A DNA stretch of 64,000 nucleotides from contig CACZZL010000004.1 of assembly GCA_902785605.1 (NCBI GenBank), positions 42,676-106,675 of the forward strand, written 5' to 3'. A model generated the notes under the pieces. That model did not search any database and was not told the origin of the DNA. It saw only the letters and a list, made by a program, of their open reading frames with translations. This document shows, piece by piece, positions 1-64,000 of the stretch. Position 1 is the first letter of the stretch. Each line of letters starts with the position of its first letter. Origin of the DNA: an uncultured Bacteroidales bacterium. Its GTDB lineage: Bacteria; Bacteroidota; Bacteroidia; Bacteroidales; Paludibacteraceae. The translations under genes and the position numbers were made by a program.

Positions 1-1
1 T

Positions 2-1654
2 GCATCACAGTGTAACGAGATGGCAATGACGCAGGCTTCGCTGGAGTTGAATGCCGATCATCTGTCGCAAGAGTTTGCTTTGGTTGGTGTTCCGGCAGGT
101 TTGACCTTCACTGCTAAGCACGGTGAGAAGAGCACCCAGTGGGGTACCGGCGCAAGTTATGCTACCTTGGTAGTAGAGCAATATTCGTTCAGAAACGGTG
201 TTTGGGATTGGTATCAGGTATTTAACCAAGTTGTAGGTACAGATGCAGCCAATTACGGCGAGTTTGCATTGGACGAGTCGGCTACGAAGATTCGTTTTGC
301 AACCGGTGAGCGTGCGACGAACCATACGATCACGAACATCCGTGTGCCGCGTAAGAAGTTCATGCGTGCAGATGTAACGGCTATCGATGAGGAAGCAGAA
401 GCGAATGCGATCTGGCAGAAGACGATCACTGTCAGCCACTCGAACATCGACCTGATGACCGTTTCGACGGCTCGTGGTGTGGTTAGCCTGAATACAGCTA
501 CGCTGGGCGAGGGTTGTGGTGACTTCGGCGACGACGCATTCATTGCATCCTTTACGACGACACAGAAGGGTATTGAGTACCTGGATACGATCATTGTTAC
601 CGATGGTAAGGCACAGCCGACCACGTTGCTGATTCCTGTACGTCTGGTAAGTACCGGTTTGAAGCAGCATATTAGCGACTTTGTATTGCCGAAAACGTGT
701 CTGACAACGGATGAAGTGGAAGTGTTGCCGACAACGGCTACGAGTGATCTGGAGGTTGTTTACCTCAGCTCGGATAGCACGATTGCTTATGTAGAGAATA
801 ACCAACTGGTGATCCTCTCTGCAGGTCCGGTACAAATCATTGCTTACCAGGCAGGTGACGAGCGTTTCAACGAGGCTTCGCTCGCTAAGATGATTGAGAT
901 TCAACTGACTCCGAGTCAGATCATTGAGGCTCCTACGGCTACGGAGATGGCTATCGGCGCTCCGCTGAGCATGTCTCAACTCCAAGGCGGTTTGGCTTCT
1001 GTAGAGGGTACGTTCGCTTGGCAGAACCCGGATCAGATTATGAACGAGGGTGGATTTGCTACGGTAGTGTTCACTCCGACGCTGAGCAATATCTATGCTC
1101 CTGCAACGGCAGAAGTACTGGTGCCGGTTGTGGAAAACCCGACTATTTATGTCGAGTACACGGCAGAGTTCTGCGAAGGCGATTCTATCGAACTTTACGG
1201 CGAGATGATGGAGGCTGTAGCAACCGAAGAGGGTGAGCCGATTGAGCTCACGTTCGAAGGCGCTAACCAGTACGGCGGTGACTCGATCGTTTACCTGACC
1301 ATTATTGTACATCAGGCTGAGATGGTGGAGCTTTATGACACCATGTATATTGGTGACACGCTGCGTGTAGAACCGGGTGTTTGGACCGAGAGCGAGTATC
1401 AGATGGTACTGGATCAAGCTGAGTATCCGATGGACGCAGAGAACGAGTTCGAGTTAGTTCAGCATACCCAGACCGAGTTCGGCTGTGATAAGACCATTGT
1501 ATGGTATGTCAAAGTCACGAAGAAGCCGGTAGGAACAGGCATTGAGGATGTACAAAGTGACGATGTACAATGTACAAAGATACTGCGTGACGGTGTGATT
1601 TATATCCGCCGAGATGGCAAAGAATACACCATCACAGGATTGGAAGTGAAGTAA
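2..1654 (+). CDS. Giant secreted surface protein, C-terminal part (5' end outside window)
   Basis: The reading frame is open from the first base, so this is the last 550 residues of a longer protein. It has no catalytic motif. The sequence is rich in Thr, Val and Gly with repeating beta-sandwich-like stretches. Blocks such as FCEGDSIELYGE followed by DSIVYLTIIV resemble the late region of the 2183-aa protein at 3967, so the two look like members of one family. The end (GIEDVQ, then KILRDGVIYI and GKEYTITG) is the short tail often seen at the C-terminus of Bacteroidales cell-surface proteins, which I read as a secretion or anchoring signal. Inside that tail, residues VQSDDVQCTK are encoded by a 32-base repeat that also occurs in dxs. 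An exported adhesin or matrix role is inference. Confidence 0.75.
   Translation, partial: ASQCNEMAMTQASLELNADHLSQEFALVGVPAGLTFTAKHGEKSTQWGTGASYATLVVEQYSFRNGVWDWYQVFNQVVGTDAANYGEFALDESATKIRFATGERATNHTITNIRVPRKKFMRADVTAIDEEAEANAIWQKTITVSHSNIDLMTVSTARGVVSLNTATLGEGCGDFGDDAFIASFTTTQKGIEYLDTIIVTDGKAQPTTLLIPVRLVSTGLKQHISDFVLPKTCLTTDEVEVLPTTATSDLEVVYLSSDSTIAYVENNQLVILSAGPVQIIAYQAGDERFNEASLAKMIEIQLTPSQIIEAPTATEMAIGAPLSMSQLQGGLASVEGTFAWQNPDQIMNEGGFATVVFTPTLSNIYAPATAEVLVPVVENPTIYVEYTAEFCEGDSIELYGEMMEAVATEEGEPIELTFEGANQYGGDSIVYLTIIVHQAEMVELYDTMYIGDTLRVEPGVWTESEYQMVLDQAEYPMDAENEFELVQHTQTEFGCDKTIVWYVKVTKKPVGTGIEDVQSDDVQCTKILRDGVIYIRRDGKEYTITGLEVK
1548..1579. repeat. 32-base repeat word shared with dxs
   Basis: Three ATGTACA units in a row, one of them extended. 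The identical 32 bases occur in inverted orientation at 33207-33238 inside dxs. Both copies are read in the same frame as VQSDDVQCTK. Confidence 0.9.
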
Positions 1655-1673
1655 TTTACGCTGATTAATATGT

Positions 1674-1707
1674 AAGCGGTGCAGAGGACTCTGTACCGCT
1701 TATTTTT
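1674..1707 (+). terminator. Rho-independent terminator of the first surface protein gene
   Basis: AAGCGGTGCAGAG pairs with CTCTGTACCGCTT (13 pairs, one G-U) around a 2-base loop and is followed by ATTTTTG, 20 bases after the stop codon. Confidence 0.8.
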
Positions 1708-1769
1708 GTATATGATTTTTAAGAATCGGCTATACCTTATTATTATTCGCACGCACGCACACGTAAAAA

Positions 1770-1801
1770 TTTGCACAAATCAAAGATTTGTATTAATTTT
1801 G
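1770..1801 (+). promoter_or_regulatory. Bacteroidota-type promoter of the RhuM/Bro-N pair
   Basis: TTTG at 1770-1773, 20 bases, then TAATTTTG at 1794-1801. It lies about 60 bases before the RhuM start. A 7-bp inverted repeat (AAGATTT/AAATCTT, 1820-1847) follows in the leader. Confidence 0.7.
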
Positions 1802-1861
1802 CACGCTATTTTGAGGCTAAAGATTTAGAATTTGTGCATAAAATCTTAAAAATCGTCAATT

Positions 1862-2878
1862 TTGCAAAGTACACTTGACAAATATAACTCACAGGGCGAG
1901 ATAGTGATCTATCAGACGGATGACGGCAAGGCATCGTTGGATGTTATGCTGGAGAATGAAACCGTTTGGTTGACGCAAAAGCAGATGGCGCTGCTATTTG
2001 AGACGACTCCTCAAAATATTACGATGCATATTGGTAATATTTTTAAAGAAGGAGAGTTGACCTTAGAGGCAACATGTAAGGAATTCTTACAAGTTCAAAT
2101 AGAGGGCTCCCGAGAGATACGGCGCTCTACGAGATTTTACAACCTCGACGTCATCATCGCAGTAGGTTATCGGGTGCGCAGCCAGCGAGGCACACAGTTC
2201 CGCAAATGGGCGACCGAGCGACTGAAGGAGTATATTGTTAAGGGCTTTACGATTGATGCAGAACGGCTGAAAGGCAATGCCGGCGGACAATACTGGTACG
2301 ACCTGTTAGCGACTATTAAAGATATCCGCTCGTCGGAGAAAGTGCTCTATCGTCAGGTGTTGGACTTGTATGCAACGAGTGTGGACTATGATGCCAAGGC
2401 AGAGGATACGATATTGTTCTTTAAGATGGTACAGAACAAGTTGCATTATGCCACGCACGGACAAACGGCTTCGGAGTTGATCTATCATCGTGCAGACGCA
2501 GAACAGCCGTTTATGGGTTTGACAACCTTCAAGGGAACGCACCCGACGCAGGCAGATGTAGTGATCGCGAAGAACTATTTGAGCGAAGAGGAGTTGAGGA
2601 AGTTGAACAACATGGTATCGGGTTATTTTGATTTCGCGGAGAACAGAGCTATTGAGCATATCCCGACGACCATGCGTGAGTACAGAGAACTGTTGGATCG
2701 AATCCTTTCGGCAAACGGATCGCCGGTATTGGATAATGCAGGAAGCATCTCGGCAGACGAAGCACGTGCGAAAGCAATCGCGGAATACCGCAAGTACCAA
2801 GTTCGCGCCCTCACGCCGGTAGAACAAGCCTACTACGCTTCGTTAAAAGCGATAGAGGCAACAACTAAGAAGAAATAA
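1862..2878 (+). CDS. RhuM family protein
   Basis: This 338-residue protein carries the RhuM family signature: ETVWLTQKQMALLFETT near residue 35, followed by FYNLDVIIAVGYRVRSQRGT and FRKWATERLKEYI around residues 95-125. RhuM was named from a Salmonella pathogenicity island. Its N-terminal part is related to KilA-N/Bro-type DNA-binding modules, and its molecular role is unsettled. The start is TTG: the next in-frame ATG would remove the conserved first strand (GEIVIYQTDDGKASLDV). A stop lies just upstream. The gene is followed after 8 bases by a Bro-N gene, so the two probably form one transcript from the promoter at 1770. The pair sits between two giant surface protein genes, which suggests an accessory insertion. 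Confidence 0.85.
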   Translation: MQSTLDKYNSQGEIVIYQTDDGKASLDVMLENETVWLTQKQMALLFETTPQNITMHIGNIFKEGELTLEATCKEFLQVQIEGSREIRRSTRFYNLDVIIAVGYRVRSQRGTQFRKWATERLKEYIVKGFTIDAERLKGNAGGQYWYDLLATIKDIRSSEKVLYRQVLDLYATSVDYDAKAEDTILFFKMVQNKLHYATHGQTASELIYHRADAEQPFMGLTTFKGTHPTQADVVIAKNYLSEEELRKLNNMVSGYFDFAENRAIEHIPTTMREYRELLDRILSANGSPVLDNAGSISADEARAKAIAEYRKYQVRALTPVEQAYYASLKAIEATTKKK

Positions 2879-2886
2879 TAAGCAAT

Positions 2887-3744
2887 ATGCCGCAACAGGA
2901 AGCCATAAAACTATTCGAGCAAGCGAAGATACGCACCGTTTGGGATGAGGACCAAGAGAAATGGTTCTTCTCCATTATTGATGTGATTGCTGTGCTGACG
3001 GAGAGTGAAAATCCTCGTAAGTATTGGAGTGTTTTAAAGACTCGTCTTAAAAATGAGGGAAGTGAGTTGGCTACAAATTGTAGTCAACTGAAATTGCAAG
3101 CTGCTGACGGGAAGAGATATTTGACAGATGTAGCGGATACAGAGCAGGTGTTGCGACTCATACAATCGATTCCGAGCAAGAAAGCAGAGCCGTTCAAATT
3201 GTGGCTGGCGCGAGTAGGGCAAGAGCGTTTGAATCAACTGCAAGATCCAGAATTAAGTATTCAGCAGGCCTTGCGAGATTATAAACGTCTCGGGTATTCG
3301 GACAACTGGATCAATCAGCGCCTGAAGAGTATTGAGATCCGCAAGGACTTGACAGACGAGTGGGATCAGCACGGTGTGCAAGAAGGGCAAGAATATGCAA
3401 CGTTGACAGATATTATCTATCAAGCATGGTCGGGAAAGACAGCGCGGCAGTACAAGAAGTTTAAGGGGCTGAAGAAAGAGAACTTGCGCGACAATATGAC
3501 CAATGAGGAATTAGTGCTGAATATGTTAGCAGAATTGTCTGCGACAAGTATCACGAGAGCGCGTGACCCGCAAACGCTCGATGAAAACAAACAATGTGCA
3601 GCTGAGGGAGGAGATGTAGCGAGAGTTGCACGAGAAGAATTAGAGGCCAAGACAGGCAGAGATGTGGTAAGTCCGCTGAGCGCAAAACGCTTCTTTGAAG
3701 GTCAAGAGCCGAAATTAGAATTGGAAGACAAAGAAGAGGATTAG
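2887..3744 (+). CDS. Bro-N (phage antirepressor-like) domain protein
   Basis: This 285-residue protein begins with a Bro-N-like domain: KIRTVWDEDQEKWFFSIIDV, then YWSVLKTRL and the LTDVADTEQVLRLIQSIPS segment, roughly residues 12-115. Such domains occur in phage antirepressors and baculovirus BRO proteins and bind DNA. The middle (RKDLTDEWDQHGVQEGQEYA, then LTDIIYQAWSGKTARQYKKF) is typical of bacterial chromosomal members. The C-terminus is acidic (ELEDKEED) and looks unstructured. It follows the RhuM gene closely, and both N-termini belong to DNA-binding folds found in mobile elements. No phage structural genes or integrase are near. A regulatory or defence function is possible but not shown. 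Confidence 0.8.
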   Translation: MPQQEAIKLFEQAKIRTVWDEDQEKWFFSIIDVIAVLTESENPRKYWSVLKTRLKNEGSELATNCSQLKLQAADGKRYLTDVADTEQVLRLIQSIPSKKAEPFKLWLARVGQERLNQLQDPELSIQQALRDYKRLGYSDNWINQRLKSIEIRKDLTDEWDQHGVQEGQEYATLTDIIYQAWSGKTARQYKKFKGLKKENLRDNMTNEELVLNMLAELSATSITRARDPQTLDENKQCAAEGGDVARVAREELEAKTGRDVVSPLSAKRFFEGQEPKLELEDKEED

Positions 3745-3787
3745 TCCAAAAGGACCAAAAATGATCCCAAAAATGAAGATGTCGCAA

Positions 3788-3926
3788 TGTCGTTTTGACA
3801 CTTTGACACTTTCGGAAAGGAGAAAATGAAGATAAGAAGCTGTGAAACAACGAAATAGATAAAAGTGTCAAAGTGTCAAAGTGTCACGACAAAAATTGAT
3901 GTTTGCCAACTTTGCCAACTTTGCCA
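3788..3926. repeat. Inverted 8-mer and 9-mer repeat islands
   Basis: TTTGACAC units at 3794-3812 are the exact reverse complement of AAAGTGTC units at 3862-3880, giving a possible 19-bp stem with a 49-base loop. A third island, three copies of TTTGCCAAC, lies at 3902-3926. This is the 222-base gap before the giant gene. No consensus promoter was seen in it. Confidence 0.85.
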
Positions 3927-3966
3927 CAACAAAAATATAACAACGTAATTTAAGGTATAGAAAGAT

Positions 3967-6900
3967 ATGAAAAATTTTTACAAAGTAAGTAATACTATCG
4001 AAAACGGATCGAGAATGGACCGTAAACGGACCGTAGTTGGACCGATGAAGGACCGAGTAAAGTCTAGGATTAGTCCGATAAACCACCGACTTTGGACCGT
4101 AATTGCCCCGATGTTGCTTGTGCTCTGCACCCTTTTCGGCGTGAATGAGATGGCGTGGGGATATGCAGCTTCAAAACTTACTGTCAAAGTAAGCGGACAA
4201 GGTCAAGTTGCTGTTACAACTTCATCTACTCAGCCCGGTTCTTCGAGTTATTCGTCAACACCTGCATCAGATGACCAATCAGATTTGGGAATCTTATCAA
4301 CGCATACATATTATGTTTGGGTTAAGCCTAATGAAGGTTATCGTTGTACTGGTGTAAGTGACTGCAGTTGGAATGATGCTGGCTATTATACAATATCAAT
4401 TACCGGACGAACGAGTCAAGTAAAAAAAGAAGTAACAGCCACGTTTGTTGGTAATTCCTATACTATTTCTTTTGCCGGAAATAGTAATACGAGCGGTACG
4501 ATGTCTGGTCAGAGCGGCTTTGTGTATGGAACACCTAAGACATTAAGTACGAATACATTCGGTCGTGCCTATACGGTTACTTATGATGCTAATGGTGGTA
4601 GTTGTGGAACGAGTTCTGCAACGGCAACCTATACTTTTAATGGCTGGAAATCAAGCGATGGAACATCCTATGCGGACAAAGCAAGTGTATCTACGTTTAG
4701 TCCAACACCGGCTCATGGTGCGACGGTTACATTAACTGCACAATGGACAAGTGCTTCTGTGACCTTGCCGAGTGCGACAAAGGATGGAGCTGTGTTGGAA
4801 GGTTGGTATGTCGGATCTATTGCAGAAGGAAATAAGATTACTACAGCAACCTATACGCCGACAGCAAATGTAAAGTTGGTGGCTAATTGGATTAATAAGT
4901 ATGATTTTGAAATAACGGGTGACGACTATACGATCAATAACGAGGCTTGGAATAAGACAGAGGCATTTAACTTTGTTCATGCCGATGAGAATCATATGAC
5001 CACAACTATCGAGAAGACAGATGTGATTAGTTATGATAGAGCAAAAAATACCATTACTGCGTTGAAGATTGGTACGTCGAAGATTACTTTTACCCAAAAT
5101 ACATCTACCACGGTTAATAATGGTACTATAGAGTATACAATCACAGTAGATAGTGTGGCTAATACATTGACTGCGTCTCCGTCTTATACTTGCTATGTGG
5201 ATACTGCTAATTTTGCGAATATTATTTCGAACAAAAATAGCAACGCTACCGTAACAACGACCAGTACGGCTGCGTCAATTGCATATTATAATGTTAGTGA
5301 GAACAAGATTTATGTTCCTAATAGCGAGGCAAAGTCATTCACGGATACGACCGTTACAATCCACATTAAACAAGCTGCTACTGGAAAGTATAAGGCTGTA
5401 GATAAAGCTATTACATTGACTGTCAAGAAACGTTTGAATACGCTCTATGCAAATGGAAGTGACAATTATAGCGTAGATATGTATGTGGATAGAACGCAGA
5501 ATGTAACGCTGACGGCAATGAATACGGATTATTCGGGAAGTCCGATAAGTGTGGAGCAGATAAATGCTGCTGATTCGGCAATTGCTAAGTATGTATATTC
5601 GCAAGCATCTCATTCCGGTACTGTAACATCAAGACAATTTATCAATAGTAGTACCAAATGGCGCTTTACACAGCCGGAGAACTACAAGTATCTGGCAGGA
5701 TGCGATACTTTCACGGTTGTTGTAAAGAAACTGGCGGAGGCAACGGATTGCTATGTGCTGGATGATGAGAATACATATAATTGGGGTACATATGGCGAAA
5801 AAGAATATAATTTCACCGAGCGAGGTGTGAAGTTATTTTACGAAATACAACGTACCGCGATATTAGGATTTACGGATAATGTGGCATGGAATCTTTATTA
5901 TTATGACGCGCAAGGAAATGAATTGAAGAAAATCTCTTTATCTGTAAGTAATAAAGATAAATGGTATAGTTTTACAGAAGATACATATTTTTCCGACAAA
6001 GTTCGTTCTGTGAAATTTGCATCTGAAGGTGGAGCTGCCGGTAATCACTTTGTCCGTAATGTAAAAGTTACTCGCGAGACATGGCTTAATGTTGGTACGG
6101 ACAATTCTGCAATCAATGGAACTCTGACGATTAATAAGAAAGCGGATGGTGTGAGTGCTATCTATCCTGGCGAGAAGGGGCAAAAGAGTACGACTGTATA
6201 TTGGAGCATAGCAAATGGTGGTAACCTGAAGATTAAGTGCGATGATCCGCGATTCTCGTTTAGCCAGAGTACTATTACGGGAGTGGATTGCAACTCGGGA
6301 ACAACGGCTATTACTGTGTATTATTCCGATACTGTTGTCGGCACTGCGACGGCTACCGCCACGGTATACAACGACGTATACAACCAGACGTTCACCGTCA
6401 AAGGTATCATCGAGAAGGCTAAGCAACCTGTGACTTGGAACTATAATGTGGTTCGCTACAACGATACAATTACAGATGCAGTATCTGCGACTGTTAGTCC
6501 GGTGACTTATGAGTCTGCGAATCCGAATATTATTAAGGTTATCAAAGATAACTTGAATCAGAATACTATATTGGTAGCAGTAGATACGGGTACCGTAAAC
6601 ATCACTGCTCACGTTCCGGGCAATGCTTATTATGCAGCAGTTGATACGGTACACGCTATCAAGGTGACGATGAAGCAACTCCAAACAATCGTTTGGAATC
6701 AGTCCCTCTTTGATTTAGAGTTGGGCGGTGACAATAGAACGCTTACGGCTACGGCCACTTCTGATGTAGAAGGATGTATATCTACTCGTTTGGTAGAATA
6801 TGTCTCCAGTGATCCTGACGTGGTTTATATAGCGCCAGGTACTAATGTGTTGCAGATTAAAGGTGTTGGAACTACTACAGTTACTGCTTTCCAACGAGGT

Positions 6901-9900
6901 GGTTGGGATGTTGATGGTCATGACTATGATAGTATCGCTACGCAGAAGACGGCTATCGTACGTGATCCGAATGCTCCGTGCGAAAGTTATATCTATCAAC
7001 AAACATCCGAATATAAATTTGATTTAGGAGCCAATGCTCTTAATAAGCAGACAGTATCAAGTACCCCGGAAATTGACCTTAATGGCATGATTGCTGACAC
7101 ATGTACGTTCCGTTACAAAGGAGAACAAAGAGGAACGTTTAAAGTGTTTAATGGAACAATGAAAGTTGAGCAATATGTTATGGTGGGTAGTTCCAGACAA
7201 TGGGTAGAGGCAAAAACACTGGCTAAACCAACTGAGTTTAACAACCATTATTATAAAGATACAGTTGTCTTTAGACGCGATGCTACAAAGGTCCGCTTCA
7301 AGGTATTTGATGGATATGGAAACCATTACTATACTGACTGTCGGATCAAACAAGCTCGTTTCATAGAGACGACGACTCCTACAAAGTTCACTCTTAATGT
7401 TGGACAGACGCAAGATCAAACGATTTACTTGAGCTATTCGAATGTGGTAGGTAATATATCTTTCACTCTGGGTCAAGGAGAAAACTCGTCGTTCTCGGTT
7501 AACCGTACAATCATAACTGACACCTGTGGTGGACACGCAAAGAATGTAGCCGTAGTAATTACCTATAATCCGCAACATGAGGTACAAAATGAACAGGATG
7601 TATTAACTATCTCTGACGGAACTACAAGTTGTGAGGTTATATTGAAAGGTTCTGCTACTCGTGTAGGTAGAACTATCACATGGAATCACACGGACGTTCG
7701 GTCTATCTATACGGTCGAAAAAGATACGTTGATAGCAGAGGCAAGAACCTCACTGAATGCGTTGGCAGGAACGGTAGAATTTACCTATGTTAACAATACA
7801 TCAACGGCGAATGGAAGTATAGATGCCAATAATATATTGTCATTTACCAGTGCCGGAACGGCTTATGTGGTAGCTAACACTCCAAACCACGATTATTATT
7901 TCCCTGCGGCTACTGTTGGTCCGAAGCGGTGGGATGTAGCCCTTACTCCGACGGAGGTGGTAGAAGTTCCGACGATCGGTAGTGTTGTCAGCGGAACCGC
8001 ACTGAGCGATATTACTGTTTCGGGCGGTACAGCACGAGATATCATTAATCATGGTTCTGTTTCCGGAACATTTACTGTACAGAACGGTAATGTGACAGAT
8101 GTTGGACCCAACAATCCGGTGACGGTTAAGTTTACTCCGGAAGATGGAACGATGTATGATATGTGCACGTACAATATGTATATTGAAGTGACTCAGCGGC
8201 CGGCAACAGATGAAGAGATTGGTACGGTGACGGCAGGTCATATCACTTTTGGAGAGAAGTTGAGCGATGCTGTACTGAGCATGAGCGGTACGCTGAATGG
8301 TCATGGCACACTTGTGATGACAGACCCGCAGAAGGATGAGGTAAAGGATGTAGATACGTACGAGAACTTGAAGGTTCTGTTCACTCCGGGTAACACGAAC
8401 ATTGCTCCGAAAGAGTTGACGGTTTCGGTAACGGTGGATAAGGCTAATCCTGCAGTAACACCTCAGGCAACTGACATTACTTATGGACAACCCATCAGCG
8501 CTTCTAACATTACTACAGCAAGCGGAGATGTAGCCGGTAGTTGGGCATGGGCCGTAGATGATACGCAAGTATTGAGTGTCGGAGACCATGTGCTGAAAGC
8601 TAACTTTACTTCGGATAGTGCGAACTACAATAACCTGAGCAATGTAGATGTAACGCTGAAGGTGAAGAAGATCGAGAAACTGGAGGTAGAAGTTCCGTTG
8701 AGTTTCTGTGCCGGCGGATCGGAGACGTTCCATGGTGAGACCTATACGACAGCCGGAACGGACCAGATAAATGCCGTAGGCGCAACGCGTGACACGATCT
8801 ATAATGTGACCGTGACTGTTCTGCAACCTACGACGGGTACAGATAGCAAAACTATTACTGTAGGTGATAATGAAAGTTGGCACGAAATAGACCTGTCCGG
8901 TTATGCAGTAGGTTCGCACGAAGTAGAATACCATACAACGAATGTGGCAGGTTGTGACTCGACCGTAACGCTGTCGCTGACGGTAAATGCCGTTGTTCCG
9001 GTAGGACCGAACACGTTTACTGGTAATGGCGAGTGGGAGAACCCGAGCAACTGGAGTACAGGTATAGTACCTACGACGGCTGAGCCTGATATTATTGTAG
9101 TTGGTCAACTGGTGATCAACGAAGAAAAGACAATCGGCGGTTTGACCATTATGCCGACCGGTGGTGTGACCATCGTGGATGACGGTAAACTGACCGTCAA
9201 TGGTACTACGACCACTCAGACAGGCGGATATGGAGATCTGTATGTAGCGAACGGTGGTGAAGTAGAAGTGGCAGGAAGCCTAACAGTACGTGATTTGATT
9301 GTTGAGGCTTCGATTGGTACTTCGGAAGGTAATGCTGAGAGCGGTCAAGTGGCAAGTGCCGAGAACATCGTTTACACGAATGCGTACATAGACATCAACA
9401 TGGATCCGAGTGGTGTATTGGATGATACCAAATGGTACGGATTCACCATTCCGTTCGCAGTGGATGCCTATAATGGTGTATCGCGCTTGGAAGGAAGTAC
9501 TTTCCAACAATGTGGATATGGTGTTCATTACATGATAGCTGAGTATGACGCAAACAAGCGTCTGAATACAGGTAACGGATGGAAGTTCATTGGCGGAAAT
9601 ACGCTTAACGCAGGACAATTCTATCTCTTCACCGTGGAAGGTTCGTACAATACCTATCGTTTCAAGGCATCGGGAAGTAGCTACACACCTGCAGCAGCTG
9701 CTTCGCTGAACGTCAACGGTCCTACGACCAATTATGACGCGAACTGGAACGGTGTGGGTAACTCCACTTTACAGCACGTGACGGCAAGCTATTATGGCGG
9801 CGAATACGTGCAGGTATTTATGAACGGTCAAGATGCTTATAAGACGGTATCTACCAATGACGCGAACTTCGTAGTAGGCTGTCCGTTCTTTATTCAGGCG

Positions 9901-10518
9901 AAAGAGGCAACTACGTTGTTGTTGAGTGGGGAGAATACTTTGGTGGATAAGTACTATGCTCCGCGTCGTATGCAGGCAGAGGCAACCGCAGTATCCCGCA
10001 TCAACTTGAGCGCAACGGATGGCGGTTACTCCGACCAGATCTATTTCAGCGCCGTTGACAAGGAACAAGATGCTTACATCATTGGTCAGGATCTGTCGAA
10101 GGCAGGAGAGAGTAAGGTAGTTCCGCAGTTGTGGATGGCTCAATACAACCAGAAGCTGAGTGTGCACGAGGCAGCATGGAATGGTGACCAAGCAACTTGT
10201 CCGCTGGGTATCTATGTGCCGAAGAGCGGAGAGTTCGTTCTGACGGCTACACAGCCTGAGGATGGCACGCAAATCTACTTGACTGAGAATGGTGCACCGA
10301 TTTGGGATCTGACCATGTCCGAGTATGTTCTGTCGCTGGAGAAGGGCAACACAAGCTCGTACGGCTTGATGATTGTTCGTGCTCCGCAAGTAACGACCGG
10401 CGTGGAGGATGTACAAGGTGCAGGCGCAGAAGTTCGCAAGGTCATCATCGACAATACGATGTATATTATTACGCCGGAAGGTACAATGTTTAATGTAATT
10501 GGAAAAAAAGTACAATAA
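3967..10518 (+). CDS. Giant secreted Ig-like / InlB-repeat surface protein
   Basis: This 2183-residue protein has an unusually long basic N-region of about 40 residues before the signal-peptide core (MLLVLCTLFGV near residues 50-60). Two Listeria-Bacteroides (InlB B-type) repeats follow: YDANGGSC at about residue 206 and GAVLEGWYVG near residue 280. Then come many bacterial Ig-like units (for example SANPNIIKVIKDN, ITAHVPGNAYY), MBG-like blocks around residues 1500-1560, and a GEWENPSNWSTG segment near residue 1685 that starts a beta-helix-like stretch. The end (VEDVQ, then KVIIDNTMYI and MFNVIGKKV) resembles the C-terminal tail of the protein at 1654. It is probably exported and attached to or released from the surface; adhesion is inference. 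The first 30 codons contain four GGACCG-based 11-mers. Confidence 0.8.
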   Translation: MKNFYKVSNTIENGSRMDRKRTVVGPMKDRVKSRISPINHRLWTVIAPMLLVLCTLFGVNEMAWGYAASKLTVKVSGQGQVAVTTSSTQPGSSSYSSTPASDDQSDLGILSTHTYYVWVKPNEGYRCTGVSDCSWNDAGYYTISITGRTSQVKKEVTATFVGNSYTISFAGNSNTSGTMSGQSGFVYGTPKTLSTNTFGRAYTVTYDANGGSCGTSSATATYTFNGWKSSDGTSYADKASVSTFSPTPAHGATVTLTAQWTSASVTLPSATKDGAVLEGWYVGSIAEGNKITTATYTPTANVKLVANWINKYDFEITGDDYTINNEAWNKTEAFNFVHADENHMTTTIEKTDVISYDRAKNTITALKIGTSKITFTQNTSTTVNNGTIEYTITVDSVANTLTASPSYTCYVDTANFANIISNKNSNATVTTTSTAASIAYYNVSENKIYVPNSEAKSFTDTTVTIHIKQAATGKYKAVDKAITLTVKKRLNTLYANGSDNYSVDMYVDRTQNVTLTAMNTDYSGSPISVEQINAADSAIAKYVYSQASHSGTVTSRQFINSSTKWRFTQPENYKYLAGCDTFTVVVKKLAEATDCYVLDDENTYNWGTYGEKEYNFTERGVKLFYEIQRTAILGFTDNVAWNLYYYDAQGNELKKISLSVSNKDKWYSFTEDTYFSDKVRSVKFASEGGAAGNHFVRNVKVTRETWLNVGTDNSAINGTLTINKKADGVSAIYPGEKGQKSTTVYWSIANGGNLKIKCDDPRFSFSQSTITGVDCNSGTTAITVYYSDTVVGTATATATVYNDVYNQTFTVKGIIEKAKQPVTWNYNVVRYNDTITDAVSATVSPVTYESANPNIIKVIKDNLNQNTILVAVDTGTVNITAHVPGNAYYAAVDTVHAIKVTMKQLQTIVWNQSLFDLELGGDNRTLTATATSDVEGCISTRLVEYVSSDPDVVYIAPGTNVLQIKGVGTTTVTAFQRGGWDVDGHDYDSIATQKTAIVRDPNAPCESYIYQQTSEYKFDLGANALNKQTVSSTPEIDLNGMIADTCTFRYKGEQRGTFKVFNGTMKVEQYVMVGSSRQWVEAKTLAKPTEFNNHYYKDTVVFRRDATKVRFKVFDGYGNHYYTDCRIKQARFIETTTPTKFTLNVGQTQDQTIYLSYSNVVGNISFTLGQGENSSFSVNRTIITDTCGGHAKNVAVVITYNPQHEVQNEQDVLTISDGTTSCEVILKGSATRVGRTITWNHTDVRSIYTVEKDTLIAEARTSLNALAGTVEFTYVNNTSTANGSIDANNILSFTSAGTAYVVANTPNHDYYFPAATVGPKRWDVALTPTEVVEVPTIGSVVSGTALSDITVSGGTARDIINHGSVSGTFTVQNGNVTDVGPNNPVTVKFTPEDGTMYDMCTYNMYIEVTQRPATDEEIGTVTAGHITFGEKLSDAVLSMSGTLNGHGTLVMTDPQKDEVKDVDTYENLKVLFTPGNTNIAPKELTVSVTVDKANPAVTPQATDITYGQPISASNITTASGDVAGSWAWAVDDTQVLSVGDHVLKANFTSDSANYNNLSNVDVTLKVKKIEKLEVEVPLSFCAGGSETFHGETYTTAGTDQINAVGATRDTIYNVTVTVLQPTTGTDSKTITVGDNESWHEIDLSGYAVGSHEVEYHTTNVAGCDSTVTLSLTVNAVVPVGPNTFTGNGEWENPSNWSTGIVPTTAEPDIIVVGQLVINEEKTIGGLTIMPTGGVTIVDDGKLTVNGTTTTQTGGYGDLYVANGGEVEVAGSLTVRDLIVEASIGTSEGNAESGQVASAENIVYTNAYIDINMDPSGVLDDTKWYGFTIPFAVDAYNGVSRLEGSTFQQCGYGVHYMIAEYDANKRLNTGNGWKFIGGNTLNAGQFYLFTVEGSYNTYRFKASGSSYTPAAAASLNVNGPTTNYDANWNGVGNSTLQHVTASYYGGEYVQVFMNGQDAYKTVSTNDANFVVGCPFFIQAKEATTLLLSGENTLVDKYYAPRRMQAEATAVSRINLSATDGGYSDQIYFSAVDKEQDAYIIGQDLSKAGESKVVPQLWMAQYNQKLSVHEAAWNGDQATCPLGIYVPKSGEFVLTATQPEDGTQIYLTENGAPIWDLTMSEYVLSLEKGNTSSYGLMIVRAPQVTTGVEDVQGAGAEVRKVIIDNTMYIITPEGTMFNVIGKKVQ
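4017..4060 (+). repeat. Four 11-mers GGACCGnnnnn in the signal-peptide N-region
   Basis: Units start at 4017, 4028, 4039 and 4050, with a further GGACCG at 4095. They encode the basic residues before the signal-peptide core. An 11-base period is in frame only every third unit, so the coding content drifts. Confidence 0.85.
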
Positions 10519-10520
10519 AA

Positions 10521-10552
10521 TTTGCGTATTCCAAATAATTGTTGTATCTTTG
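10521..10552 (+). promoter_or_regulatory. Promoter of the 44-aa peptide gene
   Basis: TTTG (10521-10524), 20 bases, TATCTTTG (10545-10552). It begins just after the stop of the giant gene, so the small gene has its own start of transcription. Confidence 0.8.
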
Positions 10553-10591
10553 CACAGTTTTTTGAAAAAAGCATAAATTAGAATAACGAGA

Positions 10592-10726
10592 ATGATGCAG
10601 AAACGCGGTTATATTATTCCGGAAGTGATAGTGGAGAGCTGTTGCACCCGCGAGTGCTTGATGTTTTTAGATGTATCCAACGCACCTAACACTGCTCCCA
10701 AGCGTCGTACTACGGAAGTGTTCTAA
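10592..10726 (+). CDS. Small 44-residue peptide, function unknown
   Basis: An ATGATG start and TAA stop frame a 44-residue peptide that opens KRGYIIPEVIVESCC and ends NTAPKRRTTEVF. It contains three Cys (CCTREC). It lies between a consensus promoter (10521-10552) and a strong terminator (10744-10771), which makes it a likely monocistronic gene rather than chance. Short Bacteroidales peptides with a basic start and a Y-x-x-P-E-V motif are often found near surface-protein genes. Their roles are not known, and a peptide-precursor role is only a guess. There is no signal peptide or membrane segment. Confidence 0.65.
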   Translation: MMQKRGYIIPEVIVESCCTRECLMFLDVSNAPNTAPKRRTTEVF

Positions 10727-10743
10727 CGAATGTGAAGATATGT

Positions 10744-10771
10744 AAAAAGGCTGCAAATCGCAGCCTTTTTT
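10744..10771. terminator. Bidirectional terminator between convergent genes
   Basis: AAAAAGGCTGC and GCAGCCTTTTT form an 11-bp stem around a 5-base loop. T-runs on both strands let it serve the peptide gene (+) and the DUF4861 gene (-). Confidence 0.85.
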
Positions 10772-10821
10772 CGTGTCGTGCGGGTGGATGTCCGAATACT
10801 ATTCGGACGAAACAGACGCTG

Positions 10822-11904
10822 TTATTTTAACCCTTTTGCCCATTTGCGAAGATAGACAATCCACTCTGTTGCGTTGGTAGCAACGGGGTGGTTTTCTTTG
10901 GTGGCACCGCAGACGGTGAGGTAGAAGTGGGCTGTCGCACACATTGGTGATTGGTGATTGGAGATGGGTGATTGTTTCAGGATACACAACAGATTCTGCT
11001 TGTCGTGGACGATGTCACCGGCGTAAGGGTAGGGGATGAAGACGGCGAGGCCGACGGTCTCTTTGGCGTACTTGGCGGAGTCGTTCACGGGCCAATCGGT
11101 GCCCCAACTTGCGAGGAGAACACCATTCGGCAGATAGACGACACTCGTATCACATCCTCCCTTGGCAGGGATGGTCTGCACGCCGGTACAGAGACCGGAG
11201 AGGGTGTCGGAGAGAGACACATCGCAACGGAGATCGCGGTGGCCGGCTAACATGGTGTATTGGACGGAGAGGTCCAATAGTTGAGAGTTTAATATTGAGA
11301 GTTGAGAGAAGTCGTTTAGTTGAGAGTTATTAAGTGGTACTTGCCAGCCTTTGACGGCGACCTCGATGGTGGCACTATTCTTTGTTTGTGAGACGATGCG
11401 CTGGGAGCGTTCTGCGACGGGATCAATGTGGACCATCTTGGTGCCGTTCCAGTACTTGACAGAGCCGACACCGACTGTTCCGCTCACGCGGAGGATATCA
11501 TCGCCGTAGCCGAGGGCGAGAAGGCTGTCGTTGGGGTACCAGTGACTTTGAGCGAGTTCGAGCTGCGGCTTGCGTTTGCAGTAGGGATCGATGGTCTGCT
11601 TCTTATCGAAATAGATGCGGTAGGCCATCCATTCGGACTCTACGGCGACACCGTGGTGATGCAATTGGTGGTACGTATCTACCGCAGGGTCGGCTGTCCA
11701 TTCGGTGATGGGGTAGCAGTGCCGCATCTTTGTGCCCTCGTAGAGCACGGCGTAGCCAGAACGGACAGAGTCCGCGGGGGTACCAATCTTCCAAAAGGAA
11801 GTCGCTATGCGCGGCTGGCATGCCGCGCATAGCAGAGCTATTATCGAGATGAAGAGACCTCGAGATCTCGAGATTTCGATGGATTTATTAGTTGATCTTG
11901 ACAT
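10822..11904 (-). CDS. DUF4861 lipoprotein, pectin-degradation associated
   Basis: This 360-residue protein has a lipoprotein signal ending in LLCAACQPR (Cys near residue 29). The body matches the DUF4861 family: YHQLHHHGVAVESEWMAYRI, then YCKRKPQLELAQSHWYPNDS and a long beta-rich C-terminal part. DUF4861 proteins occur in pectin and rhamnogalacturonan loci and are suspected carbohydrate-active enzymes. The reaction is not established here. The start overlaps the end of the GH28 gene by 17 bases, so the two are probably co-translated and act together on pectin fragments. Two repeat islands are read in frame as SQLNDFSQLSILNSQL and SPISNHQSP, so parts of the protein come from heptad repeats. 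Confidence 0.75.
   Translation of the reverse strand: MSRSTNKSIEISRSRGLFISIIALLCAACQPRIATSFWKIGTPADSVRSGYAVLYEGTKMRHCYPITEWTADPAVDTYHQLHHHGVAVESEWMAYRIYFDKKQTIDPYCKRKPQLELAQSHWYPNDSLLALGYGDDILRVSGTVGVGSVKYWNGTKMVHIDPVAERSQRIVSQTKNSATIEVAVKGWQVPLNNSQLNDFSQLSILNSQLLDLSVQYTMLAGHRDLRCDVSLSDTLSGLCTGVQTIPAKGGCDTSVVYLPNGVLLASWGTDWPVNDSAKYAKETVGLAVFIPYPYAGDIVHDKQNLLCILKQSPISNHQSPMCATAHFYLTVCGATKENHPVATNATEWIVYLRKWAKGLK
10943..10974. repeat. Heptad island inside the DUF4861 gene (ATTGGTG units)
   Basis: Units ATTGGTG, ATTGGTG, ATTGGAG, ATGGGTG, ATTG are read on the minus strand as QSPISNHQSP without breaking the frame. Confidence 0.85.
11279..11332. repeat. Second heptad island in the DUF4861 gene (AGTTGAG units)
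   Basis: Units related to AGTTGAG, AGTTTAA and TATTGAG with a 7-base period. Read in frame on the minus strand as an Asn/Ser/Gln/Leu-rich loop. Confidence 0.8.
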
Positions 11905-13426
11905 TCTCTACGGTCGGGGCAAGTGAGAACGCTTCGCCCTTGGTGCAGTGGATGTGCACGTTGTTGATGATCAGGCCGTTGGTCTGACGGAAGAGTGCAC
12001 CTTCGGTGGCGTTCATGATGATGTTGGTCAGCGTCACGTTCTGGATCTTCATCTCCGGTAAGCCGTTGAAATAGATTGCGCGTTGGATATTAGCACCTTT
12101 GACATCCTCAATGACGATGTTGCGGAATGCCGGCGTCTCTTCGCTCACTTCCGGAGCCTCGGCGTTCATGCGTGCAGCCAGTTCCTCTTCGGTCTCTTCG
12201 CCGGCACCTTTACCGCCGTAGAAGAGGTCAAACAGCAGACCTTCGTTCGGGATATTGACCATGTTGACATGGTTGATGTAGATGTTCTCCACGATGCCGC
12301 CGCGGCCACGGGTTGATTTGAAACGCAGACCGACATCGGTTCCGATATAGAGGTTGTTGCTGACTTGTACGTTCTTGATGCCGCCGGACATCTCCGAGCC
12401 GCACACGAAACCGCCGTGTCCGTGATAAACGACGCAGTCATCGACAACCACGTTCTCTGTCGGGATACCGCGATCACGACCGGGTTTGTTCTTTCCGGAC
12501 TTCATACAGATTGCATCGTCGCCTACGTCAAACGAGCAGCGGCTGATGACTACGTTCTTGCAGCTCTCTACATCCACACCGTCGCCGTTCTGGCTGTACC
12601 ACGGGTTGCGGACGTTGAGGTCGCGCATGATAAGGTTCTCGCAGCACATGGGGTGGAGGTTCCACGCGGGGCTGTTCTCAAACGTCACGCCTTCGAGCAG
12701 GATGTTCTTACATCCTACGAAATGGAGCAGGACCGGGCGAAGGAACGACTTGACTTCGTTCCAGAGGCTGTCATCGGTGATGACGGGCACGTTCTGGTCT
12801 TCGCAATAACTCTGCGCGAGCACCGATGCCTCATCCGGATACCATACGTCGTTCACAACCACACCGCCTTTCTCCTTGAGGTGTTTCTTCCACTGTGCAG
12901 GAGCCATTTTGTTTTTCTTGAGCGGACGCCACCAATCGCCGTTGCCGTTGAATGTGCCGTGACCGGTGATGGCGATGTTCTCTGCGTTGAACGCGTTGAG
13001 CGGGCTGTTGCAGCGCTTGGTCGGGATACCTTCAAACCAGGTGTCGTAGATCTCGTACTGGTCCAGGTCATGGGTGAACTGCACGAAACAGTTCTTCTCC
13101 GTGTACAGACGCACGTTAGATTTGAGCGTGATCGGACCGGTCGTGTAGAGACCTTCGGGGATGATGACGGTACCGCCTCCTGCTTGAGTGCAGGCATCGA
13201 TCGCCTGTTGGATAGCCTCGGTAGAGAGGTTCACTCCCGTAGGATCGGCTCCGTAGGCCAGCACGTCGTAGGTGCGACCCGGGAAAGAGGGGAGTTTCAC
13301 TTGCGGCATCTCGAACGATGCGGCTTTTGTCAGCGCGTCAATGTCGCCTTGCTTGGTTGTTTGGTACTCTGCCGAACAGGCACTTACGAGTGCTGCAGCC
13401 AGCAGCAAGAATGTTAGTTTTCGCAT
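11888..13426 (-). CDS. GH28 polygalacturonase-type lipoprotein
   Basis: This 512-residue protein has a lipobox LVSACS (Cys 17). The mature part is a right-handed beta-helix of glycoside hydrolase family 28. It starts with YDVLAYGADPTGVNLSTEAI near residue 53. The four GH28 motifs are present: NGDGVDVES near 281-289, DVGDDAIC near 301-308 (catalytic Asp pair), GHGG near 337 and RFKSTRGRGG near 369-378. It should cleave alpha-1,4-galacturonosyl links in pectin at the cell surface or in the periplasm. The gene start overlaps the end of truA by 13 bases and its end overlaps the DUF4861 gene. This odd pairing suggests a pectin module added to the end of a housekeeping operon. Confidence 0.93.
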   Translation of the reverse strand: MRKLTFLLLAAALVSACSAEYQTTKQGDIDALTKAASFEMPQVKLPSFPGRTYDVLAYGADPTGVNLSTEAIQQAIDACTQAGGGTVIIPEGLYTTGPITLKSNVRLYTEKNCFVQFTHDLDQYEIYDTWFEGIPTKRCNSPLNAFNAENIAITGHGTFNGNGDWWRPLKKNKMAPAQWKKHLKEKGGVVVNDVWYPDEASVLAQSYCEDQNVPVITDDSLWNEVKSFLRPVLLHFVGCKNILLEGVTFENSPAWNLHPMCCENLIMRDLNVRNPWYSQNGDGVDVESCKNVVISRCSFDVGDDAICMKSGKNKPGRDRGIPTENVVVDDCVVYHGHGGFVCGSEMSGGIKNVQVSNNLYIGTDVGLRFKSTRGRGGIVENIYINHVNMVNIPNEGLLFDLFYGGKGAGEETEEELAARMNAEAPEVSEETPAFRNIVIEDVKGANIQRAIYFNGLPEMKIQNVTLTNIIMNATEGALFRQTNGLIINNVHIHCTKGEAFSLAPTVENVKIN

Positions 13427-14166
13427 AAGTAACTATTTTTAGGATAAATGATTTCTACTAAGGACAGACCTTCTGCGGGAGCCGAGTGCCCTGCGCGGCA
13501 TCGGTCGTGTGCCGCGATGATGTCCGCCAGTTGTGCGGGAGTCATTCTGCCTTTTCCAACCTCAAAGAGTGTTCCGACGACAGCGCGTACCATGTTTCGC
13601 AAGAACCGGTCGGCGGTGATGACGAAGTACCATTCGGTATCCGACTCCTGCACCCATTTCGCTTCGCGCACATCGCAGATGGTCGTTTTGACATCCGTGT
13701 GGGTGCGGCAGAAGGACGCGAAGTCCTGTTTGCCGAGCAGCGCCTGTGCCGCGTTGTTCATTGCCTCGAAGTTCAGGCCTGCTGCCACGCGTGTGTGGTT
13801 GACGCAGAGGAACGGATCCTTGCGTGTGGTGATGCGGTAGCGGTAGGTACGCGCCGTGGCATCAAAACGTGCGTGTGCATCGTCGTTCACGCGCTGGATG
13901 TTGCGTACGGCGATCGATGCCGGCAGCAGGTTATTGAGTCGGCTGCCAAAGTTGGCGGGCAGCGGTTTGGCAAAATCAAAATGCGCCACCATGTGCTCGG
14001 CGTGCACCCCTGCGTCAGTACGACCGGCGAAAGTGAGGGCAACGGGTTCGCGCAAGATCGTGGCGAACGCGGCTTCCATCTCTGCCTGCACTGTGTTTCC
14101 GTTCGGCTGCGTCTGCGAGCCGTGGAAATGGGTTCCGTCATATGCAAAGGTTATAAAATAGCGCAT
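13414..14166 (-). CDS. truA: tRNA pseudouridine(38-40) synthase TruA
   Basis: This 250-residue enzyme converts uridines 38-40 in the tRNA anticodon arm to pseudouridine. It opens with FITFAYDGTHFHGSQTQPNG and holds the catalytic Asp (about residue 51) in FAGRTDAGVHAEHMV. The C-terminal half has FLRNMVRAVVGTLFEVGKG, typical of the family, and the length is normal. The stop codon lies inside the start of the GH28 gene. Upstream, a repeat island separates it from a flippase gene that ends 36 bases before its start. Confidence 0.96.
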   Translation of the reverse strand: MRYFITFAYDGTHFHGSQTQPNGNTVQAEMEAAFATILREPVALTFAGRTDAGVHAEHMVAHFDFAKPLPANFGSRLNNLLPASIAVRNIQRVNDDAHARFDATARTYRYRITTRKDPFLCVNHTRVAAGLNFEAMNNAAQALLGKQDFASFCRTHTDVKTTICDVREAKWVQESDTEWYFVITADRFLRNMVRAVVGTLFEVGKGRMTPAQLADIIAAHDRCRAGHSAPAEGLSLVEIIYPKNSYLCEN

Positions 14167-14167
14167 T

Positions 14168-14232
14168 ATGATGTACGATTTACAAATTTACGATGTACGA
14201 TTTATTTACGATTTAACGAATTTACGATTTGG
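14168..14232. repeat. TACGATT/ATTTACG heptad island at the flippase-truA junction
   Basis: Degenerate 7-8 base units. Positions 14174-14205 are a 32-base word identical to 15710-15741 and 22609-22640. The island runs through the flippase stop codon, so the last residues (QIVNSLNRK) are encoded by repeats. Confidence 0.9.
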
Positions 14233-15698
14233 TCGTTGACCTCAGGTGAAAGTTTTGCTTTGTAAGCAATGAGGGCTCCGCTGCCGAGAATGACTACGGA
14301 GCGGAGGATGCTGTCGAGCCAGATGTTCATGGTCGGCAGATAGGTCTGCCATGCCCAGTTGAGCGCGAACAGGACGACAACGAGGGCCAGGATAGCCCAC
14401 CATTTGCGGTCGATGATGTGCACGCGGCAGAGCGGTACGACAGTAGCAATGATAAGCAGGTAATACAGTCCGTAGGACAACATGTTACTCCACGCTGCGC
14501 CTTCCATTCCGTACAGCGGAACGAGGTAGTTGTTGAGCAGCAGCGCACTCACGGTCAGTAGCAACGACAGCAACAGACTGAACGCATAGAAACGTGAGTA
14601 CGTGAGCAGCGTGAAACAGATAGAGAATGTCGCCAAAACCAATTGGCTCACACCCAGGATCAGCACGACATACTTTGCGGTGGCATAGGTCGTGCCGTTT
14701 GGTAAGATATGGAAAATGAGGTCGATATTCACCCACATTGCCAGCAGAATGAACCCACCGATGAGGAGCATGTTACGCGTCACCTGACTAACGAGATGCG
14801 AACACTCGTCGCGGTTCTGCTCCTTGATGGCTCGTGCCAGTTGCGGAGAGGCGATCGCAGCTACCGAACGGTTCGGCACGCTGACCATGACCGCCATGTA
14901 GGTTGCGATTGCGAAGATACCGGTGTTGTCCAGACCCATCTTAGCGGTGACGAAGAAGGAGGAGAGGGTAGGCGCTAACACCGTCGTGACAGCAGAGATG
15001 ATCAGAAAACCGGTGTACACCAGGTATTTACGTACGATATCGCGGTGTGCCCGCAAGTAGGACCAATCCGGTCGTAGGTTGATTCGCTTGAGCGAGAAGA
15101 AGTAGCAGAGGTTAATGACGGCAGCCAACGAATAGTTGACGCATATACCGATGACCAATCCGTCAATGGAGAGGAAGTCGAACGCGTAGAGCAGGTATAT
15201 TGCCAGCAGTCCGACGCGTACGATCAGTTCGCGCACCGCACGAGGCACGACGATGTGCATCAGCACGTTGCATGTCGATTCGCAGATCGTTTGATAGAGC
15301 ATGAAGAACGCCAGCGGGAGTACGAAATAGTAGTACTCCACGAAGAGCGGCGATTTGTCTCCGAACCATGCGCCTAAGGGTACACGACATGCCCAGTAGA
15401 TGATGGCGAACAGCAGGAAACCGATGAACGGAACGACTAGTGCCCAAAAGAAGAAACCATGGTCCTCTTCGCTGTCTTTCTCGCGGAAATACGGATAGAA
15501 ACGGATGATGCTGGCGTTGGTGCCCAGTTGGGCGAGGCCGACGAACAGCGTAGCGGCATCAATAAGCACTCGTGCCAACCCGATTTCCTCGGTAGTGAGG
15601 AAACGGGTTAACACGAAGAACGTGGTGACAATGCCAACGGCAATGCCCAGATAGGTCACTATCGTACCACGTATCGATTGCTTAGCGATGACGCCCAC
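14202..15698 (-). CDS. Polysaccharide flippase-like membrane protein (MVF/MATE fold)
   Basis: This 498-residue protein has about 12-14 hydrophobic segments. It opens SIRGTIVTYLGIAVGIVTTF followed by TEEIGLARVLIDAATLF, as in oligosaccharide and teichoic-acid-type flippases of the Wzx/polysaccharide-biosynthesis superfamily. It probably moves a lipid-linked glycan or related amphiphile across the inner membrane; the substrate is unknown. No glycosyltransferases flank it. Its neighbours are FKBP isomerases and truA, which fits conserved stand-alone Bacteroidota members. Repeat islands lie at both ends, and the C-terminal residues are made from one of them. Confidence 0.85.
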   Translation of the reverse strand: MGVIAKQSIRGTIVTYLGIAVGIVTTFFVLTRFLTTEEIGLARVLIDAATLFVGLAQLGTNASIIRFYPYFREKDSEEDHGFFFWALVVPFIGFLLFAIIYWACRVPLGAWFGDKSPLFVEYYYFVLPLAFFMLYQTICESTCNVLMHIVVPRAVRELIVRVGLLAIYLLYAFDFLSIDGLVIGICVNYSLAAVINLCYFFSLKRINLRPDWSYLRAHRDIVRKYLVYTGFLIISAVTTVLAPTLSSFFVTAKMGLDNTGIFAIATYMAVMVSVPNRSVAAIASPQLARAIKEQNRDECSHLVSQVTRNMLLIGGFILLAMWVNIDLIFHILPNGTTYATAKYVVLILGVSQLVLATFSICFTLLTYSRFYAFSLLLSLLLTVSALLLNNYLVPLYGMEGAAWSNMLSYGLYYLLIIATVVPLCRVHIIDRKWWAILALVVVLFALNWAWQTYLPTMNIWLDSILRSVVILGSGALIAYKAKLSPEVNDQIVNSLNRK

Positions 15699-15701
15699 CT
15701 T

Positions 15702-15770
15702 ATTAAATTTACGATTTACAAATTTACGATGTACGATTTATGTACGATTTTGTTTATGTACGATTTGCGC
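15702..15770. repeat. TACGATT heptad island between FKBP lipoprotein and flippase genes
   Basis: Same unit family as 14168-14232 and containing the identical 32-base word (15710-15741). It fills nearly the whole 89-base gap. Confidence 0.9.
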
Positions 15771-15787
15771 GGCGTGTCCTTCGTACT

Positions 15788-17041
15788 TTATTTGATTTCC
15801 AATAACTCAACCGTGAAGATGAGGGTGGAGAACGGCGGGATGGAAGCACCGGCACCGCGCTCACCGTAAGCCAGATCGTACGGGATGAACAGTTTGTACT
15901 TGGAACCTACCGGCATGAGTTGCAGACCTTCGGTCCAGCCTTTGATCACACCGTTGAGCGGGAACTCAATCGGCTCGCCGCGCTGGTAGCTGCTGTCGAA
16001 GACAGTACCGTCGAGGAGTGTACCTTCATAGTGTACCTTCACCGTCGAAGTAGCACTCGGTTTAGCACCCTTACCCTGAACCAGTACTTCGTACTGCAGA
16101 CCGGACTCAGTTACCTGAACCCCCTCACGCAGTGCGTTCTCTGCCAGGAAACGTGCACCTTCCTCTTTGGTAGCACCGTAGCGCAGATCGTTGATCACTC
16201 TGTCAACGTACAGGTTAGCATCCTGCATCGTCATCTGCTCGGTGTACTGGTACAGACCGTTGATGAAACCTTGTTTGATCAGCTCGTAGTTGGTCTCCAG
16301 ACCTTCGATACCGAGCAGACCTTGCGGCTCTTGCTCGCGGATGGCATTACCAATGTTCTTGGCCATGTTAACCATCTGCGGGTTGCGAACGTTCGCTTTG
16401 AGGCCCTTGTTCACGTTCTCAATGAACTCATCGATCGGTTTGTTGGAGGTGGTGTCGGTATCAATGATGTAGTTCTTGATCTGCGCACCGTTCATCATAC
16501 CGAACGCGTAGTTAAGCGAGTCGTTCTCGCTCTTGAGCTCGACCGTCTTAGCCTTGTTCGGGCACTTAGCCAGAATAGCTTTGCCTTCTGCTTTCTCGTC
16601 CGAAGAGCTGGATTGGAAACAAGCCATGAGGAACATCTCAGCGTCCGTCTCGTTCATGACGGTGGTGTCCTCGTAGAGAGCGTTCACGAGTCCTTGGAAG
16701 AAGAGTTTCTCGTTGAGAATCCATGACGGGTTCTCTGCCAGGCCTTCTTTCTCGAAGTTCTTAACGGTGGTACCCAGCTGATAACCGGCTTTCTGCAGTT
16801 CGGTCAGCTCTTCGTCTTTGTCCAGATAAGCGTTCTCGAGTGCGTCGATAAACTCCGTTACTGCCTCGTCGCTGCTGTCGTTGGCGAGGTAATAGGTCTT
16901 GATCTGCAGACCGTTAAGCAGACCGAGTGCGTAGTTCACCGAGTCGGTTTGGTTGTTGAGGACTGCGTCCTGCGCTTTGTAACTGTTGCCGCAGGAAATC
17001 ATTGCCAGTGCGGCCAACAAAAAGATACTTGATTTTCTCAT
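15788..17041 (-). CDS. FKBP-type peptidyl-prolyl isomerase lipoprotein
   Basis: This 417-residue protein has lipobox LAMISCGNS (Cys 17), so it sits in the envelope. Two FKBP N-terminal-like helical segments follow ([18 protein letters not shown] near 35 and [18 protein letters not shown] near 180). The C-terminal FKBP domain covers about residues 315-417, with [39 protein letters not shown] and [13 protein letters not shown]. It catalyses cis-trans prolyl isomerisation and probably helps fold exported proteins. The FKBP domain is very close to that of the next gene upstream, so the two arose by duplication, and the N-terminal helical unit was duplicated again within this one. Confidence 0.93.
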
Positions 17042-17076
17042 TTCAAATTTATGATTTATGATTTATGATTTTTGAA
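17042..17076. repeat. ATTTATG heptad island between the two FKBP genes
   Basis: ATTTATG three times in a row plus degenerate flanks, filling the 35-base gap. Confidence 0.85.
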
Positions 17077-17661
17077 TTACTCGATTCCTAACAGTTCTAC
17101 GGTGAAGATGAGGGCAGCGTAGGGCGGGATAGAAGCTCCGGCACCGCGCTCGCCGTAAGCCAGTTGGTACGGGATGAAGAACTTGTACTTCGAGCCGATC
17201 GACATGAGTTGCAGACCTTCGGTCCAACCCTTGATCACGCCGTTGAGCGGGAACGTGATGGATTCGCCGCGACGGTAGCTGCTGTCGAAGACAGTGCCGT
17301 CAATGAGGGTACCTTCGTAGTGTACACGTACGGTGTCGGTTGCTTTGGGTTTCTGACCTAACGAGGGTTCGAGGATCTCGTACTGCAAACCGCTGGCGGT
17401 CGTCTTGACGCCTTCGCGTTTTGCGTTCTCAGCCAAGAACTTCTCGCCTTCTGCTTTGGCAGCGCCGGCTACTTTGGCTTCCAACTCCTGGAAGAACTGA
17501 TTCAATACTTGTTGTGCCTCTTGGTAGGTGATCTTCGGCTGTGCGTGTGTCAGCACATCTTCGATGCCGGCTGCGAGATCCTGATAGTTCAGTTTCTCCA
17601 CACCGCTACCCATGAGGTTTTGTCCCATAGAGAGACCTAATGCATAACTGATTTTGTCCAT
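17077..17661 (-). CDS. FKBP-type peptidyl-prolyl isomerase, cytoplasmic
   Basis: This 194-residue protein has no signal peptide. It opens MDKISYALGLSMGQNLM with a helical dimerisation domain to about residue 85. The FKBP domain follows with [39 protein letters not shown] and [13 protein letters not shown]. This is the FklB/Mip layout, here without export, so it should act on cytoplasmic proteins. The FKBP domain is nearly identical to that of the lipoprotein 36 bases downstream, which makes the two a cytoplasmic/envelope pair. It starts 8 bases after the riboflavin synthase stop codon. Confidence 0.93.
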   Translation of the reverse strand: MDKISYALGLSMGQNLMGSGVEKLNYQDLAAGIEDVLTHAQPKITYQEAQQVLNQFFQELEAKVAGAAKAEGEKFLAENAKREGVKTTASGLQYEILEPSLGQKPKATDTVRVHYEGTLIDGTVFDSSYRRGESITFPLNGVIKGWTEGLQLMSIGSKYKFFIPYQLAYGERGAGASIPPYAALIFTVELLGIE

Positions 17662-17669
17662 TTTATTTG

Positions 17670-18293
17670 TTATTTTTGATTTAATATTGTCGCATAGCGG
17701 GAGAGGTACTTGCCGAGGATATCGAACTCGATATTAACCACGGTGCCCTCTTGAATATATTTGAAATTGGTGTTCTCGTGTGTGTACGGGATAATGCACA
17801 CGGACACGTAGCCTTTGTTGCCTTGTATGTCGGGTTCGCAGACCGTGAGGCTGACGCCGTTGATGGTGACCGAACCCTTGTCCACGCAGAAATAGCCGCG
17901 CTCGATCATCTCGCGTGAACTGTTGTACTCAAAGCGGTAGTACCAACTGCCGTCGGTTTCGCGGGCTTCGATACAACGTGCTACTTGATCGACGTGTCCC
18001 TGCACGATGTGTCCGTCGAGTCGTCCTCCCATGAGCATGGAGCGCTCCACGTTGACAAAGTCACCGACTTGGAGCAAGTCCAGATTGGTCAGACGCAGGG
18101 TCTCCTGCATGGCCGTGACGGTGTACAGGTCACCTTCTATTTTTACAACCGTCAGGCACACGCCGTTGTGCGCAATCGATTGATCGATGCTGAGGGCTTC
18201 GCCAAACGGGTTGCGAAGGGTGAAGTGTTTATTGGTTTGCTCGGTCTCAATGCGCACGACCTGAGCTATTGTTTCTACGATTCCTGAGAACAT
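17670..18293 (-). CDS. ribE: Riboflavin synthase alpha subunit
   Basis: This 207-residue enzyme joins two 6,7-dimethyl-8-ribityllumazine molecules into riboflavin. The start is set at the canonical MFSGIVET. A longer frame reaching 18320 adds nine residues encoded by an ATTTATG repeat island and is not supported. Two lumazine-binding halves are visible: the first with LSIDQSIAHNGVCLTVVKI, the second with YFCVDKGSVTINGVSLTV. The end of the first half has GDFVNVERSMLMGGRLDGHI and VQGHVDQVA. It lies in a run of mostly housekeeping genes with no other riboflavin gene near and no FMN riboswitch seen. Confidence 0.96.
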   Translation of the reverse strand: MFSGIVETIAQVVRIETEQTNKHFTLRNPFGEALSIDQSIAHNGVCLTVVKIEGDLYTVTAMQETLRLTNLDLLQVGDFVNVERSMLMGGRLDGHIVQGHVDQVARCIEARETDGSWYYRFEYNSSREMIERGYFCVDKGSVTINGVSLTVCEPDIQGNKGYVSVCIIPYTHENTNFKYIQEGTVVNIEFDILGKYLSRYATILNQK

Positions 18294-18298
18294 AAAAC

Positions 18299-18332
18299 TA
18301 TTTATGATTTCAAATTTCAAATTTATGATTTC
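18299..18332. repeat. ATTTATG/ATTTCAA heptad island at the flippase-ribE junction
   Basis: Units ATTTATG, ATTTCAA, ATTTCAA, ATTTATG, ATTTC. The same order recurs at 43129-43159 upstream of ispG. The island overlaps the flippase stop. Confidence 0.85.
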
Positions 18333-19774
18333 TTAAAGTATTTTCCTACTACCGGCAGCCCGGAAAGCGGGAAGTCCTTGCGGGTAAGAACAACGACATA
18401 GAGGGAGATTAGTATAGTACCGATACCCATCATCGCCCAAGTGTTGCTGATCACCCAAATACGCAGGCTGTAATAAACGGCGAGCAGCGCAATCGTCAGT
18501 ACGGTATAGAGACCGATACTCTTGAGGTCGTACGGGATGGGTGCTTTGCGTTGTCCGATGAAATAGGACAGCAACATGATCACGAAATAGCATACCAGAC
18601 TGCTGCCGCAACTTGCCCAATAGCCGATGAGCGGAACACCCACTACTTGCAGTACGAGCGTGATCACCAGACCGATGAGCGAGAAATACGCGCCCCACTT
18701 GGTCTCATCCGTCAGTTTGTACCAGAACGAGAGGTTGAAATAGATACCCTGGAACACATAGGTCCACAGTACGACCGGAACGATCTGCAGTCCCTCCCAG
18801 TAGTCGGAGGAGATGATGAACTTGAATATGTCCAGGTAGAAGATGACACCGAGCAGAATGAGATACGAGAAGATGACGTAGTACTTCATCGCGTCTGCGT
18901 ACGCTTCGACTGACTGCCGGTCTTTGTGCTTAGCGAACACGAACGGCTCGTAGGCGTAACGGAAGGCTTGGGTGAACATCATCATGACCATGGCCACCTT
19001 GAAGCATGCACCGTAGATACCGAGTTGCGTTTGTGCGTCGTCTCCGCTGTACAGATACGGGAAGAGGATTCGGTCGAGCGTCTGGTTCATGATACCCGCT
19101 ACACCCAGTACCAATAGCGGCAAGGAGTAACGCAACATATCTCTGAGCACAGATCCGTCGAATCGACCTCCTCGCGGTAAGGTGAACGGCAGCAGACACA
19201 GCGTCTGAATGGTTGTTGCGAGGATGTTACTGAGGAAGACGTAGAAGACGTCGTTCCGTTTTAATACCACTAAGAACAGAAGGTTGAATCCGATGTTGAG
19301 CAGCACGAACAGTAATTTCAGTACCGCAAAACGAATCGGTCGTTTCTGGTAACGCAGGTACGCAAACGGGATGCACGCAAACGCATCCACGGCGACCGTA
19401 GCGAACATCATTGCCACGAACTCCGAATGGTCCGCATAGCCCATCAGACTCGCTAAAGGCTGGCGGAAAAGAACGACCAGTACCGTGAACAGCGTACTGC
19501 TGGCAAGCAGTGTCAGGTAGGCGGTTTTATAGACACTCTTGGCATCGTAGTCCTCTCGGTTGGCGAAGCGGAAGAAGCCCGTCTCCATGCCATAAGTCAG
19601 GAGCACAAGCAGGAGGGCCGTCCAGGCATAGATATTGGTCACTATACCGTAATCAGCCGTGCGCGCCAGCGCGTACGTGTAGAGCGGTACGAGCAAGTAA
19701 TTCAGGAACTTACCGATGATACTGCTCAATCCATAGATGGCGGTGTCCTTCGCCAAGGATTTCATTTCACTCAT
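18323..19774 (-). CDS. Polysaccharide flippase-like membrane protein
   Basis: This 483-residue multi-spanning protein of the Wzx/oligosaccharide flippase superfamily opens LAKDTAIYGLSSIIGKFLNY and then LVPLYTYALARTADYGIVTN, the usual first two helices. About 12-14 hydrophobic segments run to the C-terminus. It is not a close copy of the flippase at 14202, so the two probably have different substrates. The start overlaps the rsmI stop by 8 bases, which implies translational coupling. The substrate cannot be told from sequence. The C-terminal KYFKKS precedes a stop that lies inside a repeat island. Confidence 0.85.
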   Translation of the reverse strand: MSEMKSLAKDTAIYGLSSIIGKFLNYLLVPLYTYALARTADYGIVTNIYAWTALLLVLLTYGMETGFFRFANREDYDAKSVYKTAYLTLLASSTLFTVLVVLFRQPLASLMGYADHSEFVAMMFATVAVDAFACIPFAYLRYQKRPIRFAVLKLLFVLLNIGFNLLFLVVLKRNDVFYVFLSNILATTIQTLCLLPFTLPRGGRFDGSVLRDMLRYSLPLLVLGVAGIMNQTLDRILFPYLYSGDDAQTQLGIYGACFKVAMVMMMFTQAFRYAYEPFVFAKHKDRQSVEAYADAMKYYVIFSYLILLGVIFYLDIFKFIISSDYWEGLQIVPVVLWTYVFQGIYFNLSFWYKLTDETKWGAYFSLIGLVITLVLQVVGVPLIGYWASCGSSLVCYFVIMLLSYFIGQRKAPIPYDLKSIGLYTVLTIALLAVYYSLRIWVISNTWAMMGIGTILISLYVVVLTRKDFPLSGLPVVGKYFKKS

Positions 19775-20432
19775 TGCCTGCTACACAAATTACGATTTCC
19801 CCTTTGGGTGGGGTGGTTTTGAAATGTTGTATCAATTCTGCCAGGGTGCCGCGCACGGTTTCTTCATGCACCTTACTGATCTCACGGGTGACAGACGCTT
19901 TGCGTTCTTCGGTACAAACAGCGGCTAACTGCTCCAGAGTCTTGACAAGCCGGAAGGGCGATTCGTAGATGATGAACGTCTCGTCCAAAGCTGCCAAGTA
20001 CTGCAGACGGGTCTGACGACCTTTCTTCTGCGGCAGGAACCCTTCAAAATAGAAGTGGTTGTTGGGCAGTCCGCTGTCCACCAATGCCGGCACGAAGGCC
20101 GTAGCCCCGGGCAGACACTGGATCTCAATATCCGCTTCCGAAGCAGCTCTGACCAGGAAGAAGCCCGGGTCGCTGATAGCCGGCGTACCGGCATCGGAGA
20201 TGAGGGCGATGTTTGCTCCAGCTTTGAGCCGCTCTACGATATCGGCGCTCGTCTCGTGCTCGTTGAACTTATGATGGCTCTTGAGCGGGGTGTGGATATC
20301 GAAATGCTGCAGCAGCACGCCACTGGTGCGTGTGTCTTCGGCCAGTATCAAATCAACCGATTTGAGTACTTCTATAGCGCGGAACGTCATGTCCTGCAAG
20401 TTGCCGACCGGTGTGGGAACGATGTATAGCAT
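19767..20432 (-). CDS. rsmI: 16S rRNA (cytidine1402-2'-O)-methyltransferase RsmI
   Basis: This 221-residue enzyme methylates the 2'-O of C1402 in the decoding centre of 16S rRNA, using S-adenosylmethionine. Visible motifs are LYIVPTPVGNLQDMTFRAIE at the N-terminus, AEDTRTSGVLLQHF, LISDAGTPAISDPGFFLV and the GATAFVPALVDSGLP stretch, all characteristic. The protein is somewhat shorter than the E. coli enzyme, as is common in Bacteroidota. It overlaps the downstream flippase gene by 8 bases and is preceded by a TTCAGTG heptad island. Confidence 0.95.
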   Translation of the reverse strand: MLYIVPTPVGNLQDMTFRAIEVLKSVDLILAEDTRTSGVLLQHFDIHTPLKSHHKFNEHETSADIVERLKAGANIALISDAGTPAISDPGFFLVRAASEADIEIQCLPGATAFVPALVDSGLPNNHFYFEGFLPQKKGRQTRLQYLAALDETFIIYESPFRLVKTLEQLAAVCTEERKASVTREISKVHEETVRGTLAELIQHFKTTPPKGEIVICVAGNE

Positions 20433-20457
20433 TCAGTATTCAGTGTTCAGTGTTCAG
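20432..20457. repeat. TTCAGTG heptad island between rsmI and the coiled-coil gene
   Basis: TTCAGTA, TTCAGTG, TTCAGTG, TTCAG. It fills the 21-base gap between the two coding regions. Confidence 0.85.
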
Positions 20458-21032
20458 CCAAATCTCCGGTGCAGGGTTACAAGGAACTGTTGGTAGGTGC
20501 TGCTCTCAGCGTCCCAGCCGAACTGACCAATGTATTGCAGGGCCTCGTCGAACGAACCCAGTTCATTGAGCTCGGTCAGCGTGCGTTGCATCAACTCGGC
20601 GTTCTGGCCGAACAACTCACGTTGGTACAGGAAACGGTCGCCGAGCGAGATGGCCTGACGGATATCATCGACCGGCTTACCGTACAGCATCGCCTTTGGC
20701 GAAGCGGGTTCTTCCTTCGGCTCCTCTTTAACAGGCTCCTCTACAACCGGAGCAGGTTCTTCTACTACCGGCTGAGGCTCTTCTTTTACCGGCTTCTCGA
20801 CGATCACCTCTTTGATGACCTCTACCGGTTTTTCCACCACCACTTCCTTGATGACTTCGACCGGTTTCTCCACGATCTTCTCTACCACTTGCGGCTCGGC
20901 AGCGGGGCGGCTCTTGAGTTCTTCCACTTCCGCCTCCAGCGATGCGATCACCGCTTCGTTGGTTTGTTGCGCCTCTTCCAACGCGGCAATGCGCGCTTCG
21001 AGAGACTCAAAGTATTTGATTACTTCTTCCAT
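20454..21032 (-). CDS. Coiled-coil protein with Pro/Glu/Val repeats, unknown function
   Basis: This 192-residue protein has three parts. Residues 1-40 form an acidic coiled coil (EARIAALEEAQQTNEAVIAS). Residues 50-110 are tandem EKPVEVIKEV and VVEEPAPVVEEP repeats, likely an extended stalk. The last 75 residues are a conserved-looking helical domain (DDIRQAISLGDRFLYQRELF, then ELNELGSFDEALQYIGQFGW). No signal peptide or membrane segment is seen. I cannot assign a function. It may be a cytoplasmic scaffold or envelope-associated protein known from other Bacteroidales. It sits between a peptide transporter and rsmI with short gaps, so is probably cotranscribed. Confidence 0.7.
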   Translation of the reverse strand: MEEVIKYFESLEARIAALEEAQQTNEAVIASLEAEVEELKSRPAAEPQVVEKIVEKPVEVIKEVVVEKPVEVIKEVIVEKPVKEEPQPVVEEPAPVVEEPVKEEPKEEPASPKAMLYGKPVDDIRQAISLGDRFLYQRELFGQNAELMQRTLTELNELGSFDEALQYIGQFGWDAESSTYQQFLVTLHRRFG

Positions 21033-21066
21033 GTCAATGGTACATTGTAAATGAATAGATGGTAAA

Positions 21067-22596
21067 TTACTTTGTTGCGTCTTCCAGTTTACGCATAATT
21101 GCGAACATGAAGATAGCAGCTACCAGACATACTCCCAAGAATACGCACCAAACGGCCCAAACAGGAATATTGCCCCACAAATAACCGCCTACACCAACCA
21201 GTTTGTTACCGATGGCGGTAGCTACGAACCAACCACCCATCATCAAACCTTTGTATTTGGGAGGTGCCACTTTGCTGACAAACGAAATACCCATCGGGCT
21301 GAGCAACAACTCAGCGAAGGTTAAAATCAGATAGGTGTAAATCAGTAATTGCGGCGACACATCGGCTACGTGCAGCGCTACCGTCTCACCGGCTTCGTTG
21401 ATCTCGGTGCTCGGCATCGGTAAACCGATTGAACCAACCGACATGAAGCAGTAAGCCAATGCGGCTACTAACATACCATACGCGATCTTACGCGGCGCAC
21501 TCGGCTCTTTGCCTTTCTTTGCCAACGCACCGAAGATAGCCAAACTAACCGGAGTCAGCGCTACAACATAGAACGGGTTGAACTGTTGGAAAATAGGAGC
21601 AGAGATGCTGACCTCTCCCGTCAAACGGTAGTATTTCCAAACCAACAGACCTAACACACCTGCCAGAATAACGGCAGAAATGCCTTTTCCTTTGCCTGTT
21701 TTGCTTTGGAAAATAGAGAAACCTGCATATACGCCGACAATGATCAATACCAGGTTCCATACGTCAAAAGCCATGCTTTCCAAACCGGTGGAACTCTGTG
21801 CGGTGAACTCATCGGCAAAATAGGTGAGTGACAAACCGTTCTGATGGAACGCCATCCAGAAGAAGATCACAACGCCGAATACCAGACACAAAGCCACGAT
21901 ACGTTTCTTGGTCTCCTCTTTGGACAACTCCACTACTTCGCTTTTCTGCTCTTCTTTCTTCGTACCGCCCTCTACGTGACGGAAAGTCTTACGGAAAGCA
22001 TAGTAAATACCGATGGAGAGAATCAGCGATACGCACGCTACAGCAAACGCAAAGTGGTACGAATCATTCTCCGATACACCAAGGCTGGTCTGAGCCCATT
22101 CCATGATCTTGATAGCAGCGGTCGGAGCAAACAACGCACCGATATTGATCGCCATGTAGAAGATGGAGAAACCCGTGTCGCGTTGAGCTGCATAGCGCGA
22201 ATCGTTATACAAATCGCCTACCATCACCTGCAGGTTGCCTTTGAACAAACCGGTACCTAAACCGATCAGTACCAGCGCTGCCAGCATCACTACCAGTGCT
22301 AATGTGTCACCGCCAAGAGGAACAGACAGCAATAAATATCCGGCGAACATAACCAGAATACCGGTAGTTACCATACGACCGAAGCCAAAACGGTCTGCCA
22401 GCCAACCGCCTACGATAGGCAAGAAATAAACTAACATCAAAAAGTCGCTATAGATCTCACCTGCCCACGAGGCACTAAGCCCGTAGTTGGCACGGAGAAA
22501 TAGCGAGAAGACGGCTATCATCGTGTAGTAGCCGAAGCGCTCACCTGTATTCGCAAGCGCGAGAGCATAAAGCCCTTTGGGTTGATTTTCAAACAT
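21067..22596 (-). CDS. POT/PTR family proton-dependent peptide transporter
   Basis: This 509-residue major-facilitator protein resembles bacterial di/tripeptide:H+ symporters. It has a short N-terminus, NTGERFGYYTMIAVFSLFLR in helix 1, GGWLADRFGFGRM in loop 2-3, and about 12-14 membrane segments. In typical POT proteins helix 1 reads E-x-x-E-R-F. Here the first Glu is replaced by Asn (N-T-G-E-R-F), so proton coupling may differ; this appears to be a subfamily trait rather than damage, since the rest is intact. It probably imports peptides as a nitrogen source. A repeat island lies between it and ilvE. Confidence 0.88.
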   Translation of the reverse strand: MFENQPKGLYALALANTGERFGYYTMIAVFSLFLRANYGLSASWAGEIYSDFLMLVYFLPIVGGWLADRFGFGRMVTTGILVMFAGYLLLSVPLGGDTLALVVMLAALVLIGLGTGLFKGNLQVMVGDLYNDSRYAAQRDTGFSIFYMAINIGALFAPTAAIKIMEWAQTSLGVSENDSYHFAFAVACVSLILSIGIYYAFRKTFRHVEGGTKKEEQKSEVVELSKEETKKRIVALCLVFGVVIFFWMAFHQNGLSLTYFADEFTAQSSTGLESMAFDVWNLVLIIVGVYAGFSIFQSKTGKGKGISAVILAGVLGLLVWKYYRLTGEVSISAPIFQQFNPFYVVALTPVSLAIFGALAKKGKEPSAPRKIAYGMLVAALAYCFMSVGSIGLPMPSTEINEAGETVALHVADVSPQLLIYTYLILTFAELLLSPMGISFVSKVAPPKYKGLMMGGWFVATAIGNKLVGVGGYLWGNIPVWAVWCVFLGVCLVAAIFMFAIMRKLEDATK

Positions 22597-22604
22597 AATT
22601 TTAT

Positions 22605-22645
22605 TATTTACGATTTACAAATTTACGATGTACGATTTATTTACG
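22605..22645. repeat. Third copy of the 32-base TACGATT island
   Basis: 22609-22640 is identical to 14174-14205 and 15710-15741. It fills most of the 59-base gap between ilvE and the peptide transporter gene. Confidence 0.9.
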
Positions 22646-22655
22646 AAGTAGCCAT

Positions 22656-23666
22656 TTAGTCAATGATATCACACCAGTGATGTTTGTCTTCGGCTCTTCC
22701 GAACTGGATGTCCCGCAGTGCGTGATAGAGTTCGGTCAGTACGGGTCCGGGTTCGGTACCGAATGTATAGGTCCGGTTCTTCTCCGGGTCGAGCACTCGG
22801 TCTATCGGCGAGATGACGCAGGCTGTACCGCACGCTGCGGCTTCGCTCATGTGTGCCAACTCTTCCAATCGGATATGCCGCCGCGTCACTTTCATCCCTT
22901 TCTCCTTCGCCAAGGTCATCAGACTGTCGTTCGTGATGCTCGGTAAGATGGCAGAGGAACGCGGAGTCAGGTATTCGTTCCCCTTCACGCCGATAAAATT
23001 GGCAGCCGAACACTCGTCAATATACCGGTGGTACTTGGCGTCCAGGAACAGACAGTCATATCCCAGGGCATGAGCCGCTTCGGTCGCGCGGAACGATGCA
23101 GCGTAGTTACCGCCTACCTTGAATTGACCGGTTCCGTTCGGCGCTGCGCGGTCCACATGACGGTTGACAATGAAGGTCGTGCAGTGGAACTTACCCGGGT
23201 AGTACGGACCAATCGGGGAGGGAATGACAATGAACTCAAAGTCACGTCCCGGGCCCACACCCAAACGTGGTGTCGTACCAATCAGCAGCGGACGGAAATA
23301 GAGCGTTGCCCCTGTGCCGTACGGCGGCAGCAGATCCAGGTTATTCTCCAGCGCCAGACGAATCGCTTTTCCGAATAACTCTTCCGGTACCGGTGTCATG
23401 TACAGCCCTTCTGCACTCCGCGCCATACGTTTGGCATTCTCCCGCCAGCGGAAGATACGGATCTTACCGTCCACGCCTCGGAATGCTTTCAAACCCTCAA
23501 ACGCCTCTTGCCCGTACTGCAGACAGGTAGCCGACACATGCAAATGCAGGAACTTGTCCTTTGTGGCGTACGGTTCTTCCCATACACCATTATGACAAGC
23601 CGCCCGAACGATATAATCGGGTTCGGTATAATGAAATCCTAATGTACTCCAATCAATCTCTTTCAT
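22656..23666 (-). CDS. ilvE: Branched-chain amino acid aminotransferase
   Basis: This 336-residue PLP enzyme of fold type IV interconverts Leu, Ile and Val with their 2-oxo acids. It has YGQEAFEGLKAFRGVDGKIR near residue 50, LYFRPLLIGTTPRLGVGP, the PLP-binding Lys within QFKVGGNYAASFRATEAA, and YIDECSAANFIGVKGNEYLT. Its length is that of the eukaryote-like BCAT group common in Bacteroidota. The start codon lies in an 8-mer repeat island. WbqC ends 12 bases upstream, so it belongs to the same run as lepB and dapB. Confidence 0.95.
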   Translation of the reverse strand: MKEIDWSTLGFHYTEPDYIVRAACHNGVWEEPYATKDKFLHLHVSATCLQYGQEAFEGLKAFRGVDGKIRIFRWRENAKRMARSAEGLYMTPVPEELFGKAIRLALENNLDLLPPYGTGATLYFRPLLIGTTPRLGVGPGRDFEFIVIPSPIGPYYPGKFHCTTFIVNRHVDRAAPNGTGQFKVGGNYAASFRATEAAHALGYDCLFLDAKYHRYIDECSAANFIGVKGNEYLTPRSSAILPSITNDSLMTLAKEKGMKVTRRHIRLEELAHMSEAAACGTACVISPIDRVLDPEKNRTYTFGTEPGPVLTELYHALRDIQFGRAEDKHHWCDIID

Positions 23667-23687
23667 TCTTTCACTCTTTCATTCATC
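23660..23687. repeat. TTTCATTC 8-mer island over the ilvE start
   Basis: TTTCATTC, TTTCACTC, TTTCATTC and ATC. On the minus strand the last unit supplies the ilvE ATG and its first codons. Confidence 0.8.
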
Positions 23688-24185
23688 AAATAGCGTCTCC
23701 AATACGCTTAGTTCTGTTTGCCACGGATGTTGGTCAGTCCATATCTGTCCGCTCCACTCCGTTGTGCGATGTTCGATTATCGATTTATCGATTATTGAGG
23801 GCCTTTCTTTTTTTAACAATGCGACCAAGGTGGCATTCATCTCGTCATTCAGATCCAACAGCCATTTGTATTCGCGTTCGTAGAACGGTCGCAGGTAGTC
23901 CGCGAAATACATAAAATAGGGCGTGTGCTGATAGCTGCTGACGAGTGTTATCCAGTGTTGGTGTTGCCACCGCGTCTGATAACTGATCTCGATATCCCGC
24001 GTCAGTTGCTTATGCTCCACTTTCTTCACCGGAACCGTTAGCCGAACCGGATCTCCTTTGGTGTCGCGAATGAGCGCTCTGTTGCGGAACGTCTGTTTCT
24101 CAAACGTCTCCATCTGCTCAATCGTAGCCGGCTCGCGCATCAGCGCTTCCAGGTACGACAAGGGCGGCAAATATGCGGTAGGCAT
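23679..24185 (-). CDS. WbqC-like family protein
   Basis: This 168-residue protein begins MPTAYLPPLSYLEALM, the usual WbqC family start. I chose this ATG because it forms a TAATG overlap with the lepB stop; a longer frame to 24221 only reads lepB in another phase. Conserved stretches include FRNRALIRDTKGDPVRLTVP and YQTRWQHQHWITLVSSYQHTPYF. WbqC-like proteins are linked to sugar and O-antigen modification in some species, but their reaction is poorly defined. In Bacteroidetes they often follow lepB, as here, so a cell-envelope role is plausible. Confidence 0.9.
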   Translation of the reverse strand: MPTAYLPPLSYLEALMREPATIEQMETFEKQTFRNRALIRDTKGDPVRLTVPVKKVEHKQLTRDIEISYQTRWQHQHWITLVSSYQHTPYFMYFADYLRPFYEREYKWLLDLNDEMNATLVALLKKERPSIIDKSIIEHRTTEWSGQIWTDQHPWQTELSVLETLFDE

Positions 24186-25558
24186 TACCATTTCTTCTTC
24201 GAGTCTCCGATGCGGTTCCAACGAATCTTATGCTTGTCCTTGTCTATGCTCAGCCAGATGAACACCGGTCGACCGACGATATGATCTTCCGGCACAAAAC
24301 CCCAGAAACGACTATCGGCACTATTATGGCGGTTATCACCCATCATCCAGTAGTAGTCCATGTCGAACTCGTATTCCTCTCCGATCGTGATCGGTTTGAA
24401 CTCATACGCGTCGGCAATGCGCTTGTACACCCAGTAGTTCTCTTCGGTGATCAGTACCTTGTCTCCTTTTCGCGGAATATAAACAGGACCGTAGTTATCA
24501 CGCGTCCACTCGTTGTGGCCCAAGGGGTACACGGCAATCTTCGGACTAGGCTCTTCCAACTCAACGGCTACTACGTGCGAGTGCTTCTCCAGCTCCGCTT
24601 TCATCGCTTGCGTCAAGGGGAAATGGTACACTGTGCCGTCTGCACTCTGTTTGCGGTCGGCGAGGCAGATGCCGAGTTTGTCCATGTACTTGCTGCTGAA
24701 GATAAACCCGTCCGTGTGCACGAAATAGTTGAGTTGTAACCCTTCCCGTTCCGGCTCACGCTGCCACTCGTTCGCCTCTAACCCTTCGCCTTTCGCCTTT
24801 GTGAAAATCACGTTATCAATGATTTTCAACGAATCGCCCGGTTCACCTACGCAACGCTTGACGTAGTTCTCGCGTCTGTCCACGGGGCGTGCCACGATCT
24901 CTCCGAACATCTCCGGATGGCTTAAAATCGCACCCTCACCATAGTAATACTTCAGCGTGTAGAAGTCATTCTCCTCGCCTTGCGGGAGACCCGAACAGAT
25001 CGAGTCGCCTGCCGGGAAATTGAAGACCACAATATCGCCTTTCTTCGGACTTGTCCATCCTTTGAGGCGCTTGTAGTTCCAATGCGGATGCTCAAAATAA
25101 CTCTTACCGCCCCCTAACCATTCCGGCATCGTGTGTTGAACCAGCGGCATGGACAACGGCGTCTGCGGCACACGTGCGCCGTACGCCATCTTGCTCACGT
25201 ACAGAAAATCTCCGACGCGCAAGGTCTTCTCCAGACTCGAACTCGGGATCTGGTAGTTCTGGAACAGGTACAAGTTGATGAAATACACCGCTACCAAGGC
25301 GAACACGATCGCATCAATCCACGAGCAGATCGTGTACAACATTTTGTTGGTGTCCTTGTACTTGCGCCACCAGGAATAATTGATATACTTGGTCGTGAAC
25401 GCATCCACAATAAGCGGCAGCAATGCCAGCCAGCCTAAACTCTTCCAATCGCCCCATGCGACCCAAATGATGAACGCGATATACACCACGCTCCAAACAC
25501 CTGCGCGGATCCATCCGCCGGGCTTCACTTCTGCAATTCTATCTTGAAAACTTTTCAT
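24185..25558 (-). CDS. lepB: Signal peptidase I
   Basis: This 457-residue inner-membrane serine protease removes signal peptides. Three hydrophobic segments lie in the first 100 residues. The catalytic Ser is in FQNYQIPSSSLEKTLRVGDF, and the Lys of the Ser/Lys dyad is in YVKRCVGEPGDSLKI. The conserved MGDNRHNSADSRFWGFVPED box lies near the C-terminus. It is longer than E. coli LepB, as usual in Bacteroidota. One loop (TKAKGEGLEANE) is encoded by a repeat word that recurs in the sensor gene at 55153. It overlaps dapB (ATGA) upstream and WbqC (TAATG) downstream, so the three are translationally coupled. Confidence 0.96.
   Translation of the reverse strand: MKSFQDRIAEVKPGGWIRAGVWSVVYIAFIIWVAWGDWKSLGWLALLPLIVDAFTTKYINYSWWRKYKDTNKMLYTICSWIDAIVFALVAVYFINLYLFQNYQIPSSSLEKTLRVGDFLYVSKMAYGARVPQTPLSMPLVQHTMPEWLGGGKSYFEHPHWNYKRLKGWTSPKKGDIVVFNFPAGDSICSGLPQGEENDFYTLKYYYGEGAILSHPEMFGEIVARPVDRRENYVKRCVGEPGDSLKIIDNVIFTKAKGEGLEANEWQREPEREGLQLNYFVHTDGFIFSSKYMDKLGICLADRKQSADGTVYHFPLTQAMKAELEKHSHVVAVELEEPSPKIAVYPLGHNEWTRDNYGPVYIPRKGDKVLITEENYWVYKRIADAYEFKPITIGEEYEFDMDYYWMMGDNRHNSADSRFWGFVPEDHIVGRPVFIWLSIDKDKHKIRWNRIGDSKKKW
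24774..24797. repeat. 24-base repeat word in lepB, shared with the sensor gene
   Basis: The minus strand reads GGCGAAAGGCGAAGGG followed by TTAGAGGC, identical to 55153-55176 (+). Both copies are read as AKGEGLEA. Confidence 0.9.
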
Positions 25559-26175
25559 ATGCTGTTTTTATGCAATTCTTCTGCTGCCAATACCGCGCCT
25601 AACGCAAAACCTCTGCGTCCTTTGGCAATGTGGGTGATAACGATCGTATCTTCCTCGCTGTCCCATTTCACCTCGTGCGTTCCCGGCACTTCGCCTTCGC
25701 GTATACTCTCTATTACAACATTCGTGCCAATTTGCTCGGCTAAGGTCTTTGCTGTGCCGGATGGTTTGTCGAGTTTGTGAATATGGTGCGTCTCGGTGAT
25801 GCTCGGCGTGTACTGCGGCTGCTTTGCCATCTGTTCTGCGAGGAACTTATTGACATCAAAGAAAATATTGACACCCACCGAGAAGTTACTTTTCCAAATG
25901 AGCATCGGCTGTGTATGTGTCCGCTTGTCTTCTTCCAGCAGCGAAGCGGCATCCCATCCCGTAGATCCGCACACGACAGGCACACCTTGCGCCCATGCCT
26001 TGCGTACATTCTCTTCCGCTGTAGCAGGCGTAGTGAATTCGATTGCCACCTCTGCGCCGTTTAAGTCAAATACGTCGCCTACATCAATGCGCGCCACGAT
26101 CTCGTGTCCGCGCTCTAGGGCAATAGACTCAATCATATGCCCCATTTTACCATATCCGATAAGTGCTATTTTCAT
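25555..26175 (-). CDS. dapB: 4-hydroxy-tetrahydrodipicolinate reductase
   Basis: This 206-residue enzyme reduces the dihydrodipicolinate precursor in lysine and meso-diaminopimelate synthesis. The start is placed at MKIALIGYGKMGHMIE; a longer frame to 26232 runs into the promoter. Motifs: the GYGKMG nucleotide loop, IEFTTPATAEENV, CGSTGW, and the catalytic ETHHIHKLDKPSGTAKTLAE. It is about 45 residues shorter than Bacteroides DapB, mostly because the loop after SGTA is missing, yet it keeps all catalytic residues and ends GRRGFALGAVLAAE as expected. It overlaps lepB by 4 bases (ATGA) and has its own promoter at 26196-26227. Confidence 0.94.
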   Translation of the reverse strand: MKIALIGYGKMGHMIESIALERGHEIVARIDVGDVFDLNGAEVAIEFTTPATAEENVRKAWAQGVPVVCGSTGWDAASLLEEDKRTHTQPMLIWKSNFSVGVNIFFDVNKFLAEQMAKQPQYTPSITETHHIHKLDKPSGTAKTLAEQIGTNVVIESIREGEVPGTHEVKWDSEEDTIVITHIAKGRRGFALGAVLAAEELHKNSI

Positions 26176-26195
26176 CTCTATCCACAAAAATCGCG

Positions 26196-26227
26196 CAAAG
26201 GTACAAAAAAAAAATGATATATGCAAG
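26196..26227 (-). promoter_or_regulatory. Promoter of dapB-lepB-WbqC
   Basis: On the minus strand: CTTG (26227-26224), 20 bases, TACCTTTG (26203-26196). The -33 box and spacer lie in the hairpin and T-run of the coaE terminator. Confidence 0.85.
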
Positions 26228-26237
26228 AGCATATATC
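26204..26237 (-). terminator. coaE terminator overlapping the dapB promoter
   Basis: GATATATGC and GCATATATC form a perfect 9-bp stem (26216-26237) with a 4-base loop, followed on the minus strand by A and ten T. It ends the long dxs-coaE transcript. Confidence 0.75.
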
Positions 26238-26264
26238 GTTATTATGCATATTCCGTCAATTTTT

Positions 26265-26831
26265 CTACATCCAATGTGTAATAATTGATACTATGTCGGC
26301 GAGGGAAGTATTCCCGTCGTTGTTGATGACTAAATCGCCTGTGGGAATATGCTGCGCACGCATGCGGGCACGAACCTTATTGATATTAGCCGGGGAAGTA
26401 TCGCCATGATAATCGCGGGCTATCGTTCGGGCAATGCGAATGTCTTCCGGAGCCTCAACTACAATGACCTTATCGCATAATTTGTCAAAACCGGACTCAT
26501 GGAGGATGGCAGACTCAACGAAAAGGTCCTTAGTGTCTATACGGTCTTTAATGTTCTTAAGGACAGCAGGGTGAATGATAGCGTTTAACTGAACGAGAAG
26601 AGTAGGATCGGCAAACACGCGCTGAGCCACATACTGTGTGTTGTAGATGCCGTCTACGAACGCTTCTTCGCCCAGCAAGTGGATAATGGCCCTCTGCACT
26701 TCTTCGTTTTCGGCGATGATCCGTTTGGCCTCGCGGTCGCAGTCATAGACGGCGAAGCCCTGCTTTGCCAATTCGCGTGCAATAGTGGATTTGCCACTAC
26801 CAATTCCTCCTGTGATACCTATAATCTGCAT
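26265..26831 (-). CDS. coaE: Dephospho-CoA kinase
   Basis: This 188-residue kinase adds the 3'-phosphate to dephospho-CoA, the last step of coenzyme A synthesis. The P-loop GGIGSGKST is at residues 8-16, followed by the YDCDREAKRII substrate-binding segment, HPAVLKNIKDRI and the VEAPEDIRIARTIARD lid region. The length is normal. It follows the MBOAT gene after 12 bases and is the last gene of the run that starts with dxs. A hairpin terminator lies 28 bases past its stop. Confidence 0.95.
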   Translation of the reverse strand: MQIIGITGGIGSGKSTIARELAKQGFAVYDCDREAKRIIAENEEVQRAIIHLLGEEAFVDGIYNTQYVAQRVFADPTLLVQLNAIIHPAVLKNIKDRIDTKDLFVESAILHESGFDKLCDKVIVVEAPEDIRIARTIARDYHGDTSPANINKVRARMRAQHIPTGDLVINNDGNTSLADIVSIITHWM

Positions 26832-26843
26832 AGCCTAACTTGG

Positions 26844-28757
26844 TTAGAATTGGAAATAGATGAAGGGTTGCATCTCGGCGGAGACGAACTGATAGATAAC
26901 GACAATTGCGGCGCAGACGGCAATGACCATCAGCCACAGCGGCATCTTGGCGAACCACAGCCGGTAGCGTCGTTTCCAGTTTGTCGGTAACCAGTGAATG
27001 ACCATACCGGCTACGAACATCGCGACTACCCAGCGGTACTCCCATAGGAAATCCGGAATGATGGCATTGTTCCATGCTCCTCCCATCTGGTTGACCATGT
27101 TCTTCGCTGTTTCCCATGCCACTTCATTGGCGGTCGCCGGGTCCAGATTGCTGCTGGAGCGGAAGAACAGACGGGTGAACGTAATGAACGTGAAGGTCTG
27201 TAGAATCGCCCAAGCAGTACTTGCCGCCTTGGTGAACCGGTTCTCTTTGCCTTGGCACAAGAAATAGATGTAACGGATAGCTGTGCCGACCCATACGAGT
27301 GCTGCCCAAACGGCGAACAGACGCCATGCGGGTAGGTTGGTTAGCAGATCCAGTAAGCACAGCCCGAACGTGAGTGCGGTCATGCTCGCGAATCGGATAT
27401 GCCAGTTCATCTCTCGCCAGATCTTGTTGATAATCATTCCGATACCATTAATGCCGCCCCAAATGATGAAGTTCCAACTGGCCCCATGCCATAAACCGCC
27501 TAACACCTGTGTGATGAACGAGTTGAGGTTTGCGTAAACGAGTTTGCACTTATCGGATAGTTGACCTTGCTCATTGGACAGTTGGATCTTATTCCATATG
27601 GCGACGGCTAGCATGAACACGGCAAACGGAATCAGGATCCACAGCCACCATCCGGTGAGGGCTGCGGAGACAAAGGCAATCAGGCTCAGCCAGAAATACG
27701 TACCGAAGCCGATTCGGCGATTACCTCCCAGCGGGATATACAGATACGTCTTCAGCCACCGACCGAGTGACATGTGCCACCGTCTCCAGAACTCCTGCGG
27801 GTTCTGCGATTTGTACGGCGAGTTGAAGTTCATCGGCAGATAAAAGCCCATGAGCATGGCCACACCAATCGCTATATCCGTGTATCCCGAGAAATCCGCA
27901 TAGACTTGCAGCGAGTAGGCAAAGAGCGCAAACAGGTTCTCAAAACCCGAGAATAGCAGCGGGTGGTCGAAGACGCGGTCGATAAAATTCACGGCCAGAT
28001 AGTCGGACAGAATGATCTTCTTCGCTAAACCGTTCAGTATCCAGAACACCGAGAGACCGAACAGTCGTCTGCTGAGTCGGAAGGGTTTGTACAGTTGCGG
28101 AATAAACTCCTCTGCTCTTACGATCGGCCCCGCTACCAGTTGCGGGAAGAAAGATACGTAGAATCCGAAATCGAGTATGTTCTTAACCGGCTGAATACGT
28201 TGCCGGTACACGTCTGCCGTATACGAGATGACCTGGAAGATATAGAACGATATACCGACCGGCAGAATGATCGTATCCACACTGAACCGCCCTGCTTCGG
28301 CGAAGCCGTTCCCGATATAGGCAAAGATATCGAATACGCGGAAGCCTGTTCCAAACAGGTCGTTGACCATGTTCGTGAAGAAATACGCATATTTGAAATA
28401 GGCCAGCAGACCCAAATCGATGATCACTGAAAGTGCCAATAGGATTTTAGGTATTGGAGATTTGATATTGGAGATTTGATATTTATGGATTCGGCCGGCA
28501 ATGATCCAATCGCTCAGGGTGACAAAGGCCAAAATCAGCAGAAACAGTCCGCTCGTTTTGTAGTAGAAGAACCAGCTGACGAACAGCAGATAGATGTTGC
28601 GTAAATGCAAACGCCCCTTCGCCGTTTGCCTTTTGCTATTGACCATGATCAGCGCAAACAGCGCATAGACCAGCGCAAAGAAAGCCCAGAAATAGAACTG
28701 AGTGAACAGCAGCGGGCTATTCGGGTCAAAGCCTAATATGTGGTGGATAAAATCCAT
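26844..28757 (-). CDS. MBOAT family membrane O-acyltransferase
   Basis: This 637-residue protein has about 12-14 membrane segments. The start is set at MDFIHHILGFDPNSPLLFTQ; the frame open to 28961 adds residues that are only the neighbour read out of phase. MBOAT features are visible: ISFYIFQVISYTADVYR, GYTDIAIGVAMLMGFYLPMN, and the catalytic His region QVLGGLWHGASWNFIIWGGI. AlgI/DltB/PatA-type enzymes pass acetyl groups across the inner membrane. The SGNH-like protein encoded just upstream probably completes the transfer to a glycan. The target is unknown. Loops near residues 90 and 390 are encoded by heptad islands. It overlaps the SGNH gene by 25 bases. Confidence 0.92.
   Translation of the reverse strand: MDFIHHILGFDPNSPLLFTQFYFWAFFALVYALFALIMVNSKRQTAKGRLHLRNIYLLFVSWFFYYKTSGLFLLILAFVTLSDWIIAGRIHKYQISNIKSPIPKILLALSVIIDLGLLAYFKYAYFFTNMVNDLFGTGFRVFDIFAYIGNGFAEAGRFSVDTIILPVGISFYIFQVISYTADVYRQRIQPVKNILDFGFYVSFFPQLVAGPIVRAEEFIPQLYKPFRLSRRLFGLSVFWILNGLAKKIILSDYLAVNFIDRVFDHPLLFSGFENLFALFAYSLQVYADFSGYTDIAIGVAMLMGFYLPMNFNSPYKSQNPQEFWRRWHMSLGRWLKTYLYIPLGGNRRIGFGTYFWLSLIAFVSAALTGWWLWILIPFAVFMLAVAIWNKIQLSNEQGQLSDKCKLVYANLNSFITQVLGGLWHGASWNFIIWGGINGIGMIINKIWREMNWHIRFASMTALTFGLCLLDLLTNLPAWRLFAVWAALVWVGTAIRYIYFLCQGKENRFTKAASTAWAILQTFTFITFTRLFFRSSSNLDPATANEVAWETAKNMVNQMGGAWNNAIIPDFLWEYRWVVAMFVAGMVIHWLPTNWKRRYRLWFAKMPLWLMVIAVCAAIVVIYQFVSAEMQPFIYFQF
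27553..27590. repeat. CAACTGTCC-type heptad island in the MBOAT gene
   Basis: Degenerate 7-base units read in frame on the minus strand as QLSNEQGQLSDK in a polar loop. Confidence 0.6.
28452..28486. repeat. ATTGGAG/ATTTGAT heptad island in the MBOAT gene
   Basis: Units ATTGGAG, ATTTGAT, ATTGGAG, ATTTGAT, ATTTATG. Read in frame on the minus strand as KYQISNIKSPIP between membrane segments. A third island of the GGCAAACGGCGAA type lies at 28615-28645 (KRQTAKG). Confidence 0.85.
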
Positions 28758-30040
28758 TCTGCTACAGCATTTCCTGCTTTGCGGGCACCGCTTCGGTAGA
28801 AGTGCACTCCGTCTTCCCCGGCTAAGCCTGTTTCCTGCCAACGTTTCATACTTCCGACCCCTCCCATCCAACGGTAGAGACTGAAATAGGCGATGTGTTC
28901 TTCCATCGACATCTTTTGCAGCAACTTGTCCATATACGATACCATCGGATAGGACTGCCATTCGCCGTCCACCTGTCGCATCATGTCACTTGGGCCGATG
29001 AACAGAATGGATGCCTCGGGTGCGCAGGCTTGCACGTACTGCACTTGTTCGCGCAGCCCTTTGACGATGGCCTGAATGGTACTCGGGTTCTCGTTGAACG
29101 GAATCGCATTACCACCGTACTGCATGATGATCAGTTTCACGTTCTGCTCGCGATAGAACGTGCTCAGTTGCTCGCTATCTATCTTGGTGAAAACCAGACC
29201 GAGACAACCGCGCATAGGGATGTTATCCACGATCACACCCGTCTCACTCTCTTGCGACAGGCCGTACACGGCACCGTGTCCGTTCAGCCGCACTGTGTCA
29301 CCGGACGTGCTGTACTCGATGCCGTCGTCTGCGAACACTTGCCAACGGGTGTACCGCCGTTCGTTGCTCTGCGGGGTGCACACCGCCATGATCTGCTCAC
29401 TGCCGCTGACCAGGCTGTCGTTCATCATCGCCACTTGACCCATCACGCCGTATAAACCGTCCGAACGCTGGTCGCGCTTGGGACCATAGACCAGATAACG
29501 CCTTGGACCTTGCATGGGTGTGACAAAACGGCCATTCATATGCAGTTGTTGCTTGACCGTGCGGGAAGGAATCGTCTGTGCCAAGGGGAGTAGACCGCAT
29601 CCTGCACCGCCGTAGCGTTGTTGGAGTTGGTCACGAATCTGTTGGGTCATACGATCCTCTTCAATCTGGCTGTCACCATAGTGCAGCACTCGCACACGGC
29701 GTGTGGAGGCTTGCTCCAGTGCCGCATAGAACGAATGCAAGAACACACGGCTGTCTGTTGTTGAATCGACCGCCACTTTGGGGACCTCTACCGGTTTGGG
29801 TTTCTCCGGAACAATGGTATCCACGGGAATAATGGTATCTGTCCGTTCGACGATCGTGTCACTCAGCAAGTCTGCATATGCATCACTAACCGTGTCATTC
29901 TTTATGTCGAACACCTCTGCCAGTGTGGGCCAGCGGAGGGTCTTGTCACCTACAGAGATACAACCGGGTAGCACCAGACACAGTGCTCCCAAACAAACCA
30001 TCACGCACGCAATGAAAAAGAGAACTTTATACGGTTTCAT
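28733..30040 (-). CDS. SGNH/GDSL-type hydrolase or acyltransferase, membrane-anchored
   Basis: This 435-residue protein has an N-terminal hydrophobic segment (VLFFIACVMVCLGALCLVLP); a lipobox-like LPGC follows. Then comes a low-complexity linker (residues 50-95) rich in Asp, Thr, Pro and Val. The SGNH domain has block I LHYGDSQIEEDRMT (nucleophile Ser), block III MQYGGNA and block V GEDGVHF (Asp/His). With the MBOAT gene that overlaps its end, it forms the PatA/PatB or AlgI/AlgJ-type pair that O-acetylates an extracytoplasmic polymer. Whether the acceptor is peptidoglycan, capsule or another glycan cannot be told. It starts 18 bases after trkH. Confidence 0.85.
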   Translation of the reverse strand: MKPYKVLFFIACVMVCLGALCLVLPGCISVGDKTLRWPTLAEVFDIKNDTVSDAYADLLSDTIVERTDTIIPVDTIVPEKPKPVEVPKVAVDSTTDSRVFLHSFYAALEQASTRRVRVLHYGDSQIEEDRMTQQIRDQLQQRYGGAGCGLLPLAQTIPSRTVKQQLHMNGRFVTPMQGPRRYLVYGPKRDQRSDGLYGVMGQVAMMNDSLVSGSEQIMAVCTPQSNERRYTRWQVFADDGIEYSTSGDTVRLNGHGAVYGLSQESETGVIVDNIPMRGCLGLVFTKIDSEQLSTFYREQNVKLIIMQYGGNAIPFNENPSTIQAIVKGLREQVQYVQACAPEASILFIGPSDMMRQVDGEWQSYPMVSYMDKLLQKMSMEEHIAYFSLYRWMGGVGSMKRWQETGLAGEDGVHFYRSGARKAGNAVAEWILSTTY

Positions 30041-30058
30041 GCCACTAACCTTTCGCCT

Positions 30059-31510
30059 TTATTTCTTCCACAACGCACGGCTGAAGAGCAGCAGCACCGT
30101 GAAAATCTCCAAACGACCAATCAGCATCACAAACGTAGCGACCCATTTAGCAACATCCGGCATGGCTGCATAACAACCGCTCGAACCCCACTGGCCGATG
30201 GATACACCGACGTTGCCTATCATGGAGGTGGCAATACCGAACGACTCATCGAAACCGATGCCGCACGCGCAGAAACAGATGGTTGCTGCCACGATGATCA
30301 GCAGGTAGAAGCACATGAACGCCATCACATTACTGGTGGTCTGTTCCGAAAGGGTTTTGCCGTTGAACCGCACCGGAATGACCGCATTCGGGTGAATACG
30401 GCGTTTGATCTCCGTCATGGCCGACTTGGCAAAGATGCCGATACGTACCCATTTCATACCTCCGGACGTGGAACCCGAGGCACCGCCGGTGAACATGAGG
30501 AAGAATACGATCACCCACAGCACAGGCGGCCACACCATATAATCCGATGCTACAAAACCGGTACTGGTAATGGTAGCGATAGAGGTGAAGAAGCCCAGAC
30601 GGATGCTGTCCCATGAACCGGAGGTGAAAATCAACAGACCAATGGTCAGCGCAAGACCGGCAATGAGGCAGGCACTCACGTACCAACGCGTCTCCTCGTC
30701 ATTCCAAATACGGTGCGGTTTGCCGCGGAAGAGGTAGATGAGTTGGGTGAAGTTAATACCCGACAGTAACATGAAGACGAGGATGATCCATTGGATCGCA
30801 GGTGTGTAACCGATGACGCTGCTGTTGTGCGTTGCAAAACCACCGGTAGAGATGGTGGCGAGCGAGTGGCAGACGGCATCGAACTTATTCATTCCGCATA
30901 GCCACAGCAGCAGACCTTCAGCCAGCGTGAGCAGGATATATGTCAACCACATATGCTTGGCGGTGTCGGCAATTCGCGGACTCAGTTTCTCGTAGCTCAC
31001 ACCCGTCACTTCGGCGCTGTAGAGCTGCATTCCGCCCAGACCGAACATCGGCAGGATAGCCACACTGAGCACGATGATACCCATACCTCCAATCCACTGC
31101 ATGAGTGAACGCCAGAGTAGGATCGAGTGCGTCTGTGCCTCTACATCGGTGAAGACGGTTGAACCTGTAGTGGTGAAACCGGCCATCGTCTCGTACCATG
31201 CGTCTGTGATGTGAGGCAGTGCGCCGCTGAGCCAGAACGGCATCATACCAAACAGCGAATAGACGATCCACACAAACGCCACAATGACGTATCCTTCGCG
31301 TTCGCCTACGCGCTTCTCCGCTTTGCGTCCGAACGCCGTCATCCACCAACTGCTGAACCATGTGATGGCTGACGCGGCGATCCAAGCACCTAAGTCAGCC
31401 TCGTGGTAGTACCATGCGGCAAACGTAGGAACGAGCATAAACAAGGCCTCGAGTGTCGTGAGGACACCCATCGTCTTGAATACTATGCGCCAGTTAAACA
31501 TTCGTGTCAT
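30059..31510 (-). CDS. trkH: Trk-type potassium uptake channel subunit TrkH
   Basis: This 483-residue inner-membrane protein has four P-loop selectivity segments: AGFTTTGSTVF, ISTGGFATHNSS, ATITSTGFVASDY and IGNVGVSIGQWGSSG. Each carries the Gly that lines the K+ path. The family takes up K+ driven by the membrane gradient under control of the TrkA ring. trkH overlaps trkA by 4 bases (ATGA), so channel and regulator are made together. The stop codon lies in a GGCGAAAGG-type repeat (30043-30060). Confidence 0.95.
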   Translation of the reverse strand: MTRMFNWRIVFKTMGVLTTLEALFMLVPTFAAWYYHEADLGAWIAASAITWFSSWWMTAFGRKAEKRVGEREGYVIVAFVWIVYSLFGMMPFWLSGALPHITDAWYETMAGFTTTGSTVFTDVEAQTHSILLWRSLMQWIGGMGIIVLSVAILPMFGLGGMQLYSAEVTGVSYEKLSPRIADTAKHMWLTYILLTLAEGLLLWLCGMNKFDAVCHSLATISTGGFATHNSSVIGYTPAIQWIILVFMLLSGINFTQLIYLFRGKPHRIWNDEETRWYVSACLIAGLALTIGLLIFTSGSWDSIRLGFFTSIATITSTGFVASDYMVWPPVLWVIVFFLMFTGGASGSTSGGMKWVRIGIFAKSAMTEIKRRIHPNAVIPVRFNGKTLSEQTTSNVMAFMCFYLLIIVAATICFCACGIGFDESFGIATSMIGNVGVSIGQWGSSGCYAAMPDVAKWVATFVMLIGRLEIFTVLLLFSRALWKK

Positions 31511-32841
31511 TTGAAGAAACGCTCTAAAGTTCGTATCACATGACTCTTACAAAACACGACGACGATATCGTTCGGGATGATCTGTGTGTCTCCGTTTACC
31601 AATATACCTTCTCCGGCACGTACGATACCACCTATGTTCGCCTCGTCCGGGAGGTTGAGGTCTTTCACTTTGCGACGAGTGACTGTACTGCCTTCTTTCA
31701 CATCAAACTCCACGATCTCCGCATCGGCACTGGTCAGGTTGTGTACACCGCGCACACTCGCGTCCAGCAACATCTGGTAGATGTAGGATGCGGCAATCGT
31801 TTTTTTGTTAAGCACCGTGCCGATATCCAGACCTTCGGCCATCGGGATGTAATCGAGGTTCTCCACTTCGGCTATCGTCTTACGCACACCAAATCGTTTG
31901 GCGGCGAGGCAGGCGAAGATGTTCGCTTCGCTGCTGTCTGTAACGGCTACGAACGCGTCAGCATCTTGTATTCCCTCCTCTTTGAGCACGCTCATGTCCG
32001 AACCGTCGGCATTGATGATCAGCGCGTCCGGCACTTTGTCACTCAGTTTCTTGCACATCTCACGATCCAGTTCGATAATCTTGATGTTCATCTCTCCTGT
32101 CAATTCTGTTGCGGCTTTGCGAGCGATGCGACCTCCGCCGAAGAAGATGACGTTCTTGATCTCGCGTTTGGACTTACCCAACTCTTCGCGCATGAACTCC
32201 ATGTTTTCTTTGGGACATACGCAATAGACGATGTCGCCTTCTTCCACGGTGTCTTGTCCACGCGGGATGATGGTCTCCTGATCGCGTTTGATGGCTACAA
32301 TACGGTATTTGCCGTGGTTGTAGATGCCGGAAGCAAAACTCTTTTCAATCACTTTCGCGCTTTTGCGCACTTTGACGACACAGAGTTCCAGCGCGCCTTG
32401 TCCCAGATGCAAGTGATAACGCATCCAGTTGGTGCGCAGACTCTCTTCGATCTCATTGGCTGCCAGCACCTCCGGATAGATGAGGTGGTTAAGACCCATT
32501 TTCTCGAAGAACTTCCGGTTCTCCGGCAGCAGGTATTCGTAGTTGTCGATACGTGCCAACGTTCGTTTGGCGCCTAATGAATTGGCAATCAGACAAGCAG
32601 TCATGTTTTCCGTCTCCAGCGGAGTAACGGAGATGAACAGATCGCAACCGTTCACACCTATCTCTTTTTGGTCATGAATAGAAGTAGGATTGCCGACCTT
32701 GGTCAACATGTCATAGTTGGCACTGAGGTCTCCCAGCCGATCTTGTTTCTCATCCAAGAGGCTGATCTCCATATCTTCGCGACTCAGCAACTTCGCCAAG
32801 TGCGTACCTACTTCGCCTGCACCTGCAATAACGATTCGCAT
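31507..32841 (-). CDS. trkA: Trk system NAD-binding regulatory subunit TrkA
   Basis: This 444-residue cytoplasmic protein has two RCK halves. The first starts MRIVIAGAGEVGTHLAKLLS with Asp after the second strand; the second has FFGGGRIARKAATELTGEMN. Each is followed by a TrkA-C domain. Nucleotide binding gates the TrkH channel encoded next. The start lies inside the end of dxs (34-base overlap). The link between isoprenoid synthesis and K+ uptake is one of position only. Confidence 0.95.
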   Translation of the reverse strand: MRIVIAGAGEVGTHLAKLLSREDMEISLLDEKQDRLGDLSANYDMLTKVGNPTSIHDQKEIGVNGCDLFISVTPLETENMTACLIANSLGAKRTLARIDNYEYLLPENRKFFEKMGLNHLIYPEVLAANEIEESLRTNWMRYHLHLGQGALELCVVKVRKSAKVIEKSFASGIYNHGKYRIVAIKRDQETIIPRGQDTVEEGDIVYCVCPKENMEFMREELGKSKREIKNVIFFGGGRIARKAATELTGEMNIKIIELDREMCKKLSDKVPDALIINADGSDMSVLKEEGIQDADAFVAVTDSSEANIFACLAAKRFGVRKTIAEVENLDYIPMAEGLDIGTVLNKKTIAASYIYQMLLDASVRGVHNLTSADAEIVEFDVKEGSTVTRRKVKDLNLPDEANIGGIVRAGEGILVNGDTQIIPNDIVVVFCKSHVIRTLERFFK

Positions 32842-34688
32842 AAACCCTCCTTGTCTAATTTAAGCATATGATAAAGCTCTTTGGTAGAGCCGTGTTCTAC
32901 AAACTGATCTTTCACTCCCAGGCGAATGACACGCGGGGTGTAACCGTGATCTGCCATCCACTCCATGACTGCACTGCCCAGACCTCCTGTAACGAGTCCG
33001 TCCTCTGCCGTCACAATGGTCTTGAACTGTTTGCCCACTTCGTGCAAAATGTCCTCGTCCAGCGGTTTGAGCCAACGCATGTCGTAGTGTGCTACGCTGA
33101 GGCCGGAAGCTTCAATCGCTTCGCTCATGGTGTTGCCGATGGCGCCAATGGTCAGTACTGCGAAGTCCTTCCCGTCGCGCAGCTTGATACCTTTGCCGTA
33201 CTCGACCTTTGTACATTGTACATCGTCACTTTGTACATTCGGTGTGCGTCCTCTCGGATAGCGAATGGCAACCGGTCCTTCGAGACGCTCCGCCATGATC
33301 ATCATTTGGCGTAAGTCTTCTGCTGTGCGCGGCGCGCATATCTGCATGTTGGGTATCGGACGCAAGAATGCCAAATCCAATAAACCATGGTGCGTAGCCC
33401 CGTCGTTGCCGACAATGCCGGCACGGTCGATACAGAGCACCACGTGCAAGTTCTGCAACGCTACGTCATGCACAATGTTGTCGTATGCACGCTGCAGGAA
33501 CGTGGAGTATTCGTTGCAGTAGGGTAGCATACCTGCTTTGGCGAGTCCGGCACTGAAGGTCACGGCGTGTCCTTCGGCAATGCCCACATCGTATACGCGC
33601 TCGGGCAACTCTTTTTGCATGATACTCATCGAGCACCCGCTCGGCATGGCCGGTGTGATACCTACTATCTTGTCGTTTTTCTTGGCCATCTCCAGCAGCG
33701 TTTGTCCGAACACCTCTTGCCACAGCGGTGTCTCAGCACCATTAGCCGTTAGCCGTTCGCCATTAGCCACATTGAACTCTCCCGGTGCATGCCAAACGGT
33801 CTGGTCGTTCTCTGCCGGTGCGTAGCCCTTGCCTTTCTTGGTGATGATGTGCAGTACTTTGGGTCCACGGTGATTCTTGATCTCGCTCAAGATACGTACC
33901 AATCCGATGACATCGTGTCCGTCTGTCGGGCCGAAATAACGGATGTTCAGACCGGTGAAGATATTATTCGCCTGCTTGGAAAGAGTAGCTTTAATATTGT
34001 TGTTACGGCGTAAGATGACTTGCCGTTTCTGCTCGTCTACGAGATGCAGGTGTGCCGCCAGTTTATATAGTTCCCAACGTACTTTGTTGTATCCCGCACT
34101 TGTGGTCAGGTCAACCAAGTACTGGGTGAAACCGCCTTTGAGTGGGTCAATTGCCATGTGATTATCGTTGAGCACGATGAGCAGGTTGTTCTTGTCCATC
34201 GAGGTGTTGTTCAGTCCCTCAAATGCCAAGCCGCCTGTCATGGCTCCGTCTCCGATGATAGCGACCACATTGGTGTTGGTTTTCGTATTGGCATTGGCTA
34301 TATCAATGCCGAGTGCTGCCGAGATCGAGTTGCTGGCATGACCGGCAATGAACGCATCGTATTCGCTCTCAGCCGGATTGGTGAACGGAGATAGACCTTT
34401 GAACTGACGATTGGTATGGAAGCGATCCCGACGACCGGTCAGAATCTTATGCGCATATGCCTGATGACCTACATCCCAAATCAGTTTGTCATTGGGGGTG
34501 TCGAATACATAATGGAGCGCTACTGTCAGTTCGATAGCTCCCAAAGACGAACCCAGGTGACCGGGGTTCTTGCTCAGCGCTTCAATGATGAATTGTCTCA
34601 ATTCGGCACACACGGCAGGCAGCTCATACAACTCGAGTTTCTTCAAGTCTGCCGGTGAATCGATATGATTGATATAGTTATAATCCAT
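32808..34688 (-). CDS. dxs: 1-deoxy-D-xylulose-5-phosphate synthase
   Basis: This 626-residue thiamine-diphosphate enzyme condenses pyruvate and glyceraldehyde 3-phosphate, the first step of the MEP isoprenoid pathway; ispG lies at 43170. The start is set at MDYNYINHIDSPADLKKLEL, because earlier in-frame codons lie in or near the promoter. Motifs: KNPGHLGSSLGAIELTVALH, the ThDP motif GDGAMTGGLAFEGLNN, and DRAGIVGNDGATHHGLLDLA. Two loops look inserted: VQSDDVQCTK (repeat word 33207-33238) and NVANGERLTANGAE (33739-33769). Both are made of repeat units, so the enzyme tolerates them. It heads a six-gene run ending with coaE. Confidence 0.96.
   Translation of the reverse strand: MDYNYINHIDSPADLKKLELYELPAVCAELRQFIIEALSKNPGHLGSSLGAIELTVALHYVFDTPNDKLIWDVGHQAYAHKILTGRRDRFHTNRQFKGLSPFTNPAESEYDAFIAGHASNSISAALGIDIANANTKTNTNVVAIIGDGAMTGGLAFEGLNNTSMDKNNLLIVLNDNHMAIDPLKGGFTQYLVDLTTSAGYNKVRWELYKLAAHLHLVDEQKRQVILRRNNNIKATLSKQANNIFTGLNIRYFGPTDGHDVIGLVRILSEIKNHRGPKVLHIITKKGKGYAPAENDQTVWHAPGEFNVANGERLTANGAETPLWQEVFGQTLLEMAKKNDKIVGITPAMPSGCSMSIMQKELPERVYDVGIAEGHAVTFSAGLAKAGMLPYCNEYSTFLQRAYDNIVHDVALQNLHVVLCIDRAGIVGNDGATHHGLLDLAFLRPIPNMQICAPRTAEDLRQMMIMAERLEGPVAIRYPRGRTPNVQSDDVQCTKVEYGKGIKLRDGKDFAVLTIGAIGNTMSEAIEASGLSVAHYDMRWLKPLDEDILHEVGKQFKTIVTAEDGLVTGGLGSAVMEWMADHGYTPRVIRLGVKDQFVEHGSTKELYHMLKLDKEGLCESLLQVQAK
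33207..33238. repeat. 32-base repeat word in dxs
   Basis: Exact reverse complement of 1548-1579. Adds about ten residues in a loop of Dxs between a conserved RYPRGR stretch and the KLRDG segment. Confidence 0.9.
33739..33769. repeat. GTTAGCC heptad island in dxs
   Basis: ATTAGCC, GTTAGCC, GTTCGCC, ATTAGCC. Read in frame on the minus strand as VANGERLTANG. Same unit family as islands in lepB, the FAD oxidase and the DUF6048 gene. Confidence 0.85.
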
Positions 34689-34732
34689 AGGTTTTTCGTG
34701 TGTGCGCATATATACGCAAACTAAAATCGCGG

Positions 34733-34764
34733 CAAAATTACAAAAAAAATCCCACATATGCAAG
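34733..34764 (-). promoter_or_regulatory. Promoter of the dxs-coaE run
   Basis: On the minus strand: CTTG (34764-34761), 20 bases, TAATTTTG (34740-34733). CTTG is the loop of the serS terminator hairpin. Confidence 0.85.
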
Positions 34765-34774
34765 CATATGCGGG
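34742..34774 (-). terminator. serS terminator overlapping the dxs promoter
   Basis: CCCGCATATG and CATATGTGGG (10 pairs, one G-U) enclose a CTTG loop and are followed on the minus strand by A and eight T. It ends the rplU-rpmA-serS transcript 26 bases after the serS stop. Confidence 0.8.
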
Positions 34775-34799
34775 AAATTTTTCATTTTTTCGCTTTTTC

Positions 34800-36113
34800 T
34801 TAGCGAATCATGTCGTCTCCGAAGAACGGTTGCAGTGCTTTCGGGATACGAATTCCCTCTTCACACTGGTTGTTCTCGAGGAGCGCTGCCACGATGCGCG
34901 GGAGTGCGAGAGCCGAACCGTTGAGCGTGTGACAGAGCGTTACTTTCTTGTCCTCTGCACGACGGTAACGGCACTTGAGGCGGTTCGCCTGATAGGTGTC
35001 GAAATTCGACGTGGAGGATACCTCGAGCCAACGGTGTTGTGCTTCGCTGTAGACCTCAAAATCATAGCAGAGTGCTGCCGTGAACGACATGTCACCACCG
35101 CTCAGACGCAGGATACGATAGGGCAACTCCAGTTTCTGAAGCAGACCCTCTACGTGCTCCAACATCTCTTTGTGGGAAGCGTCCGAATGTTCGGGCGTGT
35201 CAATGCGTACAATCTCGATCTTGGAGAACTCGTGCAGACGGTTCAGACCGCGCACATCCTTACCGTACGAACCGGCTTCGCGACGGAAACACTCCGTGTA
35301 AGCGCAGTTCTTGATCGGCAGTTGAGCCTCGTCGATGATCACATCGCGGTAGAGGTTGGTGACAGGCACTTCGGCGGTCGGAATGAGGTAGAGGTCGTCT
35401 ACCTCGCAGTGGTACATCTGACCCTCTTTGTCCGGCAGCTGACCGGTTCCGTAACCCGAAGCAGCGTTCACCACAGTAGGCGGCATGATCTCCGTGTAAC
35501 CGGCTTTGTTCGCTTCCGCGAGGAAGAAATTGATCAGCGCGCGTTGGAGACGTGCACCTTGACCGATATAGACAGGGAAACCTGCACCCGAGATCTTAAC
35601 GCCCAGGTCAAAATCGATGAGGTTGTACTTCTTAGCGAGTTCCCAGTGCGGCAGTTTGGCTTCGTCGTTGTTGACCTCGCCTACCCAGGTACCGACGGTG
35701 TCACCACCGTGGTGGGGTACATTGGATTTGACAACGATGTTGTCCTCTGCGCAACTTCCTTCCGGTACGATGTCGTACGGTACGTTGGGGATGGTGAGCA
35801 GCAACTTGGTCTGTGCCTCTTCGGCTGCAGCCATCTTCTCGTCGTACTCGGCGATCTGTGCTTTGAGCGCACCGGTCTGTGCCTTAGCCGCTTCGGCCTC
35901 TGCACGTTGACCTTTGGCCATGAGCATACCGATGGACTTGCTGATCTGATTCATCTGTGCGGCAGCAGCGTCTTTGAGTTGCTGCGCACTTTTGCGCTCT
36001 CCATCAAGACGAAGCACTTCGTCGATTGCCTCTTCGGCGCCTGAGAAGTGCTTCTTGTTTAAACCGGCAATGACTTTCGCCTTGTCGTCGTAAATTTGTT
36101 TTAAAGTTAACAT
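34800..36113 (-). CDS. serS: Seryl-tRNA synthetase
   Basis: This 437-residue class II synthetase charges tRNA-Ser. It has an N-terminal antiparallel coiled coil (residues 25-110, Ala/Lys/Glu rich), motif 2 ECFRREAGSYGKDVRGLNRL and motif 3 LNGSALALPRIVAALLENNQ. TSNFDTYQANRLKCRYRRAE matches the serine and ATP site. The length is normal. It follows rpmA after 2 bases, so the ribosomal proteins and serS share one transcript from 36857. Confidence 0.97.
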   Translation of the reverse strand: MLTLKQIYDDKAKVIAGLNKKHFSGAEEAIDEVLRLDGERKSAQQLKDAAAAQMNQISKSIGMLMAKGQRAEAEAAKAQTGALKAQIAEYDEKMAAAEEAQTKLLLTIPNVPYDIVPEGSCAEDNIVVKSNVPHHGGDTVGTWVGEVNNDEAKLPHWELAKKYNLIDFDLGVKISGAGFPVYIGQGARLQRALINFFLAEANKAGYTEIMPPTVVNAASGYGTGQLPDKEGQMYHCEVDDLYLIPTAEVPVTNLYRDVIIDEAQLPIKNCAYTECFRREAGSYGKDVRGLNRLHEFSKIEIVRIDTPEHSDASHKEMLEHVEGLLQKLELPYRILRLSGGDMSFTAALCYDFEVYSEAQHRWLEVSSTSNFDTYQANRLKCRYRRAEDKKVTLCHTLNGSALALPRIVAALLENNQCEEGIRIPKALQPFFGDDMIR

Positions 36114-36115
36114 AC

Positions 36116-36376
36116 TTACGCCTCTACCGGTTGGATGGATACGTACGATTTGTTGTCGCGTTTCTTGCGGAATGTTACGATTCCGTCGCAGAGAGCGAAC
36201 AGCGTGTGGTCGCTACCCATACCCATGTTTTCACCCGGGTTGTGAACGGTACCACGTTGACGTACGATGATGTTACCTGCCTTTGCGAATTGACCACCGA
36301 AGATCTTCACGCCAAGACGTTTGCTTTCTGATTCACGGCCGTTCTTAGAACTACCGACACCTTTCTTGTGAGCCAT
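36116..36376 (-). CDS. rpmA: Ribosomal protein bL27
   Basis: An 86-residue 50S subunit protein whose N-terminus reaches the peptidyl transferase centre. It opens [20 protein letters not shown] and contains [17 protein letters not shown] and [17 protein letters not shown], all canonical. There is no N-terminal cleavage extension of the Firmicutes type. It lies 17 bases after rplU and 2 bases before serS. Confidence 0.98.
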
Positions 36377-36393
36377 ACTGGTTGTCCTTTCTT

Positions 36394-36714
36394 TTAAGCA
36401 ATAACAATTTCTTTAACTACTACGTTGGTCAAATCCTGACGGTGACCATTGAGCTTGCGATAACCTTTGCGACGTTTCTTGTGGAATACAAGAATCTTCT
36501 CGCCACGGCACTCGTTGTCGAGTATTTCGCAAACTACTTTCGCGCCCTTCACATAAGGAGCACCTACTTTTACTTTGCCATCGTTGTCGATGAGCAGAAC
36601 GTTCTCAAACTCAACCGTTGCGCCCTTCTCGAGCTCGTTCATGCGGTTGATGAACAGTTTTTTGCCAGCTTCTACCTTAAACTGCTGGCCCTTCATTTCT
36701 ACAATTGCGTACAT
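36394..36714 (-). CDS. rplU: Ribosomal protein bL21
   Basis: A 106-residue 50S subunit protein that binds 23S rRNA. It opens [20 protein letters not shown] and contains [19 protein letters not shown] near the C-terminus, as in the family. It is the first gene of the rplU-rpmA-serS run, behind a leader of about 140 bases with several hairpins. Confidence 0.98.
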
Positions 36715-36856
36715 GTGTACAATACTGTATTTAATGTGATGGCGGTGCGGCGAGCGCTATCCAAGCGCTACTTTTACGAGCCTTTCCGTATAAAAAATTA
36801 CTACACTTTTGAGCCGAATGGCTAAACGGGTGTCGAGCCGCTCGACAAAAAGCCTG
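36715..36856 (-). promoter_or_regulatory. Structured 5' leader of rplU
   Basis: Between the promoter and the rplU ATG lie three inverted repeats: TGTCGAG/CTCGACA with a 3-base loop (36831-36847), AGCC/GGCT (36812-36823) and AGCGCT/AGCGCT (36753-36769). A leader of this length and structure would fit ribosomal-protein autoregulation, which is inference. Confidence 0.45.
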
Positions 36857-36888
36857 CAAAATTACAACTTTTTTTTGATGTGACCAAA
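36857..36888 (-). promoter_or_regulatory. Promoter of rplU-rpmA-serS
   Basis: On the minus strand: TTTG (36888-36885), 20 bases, TAATTTTG (36864-36857). Confidence 0.85.
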
Positions 36889-36949
36889 TAATTTGACAAA
36901 AAAATGCAAAATTTCTGCTATTTTGCTGTTTCTTGTCTGCAAAACGGGG

Positions 36950-37561
36950 CTATTGGCCTAATTTTTCGTGGCATTGACGAATATACATCTCATTCGCTTC
37001 ACGTACCCAACTGTACTTCCACCGAGCCCCGGTAAAACGTTTCTGCGCTTTCTCAAACCATTTCAACGCTTCCGCTTTGTCTCCGAAGGGTTTTGGGGCA
37101 TAGAACAGGCAGGTGCCGTAGTAACTGAGTACCAGCGGATCGTTCGGTGCCAACTTCGTGGCCTCTTTGGCCAAACTCATGGATTTGAACGGATGAATGG
37201 ACTCGTGCAACCTCAGTTCATACACATACACGGCACTGAGATACATCTCATAGTGACCGACAGGCAGTTGGTCTTTGAGAGCCTCCACATGGACCTTGAA
37301 CTGCTGCACACGCCGTTTGGCTTCCGGCATCAGGGTTTCCTTGCCCTCTTTCTTCGCCTCCGCTACGATGTATCCGCAGTAGCCGTATTCGTATAATAAG
37401 GCTGAAGGAGTGAAAGAGTGAAGGAGTGAAGGAGACTCAAGATGGTTCTTCCACACCGTCATGTCTTCGTGTTGGTAAGCAGCGAAGAGTACGCTGTCTG
37501 TTTGTGCGAAAAGGGTGACGCTCATACAGAGCGTAATCCATAGAATGATCGTTTTTCTCAT
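36950..37561 (-). CDS. Secreted TPR-like protein, unknown function
   Basis: This 203-residue protein has a signal peptide (IILWITLCMSVTLFAQTDS, cleavage after FAQ). The C-terminal part looks like tetratricopeptide helices: SLAKEATKLAPNDPLVLSYY, then CLFYAPKPFGDKAEALKWFE. The length and pattern are those of small periplasmic TPR proteins of Bacteroidales with no assigned job. The segment SPSLLHSFTPSALLYE is encoded by an 8-mer repeat island. It overlaps the stop of the FAD oxidase gene by 4 bases (ATGA), so the two are coupled. Confidence 0.75.
   Translation of the reverse strand: MRKTIILWITLCMSVTLFAQTDSVLFAAYQHEDMTVWKNHLESPSLLHSFTPSALLYEYGYCGYIVAEAKKEGKETLMPEAKRRVQQFKVHVEALKDQLPVGHYEMYLSAVYVYELRLHESIHPFKSMSLAKEATKLAPNDPLVLSYYGTCLFYAPKPFGDKAEALKWFEKAQKRFTGARWKYSWVREANEMYIRQCHEKLGQ
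37402..37436. repeat. GTGAAAGA 8-mer island in the TPR gene
   Basis: GCTGAAGGA, GTGAAAGA, GTGAAGGA, GTGAAGGA. Read in frame on the minus strand as SPSLLHSFTPSA. Confidence 0.8.
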
Positions 37562-40425
37562 TTCAATAGTCGGTATAAAATCTCAATCGGGTGGTGTGCC
37601 GTGTAGCCGGTGCCATCCTTGATCTGGGTGCGGCACGAGATACCCGGTGCCGCAATGAGGGTGATTCGTTCGGTGCTCTTCATCGCTTGTCGTACGGTGG
37701 GGAAGAGTACCATCTCGCCAATAGCGATAGATGTTTGGTAATGTGCTTTCTCGTAGCCGAACGAGCCGGCCATTCCGCAACAGCCGGATGGGATGACATG
37801 TACGGTCGCGTTTACCGGCAGGCGCAGCAGTTCGGCTGTCTGCTCAACGCCGACCAGCGCTTTCTGGTGACAATGACCGTGCAGCCAGATGTCCACTTCG
37901 CGGTCGCTGAATGCGTCTCGGGTGATTCGTCCGGCGCGCACTTCACGCATCAGGAACTCATCGAAGAGCAGACTGTTCTTGCCTAAGTCTTCTGCCGCTT
38001 GCTGCAGTTCGGGAGCAACGAGGTTCGGGTACTCGTCACGGAATGTCAGAATACATGAGGGCTCAATGCCTACCAAGGGTGTCTCGTTGGTGATCAGGTC
38101 CTTGAGCAGCCTTACGTTCTTGTTTGCATAGCGCTTTGCCTGCCGCAAGCAGCCCTTGGAGATGGCAGCACGACCGCTCTCTACATGCTTGGGAATAAGC
38201 ACGTTGTAACCTAACTTGGTTAACAGGTCGATGAAGGTCTGCACCAACTCCGGTTCGTTGTAGTGGGTGAACTCGTCGAGAAAAAGGTAGACCTTTTGGG
38301 ATGTACGATGTAACGATGTACGATGTACGATTGATGTACGATGTATCGTCGGAATGCTCCGTTCGGGTGCAAAGCCCACGATCTGTTTGAGCAACGACGA
38401 AGTGACGCTGTTGGCGGCAAAGAAATTATAGATATGCGGTACGAACGAACCGAGGTGTTGTACGTCGGCATTATGTGCCACCATCCATGTGCGCAGCGGG
38501 GTGCCTTCTTGGTCGTATAGTGCCTGTAGTGCCTCTGCCCGCAGACGTGTCATATCCACACCCGACGGACACTCTTTCTTACATGCTTTGCAGGCCAGGC
38601 AGGAAGCGAGAACCGACTTTAGGTCCTCTTTCGCCAATAACCTTTCGCCTTTAGCCGTTAAGTACTCCCGCAGCACGTTGGCCCGTGCACGGGTGGTCAT
38701 TAACTCATCGCGGCTCACTTTGTACGCCGGGCACATGGTGCCGCCAATAAGATTGGATTTCCGGCAGTCACCGGCTCCGTTACATTGTTCTACGCGGCAT
38801 AGTTGCTCATCGCCCATGCGTGAACGGTCTGCCCGCAGGGACTCGTCCATGCGCGGGGTGTCGACTATCTTATGCGGGTTGAACAGGTTGTCGGCATCCC
38901 AACAGTACTTGACTTGTCGCATCAGTTCGTATGCTTCCTGACCGTACTGCAGGGGAATGAACTCACCTCGCAGGCGCCCGTCACCGTGCTCACCGCTGAT
39001 GGTGCCGCGGTGCTTGCGGACGAGTAGGGTGGTCTCGTGCGCAATGCGGCGGAACAGCTGCTTGCCTTCGGCGGTCTTGAGGTTGAGTATCGGGCGTAAG
39101 TGCAGTTCACCGGTGCTGATGTGTCCGTAGAAAACGCATGAGGTACCGAGGCGGGAGAGCATCTCGCGGAAATCGCGCATGTATGCCGGCATTCGGTAGG
39201 GGGCCACGGCGGTGTCTTCGATCACACCGGTCGGCTTGGCATCCCCTTTCATGCCGTTGAGAATACCCAGACCGGCTTTGCGTAAGTTCCACACCTTATT
39301 TACTTCGCCCCCGTACACGCGCGTGCATAGGGTGACGAGTCCGCTTTGGAGCAGGTCTTGCTCCAGCTGTTGTGCTTGGGCATCCAAGTCTTCGCGTGTC
39401 TCTGCCCGTAGTTCGGAGATGAGCAGTGCTGCCGGGTCGCCTTGAATGAAAGGAATATGCTGAGGGCTGAATGCTGAATGCTGACGGCTTAATGCAATGA
39501 TCTCGCCGTCCATCAACTCAATAGCCGTCGGTCGGTGTCGGAACGCAATGAGGTTGGCTTCGAACGCTGCATCGAGCGTCACACAGTGTGCGCAGACGAC
39601 CATCACTTCTTTGGGCGGCAGCGGGTCCAGCGACACCTTGATGCGAGTGAGGAACGCTAAGGTTCCTTCGCTTCCGGCGATGAGGCGGCAGAGGTTGATT
39701 GTCCGTTCGCGCCAAGGCTTGTGCTCGTCGCACAGATTGGCTATCACTTCATCGATCGCGTACCCGCAACTGCGCCGCGTCAGTTCCTTGTCGGGATAGC
39801 TGTTCTCGATCAGTTCCCGCGTCTGAGGGCTCAGTGCCCATTGGATGAGTTGCGAATAGATGCGCTCGATCAGCACGTCTGTCGGACGGGTCCAGAACGC
39901 TTGTCCGAACCGTTGTTCCAGTTCGGCGATGCTGTACGTTGCAAAATGCTCTGAACAGCCGTCTGCCAGAATGGCGTCGGCTTCCAGTACATGCGGACGT
40001 GTGCTGCCGTAGATGAGCGAATGGGTGCCGCAGGAGTTATTGCCGACCATGCCACCGATGCAACAGCGATTGGAAGTGGAGGTCTCAGGGCTGAAGAACA
40101 GGCCGTAAGGTTTGCAGGCTATGTTCAGTTCATCGCGCACCACACCGGGTTCGACTACCGCAAAACGCTCCGCCTCATTGATCTCGAGGATGCGGTTCAT
40201 GTGCCGGCTGATGTCTGCTACAATACCGTTGCCTACCACTTGTCCGGCGATAGACGTGCCACCGGCCCGGGCAATGAGGTTCGTGTTACGGCGGCGGGCT
40301 TCGGCAATGAGCGAACGGATATCGTGTTCGTTCTCCGGGTACGCTACGCCGTAGGGTATCTCGCGGTACACACTGGCATCTGTTGCGTAGGCGATCTTAT
40401 GAATACTGTCGGTTAATATCTCCAT
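37558..40425 (-). CDS. FAD-linked oxidase with Fe-S/CCG domains (D-lactate/glycolate dehydrogenase type)
   Basis: This 955-residue protein fuses a GlcD-like FAD domain to a GlpC/GlcF-like Fe-S part. The start is MEILTDSIHKIAYATDAS, 34 bases from the -7 box. The N-terminal half has ARAGGTSIAGQVVGNGIVAD (FAD binding) and GMVGNNSCGTHSLIYGSTRP. A GEHGDGRLRGEF box ends the oxidase domain. Then come Cys clusters (VEQCNGAGDCRKSN and SCLACKACKKECPSGVDMTR) and CCG-type motifs, including IPSGCCGMAGSFGYEK. It probably oxidises D-lactate or another 2-hydroxy acid and feeds the quinone pool. Three loops are repeat-encoded, among them IHRTSIVHRTSLHRTS (38301-38349). Confidence 0.88.
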   Translation of the reverse strand: MEILTDSIHKIAYATDASVYREIPYGVAYPENEHDIRSLIAEARRRNTNLIARAGGTSIAGQVVGNGIVADISRHMNRILEINEAERFAVVEPGVVRDELNIACKPYGLFFSPETSTSNRCCIGGMVGNNSCGTHSLIYGSTRPHVLEADAILADGCSEHFATYSIAELEQRFGQAFWTRPTDVLIERIYSQLIQWALSPQTRELIENSYPDKELTRRSCGYAIDEVIANLCDEHKPWRERTINLCRLIAGSEGTLAFLTRIKVSLDPLPPKEVMVVCAHCVTLDAAFEANLIAFRHRPTAIELMDGEIIALSRQHSAFSPQHIPFIQGDPAALLISELRAETREDLDAQAQQLEQDLLQSGLVTLCTRVYGGEVNKVWNLRKAGLGILNGMKGDAKPTGVIEDTAVAPYRMPAYMRDFREMLSRLGTSCVFYGHISTGELHLRPILNLKTAEGKQLFRRIAHETTLLVRKHRGTISGEHGDGRLRGEFIPLQYGQEAYELMRQVKYCWDADNLFNPHKIVDTPRMDESLRADRSRMGDEQLCRVEQCNGAGDCRKSNLIGGTMCPAYKVSRDELMTTRARANVLREYLTAKGERLLAKEDLKSVLASCLACKACKKECPSGVDMTRLRAEALQALYDQEGTPLRTWMVAHNADVQHLGSFVPHIYNFFAANSVTSSLLKQIVGFAPERSIPTIHRTSIVHRTSLHRTSQKVYLFLDEFTHYNEPELVQTFIDLLTKLGYNVLIPKHVESGRAAISKGCLRQAKRYANKNVRLLKDLITNETPLVGIEPSCILTFRDEYPNLVAPELQQAAEDLGKNSLLFDEFLMREVRAGRITRDAFSDREVDIWLHGHCHQKALVGVEQTAELLRLPVNATVHVIPSGCCGMAGSFGYEKAHYQTSIAIGEMVLFPTVRQAMKSTERITLIAAPGISCRTQIKDGTGYTAHHPIEILYRLLK
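38301..38349. repeat. TACGATG island inside the FAD oxidase gene
   Basis: Seven ATGTACGATG-type units, read on the minus strand as repeated HRTS. The unit is the same as in the intergenic islands at 14168, 15702 and 22605. Confidence 0.9.
38631..38668. repeat. GCCTTTC/GCCGTTA heptad island in the FAD oxidase gene
   Basis: Read on the minus strand as TAKGERLLAKED, close to the islands in lepB and dxs. Confidence 0.7.
39459..39495. repeat. GCTGAAT heptad island in the FAD oxidase gene
   Basis: GCTGAGG, GCTGAAT, GCTGAAT, GCTGACG, GCTTAAT. Read in frame on the minus strand as LSRQHSAFSPQH. Confidence 0.85.
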
Positions 40426-40458
40426 TGGCTTTGAGGGGGTGTCAAACCTTTGCGGCTG

Positions 40459-40490
40459 CAAAGGTACGGTTTTTTTCTGAGATATGCAAG
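40459..40490 (-). promoter_or_regulatory. Promoter of the FAD oxidase-TPR pair
   Basis: On the minus strand: CTTG (40490-40487), 20 bases, TACCTTTG (40466-40459). It lies directly behind the terminator of the lipoprotein gene. Confidence 0.85.
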
Positions 40491-40492
40491 CA

Positions 40493-40526
40493 AAAACAAA
40501 AAAACTGCCACCGAAGTGACAGTTTT
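40493..40526 (-). terminator. Terminator of the 40549 lipoprotein gene
   Basis: On the minus strand AAAACTGTCAC and GTGGCAGTTTT pair (one G-U, so the minus strand is the RNA) around a TTCG loop, followed by seven T. Confidence 0.85.
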
Positions 40527-40548
40527 TTTTAGAATTGTGTATAAGCCA

Positions 40549-41412
40549 TTACTTGCGAACAACTTTCAAAGTAGCCGGCTTGAGAGCGTTCTTAGCAGCT
40601 GCTTTCTTCGGAGCAGCTGCAGCCTCTACTGTCGGGTAGTCGAACGAGAATTTGTACTTGATACCGTCGGTAGCAATAGCCCAGCCGCTGAGGTTAGCAT
40701 TGTTGCCGTTACCCGGTACGTTCTTCAATTCAGCTTTTACGATAAGAAGAGGATCTGCCACATTCATATCTTTCGTCCAGATAAACGAATACTCACTTGT
40801 CTCCAGATCTGCTTCTGTGTAGTCGCCACTGAAATCATCGTCGTAGATGTTGAATGTTACGTCATAGGTAGCCATGTCCGTAGCATAAGCAATGTACGAA
40901 CCGTCTTCCGAACGATAGTCCTCAAATCCGCCACCTTGCAGTACACCTAAATCCACTTCGCCCTTGATCTCGATGTCTTTGGTCTTGAAGGTCTTGTAGG
41001 AGATCTCCTTGCCCAGTGTTACAACGTCACCGTTAACATTCAGTTGGAATGCGATCAGTGCATACTCTGTTTTCGGAGAAAGACCCTCTGCCGGAGAACT
41101 CAGTTTGCCTTGGAGAATGTAACCGTGCTGGATCAGCGCGCTTGCACCGTATTTCTGTGCGAGCGTAGCCAGTTGGGCAGCGTAGTCAGCAGCCAGTGTG
41201 TCTGCACCATACTTAGCAAAATCATCTCCGTAGAACAACGTAGCACCGTAATAAACGGTTGTGTCAGCAGGAACGACCTCTACGTCAACGGTGGTTGCCT
41301 CGATGTTCGAAACGGTGAGTTTGAAGAAACTCGAACCTGTTTGCTCATTGTTGCAGGAAACGAAGCTGAACGCTACCAGCGCTGCAGCAACAATAGAAAA
41401 AATCTTTTTCAT
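40549..41412 (-). CDS. Lipoprotein of unknown function with basic Ala/Lys tail
   Basis: This 287-residue protein has lipobox FSFVSCNNE (Cys 20). The body has fibronectin-like beta patterns (SNIEATTVDVEVVPADTTVY and GLSPKTEYALIAFQLNVNG), then a second beta domain with YDVTFNIYDDDFSGDYTEAD. The last 25 residues are basic and Ala-rich (APKKAAAKNALKPATLKVVR), unusual for a surface lipoprotein. They could bind an anionic partner, such as a nucleic acid or glycan, but this is inference. No family recognised. It has its own terminator. The upstream gap of 42 bases before pfp shows no promoter consensus. Confidence 0.7.
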   Translation of the reverse strand: MKKIFSIVAAALVAFSFVSCNNEQTGSSFFKLTVSNIEATTVDVEVVPADTTVYYGATLFYGDDFAKYGADTLAADYAAQLATLAQKYGASALIQHGYILQGKLSSPAEGLSPKTEYALIAFQLNVNGDVVTLGKEISYKTFKTKDIEIKGEVDLGVLQGGGFEDYRSEDGSYIAYATDMATYDVTFNIYDDDFSGDYTEADLETSEYSFIWTKDMNVADPLLIVKAELKNVPGNGNNANLSGWAIATDGIKYKFSFDYPTVEAAAAPKKAAAKNALKPATLKVVRK

Positions 41413-41454
41413 ACTTTTTTTAAATTTTAATTAAGTTAATGTTGTTATTGTTAT

Positions 41455-43107
41455 TTATTTACCACGCTCAAGGAGCAGTGTTCTTGTCGGTTGGTCGCAT
41501 ACCTCGGTCGGGCCGTAGTACTGGATCGGACCCGGGTAGATGTAACTGGTGTTAGCGTCCGCCCAAGCAGCACGGTGTGCCTCGAGGTACTTGAACGGCG
41601 CGCCGTCGAGTTCAACGAGTGCTTTTTGGATCACGGGTTTCATCTTACCGTTACGTTTCTCCATGTTCATCATCATGGTGATAGGCACACCACCTGCGAT
41701 CCACTCGGCAGCCGGTTTGGTGAGGTTGCGAACGAGGGACATGTAACCGGTCTTGCCGGCAGCAATGAGGTGGGTAGCGTTCACGCCGATCGAGTAGCAG
41801 TAGTCAGCATCGAAATTCGACGGCATAGCGCAACGTCCTTCGTAGCCGAAGAAGTGGTTGAGGGCGCTGAACTTACCTTTGTACTCGCCGTTGGCTTTGA
41901 GCACAGCCAGACGTTTCTGTACCATCTCGATGAGCAGTTTCTCGGTCTCGATCTGAGATACCATCACGTTTCCGTGCGGGTCACGGTCGAGTGTGAGCTG
42001 ACGAGCGATGCCCTTCGGCAGCGAGCGGTAGAGTTCGCAGGAAGCCGGGCTGAGTTTGGACTTGACGTACTCACGCTTCGCATCATCACCGTCGAGAGAG
42101 GTGAACTCTTCGTTGGCAGCGAGCATGTCATTAAGCTCTTGGATGAGCACACGCATAGCCGGGATGAACTCGATCAGACCTTCCGGAATAAGGATGGTAC
42201 CGAAGTTAAGTCCTGCGTTAGCACGGGCAACGATCACCTTGACGATGTCCTCTACGATGTCGTTGAGGGTCATTTTCTTGGCTTCTACCTCCTCGGAGAT
42301 GAGGCAGATGTTCGGTTGGCTCTGGAGTGCGCACTCGAGGGCGATGTGCGAAGCCGAACGGCCCATGAGGCGGATGAAGTGCCAGTATTTCTTTGCGGAG
42401 TTAGCGTCGCGCTGGATGTTACCAATGAGCTCGGCATAGGTCTTACAAGCGGTGTCGAAACCGAAGGAGGTCTCAATCATCTCGTTCTTGAGGTCGCCGT
42501 CGATGGTCTTCGGGCAACCGATGACCTGGATTCCGCACTGTTTCTGCAGGTAGTACTCTGCGAGCACGCATGCGTTGGTGTTGGAGTCGTCACCACCGAT
42601 GATGACTACTGCCTTGATACCCAGTTGTTTGCATATCTCGATGCCGTTGTCGAACTGCCAAGTCTCTTCCAGTTTGGTACGACCCGAACCGATGATATCG
42701 AAACCGCCGGTGTTACGGTACTCGTCAATGATGGCACCGGTGAGTTCCTGGTACTTACCGTCAATCAGACCGGAAGGACCGCCGAGGAAACCGTACAGTT
42801 TGTTCTTCGGGTTGATGGCTTTCAGACCGTCGTAGAGACCCGAGATGACGTTGTGACCGCCGGGAGCCTGACCACCGGAGAGGATGACACCGACATTGAA
42901 CGGCTCATCTTTGTGGTTGTTACCGATGGTGGGTTCAAACGTGATGAGCGGCAGACCATAGGTGTTGGGGAACAATTTCTTGATCTCCTCCTGATCTGCT
43001 ACCGAGTGTGTTTTCTCGCCTTCCACGAGGCGTACTGCGCCCTGCAACGCTACCGGCATCTTCGGCTGATAGCTCTGGCGAGCGATTTGTAATGGACTTT
43101 TTTGCAT
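41455..43107 (-). CDS. pfp: PPi-dependent phosphofructokinase
   Basis: This 550-residue enzyme reversibly phosphorylates fructose 6-phosphate with pyrophosphate. It has [19 protein letters not shown] at the N-terminus, the PPi-type signature [20 protein letters not shown] (the second Asp excludes ATP), and [20 protein letters not shown]. The [18 protein letters not shown] segment binds the substrate. It has the size of the long group II beta-type enzymes, typical of Bacteroidales glycolysis. The start follows a repeat-filled gap downstream of ispG. Confidence 0.95.
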
Positions 43108-43162
43108 AATGGTTAATGTTTAATATTAATATTTATGATTTATGATTTCAAATTTCAAATTG
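43108..43162. repeat. ATTTATG/ATTTCAA heptad island between pfp and ispG
   Basis: Units GTTAAT, GTTTAAT, ATTAAT, ATTTATG, ATTTATG, ATTTCAA, ATTTCAA, ATTG. A 23-base word is shared with 18301-18323. Confidence 0.9.
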
Positions 43163-43169
43163 TCTTTCG

Positions 43170-44522
43170 TTATTTCGAGTGGTCCGACTCTATGAGTTTG
43201 AGCAGTTGCTCTACAGCCTCTTCCTGCGGGATGTTTTTGAGGATGCACTCCTTACTGCGGTAGAGGGATATGCGGTCACGACCGGCACCTACGTAACCGT
43301 AGTCGGCATCGGCCATCTCACCCGGTCCGTTGACGATGCAACCCATGACGGCGATCTTGAGACCGGTCAGGTGCGCGGTTGCGGCTTTCACTTTGCGGAT
43401 CGTCTCTTCAAGGTCGAACATCGTACGTCCGCAACCCGGGCAGGAGATATACTCCGTTTTATATATACGCACGCGCGCGGCTTGCAGGATGTCCTTACTC
43501 AGGAAATTGAGTTTGGTCTCCGAGAAGTTCGGGTTGACGAGTGTCAGTTCGGTGGCTTTGTAGTCCCAGAGCAGTCGTCCGCATTCGGCAGCGGCTTGCA
43601 GGCAGAACTGTTCCCACTCGCTCTCCAGCGAAGTGTAGCGTATCTCGGCGCTGCCGCCTATGTTATCCAGCACTTCGGCCCGAACCGAACCGTCGTAACG
43701 GATCGAGTCTTCGTCTTCGAAATAGTCCACGAGGTCGCGTGCAACAGGTATCTCGTTCTCCGGTGCTTCGCTGAGGCTGACACGGATCGTGTCGCCGATG
43801 CCGTCTGCAAGCAGGGCACCGATGCCGACAGCGGACTTGATGCGTCCGTCTTCGCCTTCACCGGCCTCGGTCACACCGAGGTGGAGCGGGAAGGCCATGT
43901 GCTCGTGCTTCATGGTCTTGACGAGCAGACGCACGGTCTCGACCATCACGCGGGTGTTGGAGGCCTTGACGGAGATGACGATATCGTTGAAGTGTTGCTC
44001 TACGGCAATTCGGAGAAACTCCATGACGGAAGCGACCATTCCTTCAGGTGTGTCTCCGTATTTCTCCATCATACGCGGGGAGAGCGAGCCGTGGTTAACA
44101 CCGATACGAATCGCCGTCTCGTGCTCGCGGCAGATGTCGAGCAGGTGCACAAAACGCTCTTTAAGTTTGGTGGCATCCTTGCTGTAATTGCCCGGGTTGA
44201 TGCGAACGGCTTCCACCACTTCAGCGGCTGCATCGGCTACGTCTGCCTGAAAATGCACATCCGCTACGAGCGGCACGGCAGTCAGCACCTGCGCATGGAT
44301 CTCGCGCAGCGATTCGACCTCGCGCAGACCTTGCGTCGTGAAACGCAGCAGTTCGGTTCCGGCCTCAATACACCGGCGTGCCTGGTCCACGGAAGCGTCG
44401 ATATCATTCGTGGAGGTGTTCGCCATCGTCTGGATGCGAATGGGGTAGTCGGAACCTAAAAATATGTTCCCAACCCGAACATTTATGGTCTTTCTTCTGT
44501 TATAATCTAAATTTATTTGCAT
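43170..44522 (-). CDS. ispG: 4-hydroxy-3-methylbut-2-enyl diphosphate synthase, compact form
   Basis: This 450-residue 4Fe-4S enzyme makes HMBPP in the MEP pathway. It opens with VRVGNIFLGSDYPIRIQTMA, then VPLVADVHFQADVA and RINPGNY. The Fe-S ligands lie in SCPGCGRTMFDLEETI and IAVMGCIVNGPGEMADADYG. Bacteroidota usually carry a form of about 600 residues with an inserted domain, while E. coli has 372. Here the insert (between VSLSEAPENEIPVARDLVDY and YISCPGCG) is cut down to about 100 residues. All catalytic residues are present, so it should be active. Confidence 0.95.
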   Translation of the reverse strand: MQINLDYNRRKTINVRVGNIFLGSDYPIRIQTMANTSTNDIDASVDQARRCIEAGTELLRFTTQGLREVESLREIHAQVLTAVPLVADVHFQADVADAAAEVVEAVRINPGNYSKDATKLKERFVHLLDICREHETAIRIGVNHGSLSPRMMEKYGDTPEGMVASVMEFLRIAVEQHFNDIVISVKASNTRVMVETVRLLVKTMKHEHMAFPLHLGVTEAGEGEDGRIKSAVGIGALLADGIGDTIRVSLSEAPENEIPVARDLVDYFEDEDSIRYDGSVRAEVLDNIGGSAEIRYTSLESEWEQFCLQAAAECGRLLWDYKATELTLVNPNFSETKLNFLSKDILQAARVRIYKTEYISCPGCGRTMFDLEETIRKVKAATAHLTGLKIAVMGCIVNGPGEMADADYGYVGAGRDRISLYRSKECILKNIPQEEAVEQLLKLIESDHSK

Positions 44523-44547
44523 AAAAATGCATTTTTTTCAAAAAAAA

Positions 44548-44579
44548 TTTGGTCAATTCAAAAAATTGTAGTACCTTTG
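44548..44579 (+). promoter_or_regulatory. Promoter of tRNA-Lys
   Basis: TTTG (44548-44551), 20 bases, TACCTTTG (44572-44579), ending 25 bases before the tRNA. Confidence 0.85.
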
Positions 44580-44604
44580 CACCCGCTTTTGTAAAAAAGG
44601 CGTT

Positions 44605-44677
44605 GAATCAGTAGCTCAGCAGGTAGAGCACATCCCTTTTAAGGATGGGGTCCTGGGTTCGAGCCCCAGCTGGTTCA
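44605..44677 (+). tRNA. tRNA-Lys (anticodon TTT)
   Basis: A 73-base cloverleaf: acceptor GAATCAG with CTGGTTC, D-stem GCTC/GAGC, anticodon stem CATCC/GGATG with loop CTTTTAA (anticodon TTT), 5-base variable loop, T-stem CTGGG/CCCAG with TTCGAGC, discriminator A. The 3' CCA is not encoded. It is transcribed alone, between its own promoter and a terminator shared with leuS. Confidence 0.97.
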
Positions 44678-44680
44678 CAG

Positions 44681-44712
44681 AAGGGAGACGAGGCAACTCG
44701 CCTCCCTTTGTT
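44681..44712. terminator. Bidirectional terminator between tRNA-Lys and leuS
   Basis: AAGGGAG/CTCCCTT plus CGAG/CTCG form an 11-bp stem with one mismatch and a 4-base loop. TTTGTTTTT follows on the plus strand. Confidence 0.8.
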
Positions 44713-44713
44713 T

Positions 44714-47497
44714 TTACCCCATCACAATGTTAACGATTCGACCTGGCACAACGATGATCTTCTTGATCGCTGCACCGTTGAGGTACTTAGCGGTGTCTTC
44801 GTGTGCAAGGACGAGTTTCTCCACTTCCTCTTTCGGGGTGTCCTTCGGGCACTCGAAGGTGTAACGCACCTTACCGTTGAACTGAACCGGGTACTTCTGC
44901 GTGTCCTCGACGAGGTACGCTTCGTTGCACTCGGGCCAAGCCGCGTCAATGACAAAACTATTGTTGCCGCATTGATGCCACATCTCTTCTGCGATGTGCG
45001 GAGCGTACGGCGCCATGAGAACAGCTATCTGCTCGAGGACAGCGCGTTTGTTGCACTTGAGGGCACTCAGTTCGTTTTGCGCGATCATGAAGGCCGGGAT
45101 AGAGGTGTTGAACGAGAAGTTCTCGATATCCCACGTGATCTTCTTGATCAGTTTGTGCAGACTGCGCAATTCCTCTTTGGTCGGTTCGGCCTCTTCGATA
45201 TGCTCGTACATGTTCCACAGACGTTTGAGGAAACGGTGTACACCGTCGATTCCGTTGGTATCCCAGGGTTTGGACATCTCCAGCGGGCCGAGGAACATCT
45301 CATAGAGACGCAGCGTGTCGGCACCGAACTTAGCGATGACATCATCGGGGTTGACGACGTTGAACATGGACTTGGACATTTTCTCCACGGCCCAGCCGCA
45401 GATGTACTGCTTCGGTCCGGCGGTGTAACCCGTCAGTTCGGACGAGGTGCCGTCGGCGAAGACGAACTCGGCGTTCTTGAACTCCGGCATCCATGCCCGG
45501 AAAGCGTTGATGTCCAGCACGTCGTTGTTGACGATGTTGACGTTGACATGAATCGGCTGCACTTTGTCCTTGTACTCCGGATTCTCAATGAGGTTATACG
45601 ATATATAGAGGTTACCCGTTGCCCCTTCGCCGATGTAGCGATAGACGAAGTTGGAGCGACCTTGGATCATACCCTGGTTGATCAGTTTCTTGAACGGTTC
45701 GTCCTCGCATACATAACCGAGGTCGTAGAGGAACTTGTTCCAGAAACGGCTGTAGATGAGGTGTCCCGTGGCGTGCTCCGAACCGCCGAGATAGAGGTCC
45801 ACCTGGCGCCAGTAGTCATTGGCTTGTTTGGAGACGAGCGTCTGGTCGTTATGCGGATCCATGTAACGGAGGTAGTAAGCACTCGAACCGGCAAAGCCCG
45901 GCATGGTGCAGAGCTCTAACGGATAACCTTTGTATGTCCAGTCTTTGGCGTTACCCAACGGAGGACGACCGTCCGAAGTCGGTTTGAAGTCCGATACCTC
46001 GGGTAGTGTGATCGGCAGGTCTTGCTCATCGACCGTGTAGGGCATGCCGTCCTTGTAGTAGATGGGGAATGGCTCGCCCCAATAGCGCTGGCGGGAGAAG
46101 ATCGCGTCGCGCAGACGGTAGTTGACCTTAACCCGACCGATGCCCGTGTTGGTGATATACTCTTTCATCGCCTGAATAGCGTCCTTGACCTCCATGCCGT
46201 TGAGGAAACCGGAGTTGATCATCTTTCCTTCCTTGGCATCGAACGACTGCTCGGATACGTCTGCCCCTTCAATCAGCGGAATGATCGGCAGGTTGAAGTG
46301 ACGCGCGAAAGCGTAGTCGCGGCTGTCGTGTGCCGGAACCGCCATGATTGCACCGGTGCCATAGCCGGCCAGTACGTAGTCGGATATATAAATAGGTATC
46401 TCGCCCTGCGTGAGCGGGTTGATGGCATAGGAGCCGGTGAACACACCTGTCACCTTACGGTCGGCTATTCGCTCCCGCTCGGTGCGGTTCTTGCAACGTG
46501 CGAGGTAAGCGTCCACTTCCTCCTTGTGCTCCGGTGTCACCACCTTGGCCACATACTCGCTCTCGGGTGCCAGTACCATGAACGTCACACCAAACACGGT
46601 GTCTGCACGGGTGGTGAAGATGGTCATGGACAATTCTTCATTTTCCTTGGTACTTGGTACTTTGTCCCTTTGTACCTTAAATACCATCTCCGCACCTTCT
46701 GAACGACCGATCCAATTACGTTGCGTCTCCTTGAGGGAGTCGGTCCAGTCGAGTCGGTCGAGTCCTTCGAGCAGACGGCCGGCGTATGCGCTAACGCGCA
46801 GACACCACTGACGCATGACACGTTGCTCTACCGGGAAGCCACCACGGACGGAGAGTCCTTCGGACACCTCATCGTTCGCGAGCACCGTACCGAGAGCAGG
46901 GCACCAGTTCACTTTGGTGTCCGCCAGGTAGGCGATTCGGTAGTTCATGAGCCGCTCCTGCTGCTCTTTCTCGGAGAGCGTCGCCCACTTGGGGTCGTTC
47001 GCTTCCCATTCGGCGATCAGTTTGGAGATAGGCTGTGCCTTCTGGGTCTTGGGGTCGAAATAGGAGTTGAACATCTGCACGAACGCCCACTGGGTCCAGT
47101 GGTAGTACTTGGGATCGCAGGTACGGATCTCACGGCTCCAGTCGTAACAGAAACCGATCTTCTTGAGCTGCGATATGTAACGGTCGATGTTCTCAAAAGT
47201 GGTCTTCTCCGGGTGTTGTCCTGTCTGGATAGCGTACTGCTCAGCGGGCAGACCGTAGGAGTCAAAACCCATGGGGTGAAGGACGTTGAATCCTTTTTGC
47301 CGTTTGTAACGGCTGTAGATATCCGAGGCAATATAGCCCAGCGGGTGACCGACATGCAGACCTGCGCCCGAGGGGTAGGGGAACATATCCAACACGTAGT
47401 AGTGCGGCTTGTCGGATTCATTGGAGACGGTATAAACGCCGTTCTCATCCCACGCTTTTTGCCACTTTTTCTCAATGTCACTAAAGTTGTATTCCAT
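44714..47497 (-). CDS. leuS: Leucyl-tRNA synthetase
   Basis: This 927-residue class I synthetase charges tRNA-Leu. The start is set at [20 protein letters not shown]; eight upstream codons in frame reach into the promoter region. HIGH motif: [16 protein letters not shown]. The editing (CP1) domain has [20 protein letters not shown] and [20 protein letters not shown]. The KMSKS loop is [17 protein letters not shown]. In the editing domain, residues [16 protein letters not shown] replace a short turn of other LeuRS proteins; they are encoded by a repeat island (46645-46679). Promoter at 47519-47550. Confidence 0.97.
46645..46679. repeat. GGTACTT/TTTGTCC island inside leuS
   Basis: Units of 7-8 bases (TTGGTAC, TTGGTAC, TTTGTCCC, TTTGTACC) in the editing-domain coding region. 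Related to the TTTGTAC units in dxs and in the signal peptides at 59283, 61071 and 62467. Confidence 0.85.
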
Positions 47498-47518
47498 ACT
47501 TAAAAACAAATTTGCGTG

Positions 47519-47550
47519 CAAATTTACTACTTTTTTTTGAATTATGCAAG
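47519..47550 (-). promoter_or_regulatory. Promoter of leuS
   Basis: On the minus strand: CTTG (47550-47547), 20 bases, TAAATTTG (47526-47519). Leader of about 15 bases. Confidence 0.85.
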
Positions 47551-47597
47551 GGTTTGTATATTTTTATACAAAATTTGCACTTTTTGAAGTGTGAAAA

Positions 47598-47629
47598 TTT
47601 GCATATATGAAATTTTTTTTGTACCTTTG
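47598..47629 (+). promoter_or_regulatory. Orphan forward promoter
   Basis: TTTG (47598-47601), 20 bases, TACCTTTG (47622-47629), with the extended TTTGCATAT form. No annotated gene lies downstream on this strand except a 33-codon frame and a hairpin. Confidence 0.8.
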
Positions 47630-47635
47630 TCGTCG

Positions 47636-47799
47636 GATTTGGAGATTGAATTAAAATTCTTTGGAGCACATTATAATTATGTACCAATAGAGTAAGGATG
47701 TTGGATGGAGAACCCATTGAGGACCCATTCAGCATCCTTTCAGCATCCATTGAGCATCCATTGCAATCAGGTTGCAACCCCGAGGCGTATTGGGAATGA
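47636..47799 (+). ncRNA. Candidate small RNA or 33-residue peptide gene
   Basis: The stretch follows a consensus promoter. GGATGTTGGATGG (47696-47708) pairs with CCATTCAGCATCC (47725-47737) over 13 positions, two of them G-U, so the plus strand is the likely RNA. An ATG at 47698 opens a 33-codon frame (MLDGEPIEDPFSILSASIEH, ending NPEAYWE, stop 47797-47799). The downstream half is an array of 11-mers. The hairpin at 47813-47842 could end the transcript. Whether it is translated is open. Confidence 0.4.
47712..47766 (+). repeat. Five 11-mers of the ATCCATTGAGC type
   Basis: Units start at 47712, 47723, 47734, 47745 and 47756: ACCCATTGAGG, ACCCATTCAGC, ATCCTTTCAGC, ATCCATTGAGC, ATCCATTGCAA. 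Confidence 0.85.
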
Positions 47800-47803
47800 A
47801 GAG

Positions 47804-47842
47804 GAAAAAACAAAAGCAAGTGGCAGAGATGTCACTTGCTTT
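47804..47842 (-). terminator. Terminator of the 47851 gene
   Basis: AAAGCAAGTG and CACTTGCTTT form a 10-bp stem with a 10-base loop. TTTTGTTTTTT follows on the minus strand, 9 bases after the stop codon. Confidence 0.8.
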
Positions 47843-47850
47843 GAATATTA

Positions 47851-48543
47851 TTAGAAGTTTACTGTAGTTCCTACGCCATTACCCGTATAATTAACTTTCA
47901 TGTCTGCGATTCGCCTTCCATGAACAATAAGTGGGATACTTATGATTGTAAGAGACGCTCCAACACCAAAAAGATAATAACTGGCTTCCACACAATTGGC
48001 TTTTTGCTCAATATTTGATGTTGTAACATTCACATTTCCAGCAACACAAGTGGCTATTCCTGCCACAAAGCAAGGGAGACCAATGCCTAATGCGACACCT
48101 CCTGTAGATAGAAAGGCTCTACCAATTACCTCATTGGGATTAGAAGGAAGCGTTGATTGCGGTTTTGCAGATTTTTCGGAGAGTACACGTTGCCAAAAAT
48201 CTGTGGACACTTCTTTGGTGGAATCATTAGCTAGACTAACTGTCAATTCTTGTTGTTTCTGATTAACATATTGGTTCACAGTACTTTCATCCAATATGAA
48301 TTGTCCATCTGTTGAGAAATAGCGTCCAACACCTTCAATCTCAAAACTATTAACATCCTTCGGTTTTAGTTTTCTCGAATATTTGATAAACGCATCAGGT
48401 TCAACAACCAATAATGATTCATTATATGATATTAACTCTCCATTTATCTCTGTTCCGTCTTTCAAAAGGACTTTCACGTTTTCTGCATTTATATGTGCAG
48501 ATGTGACAAGAATTTCCACTAAAATGAATAAGAATCTTTTCAT
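47851..48543 (-). CDS. Secreted protein with C-terminal membrane hairpin, unknown function
   Basis: This 230-residue protein has a signal peptide (FLFILVEILVTSAHINAEN). A small beta domain follows (VKVLLKDGTEINGELISYNE, residues 23-75), like domains that sense or tether at the envelope. Then comes a polar linker. Two Gly/Ala-rich hydrophobic segments near residues 147-170 and 190-210 (FLSTGGVALGIGLPCFVAGI and YYLFGVGASLTIISIPLIVH) end the protein. The gene is AT-rich compared with the housekeeping genes around it. I do not recognise the family. It follows a lipoprotein gene after 5 bases, and both may form one operon of recent origin. Confidence 0.65.
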   Translation of the reverse strand: MKRFLFILVEILVTSAHINAENVKVLLKDGTEINGELISYNESLLVVEPDAFIKYSRKLKPKDVNSFEIEGVGRYFSTDGQFILDESTVNQYVNQKQQELTVSLANDSTKEVSTDFWQRVLSEKSAKPQSTLPSNPNEVIGRAFLSTGGVALGIGLPCFVAGIATCVAGNVNVTTSNIEQKANCVEASYYLFGVGASLTIISIPLIVHGRRIADMKVNYTGNGVGTTVNF

Positions 48544-48548
48544 ACCAA

Positions 48549-49010
48549 TTATTGTTTATTTGCTGTGATAATTTGACTTCCTTCTATTGTTCCCGAATAA
48601 CCTCCTCCGGAAACGGTACCTGTAAGTTCTACGTTAATAGTTATAGAGCCATTTATTAACTGAGCCGGTGCATAAATAGCTCTCATTACTATTGTTATAC
48701 CATCTTTTGTTTCTGTTTGCGATTCAGGATCCAATTTTAATACATCGTGTTCAACTACTCCTTTCCCAGAAATTTCATCACCAGTAATTTTTACGCGATT
48801 GCCGCTCCCGTCTTTTTTTATCTGCATTATTCCTCCTTGTCCTAAAGGAACATTTATATTTTGTCCAGCAAAATGCATTACATAATTTCCAGTCATGGTA
48901 TATGAATACGTGCCGAGCAGTAAATCTCGCGAATCAGGTCCCGATGATTCACATGAGGTAATGGTAAAAAGACCCATAATCAAAGAAACATAAAATAATA
49001 ATTTTCTCAT
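48549..49010 (-). CDS. Small AT-rich lipoprotein, unknown function
   Basis: This 153-residue protein has lipobox LFTITSCESS (Cys 20). The mature part reads as a single beta-barrel or sandwich (LLLGTYSYTMTGNYVMHFAG, then GITIVMRAIYAPAQLINGSI and GTVSGGGYSGTIEGSQIITA), reminiscent of calycin-like lipoproteins of Bacteroidales. No catalytic residues stand out. The base composition is AT-rich like its neighbour at 47851, 5 bases downstream. A long imperfect hairpin lies 100 bases upstream of its start. Confidence 0.65.
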   Translation of the reverse strand: MRKLLFYVSLIMGLFTITSCESSGPDSRDLLLGTYSYTMTGNYVMHFAGQNINVPLGQGGIMQIKKDGSGNRVKITGDEISGKGVVEHDVLKLDPESQTETKDGITIVMRAIYAPAQLINGSITINVELTGTVSGGGYSGTIEGSQIITANKQ

Positions 49011-49109
49011 AATTTATTTCGCTCACTTATATCCCATCGAGTATCGGTTTTAATTTGTTTATATCGTTTTTGATAAGAATATACAAAAAGCGTGAAACTT
49101 TTTCGTTTT

Positions 49110-49234
49110 TTGGTCATACAGGATTCTGGACTACCTACAAGTACCAATTATCGAACAAAGCTCACGCCTCTCGTGAGCATCGTGCTTTGTTCTTGTACTT
49201 GTGTCAATTGAAGTGTCCAGTTTCGTATGACCAA
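49110..49234. other. Long imperfect hairpin (125 bases)
   Basis: Nested inverted repeats: TTGGTCATAC with GTATGACCAA (10), CTGGAC with GTCCAG (6), ACAAGTAC with GTACTTGT (8), GAACAAA with TTTGTTC (7), and GCTCACG with CGTGAGC (7) around a CCTCT loop. Asymmetric internal loops separate the helices. It occupies part of the 427-base gap before the STAS gene. There is no coding sequence in it. A MITE, leader RNA or other folded RNA is possible. Confidence 0.7.
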
Positions 49235-49317
49235 GAATCGCGCAATGCTATATTATTTATGTATGTTGTTTGTCTGTTGTTTTATGCCATAGGCTGATTT
49301 TGTTTGTTTTATATTTG

Positions 49318-49384
49318 TCTTTCTCCTTTCCCAGAATGCTCGGAAGCATTGTCTCGGAGAGGGACGATTGTTTTATTTTGCCAT
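49318..49384. repeat. Structured repeat element, copy A
   Basis: About 65 bases similar to copy B at 50528-50592. Core hairpin AATGCT-CGGA-AGCATT. Copy B has GTGCT-CGGA-AGCAC, a compensating A-T to G-C change. Outer arms TCCTTTCCC and GGAGAGGGA can pair as well. On the minus strand both copies carry ATGGCnAAATAA before the structure. Confidence 0.7.
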
Positions 49385-49437
49385 CAGTTGGTGTTGGACA
49401 CTGCCGATGTGTTCATCATTTCATATAGATCGGGATC

Positions 49438-49728
49438 TTATGCCGTTACAAGATGTCGTCTTTGGAGCGCTGTTAAAACACTTTCTGACGCGATAGGATT
49501 TAAGCCTCGAAAAGTAGTGCGGCTTTTCAATTCGGAGAGTGGCATCGTAAGCAATAGTTTGGCAATGCACTCATCGGCAAACGAATTGCTCACCACGTTT
49601 ACACCTGTAAAATCAAGCACAATGCGCTCGTCTTGTTCCAATAACGGCATCAACTGCTCGCGCACACGTTTCCCTAAAGGACGCGTGCCGAGATTTTCTC
49701 CATATTCTCTAAAACTGAATGTTACCAT
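49438..49728 (-). CDS. STAS-like (DUF4325-type) protein
   Basis: This 96-residue protein has a compact alpha/beta pattern: REYGENLGTRPLGKRVREQL, then IVLDFTGVNVVSNSFADECI and a C-terminal helix. DERIVLDFTGVNVVSNSFAD is the STAS-like strand-turn-helix seen in DUF4325 proteins, which usually sit beside GHKL ATPases, as here. The pair resembles an anti-sigma-factor/antagonist or partner-switch module, though the Ser usually phosphorylated cannot be picked with confidence. The start overlaps the ATPase stop by 7 bases. Confidence 0.8.
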   Translation of the reverse strand: MVTFSFREYGENLGTRPLGKRVREQLMPLLEQDERIVLDFTGVNVVSNSFADECIAKLLLTMPLSELKSRTTFRGLNPIASESVLTALQRRHLVTA

Positions 49729-50375
49729 AATTGCTCTAATTCGTTATCATCTAAAAATGCTTCTCTATATTGCGCAGCTACATCTGTGCGGTTTGCTACC
49801 ACTTCTGCCGGATTGATCTCCTTATCGGTCTGCAACTGCATATAGACGATAGTTCCCTGCCAAGGCTCAGTTTCTTTAGTGGTTATCTTTCCGTTCTTCA
49901 CCTGCATTGCATGATTTCCGGAACGGACTTCAAACAACAAACCGGCTTGATTATTTAGCAAAGATGTAGAGAAAAGACCAAATCCCATTCCCTTACCATC
50001 TGTAATTGTATCTTCTATACAGATTTTCAAAGCCTCTGGTTCTGAGATATGTTTATATTTTTCATTCTCAGAAAGCGAAGCTTGTACACCTATTCCGTCA
50101 TCTGCTATCAAGAAACTAAGGATATGATTTGTCGGATTGTATTGTGTAATAACTGTTCCAAGTTCCTTGCCGGAATGTGTCAGCACATTGTCCAATATCT
50201 CATAAAAGCAATAACTCATTGCCTCCAACACCGTGGTCTCAATGTCTAAATGCTGTGTCAATACACTCACGACACGATGGTAAACATCGTAAATGTTTTT
50301 CTCGTCAAACACATCAATCGTGACATCATTCTCAGATGTGGAAAAGTATTGTTTTATGAGCGTTGATAAGTTCAT
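49722..50375 (-). CDS. GHKL-type ATP-binding protein (partner of STAS-like protein)
   Basis: This 217-residue protein carries the HATPase_c boxes: N box EAMSYCFYEILDNVLTHSGK, G1 FLIADDGIGVQ and G2 DGKGMGFGLFSTSLLNNQAG. There is no dimerisation domain with phosphorylatable His, so it is not a classical histidine kinase. It is closer to anti-sigma-type or stand-alone GHKL proteins. The start is ATG 50375, 22 bases after the expected transcription start; a TTG upstream would leave almost no leader. The STAS-like gene overlaps its end. The pair is flanked on both sides by one structured repeat element. The target is unknown. Confidence 0.8.
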   Translation of the reverse strand: MNLSTLIKQYFSTSENDVTIDVFDEKNIYDVYHRVVSVLTQHLDIETTVLEAMSYCFYEILDNVLTHSGKELGTVITQYNPTNHILSFLIADDGIGVQASLSENEKYKHISEPEALKICIEDTITDGKGMGFGLFSTSLLNNQAGLLFEVRSGNHAMQVKNGKITTKETEPWQGTIVYMQLQTDKEINPAEVVANRTDVAAQYREAFLDDNELEQLW

Positions 50376-50403
50376 TTTTGTTAGTCTTTGCAACTTTCGG
50401 CTG

Positions 50404-50435
50404 CAAAGTTACAACTTTTTTCTGACATATGCAAG
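50404..50435 (-). promoter_or_regulatory. Promoter of the GHKL ATPase-STAS pair
   Basis: On the minus strand: CTTG (50435-50432), 20 bases, TAACTTTG (50411-50404). Confidence 0.85.
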
Positions 50436-50494
50436 AATTTGGGCAGGAAAATGCAAATTCATTTGTATTTTGTGCCGCAAAGCCTTGTTATTTG

Positions 50495-50526
50495 CAAAAA
50501 AAATCTGCACTTTTGATGCAGATTTT
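50495..50526 (-). terminator. Terminator behind element B
   Basis: AAAATCTGCA and TGCAGATTTT form a perfect 10-bp stem with a 7-base loop. Eight T follow on the minus strand. It would end a minus-strand transcript containing element B. Confidence 0.8.
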
Positions 50527-50527
50527 C

Positions 50528-50592
50528 TCTTTCTCCTTCCCCTGAGTGCTCGGAAGCACCGCTCGGAGAGGGACGTTTCCTTATTTCGCCAT
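50528..50592. repeat. Structured repeat element, copy B
   Basis: Partner of copy A at 49318-49384, with GTGCT-CGGA-AGCAC at 50546-50559. It lies directly before a terminator on the minus strand. The rest of the 385-base gap (50394-50778) holds a promoter, this terminator and a 12-mer array, but no gene. Confidence 0.7.
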
Positions 50593-50718
50593 AAGCGGGA
50601 TTTTGTTATTTTACATGTTTTAGTTATCCTCTTGTTGAACTAACGCAAATTTTGCGACAACTGGATTCTAATTTCTCCCTAATGTGCAATTTTTGCACTT
50701 TGAAAATGTATTATTTGT

Positions 50719-50754
50719 ACTTGTTCGGGTACTTGTTCGGGTGCTTGTTCGGGT
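50719..50754 (+). repeat. Three 12-mers ACTTGTTCGGGT
   Basis: Units at 50719, 50731 and 50743 (third starts with G). A fourth exact copy lies at 51111-51122 on the other side of the small winged-helix-like gene. Confidence 0.9.
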
Positions 50755-50778
50755 TTTACACTGGGTATTACTATACAT

Positions 50779-51099
50779 TTAATATACCAACTCCCAATAA
50801 TCTTGTCCGCGATAATTATTGCGTTCAAGGAACCTGTCTTTAATCAAGGTCGCTATGAGCGATTTTACCTCTGCTTCCGACTTGCCCAGACGGATAGCTA
50901 TCTGTTTTTCCGTTTCGGTATCATATTGCCGAACTGTGCGTAAGATAGCTATCTCGTCCTTATTACATTTTCTCCTCTTGCGTTCTGCGCTTTCAGGAAT
51001 AATGTCGTATGTGCAAGCGAATCCACCTATTTCCTTTTGGCGGATATATTCCTCATAATTGGGAATATACCGATTCTCTATGTCGTTTGTCTTTGCCAT
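50779..51099 (-). CDS. Small winged-helix-like protein, unknown function
   Basis: This 106-residue protein is basic in the middle (ESAERKRRKCNKDEIAILRT) and ends with a likely winged helix: ETEKQIAIRLGKSEAEVKSL, then IATLIKDRFLERNNYRGQDY. That pattern (helix-turn-helix followed by a two-strand wing) suggests DNA binding. There is no signal peptide. Copies of the 12-mer ACTTGTTCGGGT lie 12 bases upstream of the start and, as a tandem triplet, 25 bases downstream of the stop. They could be its own operator, which is inference. I do not recognise the family. Confidence 0.65.
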   Translation of the reverse strand: MAKTNDIENRYIPNYEEYIRQKEIGGFACTYDIIPESAERKRRKCNKDEIAILRTVRQYDTETEKQIAIRLGKSEAEVKSLIATLIKDRFLERNNYRGQDYWELVY

Positions 51100-51110
51100 A
51101 AAAATCCTGA

Positions 51111-51160
51111 ACTTGTTCGGGTAATTTCAACTGGTTACAATTTGTTACCGTTTCGTTACC
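51111..51160. repeat. 12-mer copy and GTTACC 11-mers upstream of the small HTH gene
   Basis: 51111-51122 is ACTTGTTCGGGT. Then AATTTGTTACC and GTTTCGTTACC (11-mers) run up to the tkt stop codon. Confidence 0.75.
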
Positions 51161-51161
51161 T

Positions 51162-53171
51162 TTACAATAATTTCTTTACTTGGTCATAGACGTTCTGGGC
51201 GGTGAAGCCGAGTTTCTCGTCAAGGACCTTGTACGGAGCAGAGAAACCGAAAGAGTTGAGACCCCATATAGCACCGTTCTCGCCGACGAGGCTCTCGAGT
51301 GTGCACGGCAGGCCGGCTGTCATACCGAAGCGTTTGATGCCCTTCGGCAGCACTTCATCCTGATATTTCTTATCTTGGAGACGGAACAGTCCTTCACTCG
51401 GCACGCTGACGATCTGCAGACGGATGCCCTCTGCGCGCAGCAGTTCGGCACCGGCGAGCAGGGTAGAAACCTCAGATCCGGAAGCCAGCAATACGACTTG
51501 CGGGTTCTCGTCTTTGGAAACGATATACGCACCTTTGCGGAAGCCTTCGAGGTTGACGTTGGGCACCGGAGCGATATCCTGACGGCTGAGGATGAGGGCA
51601 GTCGGAGTAGCAGTGTTCTCGATGGCTGCACGCCAAGCGAGCGTGGTCTCTTCGGCATCGGCCGGACGGAGTACCAGCATCGACGGAGCACCGTGGTGGT
51701 TGTGCAGTTTCTCCATCAGACGGATCTGTGCCTCTTGCTCTACCGGCTCATGGGTCGGACCGTCCTCACCTACGCGGAAGGCGTCGTGCGACCAGATGAA
51801 CTTAACCGGCAGCTCCATGAGGGCAGCCATACGAACAGCGGGTTTCATATAATCGCTGAACACGAAGAACGTACCGCAAGCGGGGATGATACCACCGTGG
51901 AGGGCCATACCGATCATGACGCACGCCATGGTGAGTTCGGATACACCGGCTTGGAGGAACTGGCCGCTGAAGTCGCCTTTCTTGAGGGCATGGGTCTTCT
52001 TGAGGAATCCGTCGGTCTTGTCGGAGTTCGACAGGTCGGCAGACGAAACGATCATATTGCCCACGTTCTCAGCGAGGAACGAGAGGACCTTACCGCTGGC
52101 ATTACGGGTTGCATCACCGGCTTTCTGCTCGATGAGGCTCCAGTCGATGCACGGCACTTCTCCGGCCATGAAAGTCTCGTATTCATTAGCTGCCTGCGGG
52201 TTGGCTTGTGCCCACTCGTGGTAAGCGACGTAGCGCTTGTTGCACAATTCGCGCAGTTCGGCTGCACGGTCGTCATACAGTTTCTTCACTTCGGGGAAGA
52301 TCACGAACGGATTGGTCGGGTCGCCTCCGAGGTGCTCGATGGTCTTCTCAAACGAAGCGCCGGCTTTGCTGAGCGGAGCACCATGCGTGGAGCACTTGCC
52401 TTCCCAGTTAGCACCTTCCGCGGTGACGCAGCCCTTACCCATGGTCGTGTGACCGATGATGATAGACGGGCGACCTTTCTCCGCTTTGGCTTTGACGATG
52501 GCCTGACGGATGGCGTCGGGATCATTGCCCGGGATCTCCTGTACGTACCAACCCCAAGCTGCGTACTTAGCGGCTACATCTTCGGAGGTCACTTCGCCGC
52601 AACCTGTGGAGAGTTGGATGGTGTTGGAGTCGTAGAACATAACGAGATTATCCAAACCCAGGTGGCCTGCCAGACGGCCTGCACCTTGCGAGATCTCCTC
52701 CTGCACGCCGCCGTCCGAGATGAAGGCGTAGATAGTCGGGTTGTGGATGGCACCGTAGCGTTGGTTGAACCATTTGGCAGCAATCGCTGCACCGACAGCG
52801 AAGGTATGACCTTGACCCAGCGGACCGGAGGTGTTCTCGATCATACGCTCGATCTCACGCTCGGGGTGACCCGGGGTGACTGAACCCCATTGACGGAGGT
52901 TCTGGAGGTCCTCGAGGGTGAACTTACCGGCGAGGCATAACTGTCCGTAGAGCATCGGTGCCATATGACCCGGGTCGAGGAAGAAACGGTCACGTGCCTC
53001 CCAACCGGCGTTGTCCGGATCGTACTCCAGGAACTCCGAGAAGAGTACATTGATGAAGTCTGCGCCACCCATAGCTCCGCCCGGGTGACCACTCTTAGCT
53101 TTCTCTACTGCTGCTGCGGCCAGGATGCGAATGTTGTCCGCCGCGCGATTCAATAACTGTGTTTGGTTCAT
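51162..53171 (-). CDS. tkt: Transketolase
   Basis: This 669-residue thiamine-diphosphate enzyme moves two-carbon units in the pentose phosphate pathway. It has SGHPGGAMGGADFINVLFSE and DPGHMAPMLYGQLCLAGKFT at the N-terminus, then the ThDP loop ISDGGVQEEISQGAGRLAGH with YDSNTIQLSTG. The pyrimidine domain has WSHDAFRVGEDGPTHEPVEQ. Length and layout are normal. It lies behind DUF6048 with a repeat-filled gap and is probably the last gene of the run from 54400. Confidence 0.96.
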   Translation of the reverse strand: MNQTQLLNRAADNIRILAAAAVEKAKSGHPGGAMGGADFINVLFSEFLEYDPDNAGWEARDRFFLDPGHMAPMLYGQLCLAGKFTLEDLQNLRQWGSVTPGHPEREIERMIENTSGPLGQGHTFAVGAAIAAKWFNQRYGAIHNPTIYAFISDGGVQEEISQGAGRLAGHLGLDNLVMFYDSNTIQLSTGCGEVTSEDVAAKYAAWGWYVQEIPGNDPDAIRQAIVKAKAEKGRPSIIIGHTTMGKGCVTAEGANWEGKCSTHGAPLSKAGASFEKTIEHLGGDPTNPFVIFPEVKKLYDDRAAELRELCNKRYVAYHEWAQANPQAANEYETFMAGEVPCIDWSLIEQKAGDATRNASGKVLSFLAENVGNMIVSSADLSNSDKTDGFLKKTHALKKGDFSGQFLQAGVSELTMACVMIGMALHGGIIPACGTFFVFSDYMKPAVRMAALMELPVKFIWSHDAFRVGEDGPTHEPVEQEAQIRLMEKLHNHHGAPSMLVLRPADAEETTLAWRAAIENTATPTALILSRQDIAPVPNVNLEGFRKGAYIVSKDENPQVVLLASGSEVSTLLAGAELLRAEGIRLQIVSVPSEGLFRLQDKKYQDEVLPKGIKRFGMTAGLPCTLESLVGENGAIWGLNSFGFSAPYKVLDEKLGFTAQNVYDQVKKLL

Positions 53172-53185
53172 GATGTGTATTGTTT

Positions 53186-53220
53186 TAAATTTTCAATCTT
53201 CAATCTTCAATTTCTTCAAA
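53186..53220. repeat. TTCAATC heptad island between DUF6048 and tkt
   Basis: TTTTCAATC, TTCAATC, TTCAATT, TCTTCAA. It touches the DUF6048 stop codon. Confidence 0.85.
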
Positions 53221-53815
53221 ATCTCCACCCGAGGTAGTAGTTGGCTCCCCAACCGATCTTGTCGCGGTTGCCGAAGCCGGGGATGTAATCGGGGTTGAAG
53301 TATCTCTCCTGCCGTGTGAACAGACATTTGAAACGTCCCATCCACCCCATGTAAAAAGACATAGACCGTTCGCCTTTCGCCGTTTGCCACTCGCCTTTAT
53401 ATATCTCGACCTGGCAGCCGGCAACAATCTCTCCCCAGCAGTCGGTGTAACCACCTTCTTGCACCGCTGTTGCGCATCGAACTCCGACAAGCAGGGCGTG
53501 CGGACTCTCCGGGTGCTTCTTGAGCGGGTTGAGGTCACAGCCGAGGCGCATGAACCCGCCGTTGGTGGCGTAGCCGAGTTCGGCCGTCGGGTACCACCGC
53601 TTTGCCAGCCGTACGTTCACCGCTACCTCATAATGCTGCTTTTGCCACTGATGGGTTGCCGGCGTGAGGATGGGCGAGGCGATGTCCAGTTTGACTTGGG
53701 TGCCGTTGTAGATGGTGTCGTTCTTTGCGAAGGAAAATGAAAAATGAAAAATGAGAAATGAAAGGAATATCCATCCTAACACCCGATGCGAATATATGCC
53801 TTTTTCATCTTTCAT
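53216..53815 (-). CDS. DUF6048-like outer-membrane barrel protein
   Basis: This 199-residue protein starts with a signal peptide whose core (FLSFLIFHFSFSFAKND) is encoded by AAAATGA heptads. The mature part is beta-rich with outer-membrane alternation: NGTQVKLDIASPILTPATHQ, YEVAVNVRLAKRWYPTAELG, GGFMRLGCDLNPLKKHPESP, and a terminal aromatic YYLGWRF. This matches small Bacteroidetes barrels of the DUF6048 type, role unknown. The segment YKGEWQTAKGERS is encoded by another island (53366-53398). It follows the conserved membrane protein gene at 53838. Confidence 0.75.
   Translation of the reverse strand: MKDEKGIYSHRVLGWIFLSFLIFHFSFSFAKNDTIYNGTQVKLDIASPILTPATHQWQKQHYEVAVNVRLAKRWYPTAELGYATNGGFMRLGCDLNPLKKHPESPHALLVGVRCATAVQEGGYTDCWGEIVAGCQVEIYKGEWQTAKGERSMSFYMGWMGRFKCLFTRQERYFNPDYIPGFGNRDKIGWGANYYLGWRF
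53366..53398. repeat. GCCTTTC heptad island in the DUF6048 gene
   Basis: Degenerate TTCGCCT, TTCGCCG, TTTGCCA, CTCGCCT units. Read on the minus strand as KGEWQTAKGER. Confidence 0.75.
53730..53762. repeat. AAAATGA heptad island encoding a signal-peptide core
   Basis: AAAATGA three times, then GAAATGA. On the minus strand it encodes the hydrophobic FLIFHFSFSF. Confidence 0.85.
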
Positions 53816-53843
53816 CCTTCATCTTTCCTCTTTCATCTTACAT
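53803..53843. repeat. TTCATCT heptad island at the DUF6048 start
   Basis: TTCATCT, TTCATCC, TTCATCT, TTCCTCT, TTCATCT. On the minus strand it provides the DUF6048 ATG. Confidence 0.85.
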
Positions 53844-54377
53844 CAGCGATTTGGCTTCGTCTTTGAGCATCTCCAGCGCTTTCTCCGTGGGCGTGGTGCC
53901 GTTGGAGGCATACGCGGTGAGGAGGGTGGTGGCGTAGGTCTGTGCCGTAGCGTTGGCAGGGATCTGCGTGGTCATGGAGATGATGAACGATGCCGTCTGG
54001 TCACGCGCACTGACGATTGCGTCCCACACTTCGTCCGACACATAGACCTGCTGACTCTGGTTATGATCAAACTCCAACCGAATGGTCTGCAGCAGGTACT
54101 GCTGTAACTGTGCAACGGTCCAAACGCTCAGCGCCTCGGGTTCTTTGGAACGCAGCTCCATAAGCATATGTTCGGGTTTGGTGCGCTCCAAAAGGAGTGC
54201 CAAACGCTCGTACGCGCGCAAACGAATAGGCGACACAGATTTCTGGGATTCCCGCTTGAGTTCGAACTGGCGCTTGCGCTCCTCGTTCTTGAACTGCGAG
54301 TGCTGGATGAACCAAAAACCGAATATCATCATCGCCACAATGGCGAGAATTAAAACGATCATCTCTGTTGTAAACAT
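53838..54377 (-). CDS. Conserved Bacteroidota membrane protein (DUF7935-like)
   Basis: This 179-residue protein has one N-terminal membrane helix (IVLILAIVAMMIFGFWFIQH). A basic/acidic coiled segment follows (QFKNEERKRQFELKRESQKS), then a helical domain with RLRAYERLALLLERTKPEHM and SQQVYVSDEVWDAIVSARDQ. This is the pattern of a widespread Bacteroidota family without known function, usually inner-membrane anchored with the domain in the cytoplasm. It has a clear promoter and is followed by DUF6048 after 22 bases. Confidence 0.8.
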   Translation of the reverse strand: MFTTEMIVLILAIVAMMIFGFWFIQHSQFKNEERKRQFELKRESQKSVSPIRLRAYERLALLLERTKPEHMLMELRSKEPEALSVWTVAQLQQYLLQTIRLEFDHNQSQQVYVSDEVWDAIVSARDQTASFIISMTTQIPANATAQTYATTLLTAYASNGTTPTEKALEMLKDEAKSLM

Positions 54378-54399
54378 AACTATCTAATAAAATCGGGCA

Positions 54400-54431
54400 C
54401 AAAGGTACAAAAAATTTTTCATATGTGCAAG
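54400..54431 (-). promoter_or_regulatory. Promoter of the 53838-DUF6048-tkt run
   Basis: On the minus strand: CTTG (54431-54428), 20 bases, TACCTTTG (54407-54400). Confidence 0.85.
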
Positions 54432-54476
54432 ATTTTAATAATTTTTTATTAAAATAATCATTCTTTTCCTACTTTA

Positions 54477-54526
54477 GCCAATAACCATAAGCCATTAGCC
54501 TTTCGACCATTAGCTTTTTGTGCCAA
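54477..54526. repeat. AGCCATT heptad island between divergent promoters
   Basis: AGCCAAT, AACCATA, AGCCATT, AGCCTTT, CGACCATT, AGCTTTT. Placed in the 180-base gap before the levan locus. Confidence 0.8.
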
Positions 54527-54561
54527 AAACACCCTAAAAATGCAAAAAAATACATATTTCC

Positions 54562-54593
54562 CTTGCGTATATTAAAAAAATGTAGTATCTTTG
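54562..54593 (+). promoter_or_regulatory. Promoter of the sensor gene
   Basis: CTTG (54562-54565), 20 bases, TATCTTTG (54586-54593), 20 bases before the ATG. Confidence 0.8.
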
Positions 54594-54612
54594 CTCCGAA
54601 AAATGTTGCATT

Positions 54613-55901
54613 ATGAGAAACATCATTGTTAGCATCGTGATGTTATGCCTGTTAATGACAGGTTGTAACTCGCGTACACCGCAGTATCGCATTGGTGTAA
54701 GCCAGTGTCTGGATGATGCATGGCGGCAGAAGATGAACTATGGAGCGTGAGTTATTGCTTCATCCCGATATGACGCTCTCGCGCCGTATAGCTTACGGCA
54801 GCAACGAGTTGCAGTGTGCCCAGATCGATAGTTTTATCAAAGAGCGTGTAGATCTGCTGATTGTCAGTCCCAATGAGGCGAAGCAGGTACAACCCGCTGT
54901 GACGAGGGCTTATCGGGCAGGTATTCCTGTGATTGTAGCCGACCGCCGTGTCCCCGGTGACGAATGGACCGCTTTTATCGGCGGCGACAACTACAAAGTC
55001 GGCCGACTGATGGCGCAATGGGTGATAGGAAAAGCGAGTGACAAAGGATCAAAGGCGAAAAGGAAGCCGTTCGTTGTACTGGAGGTAGCCGGCCTGCCGG
55101 GATCGACGCCTGCTACGCTTCGCCATAAAGGAATGATGGAAGGTATTGAAGAGGCGAAAGGCGAAGGGTTAGAGGCTAAAGTAGAGGTGCAGAGCGTGAT
55201 GGGAAGATGGTACCAGGAGAATGCCTATGAGGTTGTCTCTGCTTATGGACGGCATCCATCCGGGCTTGCAGGCTATCGTAGATGGTAAAATAGAATGTTC
55301 CGCCACGTACTCTTCTCGCGGCGATATGATAATTGATGCTGCCGCGCGCATACTACATAAGGAATCGTACGTGCGCGATACGGTGTTGGAAACGGCGCTC
55401 GTAGATATCACAGCAGCGAAACCTATGCTCAAGCAGGACGAAGCTATCACGCGTGATCTGGAGACATTCCACGTGATGCAAGTGAGACTGGATAATAAAT
55501 GGCGTCTTCTGCAATTGGATCGGAATATCTTAGTATGCTGCGTATGTTTCTTTTTCCTGCTCTTTGTCGTATCACTATCCTTCATCCTCTTCAATCAGCA
55601 CTTTGCTGAGAGACTGCGTCAAGTGGTGGACGACTATCTGAAGGACCCGAATCTGAATGTAGAGTTCTTAGGCGGTAAGTTACAACTAAGCCGTACGCAA
55701 CTCTTCCGGCGAGTGAAAGCGGTAGCAGGGAAAGGACCACTGGACTATATCCGTGAGCGGCGGTTAATCCGCGCGGACGAATTGCTCCGCACGACCGATA
55801 TGACTATCCAGCAAGTAGCCTTGGAACTATGTTTCTCCAGCCCGGGCTATTTCACTAAATGCTATAAGGAATACTTCGGACACCTGCCCAGTGTGCGCTA
55901 A
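54613..55901 (+). pseudogene. Broken transmembrane sugar-sensing AraC regulator of the levan locus
   Basis: Three frames together read as one protein. Frame 1 (54613-54750): signal sequence with MTGCNSR, then YRIGVSQCLDDAWRQKMN. Frame 2 (from 54740): DLLIVSPNEAKQVQPAVTRA and a sugar-binding (Peripla_BP) domain, stopping at 55288. Frame 3 (55221-55901): MDGIHPGLQAIVDGKIE, a membrane helix (CCVCFFFLLFVVSLSFILF) and an AraC helix-turn-helix (LSRTQLFRRVKAVAGKGPL). The first break fits loss of 5 bases; at the second some 40 codons of the binding domain are missing. No kinase or receiver domain is encoded, unlike the hybrid two-component sensor BT1754 of the Bacteroides levan locus. Either a decayed gene or assembly error. 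Confidence 0.85.
55153..55176. repeat. 24-base repeat word shared with lepB
   Basis: Identical to the minus strand of 24774-24797; encodes AKGEGLEA here as well. Confidence 0.9.
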
Positions 55902-55925
55902 AACGAAACATTTGTAGATAGTAAT

Positions 55926-55984
55926 TTTGTTGCATAATATGTCACATTTGTTGCATTGAAACATCAGTGGCATATTTTGCAACA
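55926..55984 (+). promoter_or_regulatory. Likely operator of the susC promoter
   Basis: TTTGTTGCAT at 55926-55935 and again at 55947-55956, 21 bases apart (two helical turns). An inverted TGCAACA lies at 55978-55984, just before the -33 box. Direct repeats at this spacing are typical of AraC-family sites. Confidence 0.6.
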
Positions 55985-55990
55985 TTATTA

Positions 55991-56022
55991 TTTGCGCATG
56001 TGTATAATTAGATGTACTTTTG
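55991..56022 (+). promoter_or_regulatory. Promoter of the susC operon
   Basis: TTTG (55991-55994), 20 bases, TACTTTTG (56015-56022), 62 bases before the susC ATG. Confidence 0.85.
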
Positions 56023-56084
56023 CAACGGAATTGAGTTTTGCTCTGTTTCGTTGCTTAGCTTTTATATTTAAATTTTAATATATC

Positions 56085-59000
56085 ATGAATTCAAAAAGTG
56101 TAATTTTAGCCTTTCTTTGGATGCTATGCTTCACGGCATTCGCTCAGGCGCAAGTGACTGCGACGGGTGTTGTGGTGGATGCAGCTACGGGTGAGCCGAT
56201 TATTGGAGCGTCTGTACTGGAGGAAGGCACATCGAATGGTACGATCACCGATTTCGATGGTAATTTCTCACTTTCCGTCGGCAATGATGCCATGGTAGTG
56301 ATTTCGTATGTGGGTTATAAGACCCAGCAGTTATTCCCCAATGCGAACATGAAAGTCTCCCTTGCGGAGGACAGCGAGGTGCTGGAGGAAGTGGTAGTGA
56401 CCGGTTATACGACGCAGCGTAAAGCCGACCTGACCGGTGCGGTATCTGCTATCTCGGCTAAGGATTTAGAGAAACAGCAAGAGAGTAACCCGATGAAGGC
56501 CCTTCAGGGAAAAGTGCCGGGCATGAATATATCAGCCGATGGTAACCCCTCAGGAACTGCTACCGTCCGTATACGTGGTACAGGTTCTTTGAACTCATCC
56601 AATGATCCTCTTTACGTCATCGACGGCGTACCGACGACCTCGGGTATGCATGAGCTCAACCCGAATGATATCGAGTCTATTCAGGTGCTCAAAGATGCCG
56701 CGTCCGCGAGTATATATGGTTCGCGCGCGGCTAATGGTGTCATCATCATTACCACCAAGAAAGGCTCAGAGGGTAAGTTAAGTGTCTCTTTGGATGCATC
56801 CGTAGCCGTACAGAACTACGTAAACCGTATGCACGTCCTCAATTCCGAACAGTTCGGTCGCGCTATGTGGCAGGCATATGTCAACGATGGTACGGCGGAT
56901 CCGAATACGAACGTGCTTGGTTACCGTTACGACTGGGGCTATAACGAGCAAGGCCAACCGGTTTTGAACAACATCATGCTCAATAAGTACCTTGATGCTG
57001 CCGGAACAGTACCCGTAAGCAACACAGACTGGTTCGCTGAGACCACCCGTCCCGGTGTAATACAGAACTACAATATCTCTGTCAGCAACGGTGGTAAGAA
57101 GGGTAGTGCGTTCTTCTCTCTGGGTTACTACAAGAACGACGGTATCATCAAGACGACTAACTTCGACCGTTTCTCGGCGCGTGTTAACACCGACTATAAG
57201 ATGCTGAACGATATTGTGACTATCGGTGAGAACTTCACGCTTAACCGCACTTCTGAGGTAGGCGCTCCCGGCGGTTATATTGAGAGCGTGCTCCAATACA
57301 ACCCCTTGCTGCCGGTCTATACGACCAACGGCGATCTGGCGCAGGCTCCTTCGTCCAGCGGCTTCCCGCAGCGTGAGAATCCTCTCTCCATTCTGGAGCG
57401 CAACAAAGACAACCGATACACCTATTGGCGTTTGTTCGGAAACGTGTTCATCAATATCAACCCGATCAAAGGTCTGAATATCCGTACCACGGCAGGTATT
57501 GACTATGCGCAGAAGAAGCAACGTTTCTTCACGTATCCTATCACCGAAGGCGTAGTAGCCAACGATAAGAATGCCGTTGAGGCAAAGCAGGAGCACTGGA
57601 CGAAGTGGATGTGGAACGCTATTATTACCTATGATCTGGAGATTGGCAAGCACCGTGCAGACTTCTTGTTGGGAACGGAGCTCAATAGACAGATAGATGA
57701 GTGGTTCTCTGCTTACAAAGAGGACTTCATTGTGCTCAATCCTACCTATATGTGGCCATCCGCAGGAACGGGTATAGCCCAGGCTTATGGAGGCAGCGGC
57801 AGTTTCTCGCTGATCTCTTTCTTTGGAAAGGCGAACTATAGTTACGACAACCGCTACCTCGTATCTCTGACGATGCGTTATGATGGTTCAAGCCGCTTCG
57901 GTAAAAACAACCGCTTTGCTTTCTTCCCCTCTGTTTCCGCCGGTTGGCGTATCAGCCAGGAGAAGTTCATGGCAGGAGCCAATTCGTGGATGGACGATCT
58001 GAAGCTGCGTGTCTCGTGGGGTCAGACGGGTAACCAGGACATCAATGCTACCGCGCGTTATACTATCTACGACTCCAACTATGGTGTGAACGAGAACGGT
58101 GGTCAGTCTTACGGTACGTCGTACGACATCGCCGGCACCAACGGTGGCGGTATTCTTCCTTCGGGTTTCCGCCGCACGCAGATCGGTAATGACGATATCA
58201 AATGGGAGACTACGACCCAGACTAACGTCGGTCTCGATTTCTCTTTCTTCAAACAGACGTTCTACGGTTCGTTCGACTGGTTCTATAAACAAACGAAAGA
58301 CATCCTCGTGCTCATGACCGGTATTGGAGTAATGGGTGAAGGTGCATCGCAGTGGGTGAACGCCGGCGCGGTGGATAATATGGGTGTTGAGTTCCAGTTA
58401 GGTTACCGTAACCAAACCAAAGGCGGCTTCAAATACGATATCTCCGCCAATATCTCTCATTATGATAATAAGGTAATCGATATGCCTGCAACAGTAGCAG
58501 CCAGCGGTGCCTTTGGCGGCAATGGCGTACAGTCCGTAGTTGGTCACGCTATCGGATCGCAGGTGGGATATATAGCCGACGGTATTTTCAAGAGCCAGGA
58601 GGAGATTGACAATCATGCTTATCAGGAGGGTGCCGGCTTAGGACGTATCCGCTACCGTGATATCAACGGCGACGGCATGGTCAGCGAGGCAGACCAGACA
58701 TGGATCTATTCGCCGATACCCGCGGTCGCTTTCGGCGCTAACTTCTACTTTGAGTACAAAGGATTTGACCTGACGCTCTTCTTCCAAGGCGTAGGCGGTC
58801 AGCAGGTTATCACGAAGGACTTCAAGCAGCAGACGGATCTCTGGTCCGGTGTGAATGTAGCGAACCTTAATAAAGGAACGCGCGTGTTAGACGCGTGGAG
58901 TCCCTCCAACCCCGATAGTGATATACCCGCTCTGTCCACTAACAATAATAACAACGAAACCCGTGTCAGCACCTATTTCGTAGAGGACGGTTCGTTCCTC

Positions 59001-59204
59001 AAACTGCGAAACCTGCAGCTGGGCTATAACCTGCCCAAGACTGCGTGCGACAAGATGAAAATGCAAAACTGGCGTTGGTTCGTGTCGGCGCAGAACGTAT
59101 TCACTATCCACTCGGCGAAGTTCACCGGTGTCGATCCGGAGGTGCCTACGTTCGGATATCCGATCCCGTTAACCGTAACCTTGGGAACGAAAGTAACTTT
59201 CTAA
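56085..59204 (+). CDS. SusC/RagA-type TonB-dependent outer-membrane transporter
   Basis: This 1039-residue protein has a signal peptide ending FAQAQ. A carboxypeptidase-regulatory-like domain (VTATGVVVDAATGEPIIGAS) covers about residues 23-100. A TonB-box-like region leads into the plug (VVVTGYTTQRKADLTGAVSA and VPGMNISADGNPSGTATVRI), and a 22-strand barrel ends in LTVTLGTKVTF. It imports oligosaccharides captured by SusD and the surface binding lipoprotein. By gene order (SusC-SusD-DUF4960-GH32) the substrate should be levan or other fructan; this is inferred from the Bacteroides levan locus. It is the first gene behind an AraC-like operator. Confidence 0.95.
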   Translation: MNSKSVILAFLWMLCFTAFAQAQVTATGVVVDAATGEPIIGASVLEEGTSNGTITDFDGNFSLSVGNDAMVVISYVGYKTQQLFPNANMKVSLAEDSEVLEEVVVTGYTTQRKADLTGAVSAISAKDLEKQQESNPMKALQGKVPGMNISADGNPSGTATVRIRGTGSLNSSNDPLYVIDGVPTTSGMHELNPNDIESIQVLKDAASASIYGSRAANGVIIITTKKGSEGKLSVSLDASVAVQNYVNRMHVLNSEQFGRAMWQAYVNDGTADPNTNVLGYRYDWGYNEQGQPVLNNIMLNKYLDAAGTVPVSNTDWFAETTRPGVIQNYNISVSNGGKKGSAFFSLGYYKNDGIIKTTNFDRFSARVNTDYKMLNDIVTIGENFTLNRTSEVGAPGGYIESVLQYNPLLPVYTTNGDLAQAPSSSGFPQRENPLSILERNKDNRYTYWRLFGNVFININPIKGLNIRTTAGIDYAQKKQRFFTYPITEGVVANDKNAVEAKQEHWTKWMWNAIITYDLEIGKHRADFLLGTELNRQIDEWFSAYKEDFIVLNPTYMWPSAGTGIAQAYGGSGSFSLISFFGKANYSYDNRYLVSLTMRYDGSSRFGKNNRFAFFPSVSAGWRISQEKFMAGANSWMDDLKLRVSWGQTGNQDINATARYTIYDSNYGVNENGGQSYGTSYDIAGTNGGGILPSGFRRTQIGNDDIKWETTTQTNVGLDFSFFKQTFYGSFDWFYKQTKDILVLMTGIGVMGEGASQWVNAGAVDNMGVEFQLGYRNQTKGGFKYDISANISHYDNKVIDMPATVAASGAFGGNGVQSVVGHAIGSQVGYIADGIFKSQEEIDNHAYQEGAGLGRIRYRDINGDGMVSEADQTWIYSPIPAVAFGANFYFEYKGFDLTLFFQGVGGQQVITKDFKQQTDLWSGVNVANLNKGTRVLDAWSPSNPDSDIPALSTNNNNNETRVSTYFVEDGSFLKLRNLQLGYNLPKTACDKMKMQNWRWFVSAQNVFTIHSAKFTGVDPEVPTFGYPIPLTVTLGTKVTF

Positions 59205-59260
59205 GTTGAAAGTTTAAAGTTGAAAGTTTAATGAAGTTTAAAAGTTTAAAGTAGAAAGTT
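59202..59260. repeat. AGTTGAA/AGTTTAA heptad island between susC and susD
   Basis: AGTTGAA, AGTTTAA, AGTTGAA, AGTTTAA and degenerate copies fill the 56-base gap up to the susD ATG. Confidence 0.9.
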
Positions 59261-60982
59261 ATGAAAACATTCAATAAAATAGCCTTTGTACTTTGTGCAT
59301 TGTTCCTTTGTGCTTCCTGTGACAGTTTTCTGAACCAGGATGTGCCGCAAGCAACGCTGAGCGAGGAGCAGGTCAATGACCCTCAGTATATCGACAATAT
59401 CTGTATCTCCGCGTATGCAATCTTCATCTCTGCGGAGGATATCAACTCGTCCTTCTCGATGTGGAACTTCGATGTCCGCTCCGACGATGCTTACAAAGGC
59501 GGTATCTCGGAGAACGACGGTGATGTCTTTCACCAGTTAGAGGTGAGCCAGGGTATATTGACGACCAACTGGAATATCAACGACATGTGGGTGCGTCTGT
59601 ATAACTGTCTGAGCCGTGTCAACGCCGCCATCGCTGCATTGGATGCCATGGATGACAGTTATGAACTCAAAGAGCAACGTCTGGGCGAAATGAAGTTCTT
59701 GCGTGCGTATGGTCATTTCCTGCTCAAACGGTTGTACAAGAATATCCCCTTTGTCATGGATCCGCTGATGAAACAGGCGGACTATAACGAGTTGAGCAAC
59801 ACCAAATATACCAATGACGAAGGATGGCAACTTATTGCTGATGATCTTGAATATGCGTACAGCGTATTACCTGCTACCCAGGCGGACAAAGGCCGTCCGA
59901 CGCAGGCGTCAGCAGCTGCATTGCTGGCGAAGGTGTATCTGTATAAGGCTTACCATCAGGACGATCCCGCTTCGCATCAGGTGACCGAGATCAACCGTGA
60001 CGATTTGGAAAAAGTGCTTCAATATACCGAGGAGGGTATCTATACCGCCGGCGGTTATGGCTTGGAGGATGATTTCCATAATAACTTCCGTCCGGAGCCA
60101 CAATATGAGAACGGCAAGGAGAGTCTTTGGGCGATGCAATACTCGACCAACGACGGTACGAACTTAGGTAACTGTAACTGGTCTTACGGCTTGATGGTAC
60201 CGGGTATCGAAGGCGTGACGGATGGCGGTTGTGATTTCTACAAGCCGAGTCAGAACCTCGTTAACGCTTTCCGTACCAACGCCGAAGGGCTGCCCTTCAT
60301 CGACACGTTCAACGACAAGGATTTCGATCCTTCCACTGACAATGCTGACCCCCGTCTGTGGCTGACTGTAGGTATAGCCGGTTTCCCGTATGAGTTCAAC
60401 CCGAACCTCATCATGAGCCGTACGCATAACTGGAGTCGTTCCAATGGTCTGTATGGTTATCACGTGACTCTGAAACACAACGTGGACCCGGAGAGCGGTT
60501 ACCTCATCCGTTCTGCCCTGTGGTTCGGTACGCCGATGAACCGTATCGTCGTCCGCTACGCAGACGTACTGTTGATGCGTGCGGAGGCCATGGCTCAACT
60601 GGGACGTGACGCTGAGGCTATCGAACTGGTTAACCAGCTCCGTAACCGCGCATCGCGCAGTATTGGCATGCTTGCCGGATATGACACCAACTACGGAGCC
60701 AAGATCCGCGTCAAACCCTATACCGACTATTCGAACGCACTGGCGAAAGTGAAGATGGAGCGTCGTCTGGAGCTTGCGATGGAGAGCGAGCGTTTCTTCG
60801 ACCTCGTGCGTTGGGGCGAAGCGGCGCAGGTGATCAACAAGTATTACGTAGAGGAAGCAAACGACTGCCGTATCTATACCTCTGCTTCTTTCACCGCCAA
60901 TAAAAATGAGTATCTGCCTATTCCTCACGAGCAGGTATCCGCCTCCAACGGCCATTATAAACAAAACATAGGAGGATGGTAA
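59261..60982 (+). CDS. SusD/RagB-type glycan-binding lipoprotein
   Basis: This 573-residue surface lipoprotein has lipobox LCASCDSF (Cys 21). The family core is clear: RVNAAIAALDAMDDSYELKE, LGEMKFLRAYGHFLLKRLYK, the RPTQASAAALLAKVYLYKAY helix pair, and a C-terminal SusD-like part with VRYADVLLMRAEAMAQLGRD and RRLELAMESERFFDLVRWGE. It forms the lid on SusC. The signal-peptide core FVLCALFLCASC is encoded by TTTGTAC-type repeats (59283-59316), the same as in the next two genes. Confidence 0.95.
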   Translation: MKTFNKIAFVLCALFLCASCDSFLNQDVPQATLSEEQVNDPQYIDNICISAYAIFISAEDINSSFSMWNFDVRSDDAYKGGISENDGDVFHQLEVSQGILTTNWNINDMWVRLYNCLSRVNAAIAALDAMDDSYELKEQRLGEMKFLRAYGHFLLKRLYKNIPFVMDPLMKQADYNELSNTKYTNDEGWQLIADDLEYAYSVLPATQADKGRPTQASAAALLAKVYLYKAYHQDDPASHQVTEINRDDLEKVLQYTEEGIYTAGGYGLEDDFHNNFRPEPQYENGKESLWAMQYSTNDGTNLGNCNWSYGLMVPGIEGVTDGGCDFYKPSQNLVNAFRTNAEGLPFIDTFNDKDFDPSTDNADPRLWLTVGIAGFPYEFNPNLIMSRTHNWSRSNGLYGYHVTLKHNVDPESGYLIRSALWFGTPMNRIVVRYADVLLMRAEAMAQLGRDAEAIELVNQLRNRASRSIGMLAGYDTNYGAKIRVKPYTDYSNALAKVKMERRLELAMESERFFDLVRWGEAAQVINKYYVEEANDCRIYTSASFTANKNEYLPIPHEQVSASNGHYKQNIGGW

Positions 60983-61018
60983 TGAATAATGAATAATGAA
61001 TATTGAATATTGAAAAAA
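60980..61018. repeat. AATGAAT heptad island between susD and the DUF4960 gene
   Basis: AATGAAT three times, ATTGAAT, ATTGAA. Starts at the susD stop codon. Confidence 0.9.
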
Positions 61019-61049
61019 TCGTGCCCGTAAGGGCTAAGAATATTGCGTT

Positions 61050-62438
61050 ATGAAGACATTCTATAAAATAGTACTTTGTACATTGTCCCTTTGTACCATA
61101 TTGGCTTCCTGCCAGAAGCAGGACAACCCGTTCAATGTCGATGGAGACTGCCGCATTGATTCGCTGGTACTGGATGAGATTTATCCGGGTGTAGTGGACC
61201 ACGCATCGGCTACGGTCACAGTAGCTGTGCCCGAGGTGCATGACGACCATCTGATGACCCTCACTACGCTCCGTCTCTCTGCGGGAGCAAAGGCTACGCC
61301 CGCTCAAGGCGCTCAGGTGAATATGACCTCTCCGATAGTAATACATGTGGAGAACGGCAATGTTTATCGCGACTACAAAGTGCGCGTTAAGCACGACGAG
61401 GCCCGTATCCTCTCTTTCATGCTCAACGAGCTCTACGTAGGTATCATTGACCAGGTGGCTCATACCATCACCGTCTCTGTACCTATCGGAACGGATATCA
61501 AGACCCTAATTCCGAATATCAAGACCACCGAAGGCGCAACCGTATCGCCACAATCCGGTCTGCCATGTGATTTCACTAACCCTGTGGACTTCACCGTGAC
61601 TTATAATACCGCTTCTACTACCTATAAGGTAACCGTTAAGGAAAAAGGCAACCCGGTTGTGCTCTATCTCGGTCTGGCTCAAACGGCCGCGCAACTCAAC
61701 CCCGAGGAGCAAGAGGCGGTTAACTGGATGCTTGCCAATATTGAGAACTCCGACTATGCTTCCTTCGCTGATCTGGCTGCCGGAAGGGTGGTGATGACGG
61801 ATTGTAAGGTAATCTGGTGGCATTTCCATAAGGACGGAGGTCTGGAAGGCAAGGGTGCTTTCGAGGCTAACGCTCCTGAAGCAGTCGATTATACCGTGCT
61901 CGACAAACTCAAAGAGTTCTACCATGCCGGAGGATCGTTCCTGCTGACCCGTTATGCGGTGAACCTGCCGTACTACTTAGGCGAAGCCGAGTGCTTCCCG
62001 AACAATGCCTGGGGTGGTAAGGAGTCCGATGCAGAGCGCGTAGGCGGTCCATGGGAGTTCGCTATCACCGGTCATACCGGCCATGCGCTTTGGCAGAACC
62101 TGACCATGAACCCTTCAGCGCTGGATCACGTCTATACTTGTGACGAGGGTTATAAGATCACGAACTCTACCGCGCAGTACCATATCGGCTCCGACTGGGG
62201 CGGATATGCAGACCGCGATGTGTTCCACGAGAAGACCGGTGCTTATGACATCGCCGGTGGCGCGGACGCAGTAGTGGCATGGGAGTTCCGCAAGACTGCT
62301 GAACACGGTGCTATCATCTGTATCGGATCCGGCTGCTACGACTGGTACACGGTTGCAGATCCCAGCGAGTACACCTCGTACTATCACGAGAATATCGCTA
62401 AGATAACCGAAAATGCGTTTAATTACCTAAAGCAATAA
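61050..62438 (+). CDS. DUF4960 surface glycan-binding lipoprotein (levan-locus SusE position)
   Basis: This 462-residue lipoprotein has lipobox TILASCQKQ (Cys 23). Two beta-sandwich repeats of the DUF5018 type cover about residues 30-200 (CRIDSLVLDEIYPGVVDHAS and RILSFMLNELYVGIIDQVAH). The DUF4960 domain follows: LGLAQTAAQLNPEEQEAVNW, TDCKVIWWHFHKDGGLEGKG and RYAVNLPYYLGEAECFPNN. This is the layout of BT1761, the levan-binding protein of Bacteroides thetaiotaomicron. Its task should be to hold levan at the surface for the GH32 enzyme encoded next. The signal-peptide core LCTLSLCTILASC is repeat-encoded (61071-61103). Confidence 0.88.
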   Translation: MKTFYKIVLCTLSLCTILASCQKQDNPFNVDGDCRIDSLVLDEIYPGVVDHASATVTVAVPEVHDDHLMTLTTLRLSAGAKATPAQGAQVNMTSPIVIHVENGNVYRDYKVRVKHDEARILSFMLNELYVGIIDQVAHTITVSVPIGTDIKTLIPNIKTTEGATVSPQSGLPCDFTNPVDFTVTYNTASTTYKVTVKEKGNPVVLYLGLAQTAAQLNPEEQEAVNWMLANIENSDYASFADLAAGRVVMTDCKVIWWHFHKDGGLEGKGAFEANAPEAVDYTVLDKLKEFYHAGGSFLLTRYAVNLPYYLGEAECFPNNAWGGKESDAERVGGPWEFAITGHTGHALWQNLTMNPSALDHVYTCDEGYKITNSTAQYHIGSDWGGYADRDVFHEKTGAYDIAGGADAVVAWEFRKTAEHGAIICIGSGCYDWYTVADPSEYTSYYHENIAKITENAFNYLKQ

Positions 62439-62444
62439 TACGTT

Positions 62445-64000
62445 ATGAAAACCAAGAAAATCATATCCTTTGTACTCTGTACAATGTTCCTTTGTACCTT
62501 CCTGACTTCCTGTCAGGAGAATATTCCGCAGGAGCAAAAGGACTGGGAGAATATCACTACCTATTTCAATGCGTCCGATGAGGCAGGAACGACTACCTAT
62601 TATATTCCTTCCGCAGGTTCTGTAGGTGACCCCTTGCCTTTCTTCGACCCGGTAGCGAAGGATTACAAGATCCTTTATCTCCATAATTTCGAGCAAAATA
62701 TGGAGGAGACTTTCCACCCCTTGTGGGGCATCCGTACTACCGATTGTGCTACCTATACCTCTATGGGCGAAGTGCTGCCTACCGGTCGCGCCGGAGAGCA
62801 GGATGCAGCCCTCGGTACCGGTTGTGTAGTCTATGACGAGGCGCAGAAACTGTACTATATCTACTACACCGGCGAGCGCTACAAACCCGCTGCTGACGAA
62901 GACCGCCAAGTCGTGATGCGCGCCACTTCTCCGGACTTTAAGACATGGACCAAGGATCAGCTCTTCCGTCTGCGTGGAGGTGACTACGGCTATAGCACGC
63001 TCAATTTCCGCGATCCGTATATCTGGAAGATGGAGGACGGCTATCACATGATTGTCGCTACCAAACCGATGCCTGCGGGTTCGCGTGCCGAAGACAAAGA
63101 CGGTTGCTTCGCAGAGTTCGTCTCTACCGACCTGCAGACCTGGGAACACAAAGGTGTCTTCTCCAAAATGGTGTGGGATCGTTTCTTGGAGTGTCCCAAT
63201 GTGTTCAAGATGGGTGACTGGTGGTATCTGACCTATAGCGATATGAGTGCCTTCGAGCGCCGTGTGCACTATCTCAAAGGGCGTACCATCGACGAACTCA
63301 AATCCGCTACTGCTCCCCATTGGCCGGACAGCAAAGAGGGCGCATTGGACGGTCGTGCTTTCTATGCCGGCAATACTGCCTCCGACGGTACCGACCGCTA
63401 TATATGGGGATGGTGCCCCGAGCGTCGCGGTAAGGACAACACGGATATCAGTCCGGATGCTGAGCCTAAGTGGGGCGGTACCCTGGTGGTGCATCGTCTG
63501 ATGCAGCGCGAGGATGGTACGCTCTATACCGCTGAGGTGCCTGCTATCCGTACCAAATACAACCAAACGGCTACCCTCAAACCCGTGAAGAAATGGGGTG
63601 AGGAAGAGGGTAATCTCACCATTGCGGACGATGTTTATTCCATGAAGGCTTATAGCTCCGTCATGTTCAACACCCTCGGCTACCACAACCATATCTCCAT
63701 GACCGTCACCACCGCTGACAAAGCCGACCGATTCGGCATCTCCTTCGTCCGCGGCGACCGCAAAGACGGCGACAAGACCTACGAGAAATACTACAGCATC
63801 ATGGTCTGCCCCGACGGCAATAATAACTATATCCGTTTTGAAGAGGAGCAGGGCAAATGGGAACTCAAAGGCGGTGGTAGCTATCCTTTCCCGATTCCTG
63901 CGGACAGAACGTATAATATCAACATCTATACCGACAACTCCGTGCTTGTAATGTATATCAACGACGTGCTCACTTATACCCAGCGTATCTATGGCATCCA
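62445..64000 (+). CDS. GH32 fructan hydrolase lipoprotein (levanase type; 3' end outside window)
   Basis: Open for 518 codons to the window end. Lipobox FLTSCQEN (Cys 24). The five-bladed propeller motifs of family 32 are visible: VGDPLPFFDP with the nucleophile Asp near residue 70, LNFRDPYIW (RDP transition-state Asp) near 195, and FLECPNVFKMGDWWYLTYSD (ECP, acid/base Glu) near 252. From about residue 400 a beta-sandwich GH32 C-terminal module begins (YSSVMFNTLGYHNHISMTVT). As a lipoprotein after the DUF4960 protein, it stands where BT1760, the surface endo-levanase, stands in Bacteroides. The signal peptide is encoded by TTTGTAC units (62467-62500). Confidence 0.9.
   Translation, partial: MKTKKIISFVLCTMFLCTFLTSCQENIPQEQKDWENITTYFNASDEAGTTTYYIPSAGSVGDPLPFFDPVAKDYKILYLHNFEQNMEETFHPLWGIRTTDCATYTSMGEVLPTGRAGEQDAALGTGCVVYDEAQKLYYIYYTGERYKPAADEDRQVVMRATSPDFKTWTKDQLFRLRGGDYGYSTLNFRDPYIWKMEDGYHMIVATKPMPAGSRAEDKDGCFAEFVSTDLQTWEHKGVFSKMVWDRFLECPNVFKMGDWWYLTYSDMSAFERRVHYLKGRTIDELKSATAPHWPDSKEGALDGRAFYAGNTASDGTDRYIWGWCPERRGKDNTDISPDAEPKWGGTLVVHRLMQREDGTLYTAEVPAIRTKYNQTATLKPVKKWGEEEGNLTIADDVYSMKAYSSVMFNTLGYHNHISMTVTTADKADRFGISFVRGDRKDGDKTYEKYYSIMVCPDGNNNYIRFEEEQGKWELKGGGSYPFPIPADRTYNINIYTDNSVLVMYINDVLTYTQRIYGI
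62467..62500 (+). repeat. TTTGTAC-type units encoding the GH32 signal peptide
   Basis: TTTGTAC, TCTGTACAA, TGTTCC, TTTGTACC. Parallel to 59283-59316 and 61071-61103 in the two preceding genes. Confidence 0.75.

Follow-up and report, generated by a model that had tools for sequence, protein, structure and literature searches.

Degenerate heptanucleotide arrays at gene junctions and in loops of conserved proteins of a Paludibacteraceae bacterium, and their turnover among relatives

The window analysed here, a whole stretch of 64,000 nt from an uncultured Bacteroidales bacterium of the Paludibacteraceae (GCA_902785605.1, contig CACZZL010000004.1, positions 42,676 to 106,675), carries degenerate heptanucleotide arrays both in gene junctions and within conserved proteins; they appear to be a restless repeat that rewrites parts of those proteins. 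We consider it probable (roughly 0.6) that the arrays form a genome-wide population of degenerate heptads in which, at sites that tolerate it, slippage acts together with templated ectopic copying from array to array. The diversity of units in one protein loop, the replacement of arrays between close genomes and the species-specific amplification of units go beyond ordinary short tandem repeats.

Tandem Repeats Finder (TRF; minimum score 30) reports 71 rows in the window, which reduce to 53 distinct places, 28 of which have a period of 7 or 14 nt. The mean over 50 dinucleotide shuffles is 7.1 places (maximum 15), with 0.96 (maximum 3) of period 7 or 14; the corresponding values for 50 codon-order shuffles are 12.0 (maximum 20) and 1.12 (maximum 4), an excess of about 25-fold or more in period-7/14 places over both controls. 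The heptad islands of the original prediction are therefore real, and the window is far denser than shuffled sequence of equal dinucleotide content, the comparison that had been proposed; many of the shorter ones among the 35 islands read by eye lie close to or under the TRF threshold. There are 13 exact lag-7 runs of 10 bases or more in the window, against 0.06 expected. Runs of at least 8 bases are also enriched at lags 8, 9, 11, 12, 14–16, 18, 20–22 and 24, partly because of coding periodicity where the lag is a multiple of 3; they are barely enriched at lag 10 (3 against 0.9), and show no enrichment at lags 4, 5, 13, 17, 19 and 23. In period, and in lying far above chance, the arrays are heptanucleotide short tandem repeats of the STRR or long SSR kind.

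An origin by chance or by faulty assembly is barely credible. The idea of an assembly artefact has some footing in the draft state of the genomes compared, each of which consists of several to many contigs, and in the fact that MAGs make up most of the named relatives; chance is refuted by the excess over the two shuffle controls, and artefact is countered by arrays found in named MAGs of several series and by identical arrays in separate genomes. The presence of the islands in an independent assembly, which the original prediction had asked about, is thus answered in part: the array in the FAD-oxidase loop is identical in the separate draft genomes G017 and G075.

The sampled part of the window's own genome (G000; 457,581 bases) contains 124 lag-7 arrays, or 27 per 100 kb, a value biased upward, like the AAATCGT count (11), because 12 of the 20 stretches were chosen for ATTTACGATTTACG-search matches. 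The window alone holds 13 such arrays, approximately 20 per 100 kb, and shuffling the own-genome sample, once for each locus, leaves 0.02 arrays per lag per 100 kb. The host genus comprises rumen-type bacteria. Lag-7 arrays are present in all 11 congeners sampled, at 5 to 23 per 100 kb (the contigs sampled from G007 and G035 also hold unit-search matches), and pooled named congener loci give 18 per 100 kb; 20 genomes from other families of the order give 0.8, a background level. Period 7 is strongly preferred in most genomes sampled, followed by 8 and 11, but is not dominant everywhere, since lag 8 exceeds lag 7 in G104 and lag 11 exceeds it in G014.

Simple loss of RecJ, XseA or MutS1 was rejected as the cause, since nearly all congeners searched have these repair genes: RecJ is matched in 58 of 61 genomes (36 of 37 in the genus), XseA in 57 (35 of 37) and MutS1 in 60 (36 of 37).

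The arrays are concentrated outside genes: non-coding DNA has 134.7 per 100 kb, counting those that cross a gene edge, versus 12.0 within genes. In the window, TRF places ATTTACG/ATGTACG arrays where a polysaccharide-synthesis gene meets a tRNA pseudouridine synthase gene (14166..14230; genes by Pfam) and at junction 15698/15788 (15705..15762), and an ATTTACG array at junction 22596/22656 (22606..22639); a non-uniform stretch of 25 nt in the first is common, with 1 mismatch, to the arrays at 15705 and 22606. ATTTATG units lie between two FKBP genes (17047..17079; Pfam), at junction 18293/18323 an array of ATTTCAA units enters the stop codon (18307..18324), and an 8-nt TCTTTCAT array crosses junction 23666/23679 (23659..23684). 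The array of ATTCAGT at 20431..20457 makes up the whole 21-bp stop-to-start gap and provides both codons. TTAGCCA units are found upstream of the minus-strand gene 53838-54377 (54474..54514). On the plus strand an AAGTTGA/AAAGTTTA array runs from stop codon to start codon and is followed by CTTTGTG units within the start of a SusD-like gene (59203..59315; Pfam), at whose stop codon a TAATGAA array begins (60980..61014, plus strand). These are all TRF calls.

Among arrays lying between co-directional genes, 39 of 54 have a sense strand rich in A, and 20 of 54 reach to within 15 nt of a start codon or run into it. Both counts would suit a selected regulatory or translational element, in which the arrays serve as spacers or putative binding sites tuning downstream translation, as proposed for TAACTGA repeats in Beggiatoaceae. 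We regard this as improbable: 48 of the 124 own-genome arrays lie inside called genes, convergent gaps also bear arrays (13 of the 74 with both neighbours called), an array is missing in three relatives at one junction, and units are swapped at some sites between G017 and G075.

The original prediction had named Dxs, LeuRS, LepB, MBOAT, an FAD oxidase, DUF4861 and DUF6048 as hosts, and a TRF array does lie within each of these genes (Pfam). The DUF4861 gene (10822-11904, minus strand; PF16153) contains an AATCACC-class array (10943..10974, minus; TRF period 7, score 50), and the same open frame an AGTTGAG array of heptad/14-nt period (11276..11308, minus; TRF). Dxs carries two in-frame arrays on the minus strand, of TTGTACA (33209..33239) and CCATTAG (33739..33769), by TRF and Pfam. 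The internal array of the LepB/Peptidase_S26 gene (24185-25558) has just 2.3 copies of TTCGCCT, and that of the MBOAT gene (26844-28961) has a 14-nt unit (TRF and Pfam in both cases).

The unit vocabulary is broad, with 44 unit classes among the 124 own-genome arrays; the few fixed units per genome that characterize described STRR cases, without being a strict requirement, are not found here. Matches to CTTTCGACTTTCGA range from 0 to 182 over 18 genomes, and unit sharing is 0.052 within genomes versus 0.014 between them (permuted maximum 0.035); the units amplified are not the same from one species to another. At the loci compared, G087 is approximately 91–92% alike to G026, G122, G099 and G018. 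Recurrence of units across loci, as originally noted, is borne out by ATTTACGATTTACG, which occurs 18 times in the genome while its reversed control occurs 0 times. The order of variant units is shared between arrays in three of the four unit families tested (P <= 0.0005); the AAAGTTG family shows no such sharing (1 observed, 0.9 expected). A count of 30 island pairs was set aside, since it has no null and at least one of the pairs is trivial, formed by neighbours that overlap. A look by eye at the listed arrays, with the conserved termini or flanks of a transposable element or MITE in mind, revealed no shared flanks.

Unit vocabularies that differ between species, and the strong preference for period 7 and then 8 and 11, would also be produced by dedicated array-writing machinery, a hypothetical template-directed polymerase or reverse transcriptase, for example, that inserts heptad arrays. 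The same pattern is obtainable from ordinary slippage and template switching, and we consider such machinery very improbable.

The genomes G017 and G075, whose alignment is mostly 94–98% identical, were compared at 24 array sites, classified by reading of the paired sequences. At 4 of the 24, the counterpart has an unrelated array or none, with the flanks intact. Other sites differ by whole units (14 and 42 nt), and one by 8 nt, which supports the slippage-driven character ascribed to the islands; copy number here changes by whole units, as in STRR and long SSR loci. One swapped array matches an array approximately 80 bp away over 54 nt at 92.6%, non-repeat sequence included. The direction of the swap is unpolarised, and the hairpin carried as passenger is found elsewhere too in both genomes. 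The hairpin, GTGCC-N3-6-GGCAC, was rejected as a companion element: among the genomes scanned, only G017 (4 of 5) and G075 (2 of 4) have it close to arrays, and in G000 0 of 2 copies are so placed.

The clearest view across the genus comes from the FAD-oxidase/4Fe-4S protein (gene 37558-40461; Pfam), in which a CGTACAT array (38300..38345, minus strand) encodes an unstructured loop, according to comparison with relatives and a structure model that has neither helix nor strand there (block pLDDT 59–73). Of 28 genomes of the genus, 13 have an array in this loop; these arrays fall under 11 unit labels and lie between flanks that hardly vary, so that the proposed presence of the arrays in coding DNA is accompanied by turnover. 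A lag-7 score of 10 is reached in 12 of 28 loops, versus 0.05% of shuffles. The loop tree comprises 28 of 30 loci, leaving out L226 (coordinates; no lag-7 score listed) and the partial locus L224, whose loop scores 12. Unit labels change 12 times on the tree, only slightly fewer than the shuffled mean of 12.9, on strict labels that count near-identical units as different. The loop unit of G035, AATCACC, is not amplified in that genome (3 matches, against 37 in G127 and 15 in G000), and CTTTCGA matches are highest in G126, yet the G126 loop holds a different unit. The locus L016, grouped with other Bacteroidales, shares its loop with the congener G107 and probably represents that genome. At a second site in the protein, an in-frame ATGCTGA array (39457..39495, minus; TRF), 14 relatives listed have 27–42 nt and no evident heptad array.

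Orthologous flanks were informative for 8 of 25 window islands and 4 of 28 window junctions, these being the ones covered by the relative stretches fetched. At the beginning of the LeuRS editing domain (gene 44714-47521, by Pfam; in-frame array 46645..46678, minus), G118 and G122 carry 28-nt arrays of other units, and 10 other genomes listed have 7 nt. The junction 3′ of gcpE, filled by an AAATCAT/AAATTTG array (43107..43165), measures 7 bp in G003, 4 bp in G104 and 8 bp in G015, and in G115 is taken up by 57 bp of different sequence. Several relatives have other arrays in place of the TTCAATC array upstream of transketolase (53171..53211), and G035 has a different unit at the TTCGCCT array within the DUF6048 gene (53369..53398, minus; TRF, Pfam). 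An AAAATGA array lies close to the 5′ end of that gene (53734..53763; TRF and relatives compared). The TTTCATC array across the stop/start junction 53815/53838 (53803..53844; TRF) begins with a heptad resembling the ATGTAA native to relatives, which fits local seeding.

That last site is one of several observations pointing to purely local slippage, in which a resident heptamer grows and units recur since only certain heptamers slip or are tolerated (stops in all frames between genes, none inside). Such an account would cover the plain changes of unit number between G017 and G075, the 18 of 54 co-directional arrays that begin 1–4 nt inside a stop codon, the AAAGTTG family, and the statement, in parts of two papers citing a 2007 study (PMC4679880, PMC4692102), that among longer repeats heptads are either over-represented or the most frequent class in many bacterial genomes. 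Species-specific unit amplification, variant-unit order shared between loci, wholesale replacement of arrays between close genomes and the 54-nt copy with its passenger sequence speak against it, and as a sole explanation it seems unlikely.

In the reading that we prefer, slippage and copying would be two coupled turnover processes. Replication slippage, the standard explanation of the whole-unit differences observed, would gain and lose units, and an array would be copied onto another array site, replacing the resident one; the outcome of such copying is seen at one site and has statistical support, and short-tract, microhomology-type template switching or recombination is the enzymology that we infer. 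Repeated copying would lead to a few units being amplified per lineage. Arrays would survive only where sequence is nearly free, in stop-to-start gaps and unstructured protein loops, and would there dictate the spacer and the amino acids, respectively. Loops of about 7 nt would evade mismatch repair, and period 7 may be favoured for that reason. It may otherwise be favoured by a fit to polymerase contact, a published idea of others for heptads. Species-specific amplification, order sharing in three families and the one clear ectopic copy support the term ‘selfish’, used in the original prediction, in the sense of dispersal only. A bolder reading, which we consider less likely, would make the arrays a non-autonomous mobile repeat population competing for sites, with trans-acting inter-locus copying, lineage-specific unit bursts and continual rewriting of LeuRS, Dxs and FAD-oxidase amino acids from non-coding-type DNA.

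The common view of bacterial short tandem repeats is of slippage tracts with a fixed unit or of contingency switches; in these arrays it is the unit that varies between close relatives at one site, also inside conserved enzymes. The arrays are thus a natural experiment in new coding sequence from repeats and in ectopic copying of tiny tracts that shapes compact genomes. Because dozens of species offer a readable version of one protein loop, it is possible to measure how fast arrays are gained, swapped and lost.

Among earlier papers, that of Vioque (1997) reportedly concerns RNase P RNA. Dispersed or degenerate heptads are on record in cyanobacteria and Geobacter. Among the 20 of 44 papers listed by a literature search, no title or abstract opening deals with heptads in Bacteroidales, and the portions of published heptad descriptions consulted contain nothing that matches the present arrays in scale, in diversity of units or in the rewriting of loops. 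The original statement that Bacteroidales have no counterpart is nevertheless not quite right: according to sections of MacGregor 2015 (PMC4679880), TAACTGA direct repeats occur in Beggiatoaceae, cyanobacteria and five Bacteroidetes, among them Paludibacter propionicigenes (Bacteroidales, Paludibacteraceae) with two repeat sets. In that account they are heptads upstream of starts, with stops in all frames, some copies in ORFs and mobility considered, and in these points may resemble the present arrays. They differ in that there is a single unit, that heptamers related to it are rare in the main genome, that most coding copies sit at the ends of proteins and that Paludibacter has only the two sets; the present arrays have many units, occupy internal loops and are replaced between close species. 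The TAACTGA unit (AACTGAT by rotation) does not characterize our arrays, being absent from the 44 G000 classes and found once in G035, and for the placement mostly just upstream of starts described by MacGregor the counts to compare are the 20 of 54 co-directional arrays noted above and the 48 of 124 arrays in genes.

The heptanucleotide elements of Geobacter metallireducens (49 copies, within and between genes) are likewise dispersed multi-copy heptad blocks, unlike ours in being a four-unit element with one GC-rich consensus, plus a separate five-unit site class, with no turnover described in the part of the source used (PMC2700814). In Xanthomonas and Nostoc, the GGGAATC and GGGGA(C/T)T repeats, as excerpted from PMC4692102, are also intergenic heptads whose length and sequence vary between relatives, but are G-rich, quadruplex-forming and mostly retained between the same genes. 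Cyanobacterial heptads (sources including PMC2858038) share degeneracy, copy-number change, two repeat classes per site and presence in a conserved RNA gene; they occupy RNA genes and spacers with few classes, whereas here there are dozens of unit classes in the sampled genome, and in-frame protein loops. The arrays thus belong to the known heptanucleotide-repeat kind, yet as a new form of it.

The genome from which the window derives (G000) is a draft of 2.08 Mb in 28 contigs; its closest named relatives are MAGs labelled Bacteroidales or Paludibacteraceae, many with rumen in their names. Tandem Repeats Finder reports 71 rows at 53 places in the window, with a period of 7 or 14 at 28 places. 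The mean is 0.96 (maximum 3) in 50 dinucleotide shuffles of the window and 1.12 (maximum 4) in 50 shuffles of codon order with the codons kept. The window contains 8 exact runs of base identity at a distance of 7 (lag-7) that are at least 12 bases long; none occurs in any of 50 shuffles. The dispersed heptad islands of the original prediction are thus clearly denser than shuffled sequence would give, and Pfam bears out the identities of the host proteins it named. The MBOAT open frame contains a perfect 14-nt repeat with the unit TATTGGAGATTTGA in 2.3 copies (28452-28483). Two frames have no Pfam match: gene 20454-21032, which holds 21-nt and 36-nt repeats (20732-20877), and an open frame of 2183 aa (3967-10518) with 11-nt arrays close to its start (4002-4044).

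In a lag-identity scan, the window by itself has 13 period-7 arrays, while the 457,581 bases sampled from G000 have 124, or 27 per 100 kb, a density biased upward because 12 of the 20 stretches were picked for matches of one unit. About 1.2% of the sample is array sequence. Period 7 ranks first, followed by 11 and 8, with 5, 10 and 13 rare. Densities of period-7 arrays are 5 to 23 per 100 kb in 11 sampled congeners, 18 in the pooled named-congener loci (0.35 Mb), 6.6 in the remaining named loci (63 loci, 1.2 Mb), many with titles that point to herbivore guts, and 0.8 in other families of the order (2 arrays in 250 kb from 20 genomes), where lag 7 does not exceed other lags. Lag 7 is surpassed by lag 8 in one genome (G104) and by lag 11 in another (G014). 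The sequence ATTTACGATTTACG occurs in 15 of 37 genomes of the genus and in 2 of 24 from elsewhere, 17 of 61 in all; its reversed control occurs in none of the 61. In one locus from outside the genus, of a horse-faeces Bacteroidales (L079), runs of at least 9 at lags 7, 14 and 21 are very numerous (16, 23 and 17 in 22.8 kb).

Placement was judged against 345 genes predicted by a home-made caller. The 124 arrays divide into 48 within genes, 38 between genes and 38 over a gene edge, which amounts to 134.7 arrays per 100 kb outside coding sequence, with the edge arrays counted there, and 12.0 per 100 kb within it; this placement is partly definitional, since a stop-free array behind a gene would be called part of that gene. 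In co-directional gaps, 18 of 54 arrays reach 1 to 4 nt back into the stop codon of the preceding gene, 21 start more than 8 nt beyond that codon, and 20 run into the next start or end within 15 nt of it; the array at 20431, TGAACACTGAACACTGAATACTGAATG, provides both stop and start codon. Junction units often hold sense-strand stops, so that an array following a stop is under almost no constraint. Because 7 is not divisible by 3, an array within a gene exposes all three frames to translation and must be stop-free in each.

Corresponding sites differ between species. The junction 43107/43170 spans 62 bp with heptads in G000. In G115 it spans 57 bp, with a different and partly repetitive sequence; the gap is 4 bp in G104, 7 bp in G003 and 8 bp in G015. 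At the start of the LeuRS editing domain, among the best 14 matches, G000 has 34 nt of heptads, in two genomes (G118 and G122) the stretch is 28 nt long and built from other units, and 10 others have 7 nt.

The clearest between-species site is an unstructured loop of the FAD-oxidase/4Fe-4S protein (37558-40461, minus strand), where G000 carries an array at 38300..38345. Loop sequences were taken from 110 loci, some genomes occurring twice. Residues on either flank are invariant (e.g. IP before, DEFT after); the predicted model (mean pLDDT of the region 83.7) shows neither helix nor strand in the segment that holds the loop (block pLDDT 59-73). A lag-7 score of at least 10 is found in 12 of the 28 genus genomes in the tree, G000 included, versus 0.05% of 8,400 shuffles. 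Judged by the two top lags listed for each, none of 62 loops from outside the genus (L017-L068, L070-L077, L079, L080) has a lag-7 score of 10; two of them (L070 and L072) have 8-nt arrays. Arrays of period 7, 8 or 15 occur in 13 of the 28, with 11 unit labels, under a strict scoring that separates even near relatives such as AATAATC and AATCATC. The labels need 12 changes on the tree (minimum possible 11; shuffled-label mean 12.9), so the loop unit hardly follows the tree. The close pair G087 and G026 (91% at this gene) have 7-nt and 8-nt units, respectively. A second variable stretch lies ahead of the CLACKAC cysteines (alignment A1, columns 21-46); some congeners (L212, L219, L220) have a long version of it with a different sequence.

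Turnover was followed between the congeners G017 and G075, whose alignment identity is mostly 94-98%, with some blocks at 80-92%. The comparison covers 24 repeat sites of G075 (period 6 to 15) with flanks mapped on both sides: G017 has the identical sequence at 7 and base changes alone at another 7. Array lengths differ at 6 (14 nt; 42 nt; 8 nt at two neighbouring sites; 3 nt twice), and at 4 an unrelated array, or none, lies between flanks 90-100% identical, a replacement at a fixed site. At one replaced site, a 78-nt array of G017 is an ectopic copy, matching a second array ~80 bp away over 54 nt (92.6%); the match takes in a GTGCCTCTGGGCAC stretch, which is not a heptad, and this hairpin elsewhere in both genomes matches over just 21-25 nt. 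The neighbouring array is also present in G075, which carries a different array at the replaced site; either state may have come first. Hairpins of the form GTGCC-N3-6-GGCAC lie next to heptad arrays in 4 of 5 cases in G017 (L251, L252), 2 of 4 in G075 (L242, L243) and 0 of 2 in G000.

Unit pools differ between species. The 124 arrays of G000 form 44 unit classes, led by AACCCGT (18), AAAAATT (16) and AAATCGT (11, a count biased by the choice of sampled stretches), and the leading classes differ in other species. Two arrays share a class with probability 0.052 within a genome and 0.014 between genomes (12 genomes, 278 arrays), compared with at most 0.035 after permutation (n=2,000). For AAAAATT, AACCCGT and AAATCGT, arrays share the order of their variant units more than shuffling within arrays would give (P ≤ 0.0005); for AAAGTTG they do not. 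Loop units tend to match amplified units of their own genome, in two of three tests and not strictly. Matches to CTTTCGACTTTCGA, which overlap within an array, number 90 in G087, where the loop has the unit, and 182 in G126, where the loop lacks it; 4 of 18 genomes have none. AATAATCAATMATC is highest in the three genomes with such loop units (G017, G075 and G124: 10, 4 and 4, loop matches included; others 0-2); once the loop matches are subtracted, G017 keeps its lead, and G075 and G124 equal the other genomes or barely exceed them. For AATCACCAATCACC, G035 does not lead although its loop has the unit (3, versus 37 in G127 and 15 in G000).

Arrays may be copied by short-tract template switching or by illegitimate recombination with microhomology, and would survive solely where they are nearly neutral. 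Loops of 7 nt would escape mismatch repair, which might favour period 7; alternatively, heptads may fit the polymerase contact, an idea already published (PMC4679880, PMC4692102). RecJ, XseA and MutS1 were found in nearly all congeners searched. The XseA (ExoVII large subunit) frames of the genus (G000:C14:1219-2268 and congeners) are ~358-455 aa, shorter than in most outgroups, with the match interrupted near model position 280-302.

Degenerate or dispersed heptads are a known kind of repeat, described in four papers: in the cyanobacterial tRNA-Leu intron (PMC3488679), as TAACTGA repeats, two sets in Paludibacter among them (PMC4679880), as blocks within and between Geobacter genes (PMC2700814), and as G-rich heptads of Xanthomonas and Nostoc (PMC4692102). 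Heptad repeats as such are therefore not new; what we did not find in print is the unit diversity per genome together with same-site unit differences between close species. A literature search, with most subscription journals outside it, found no published bacterial genus with dozens of coexisting heptad units per genome in which closely related species have different units at a shared site, protein loops included.
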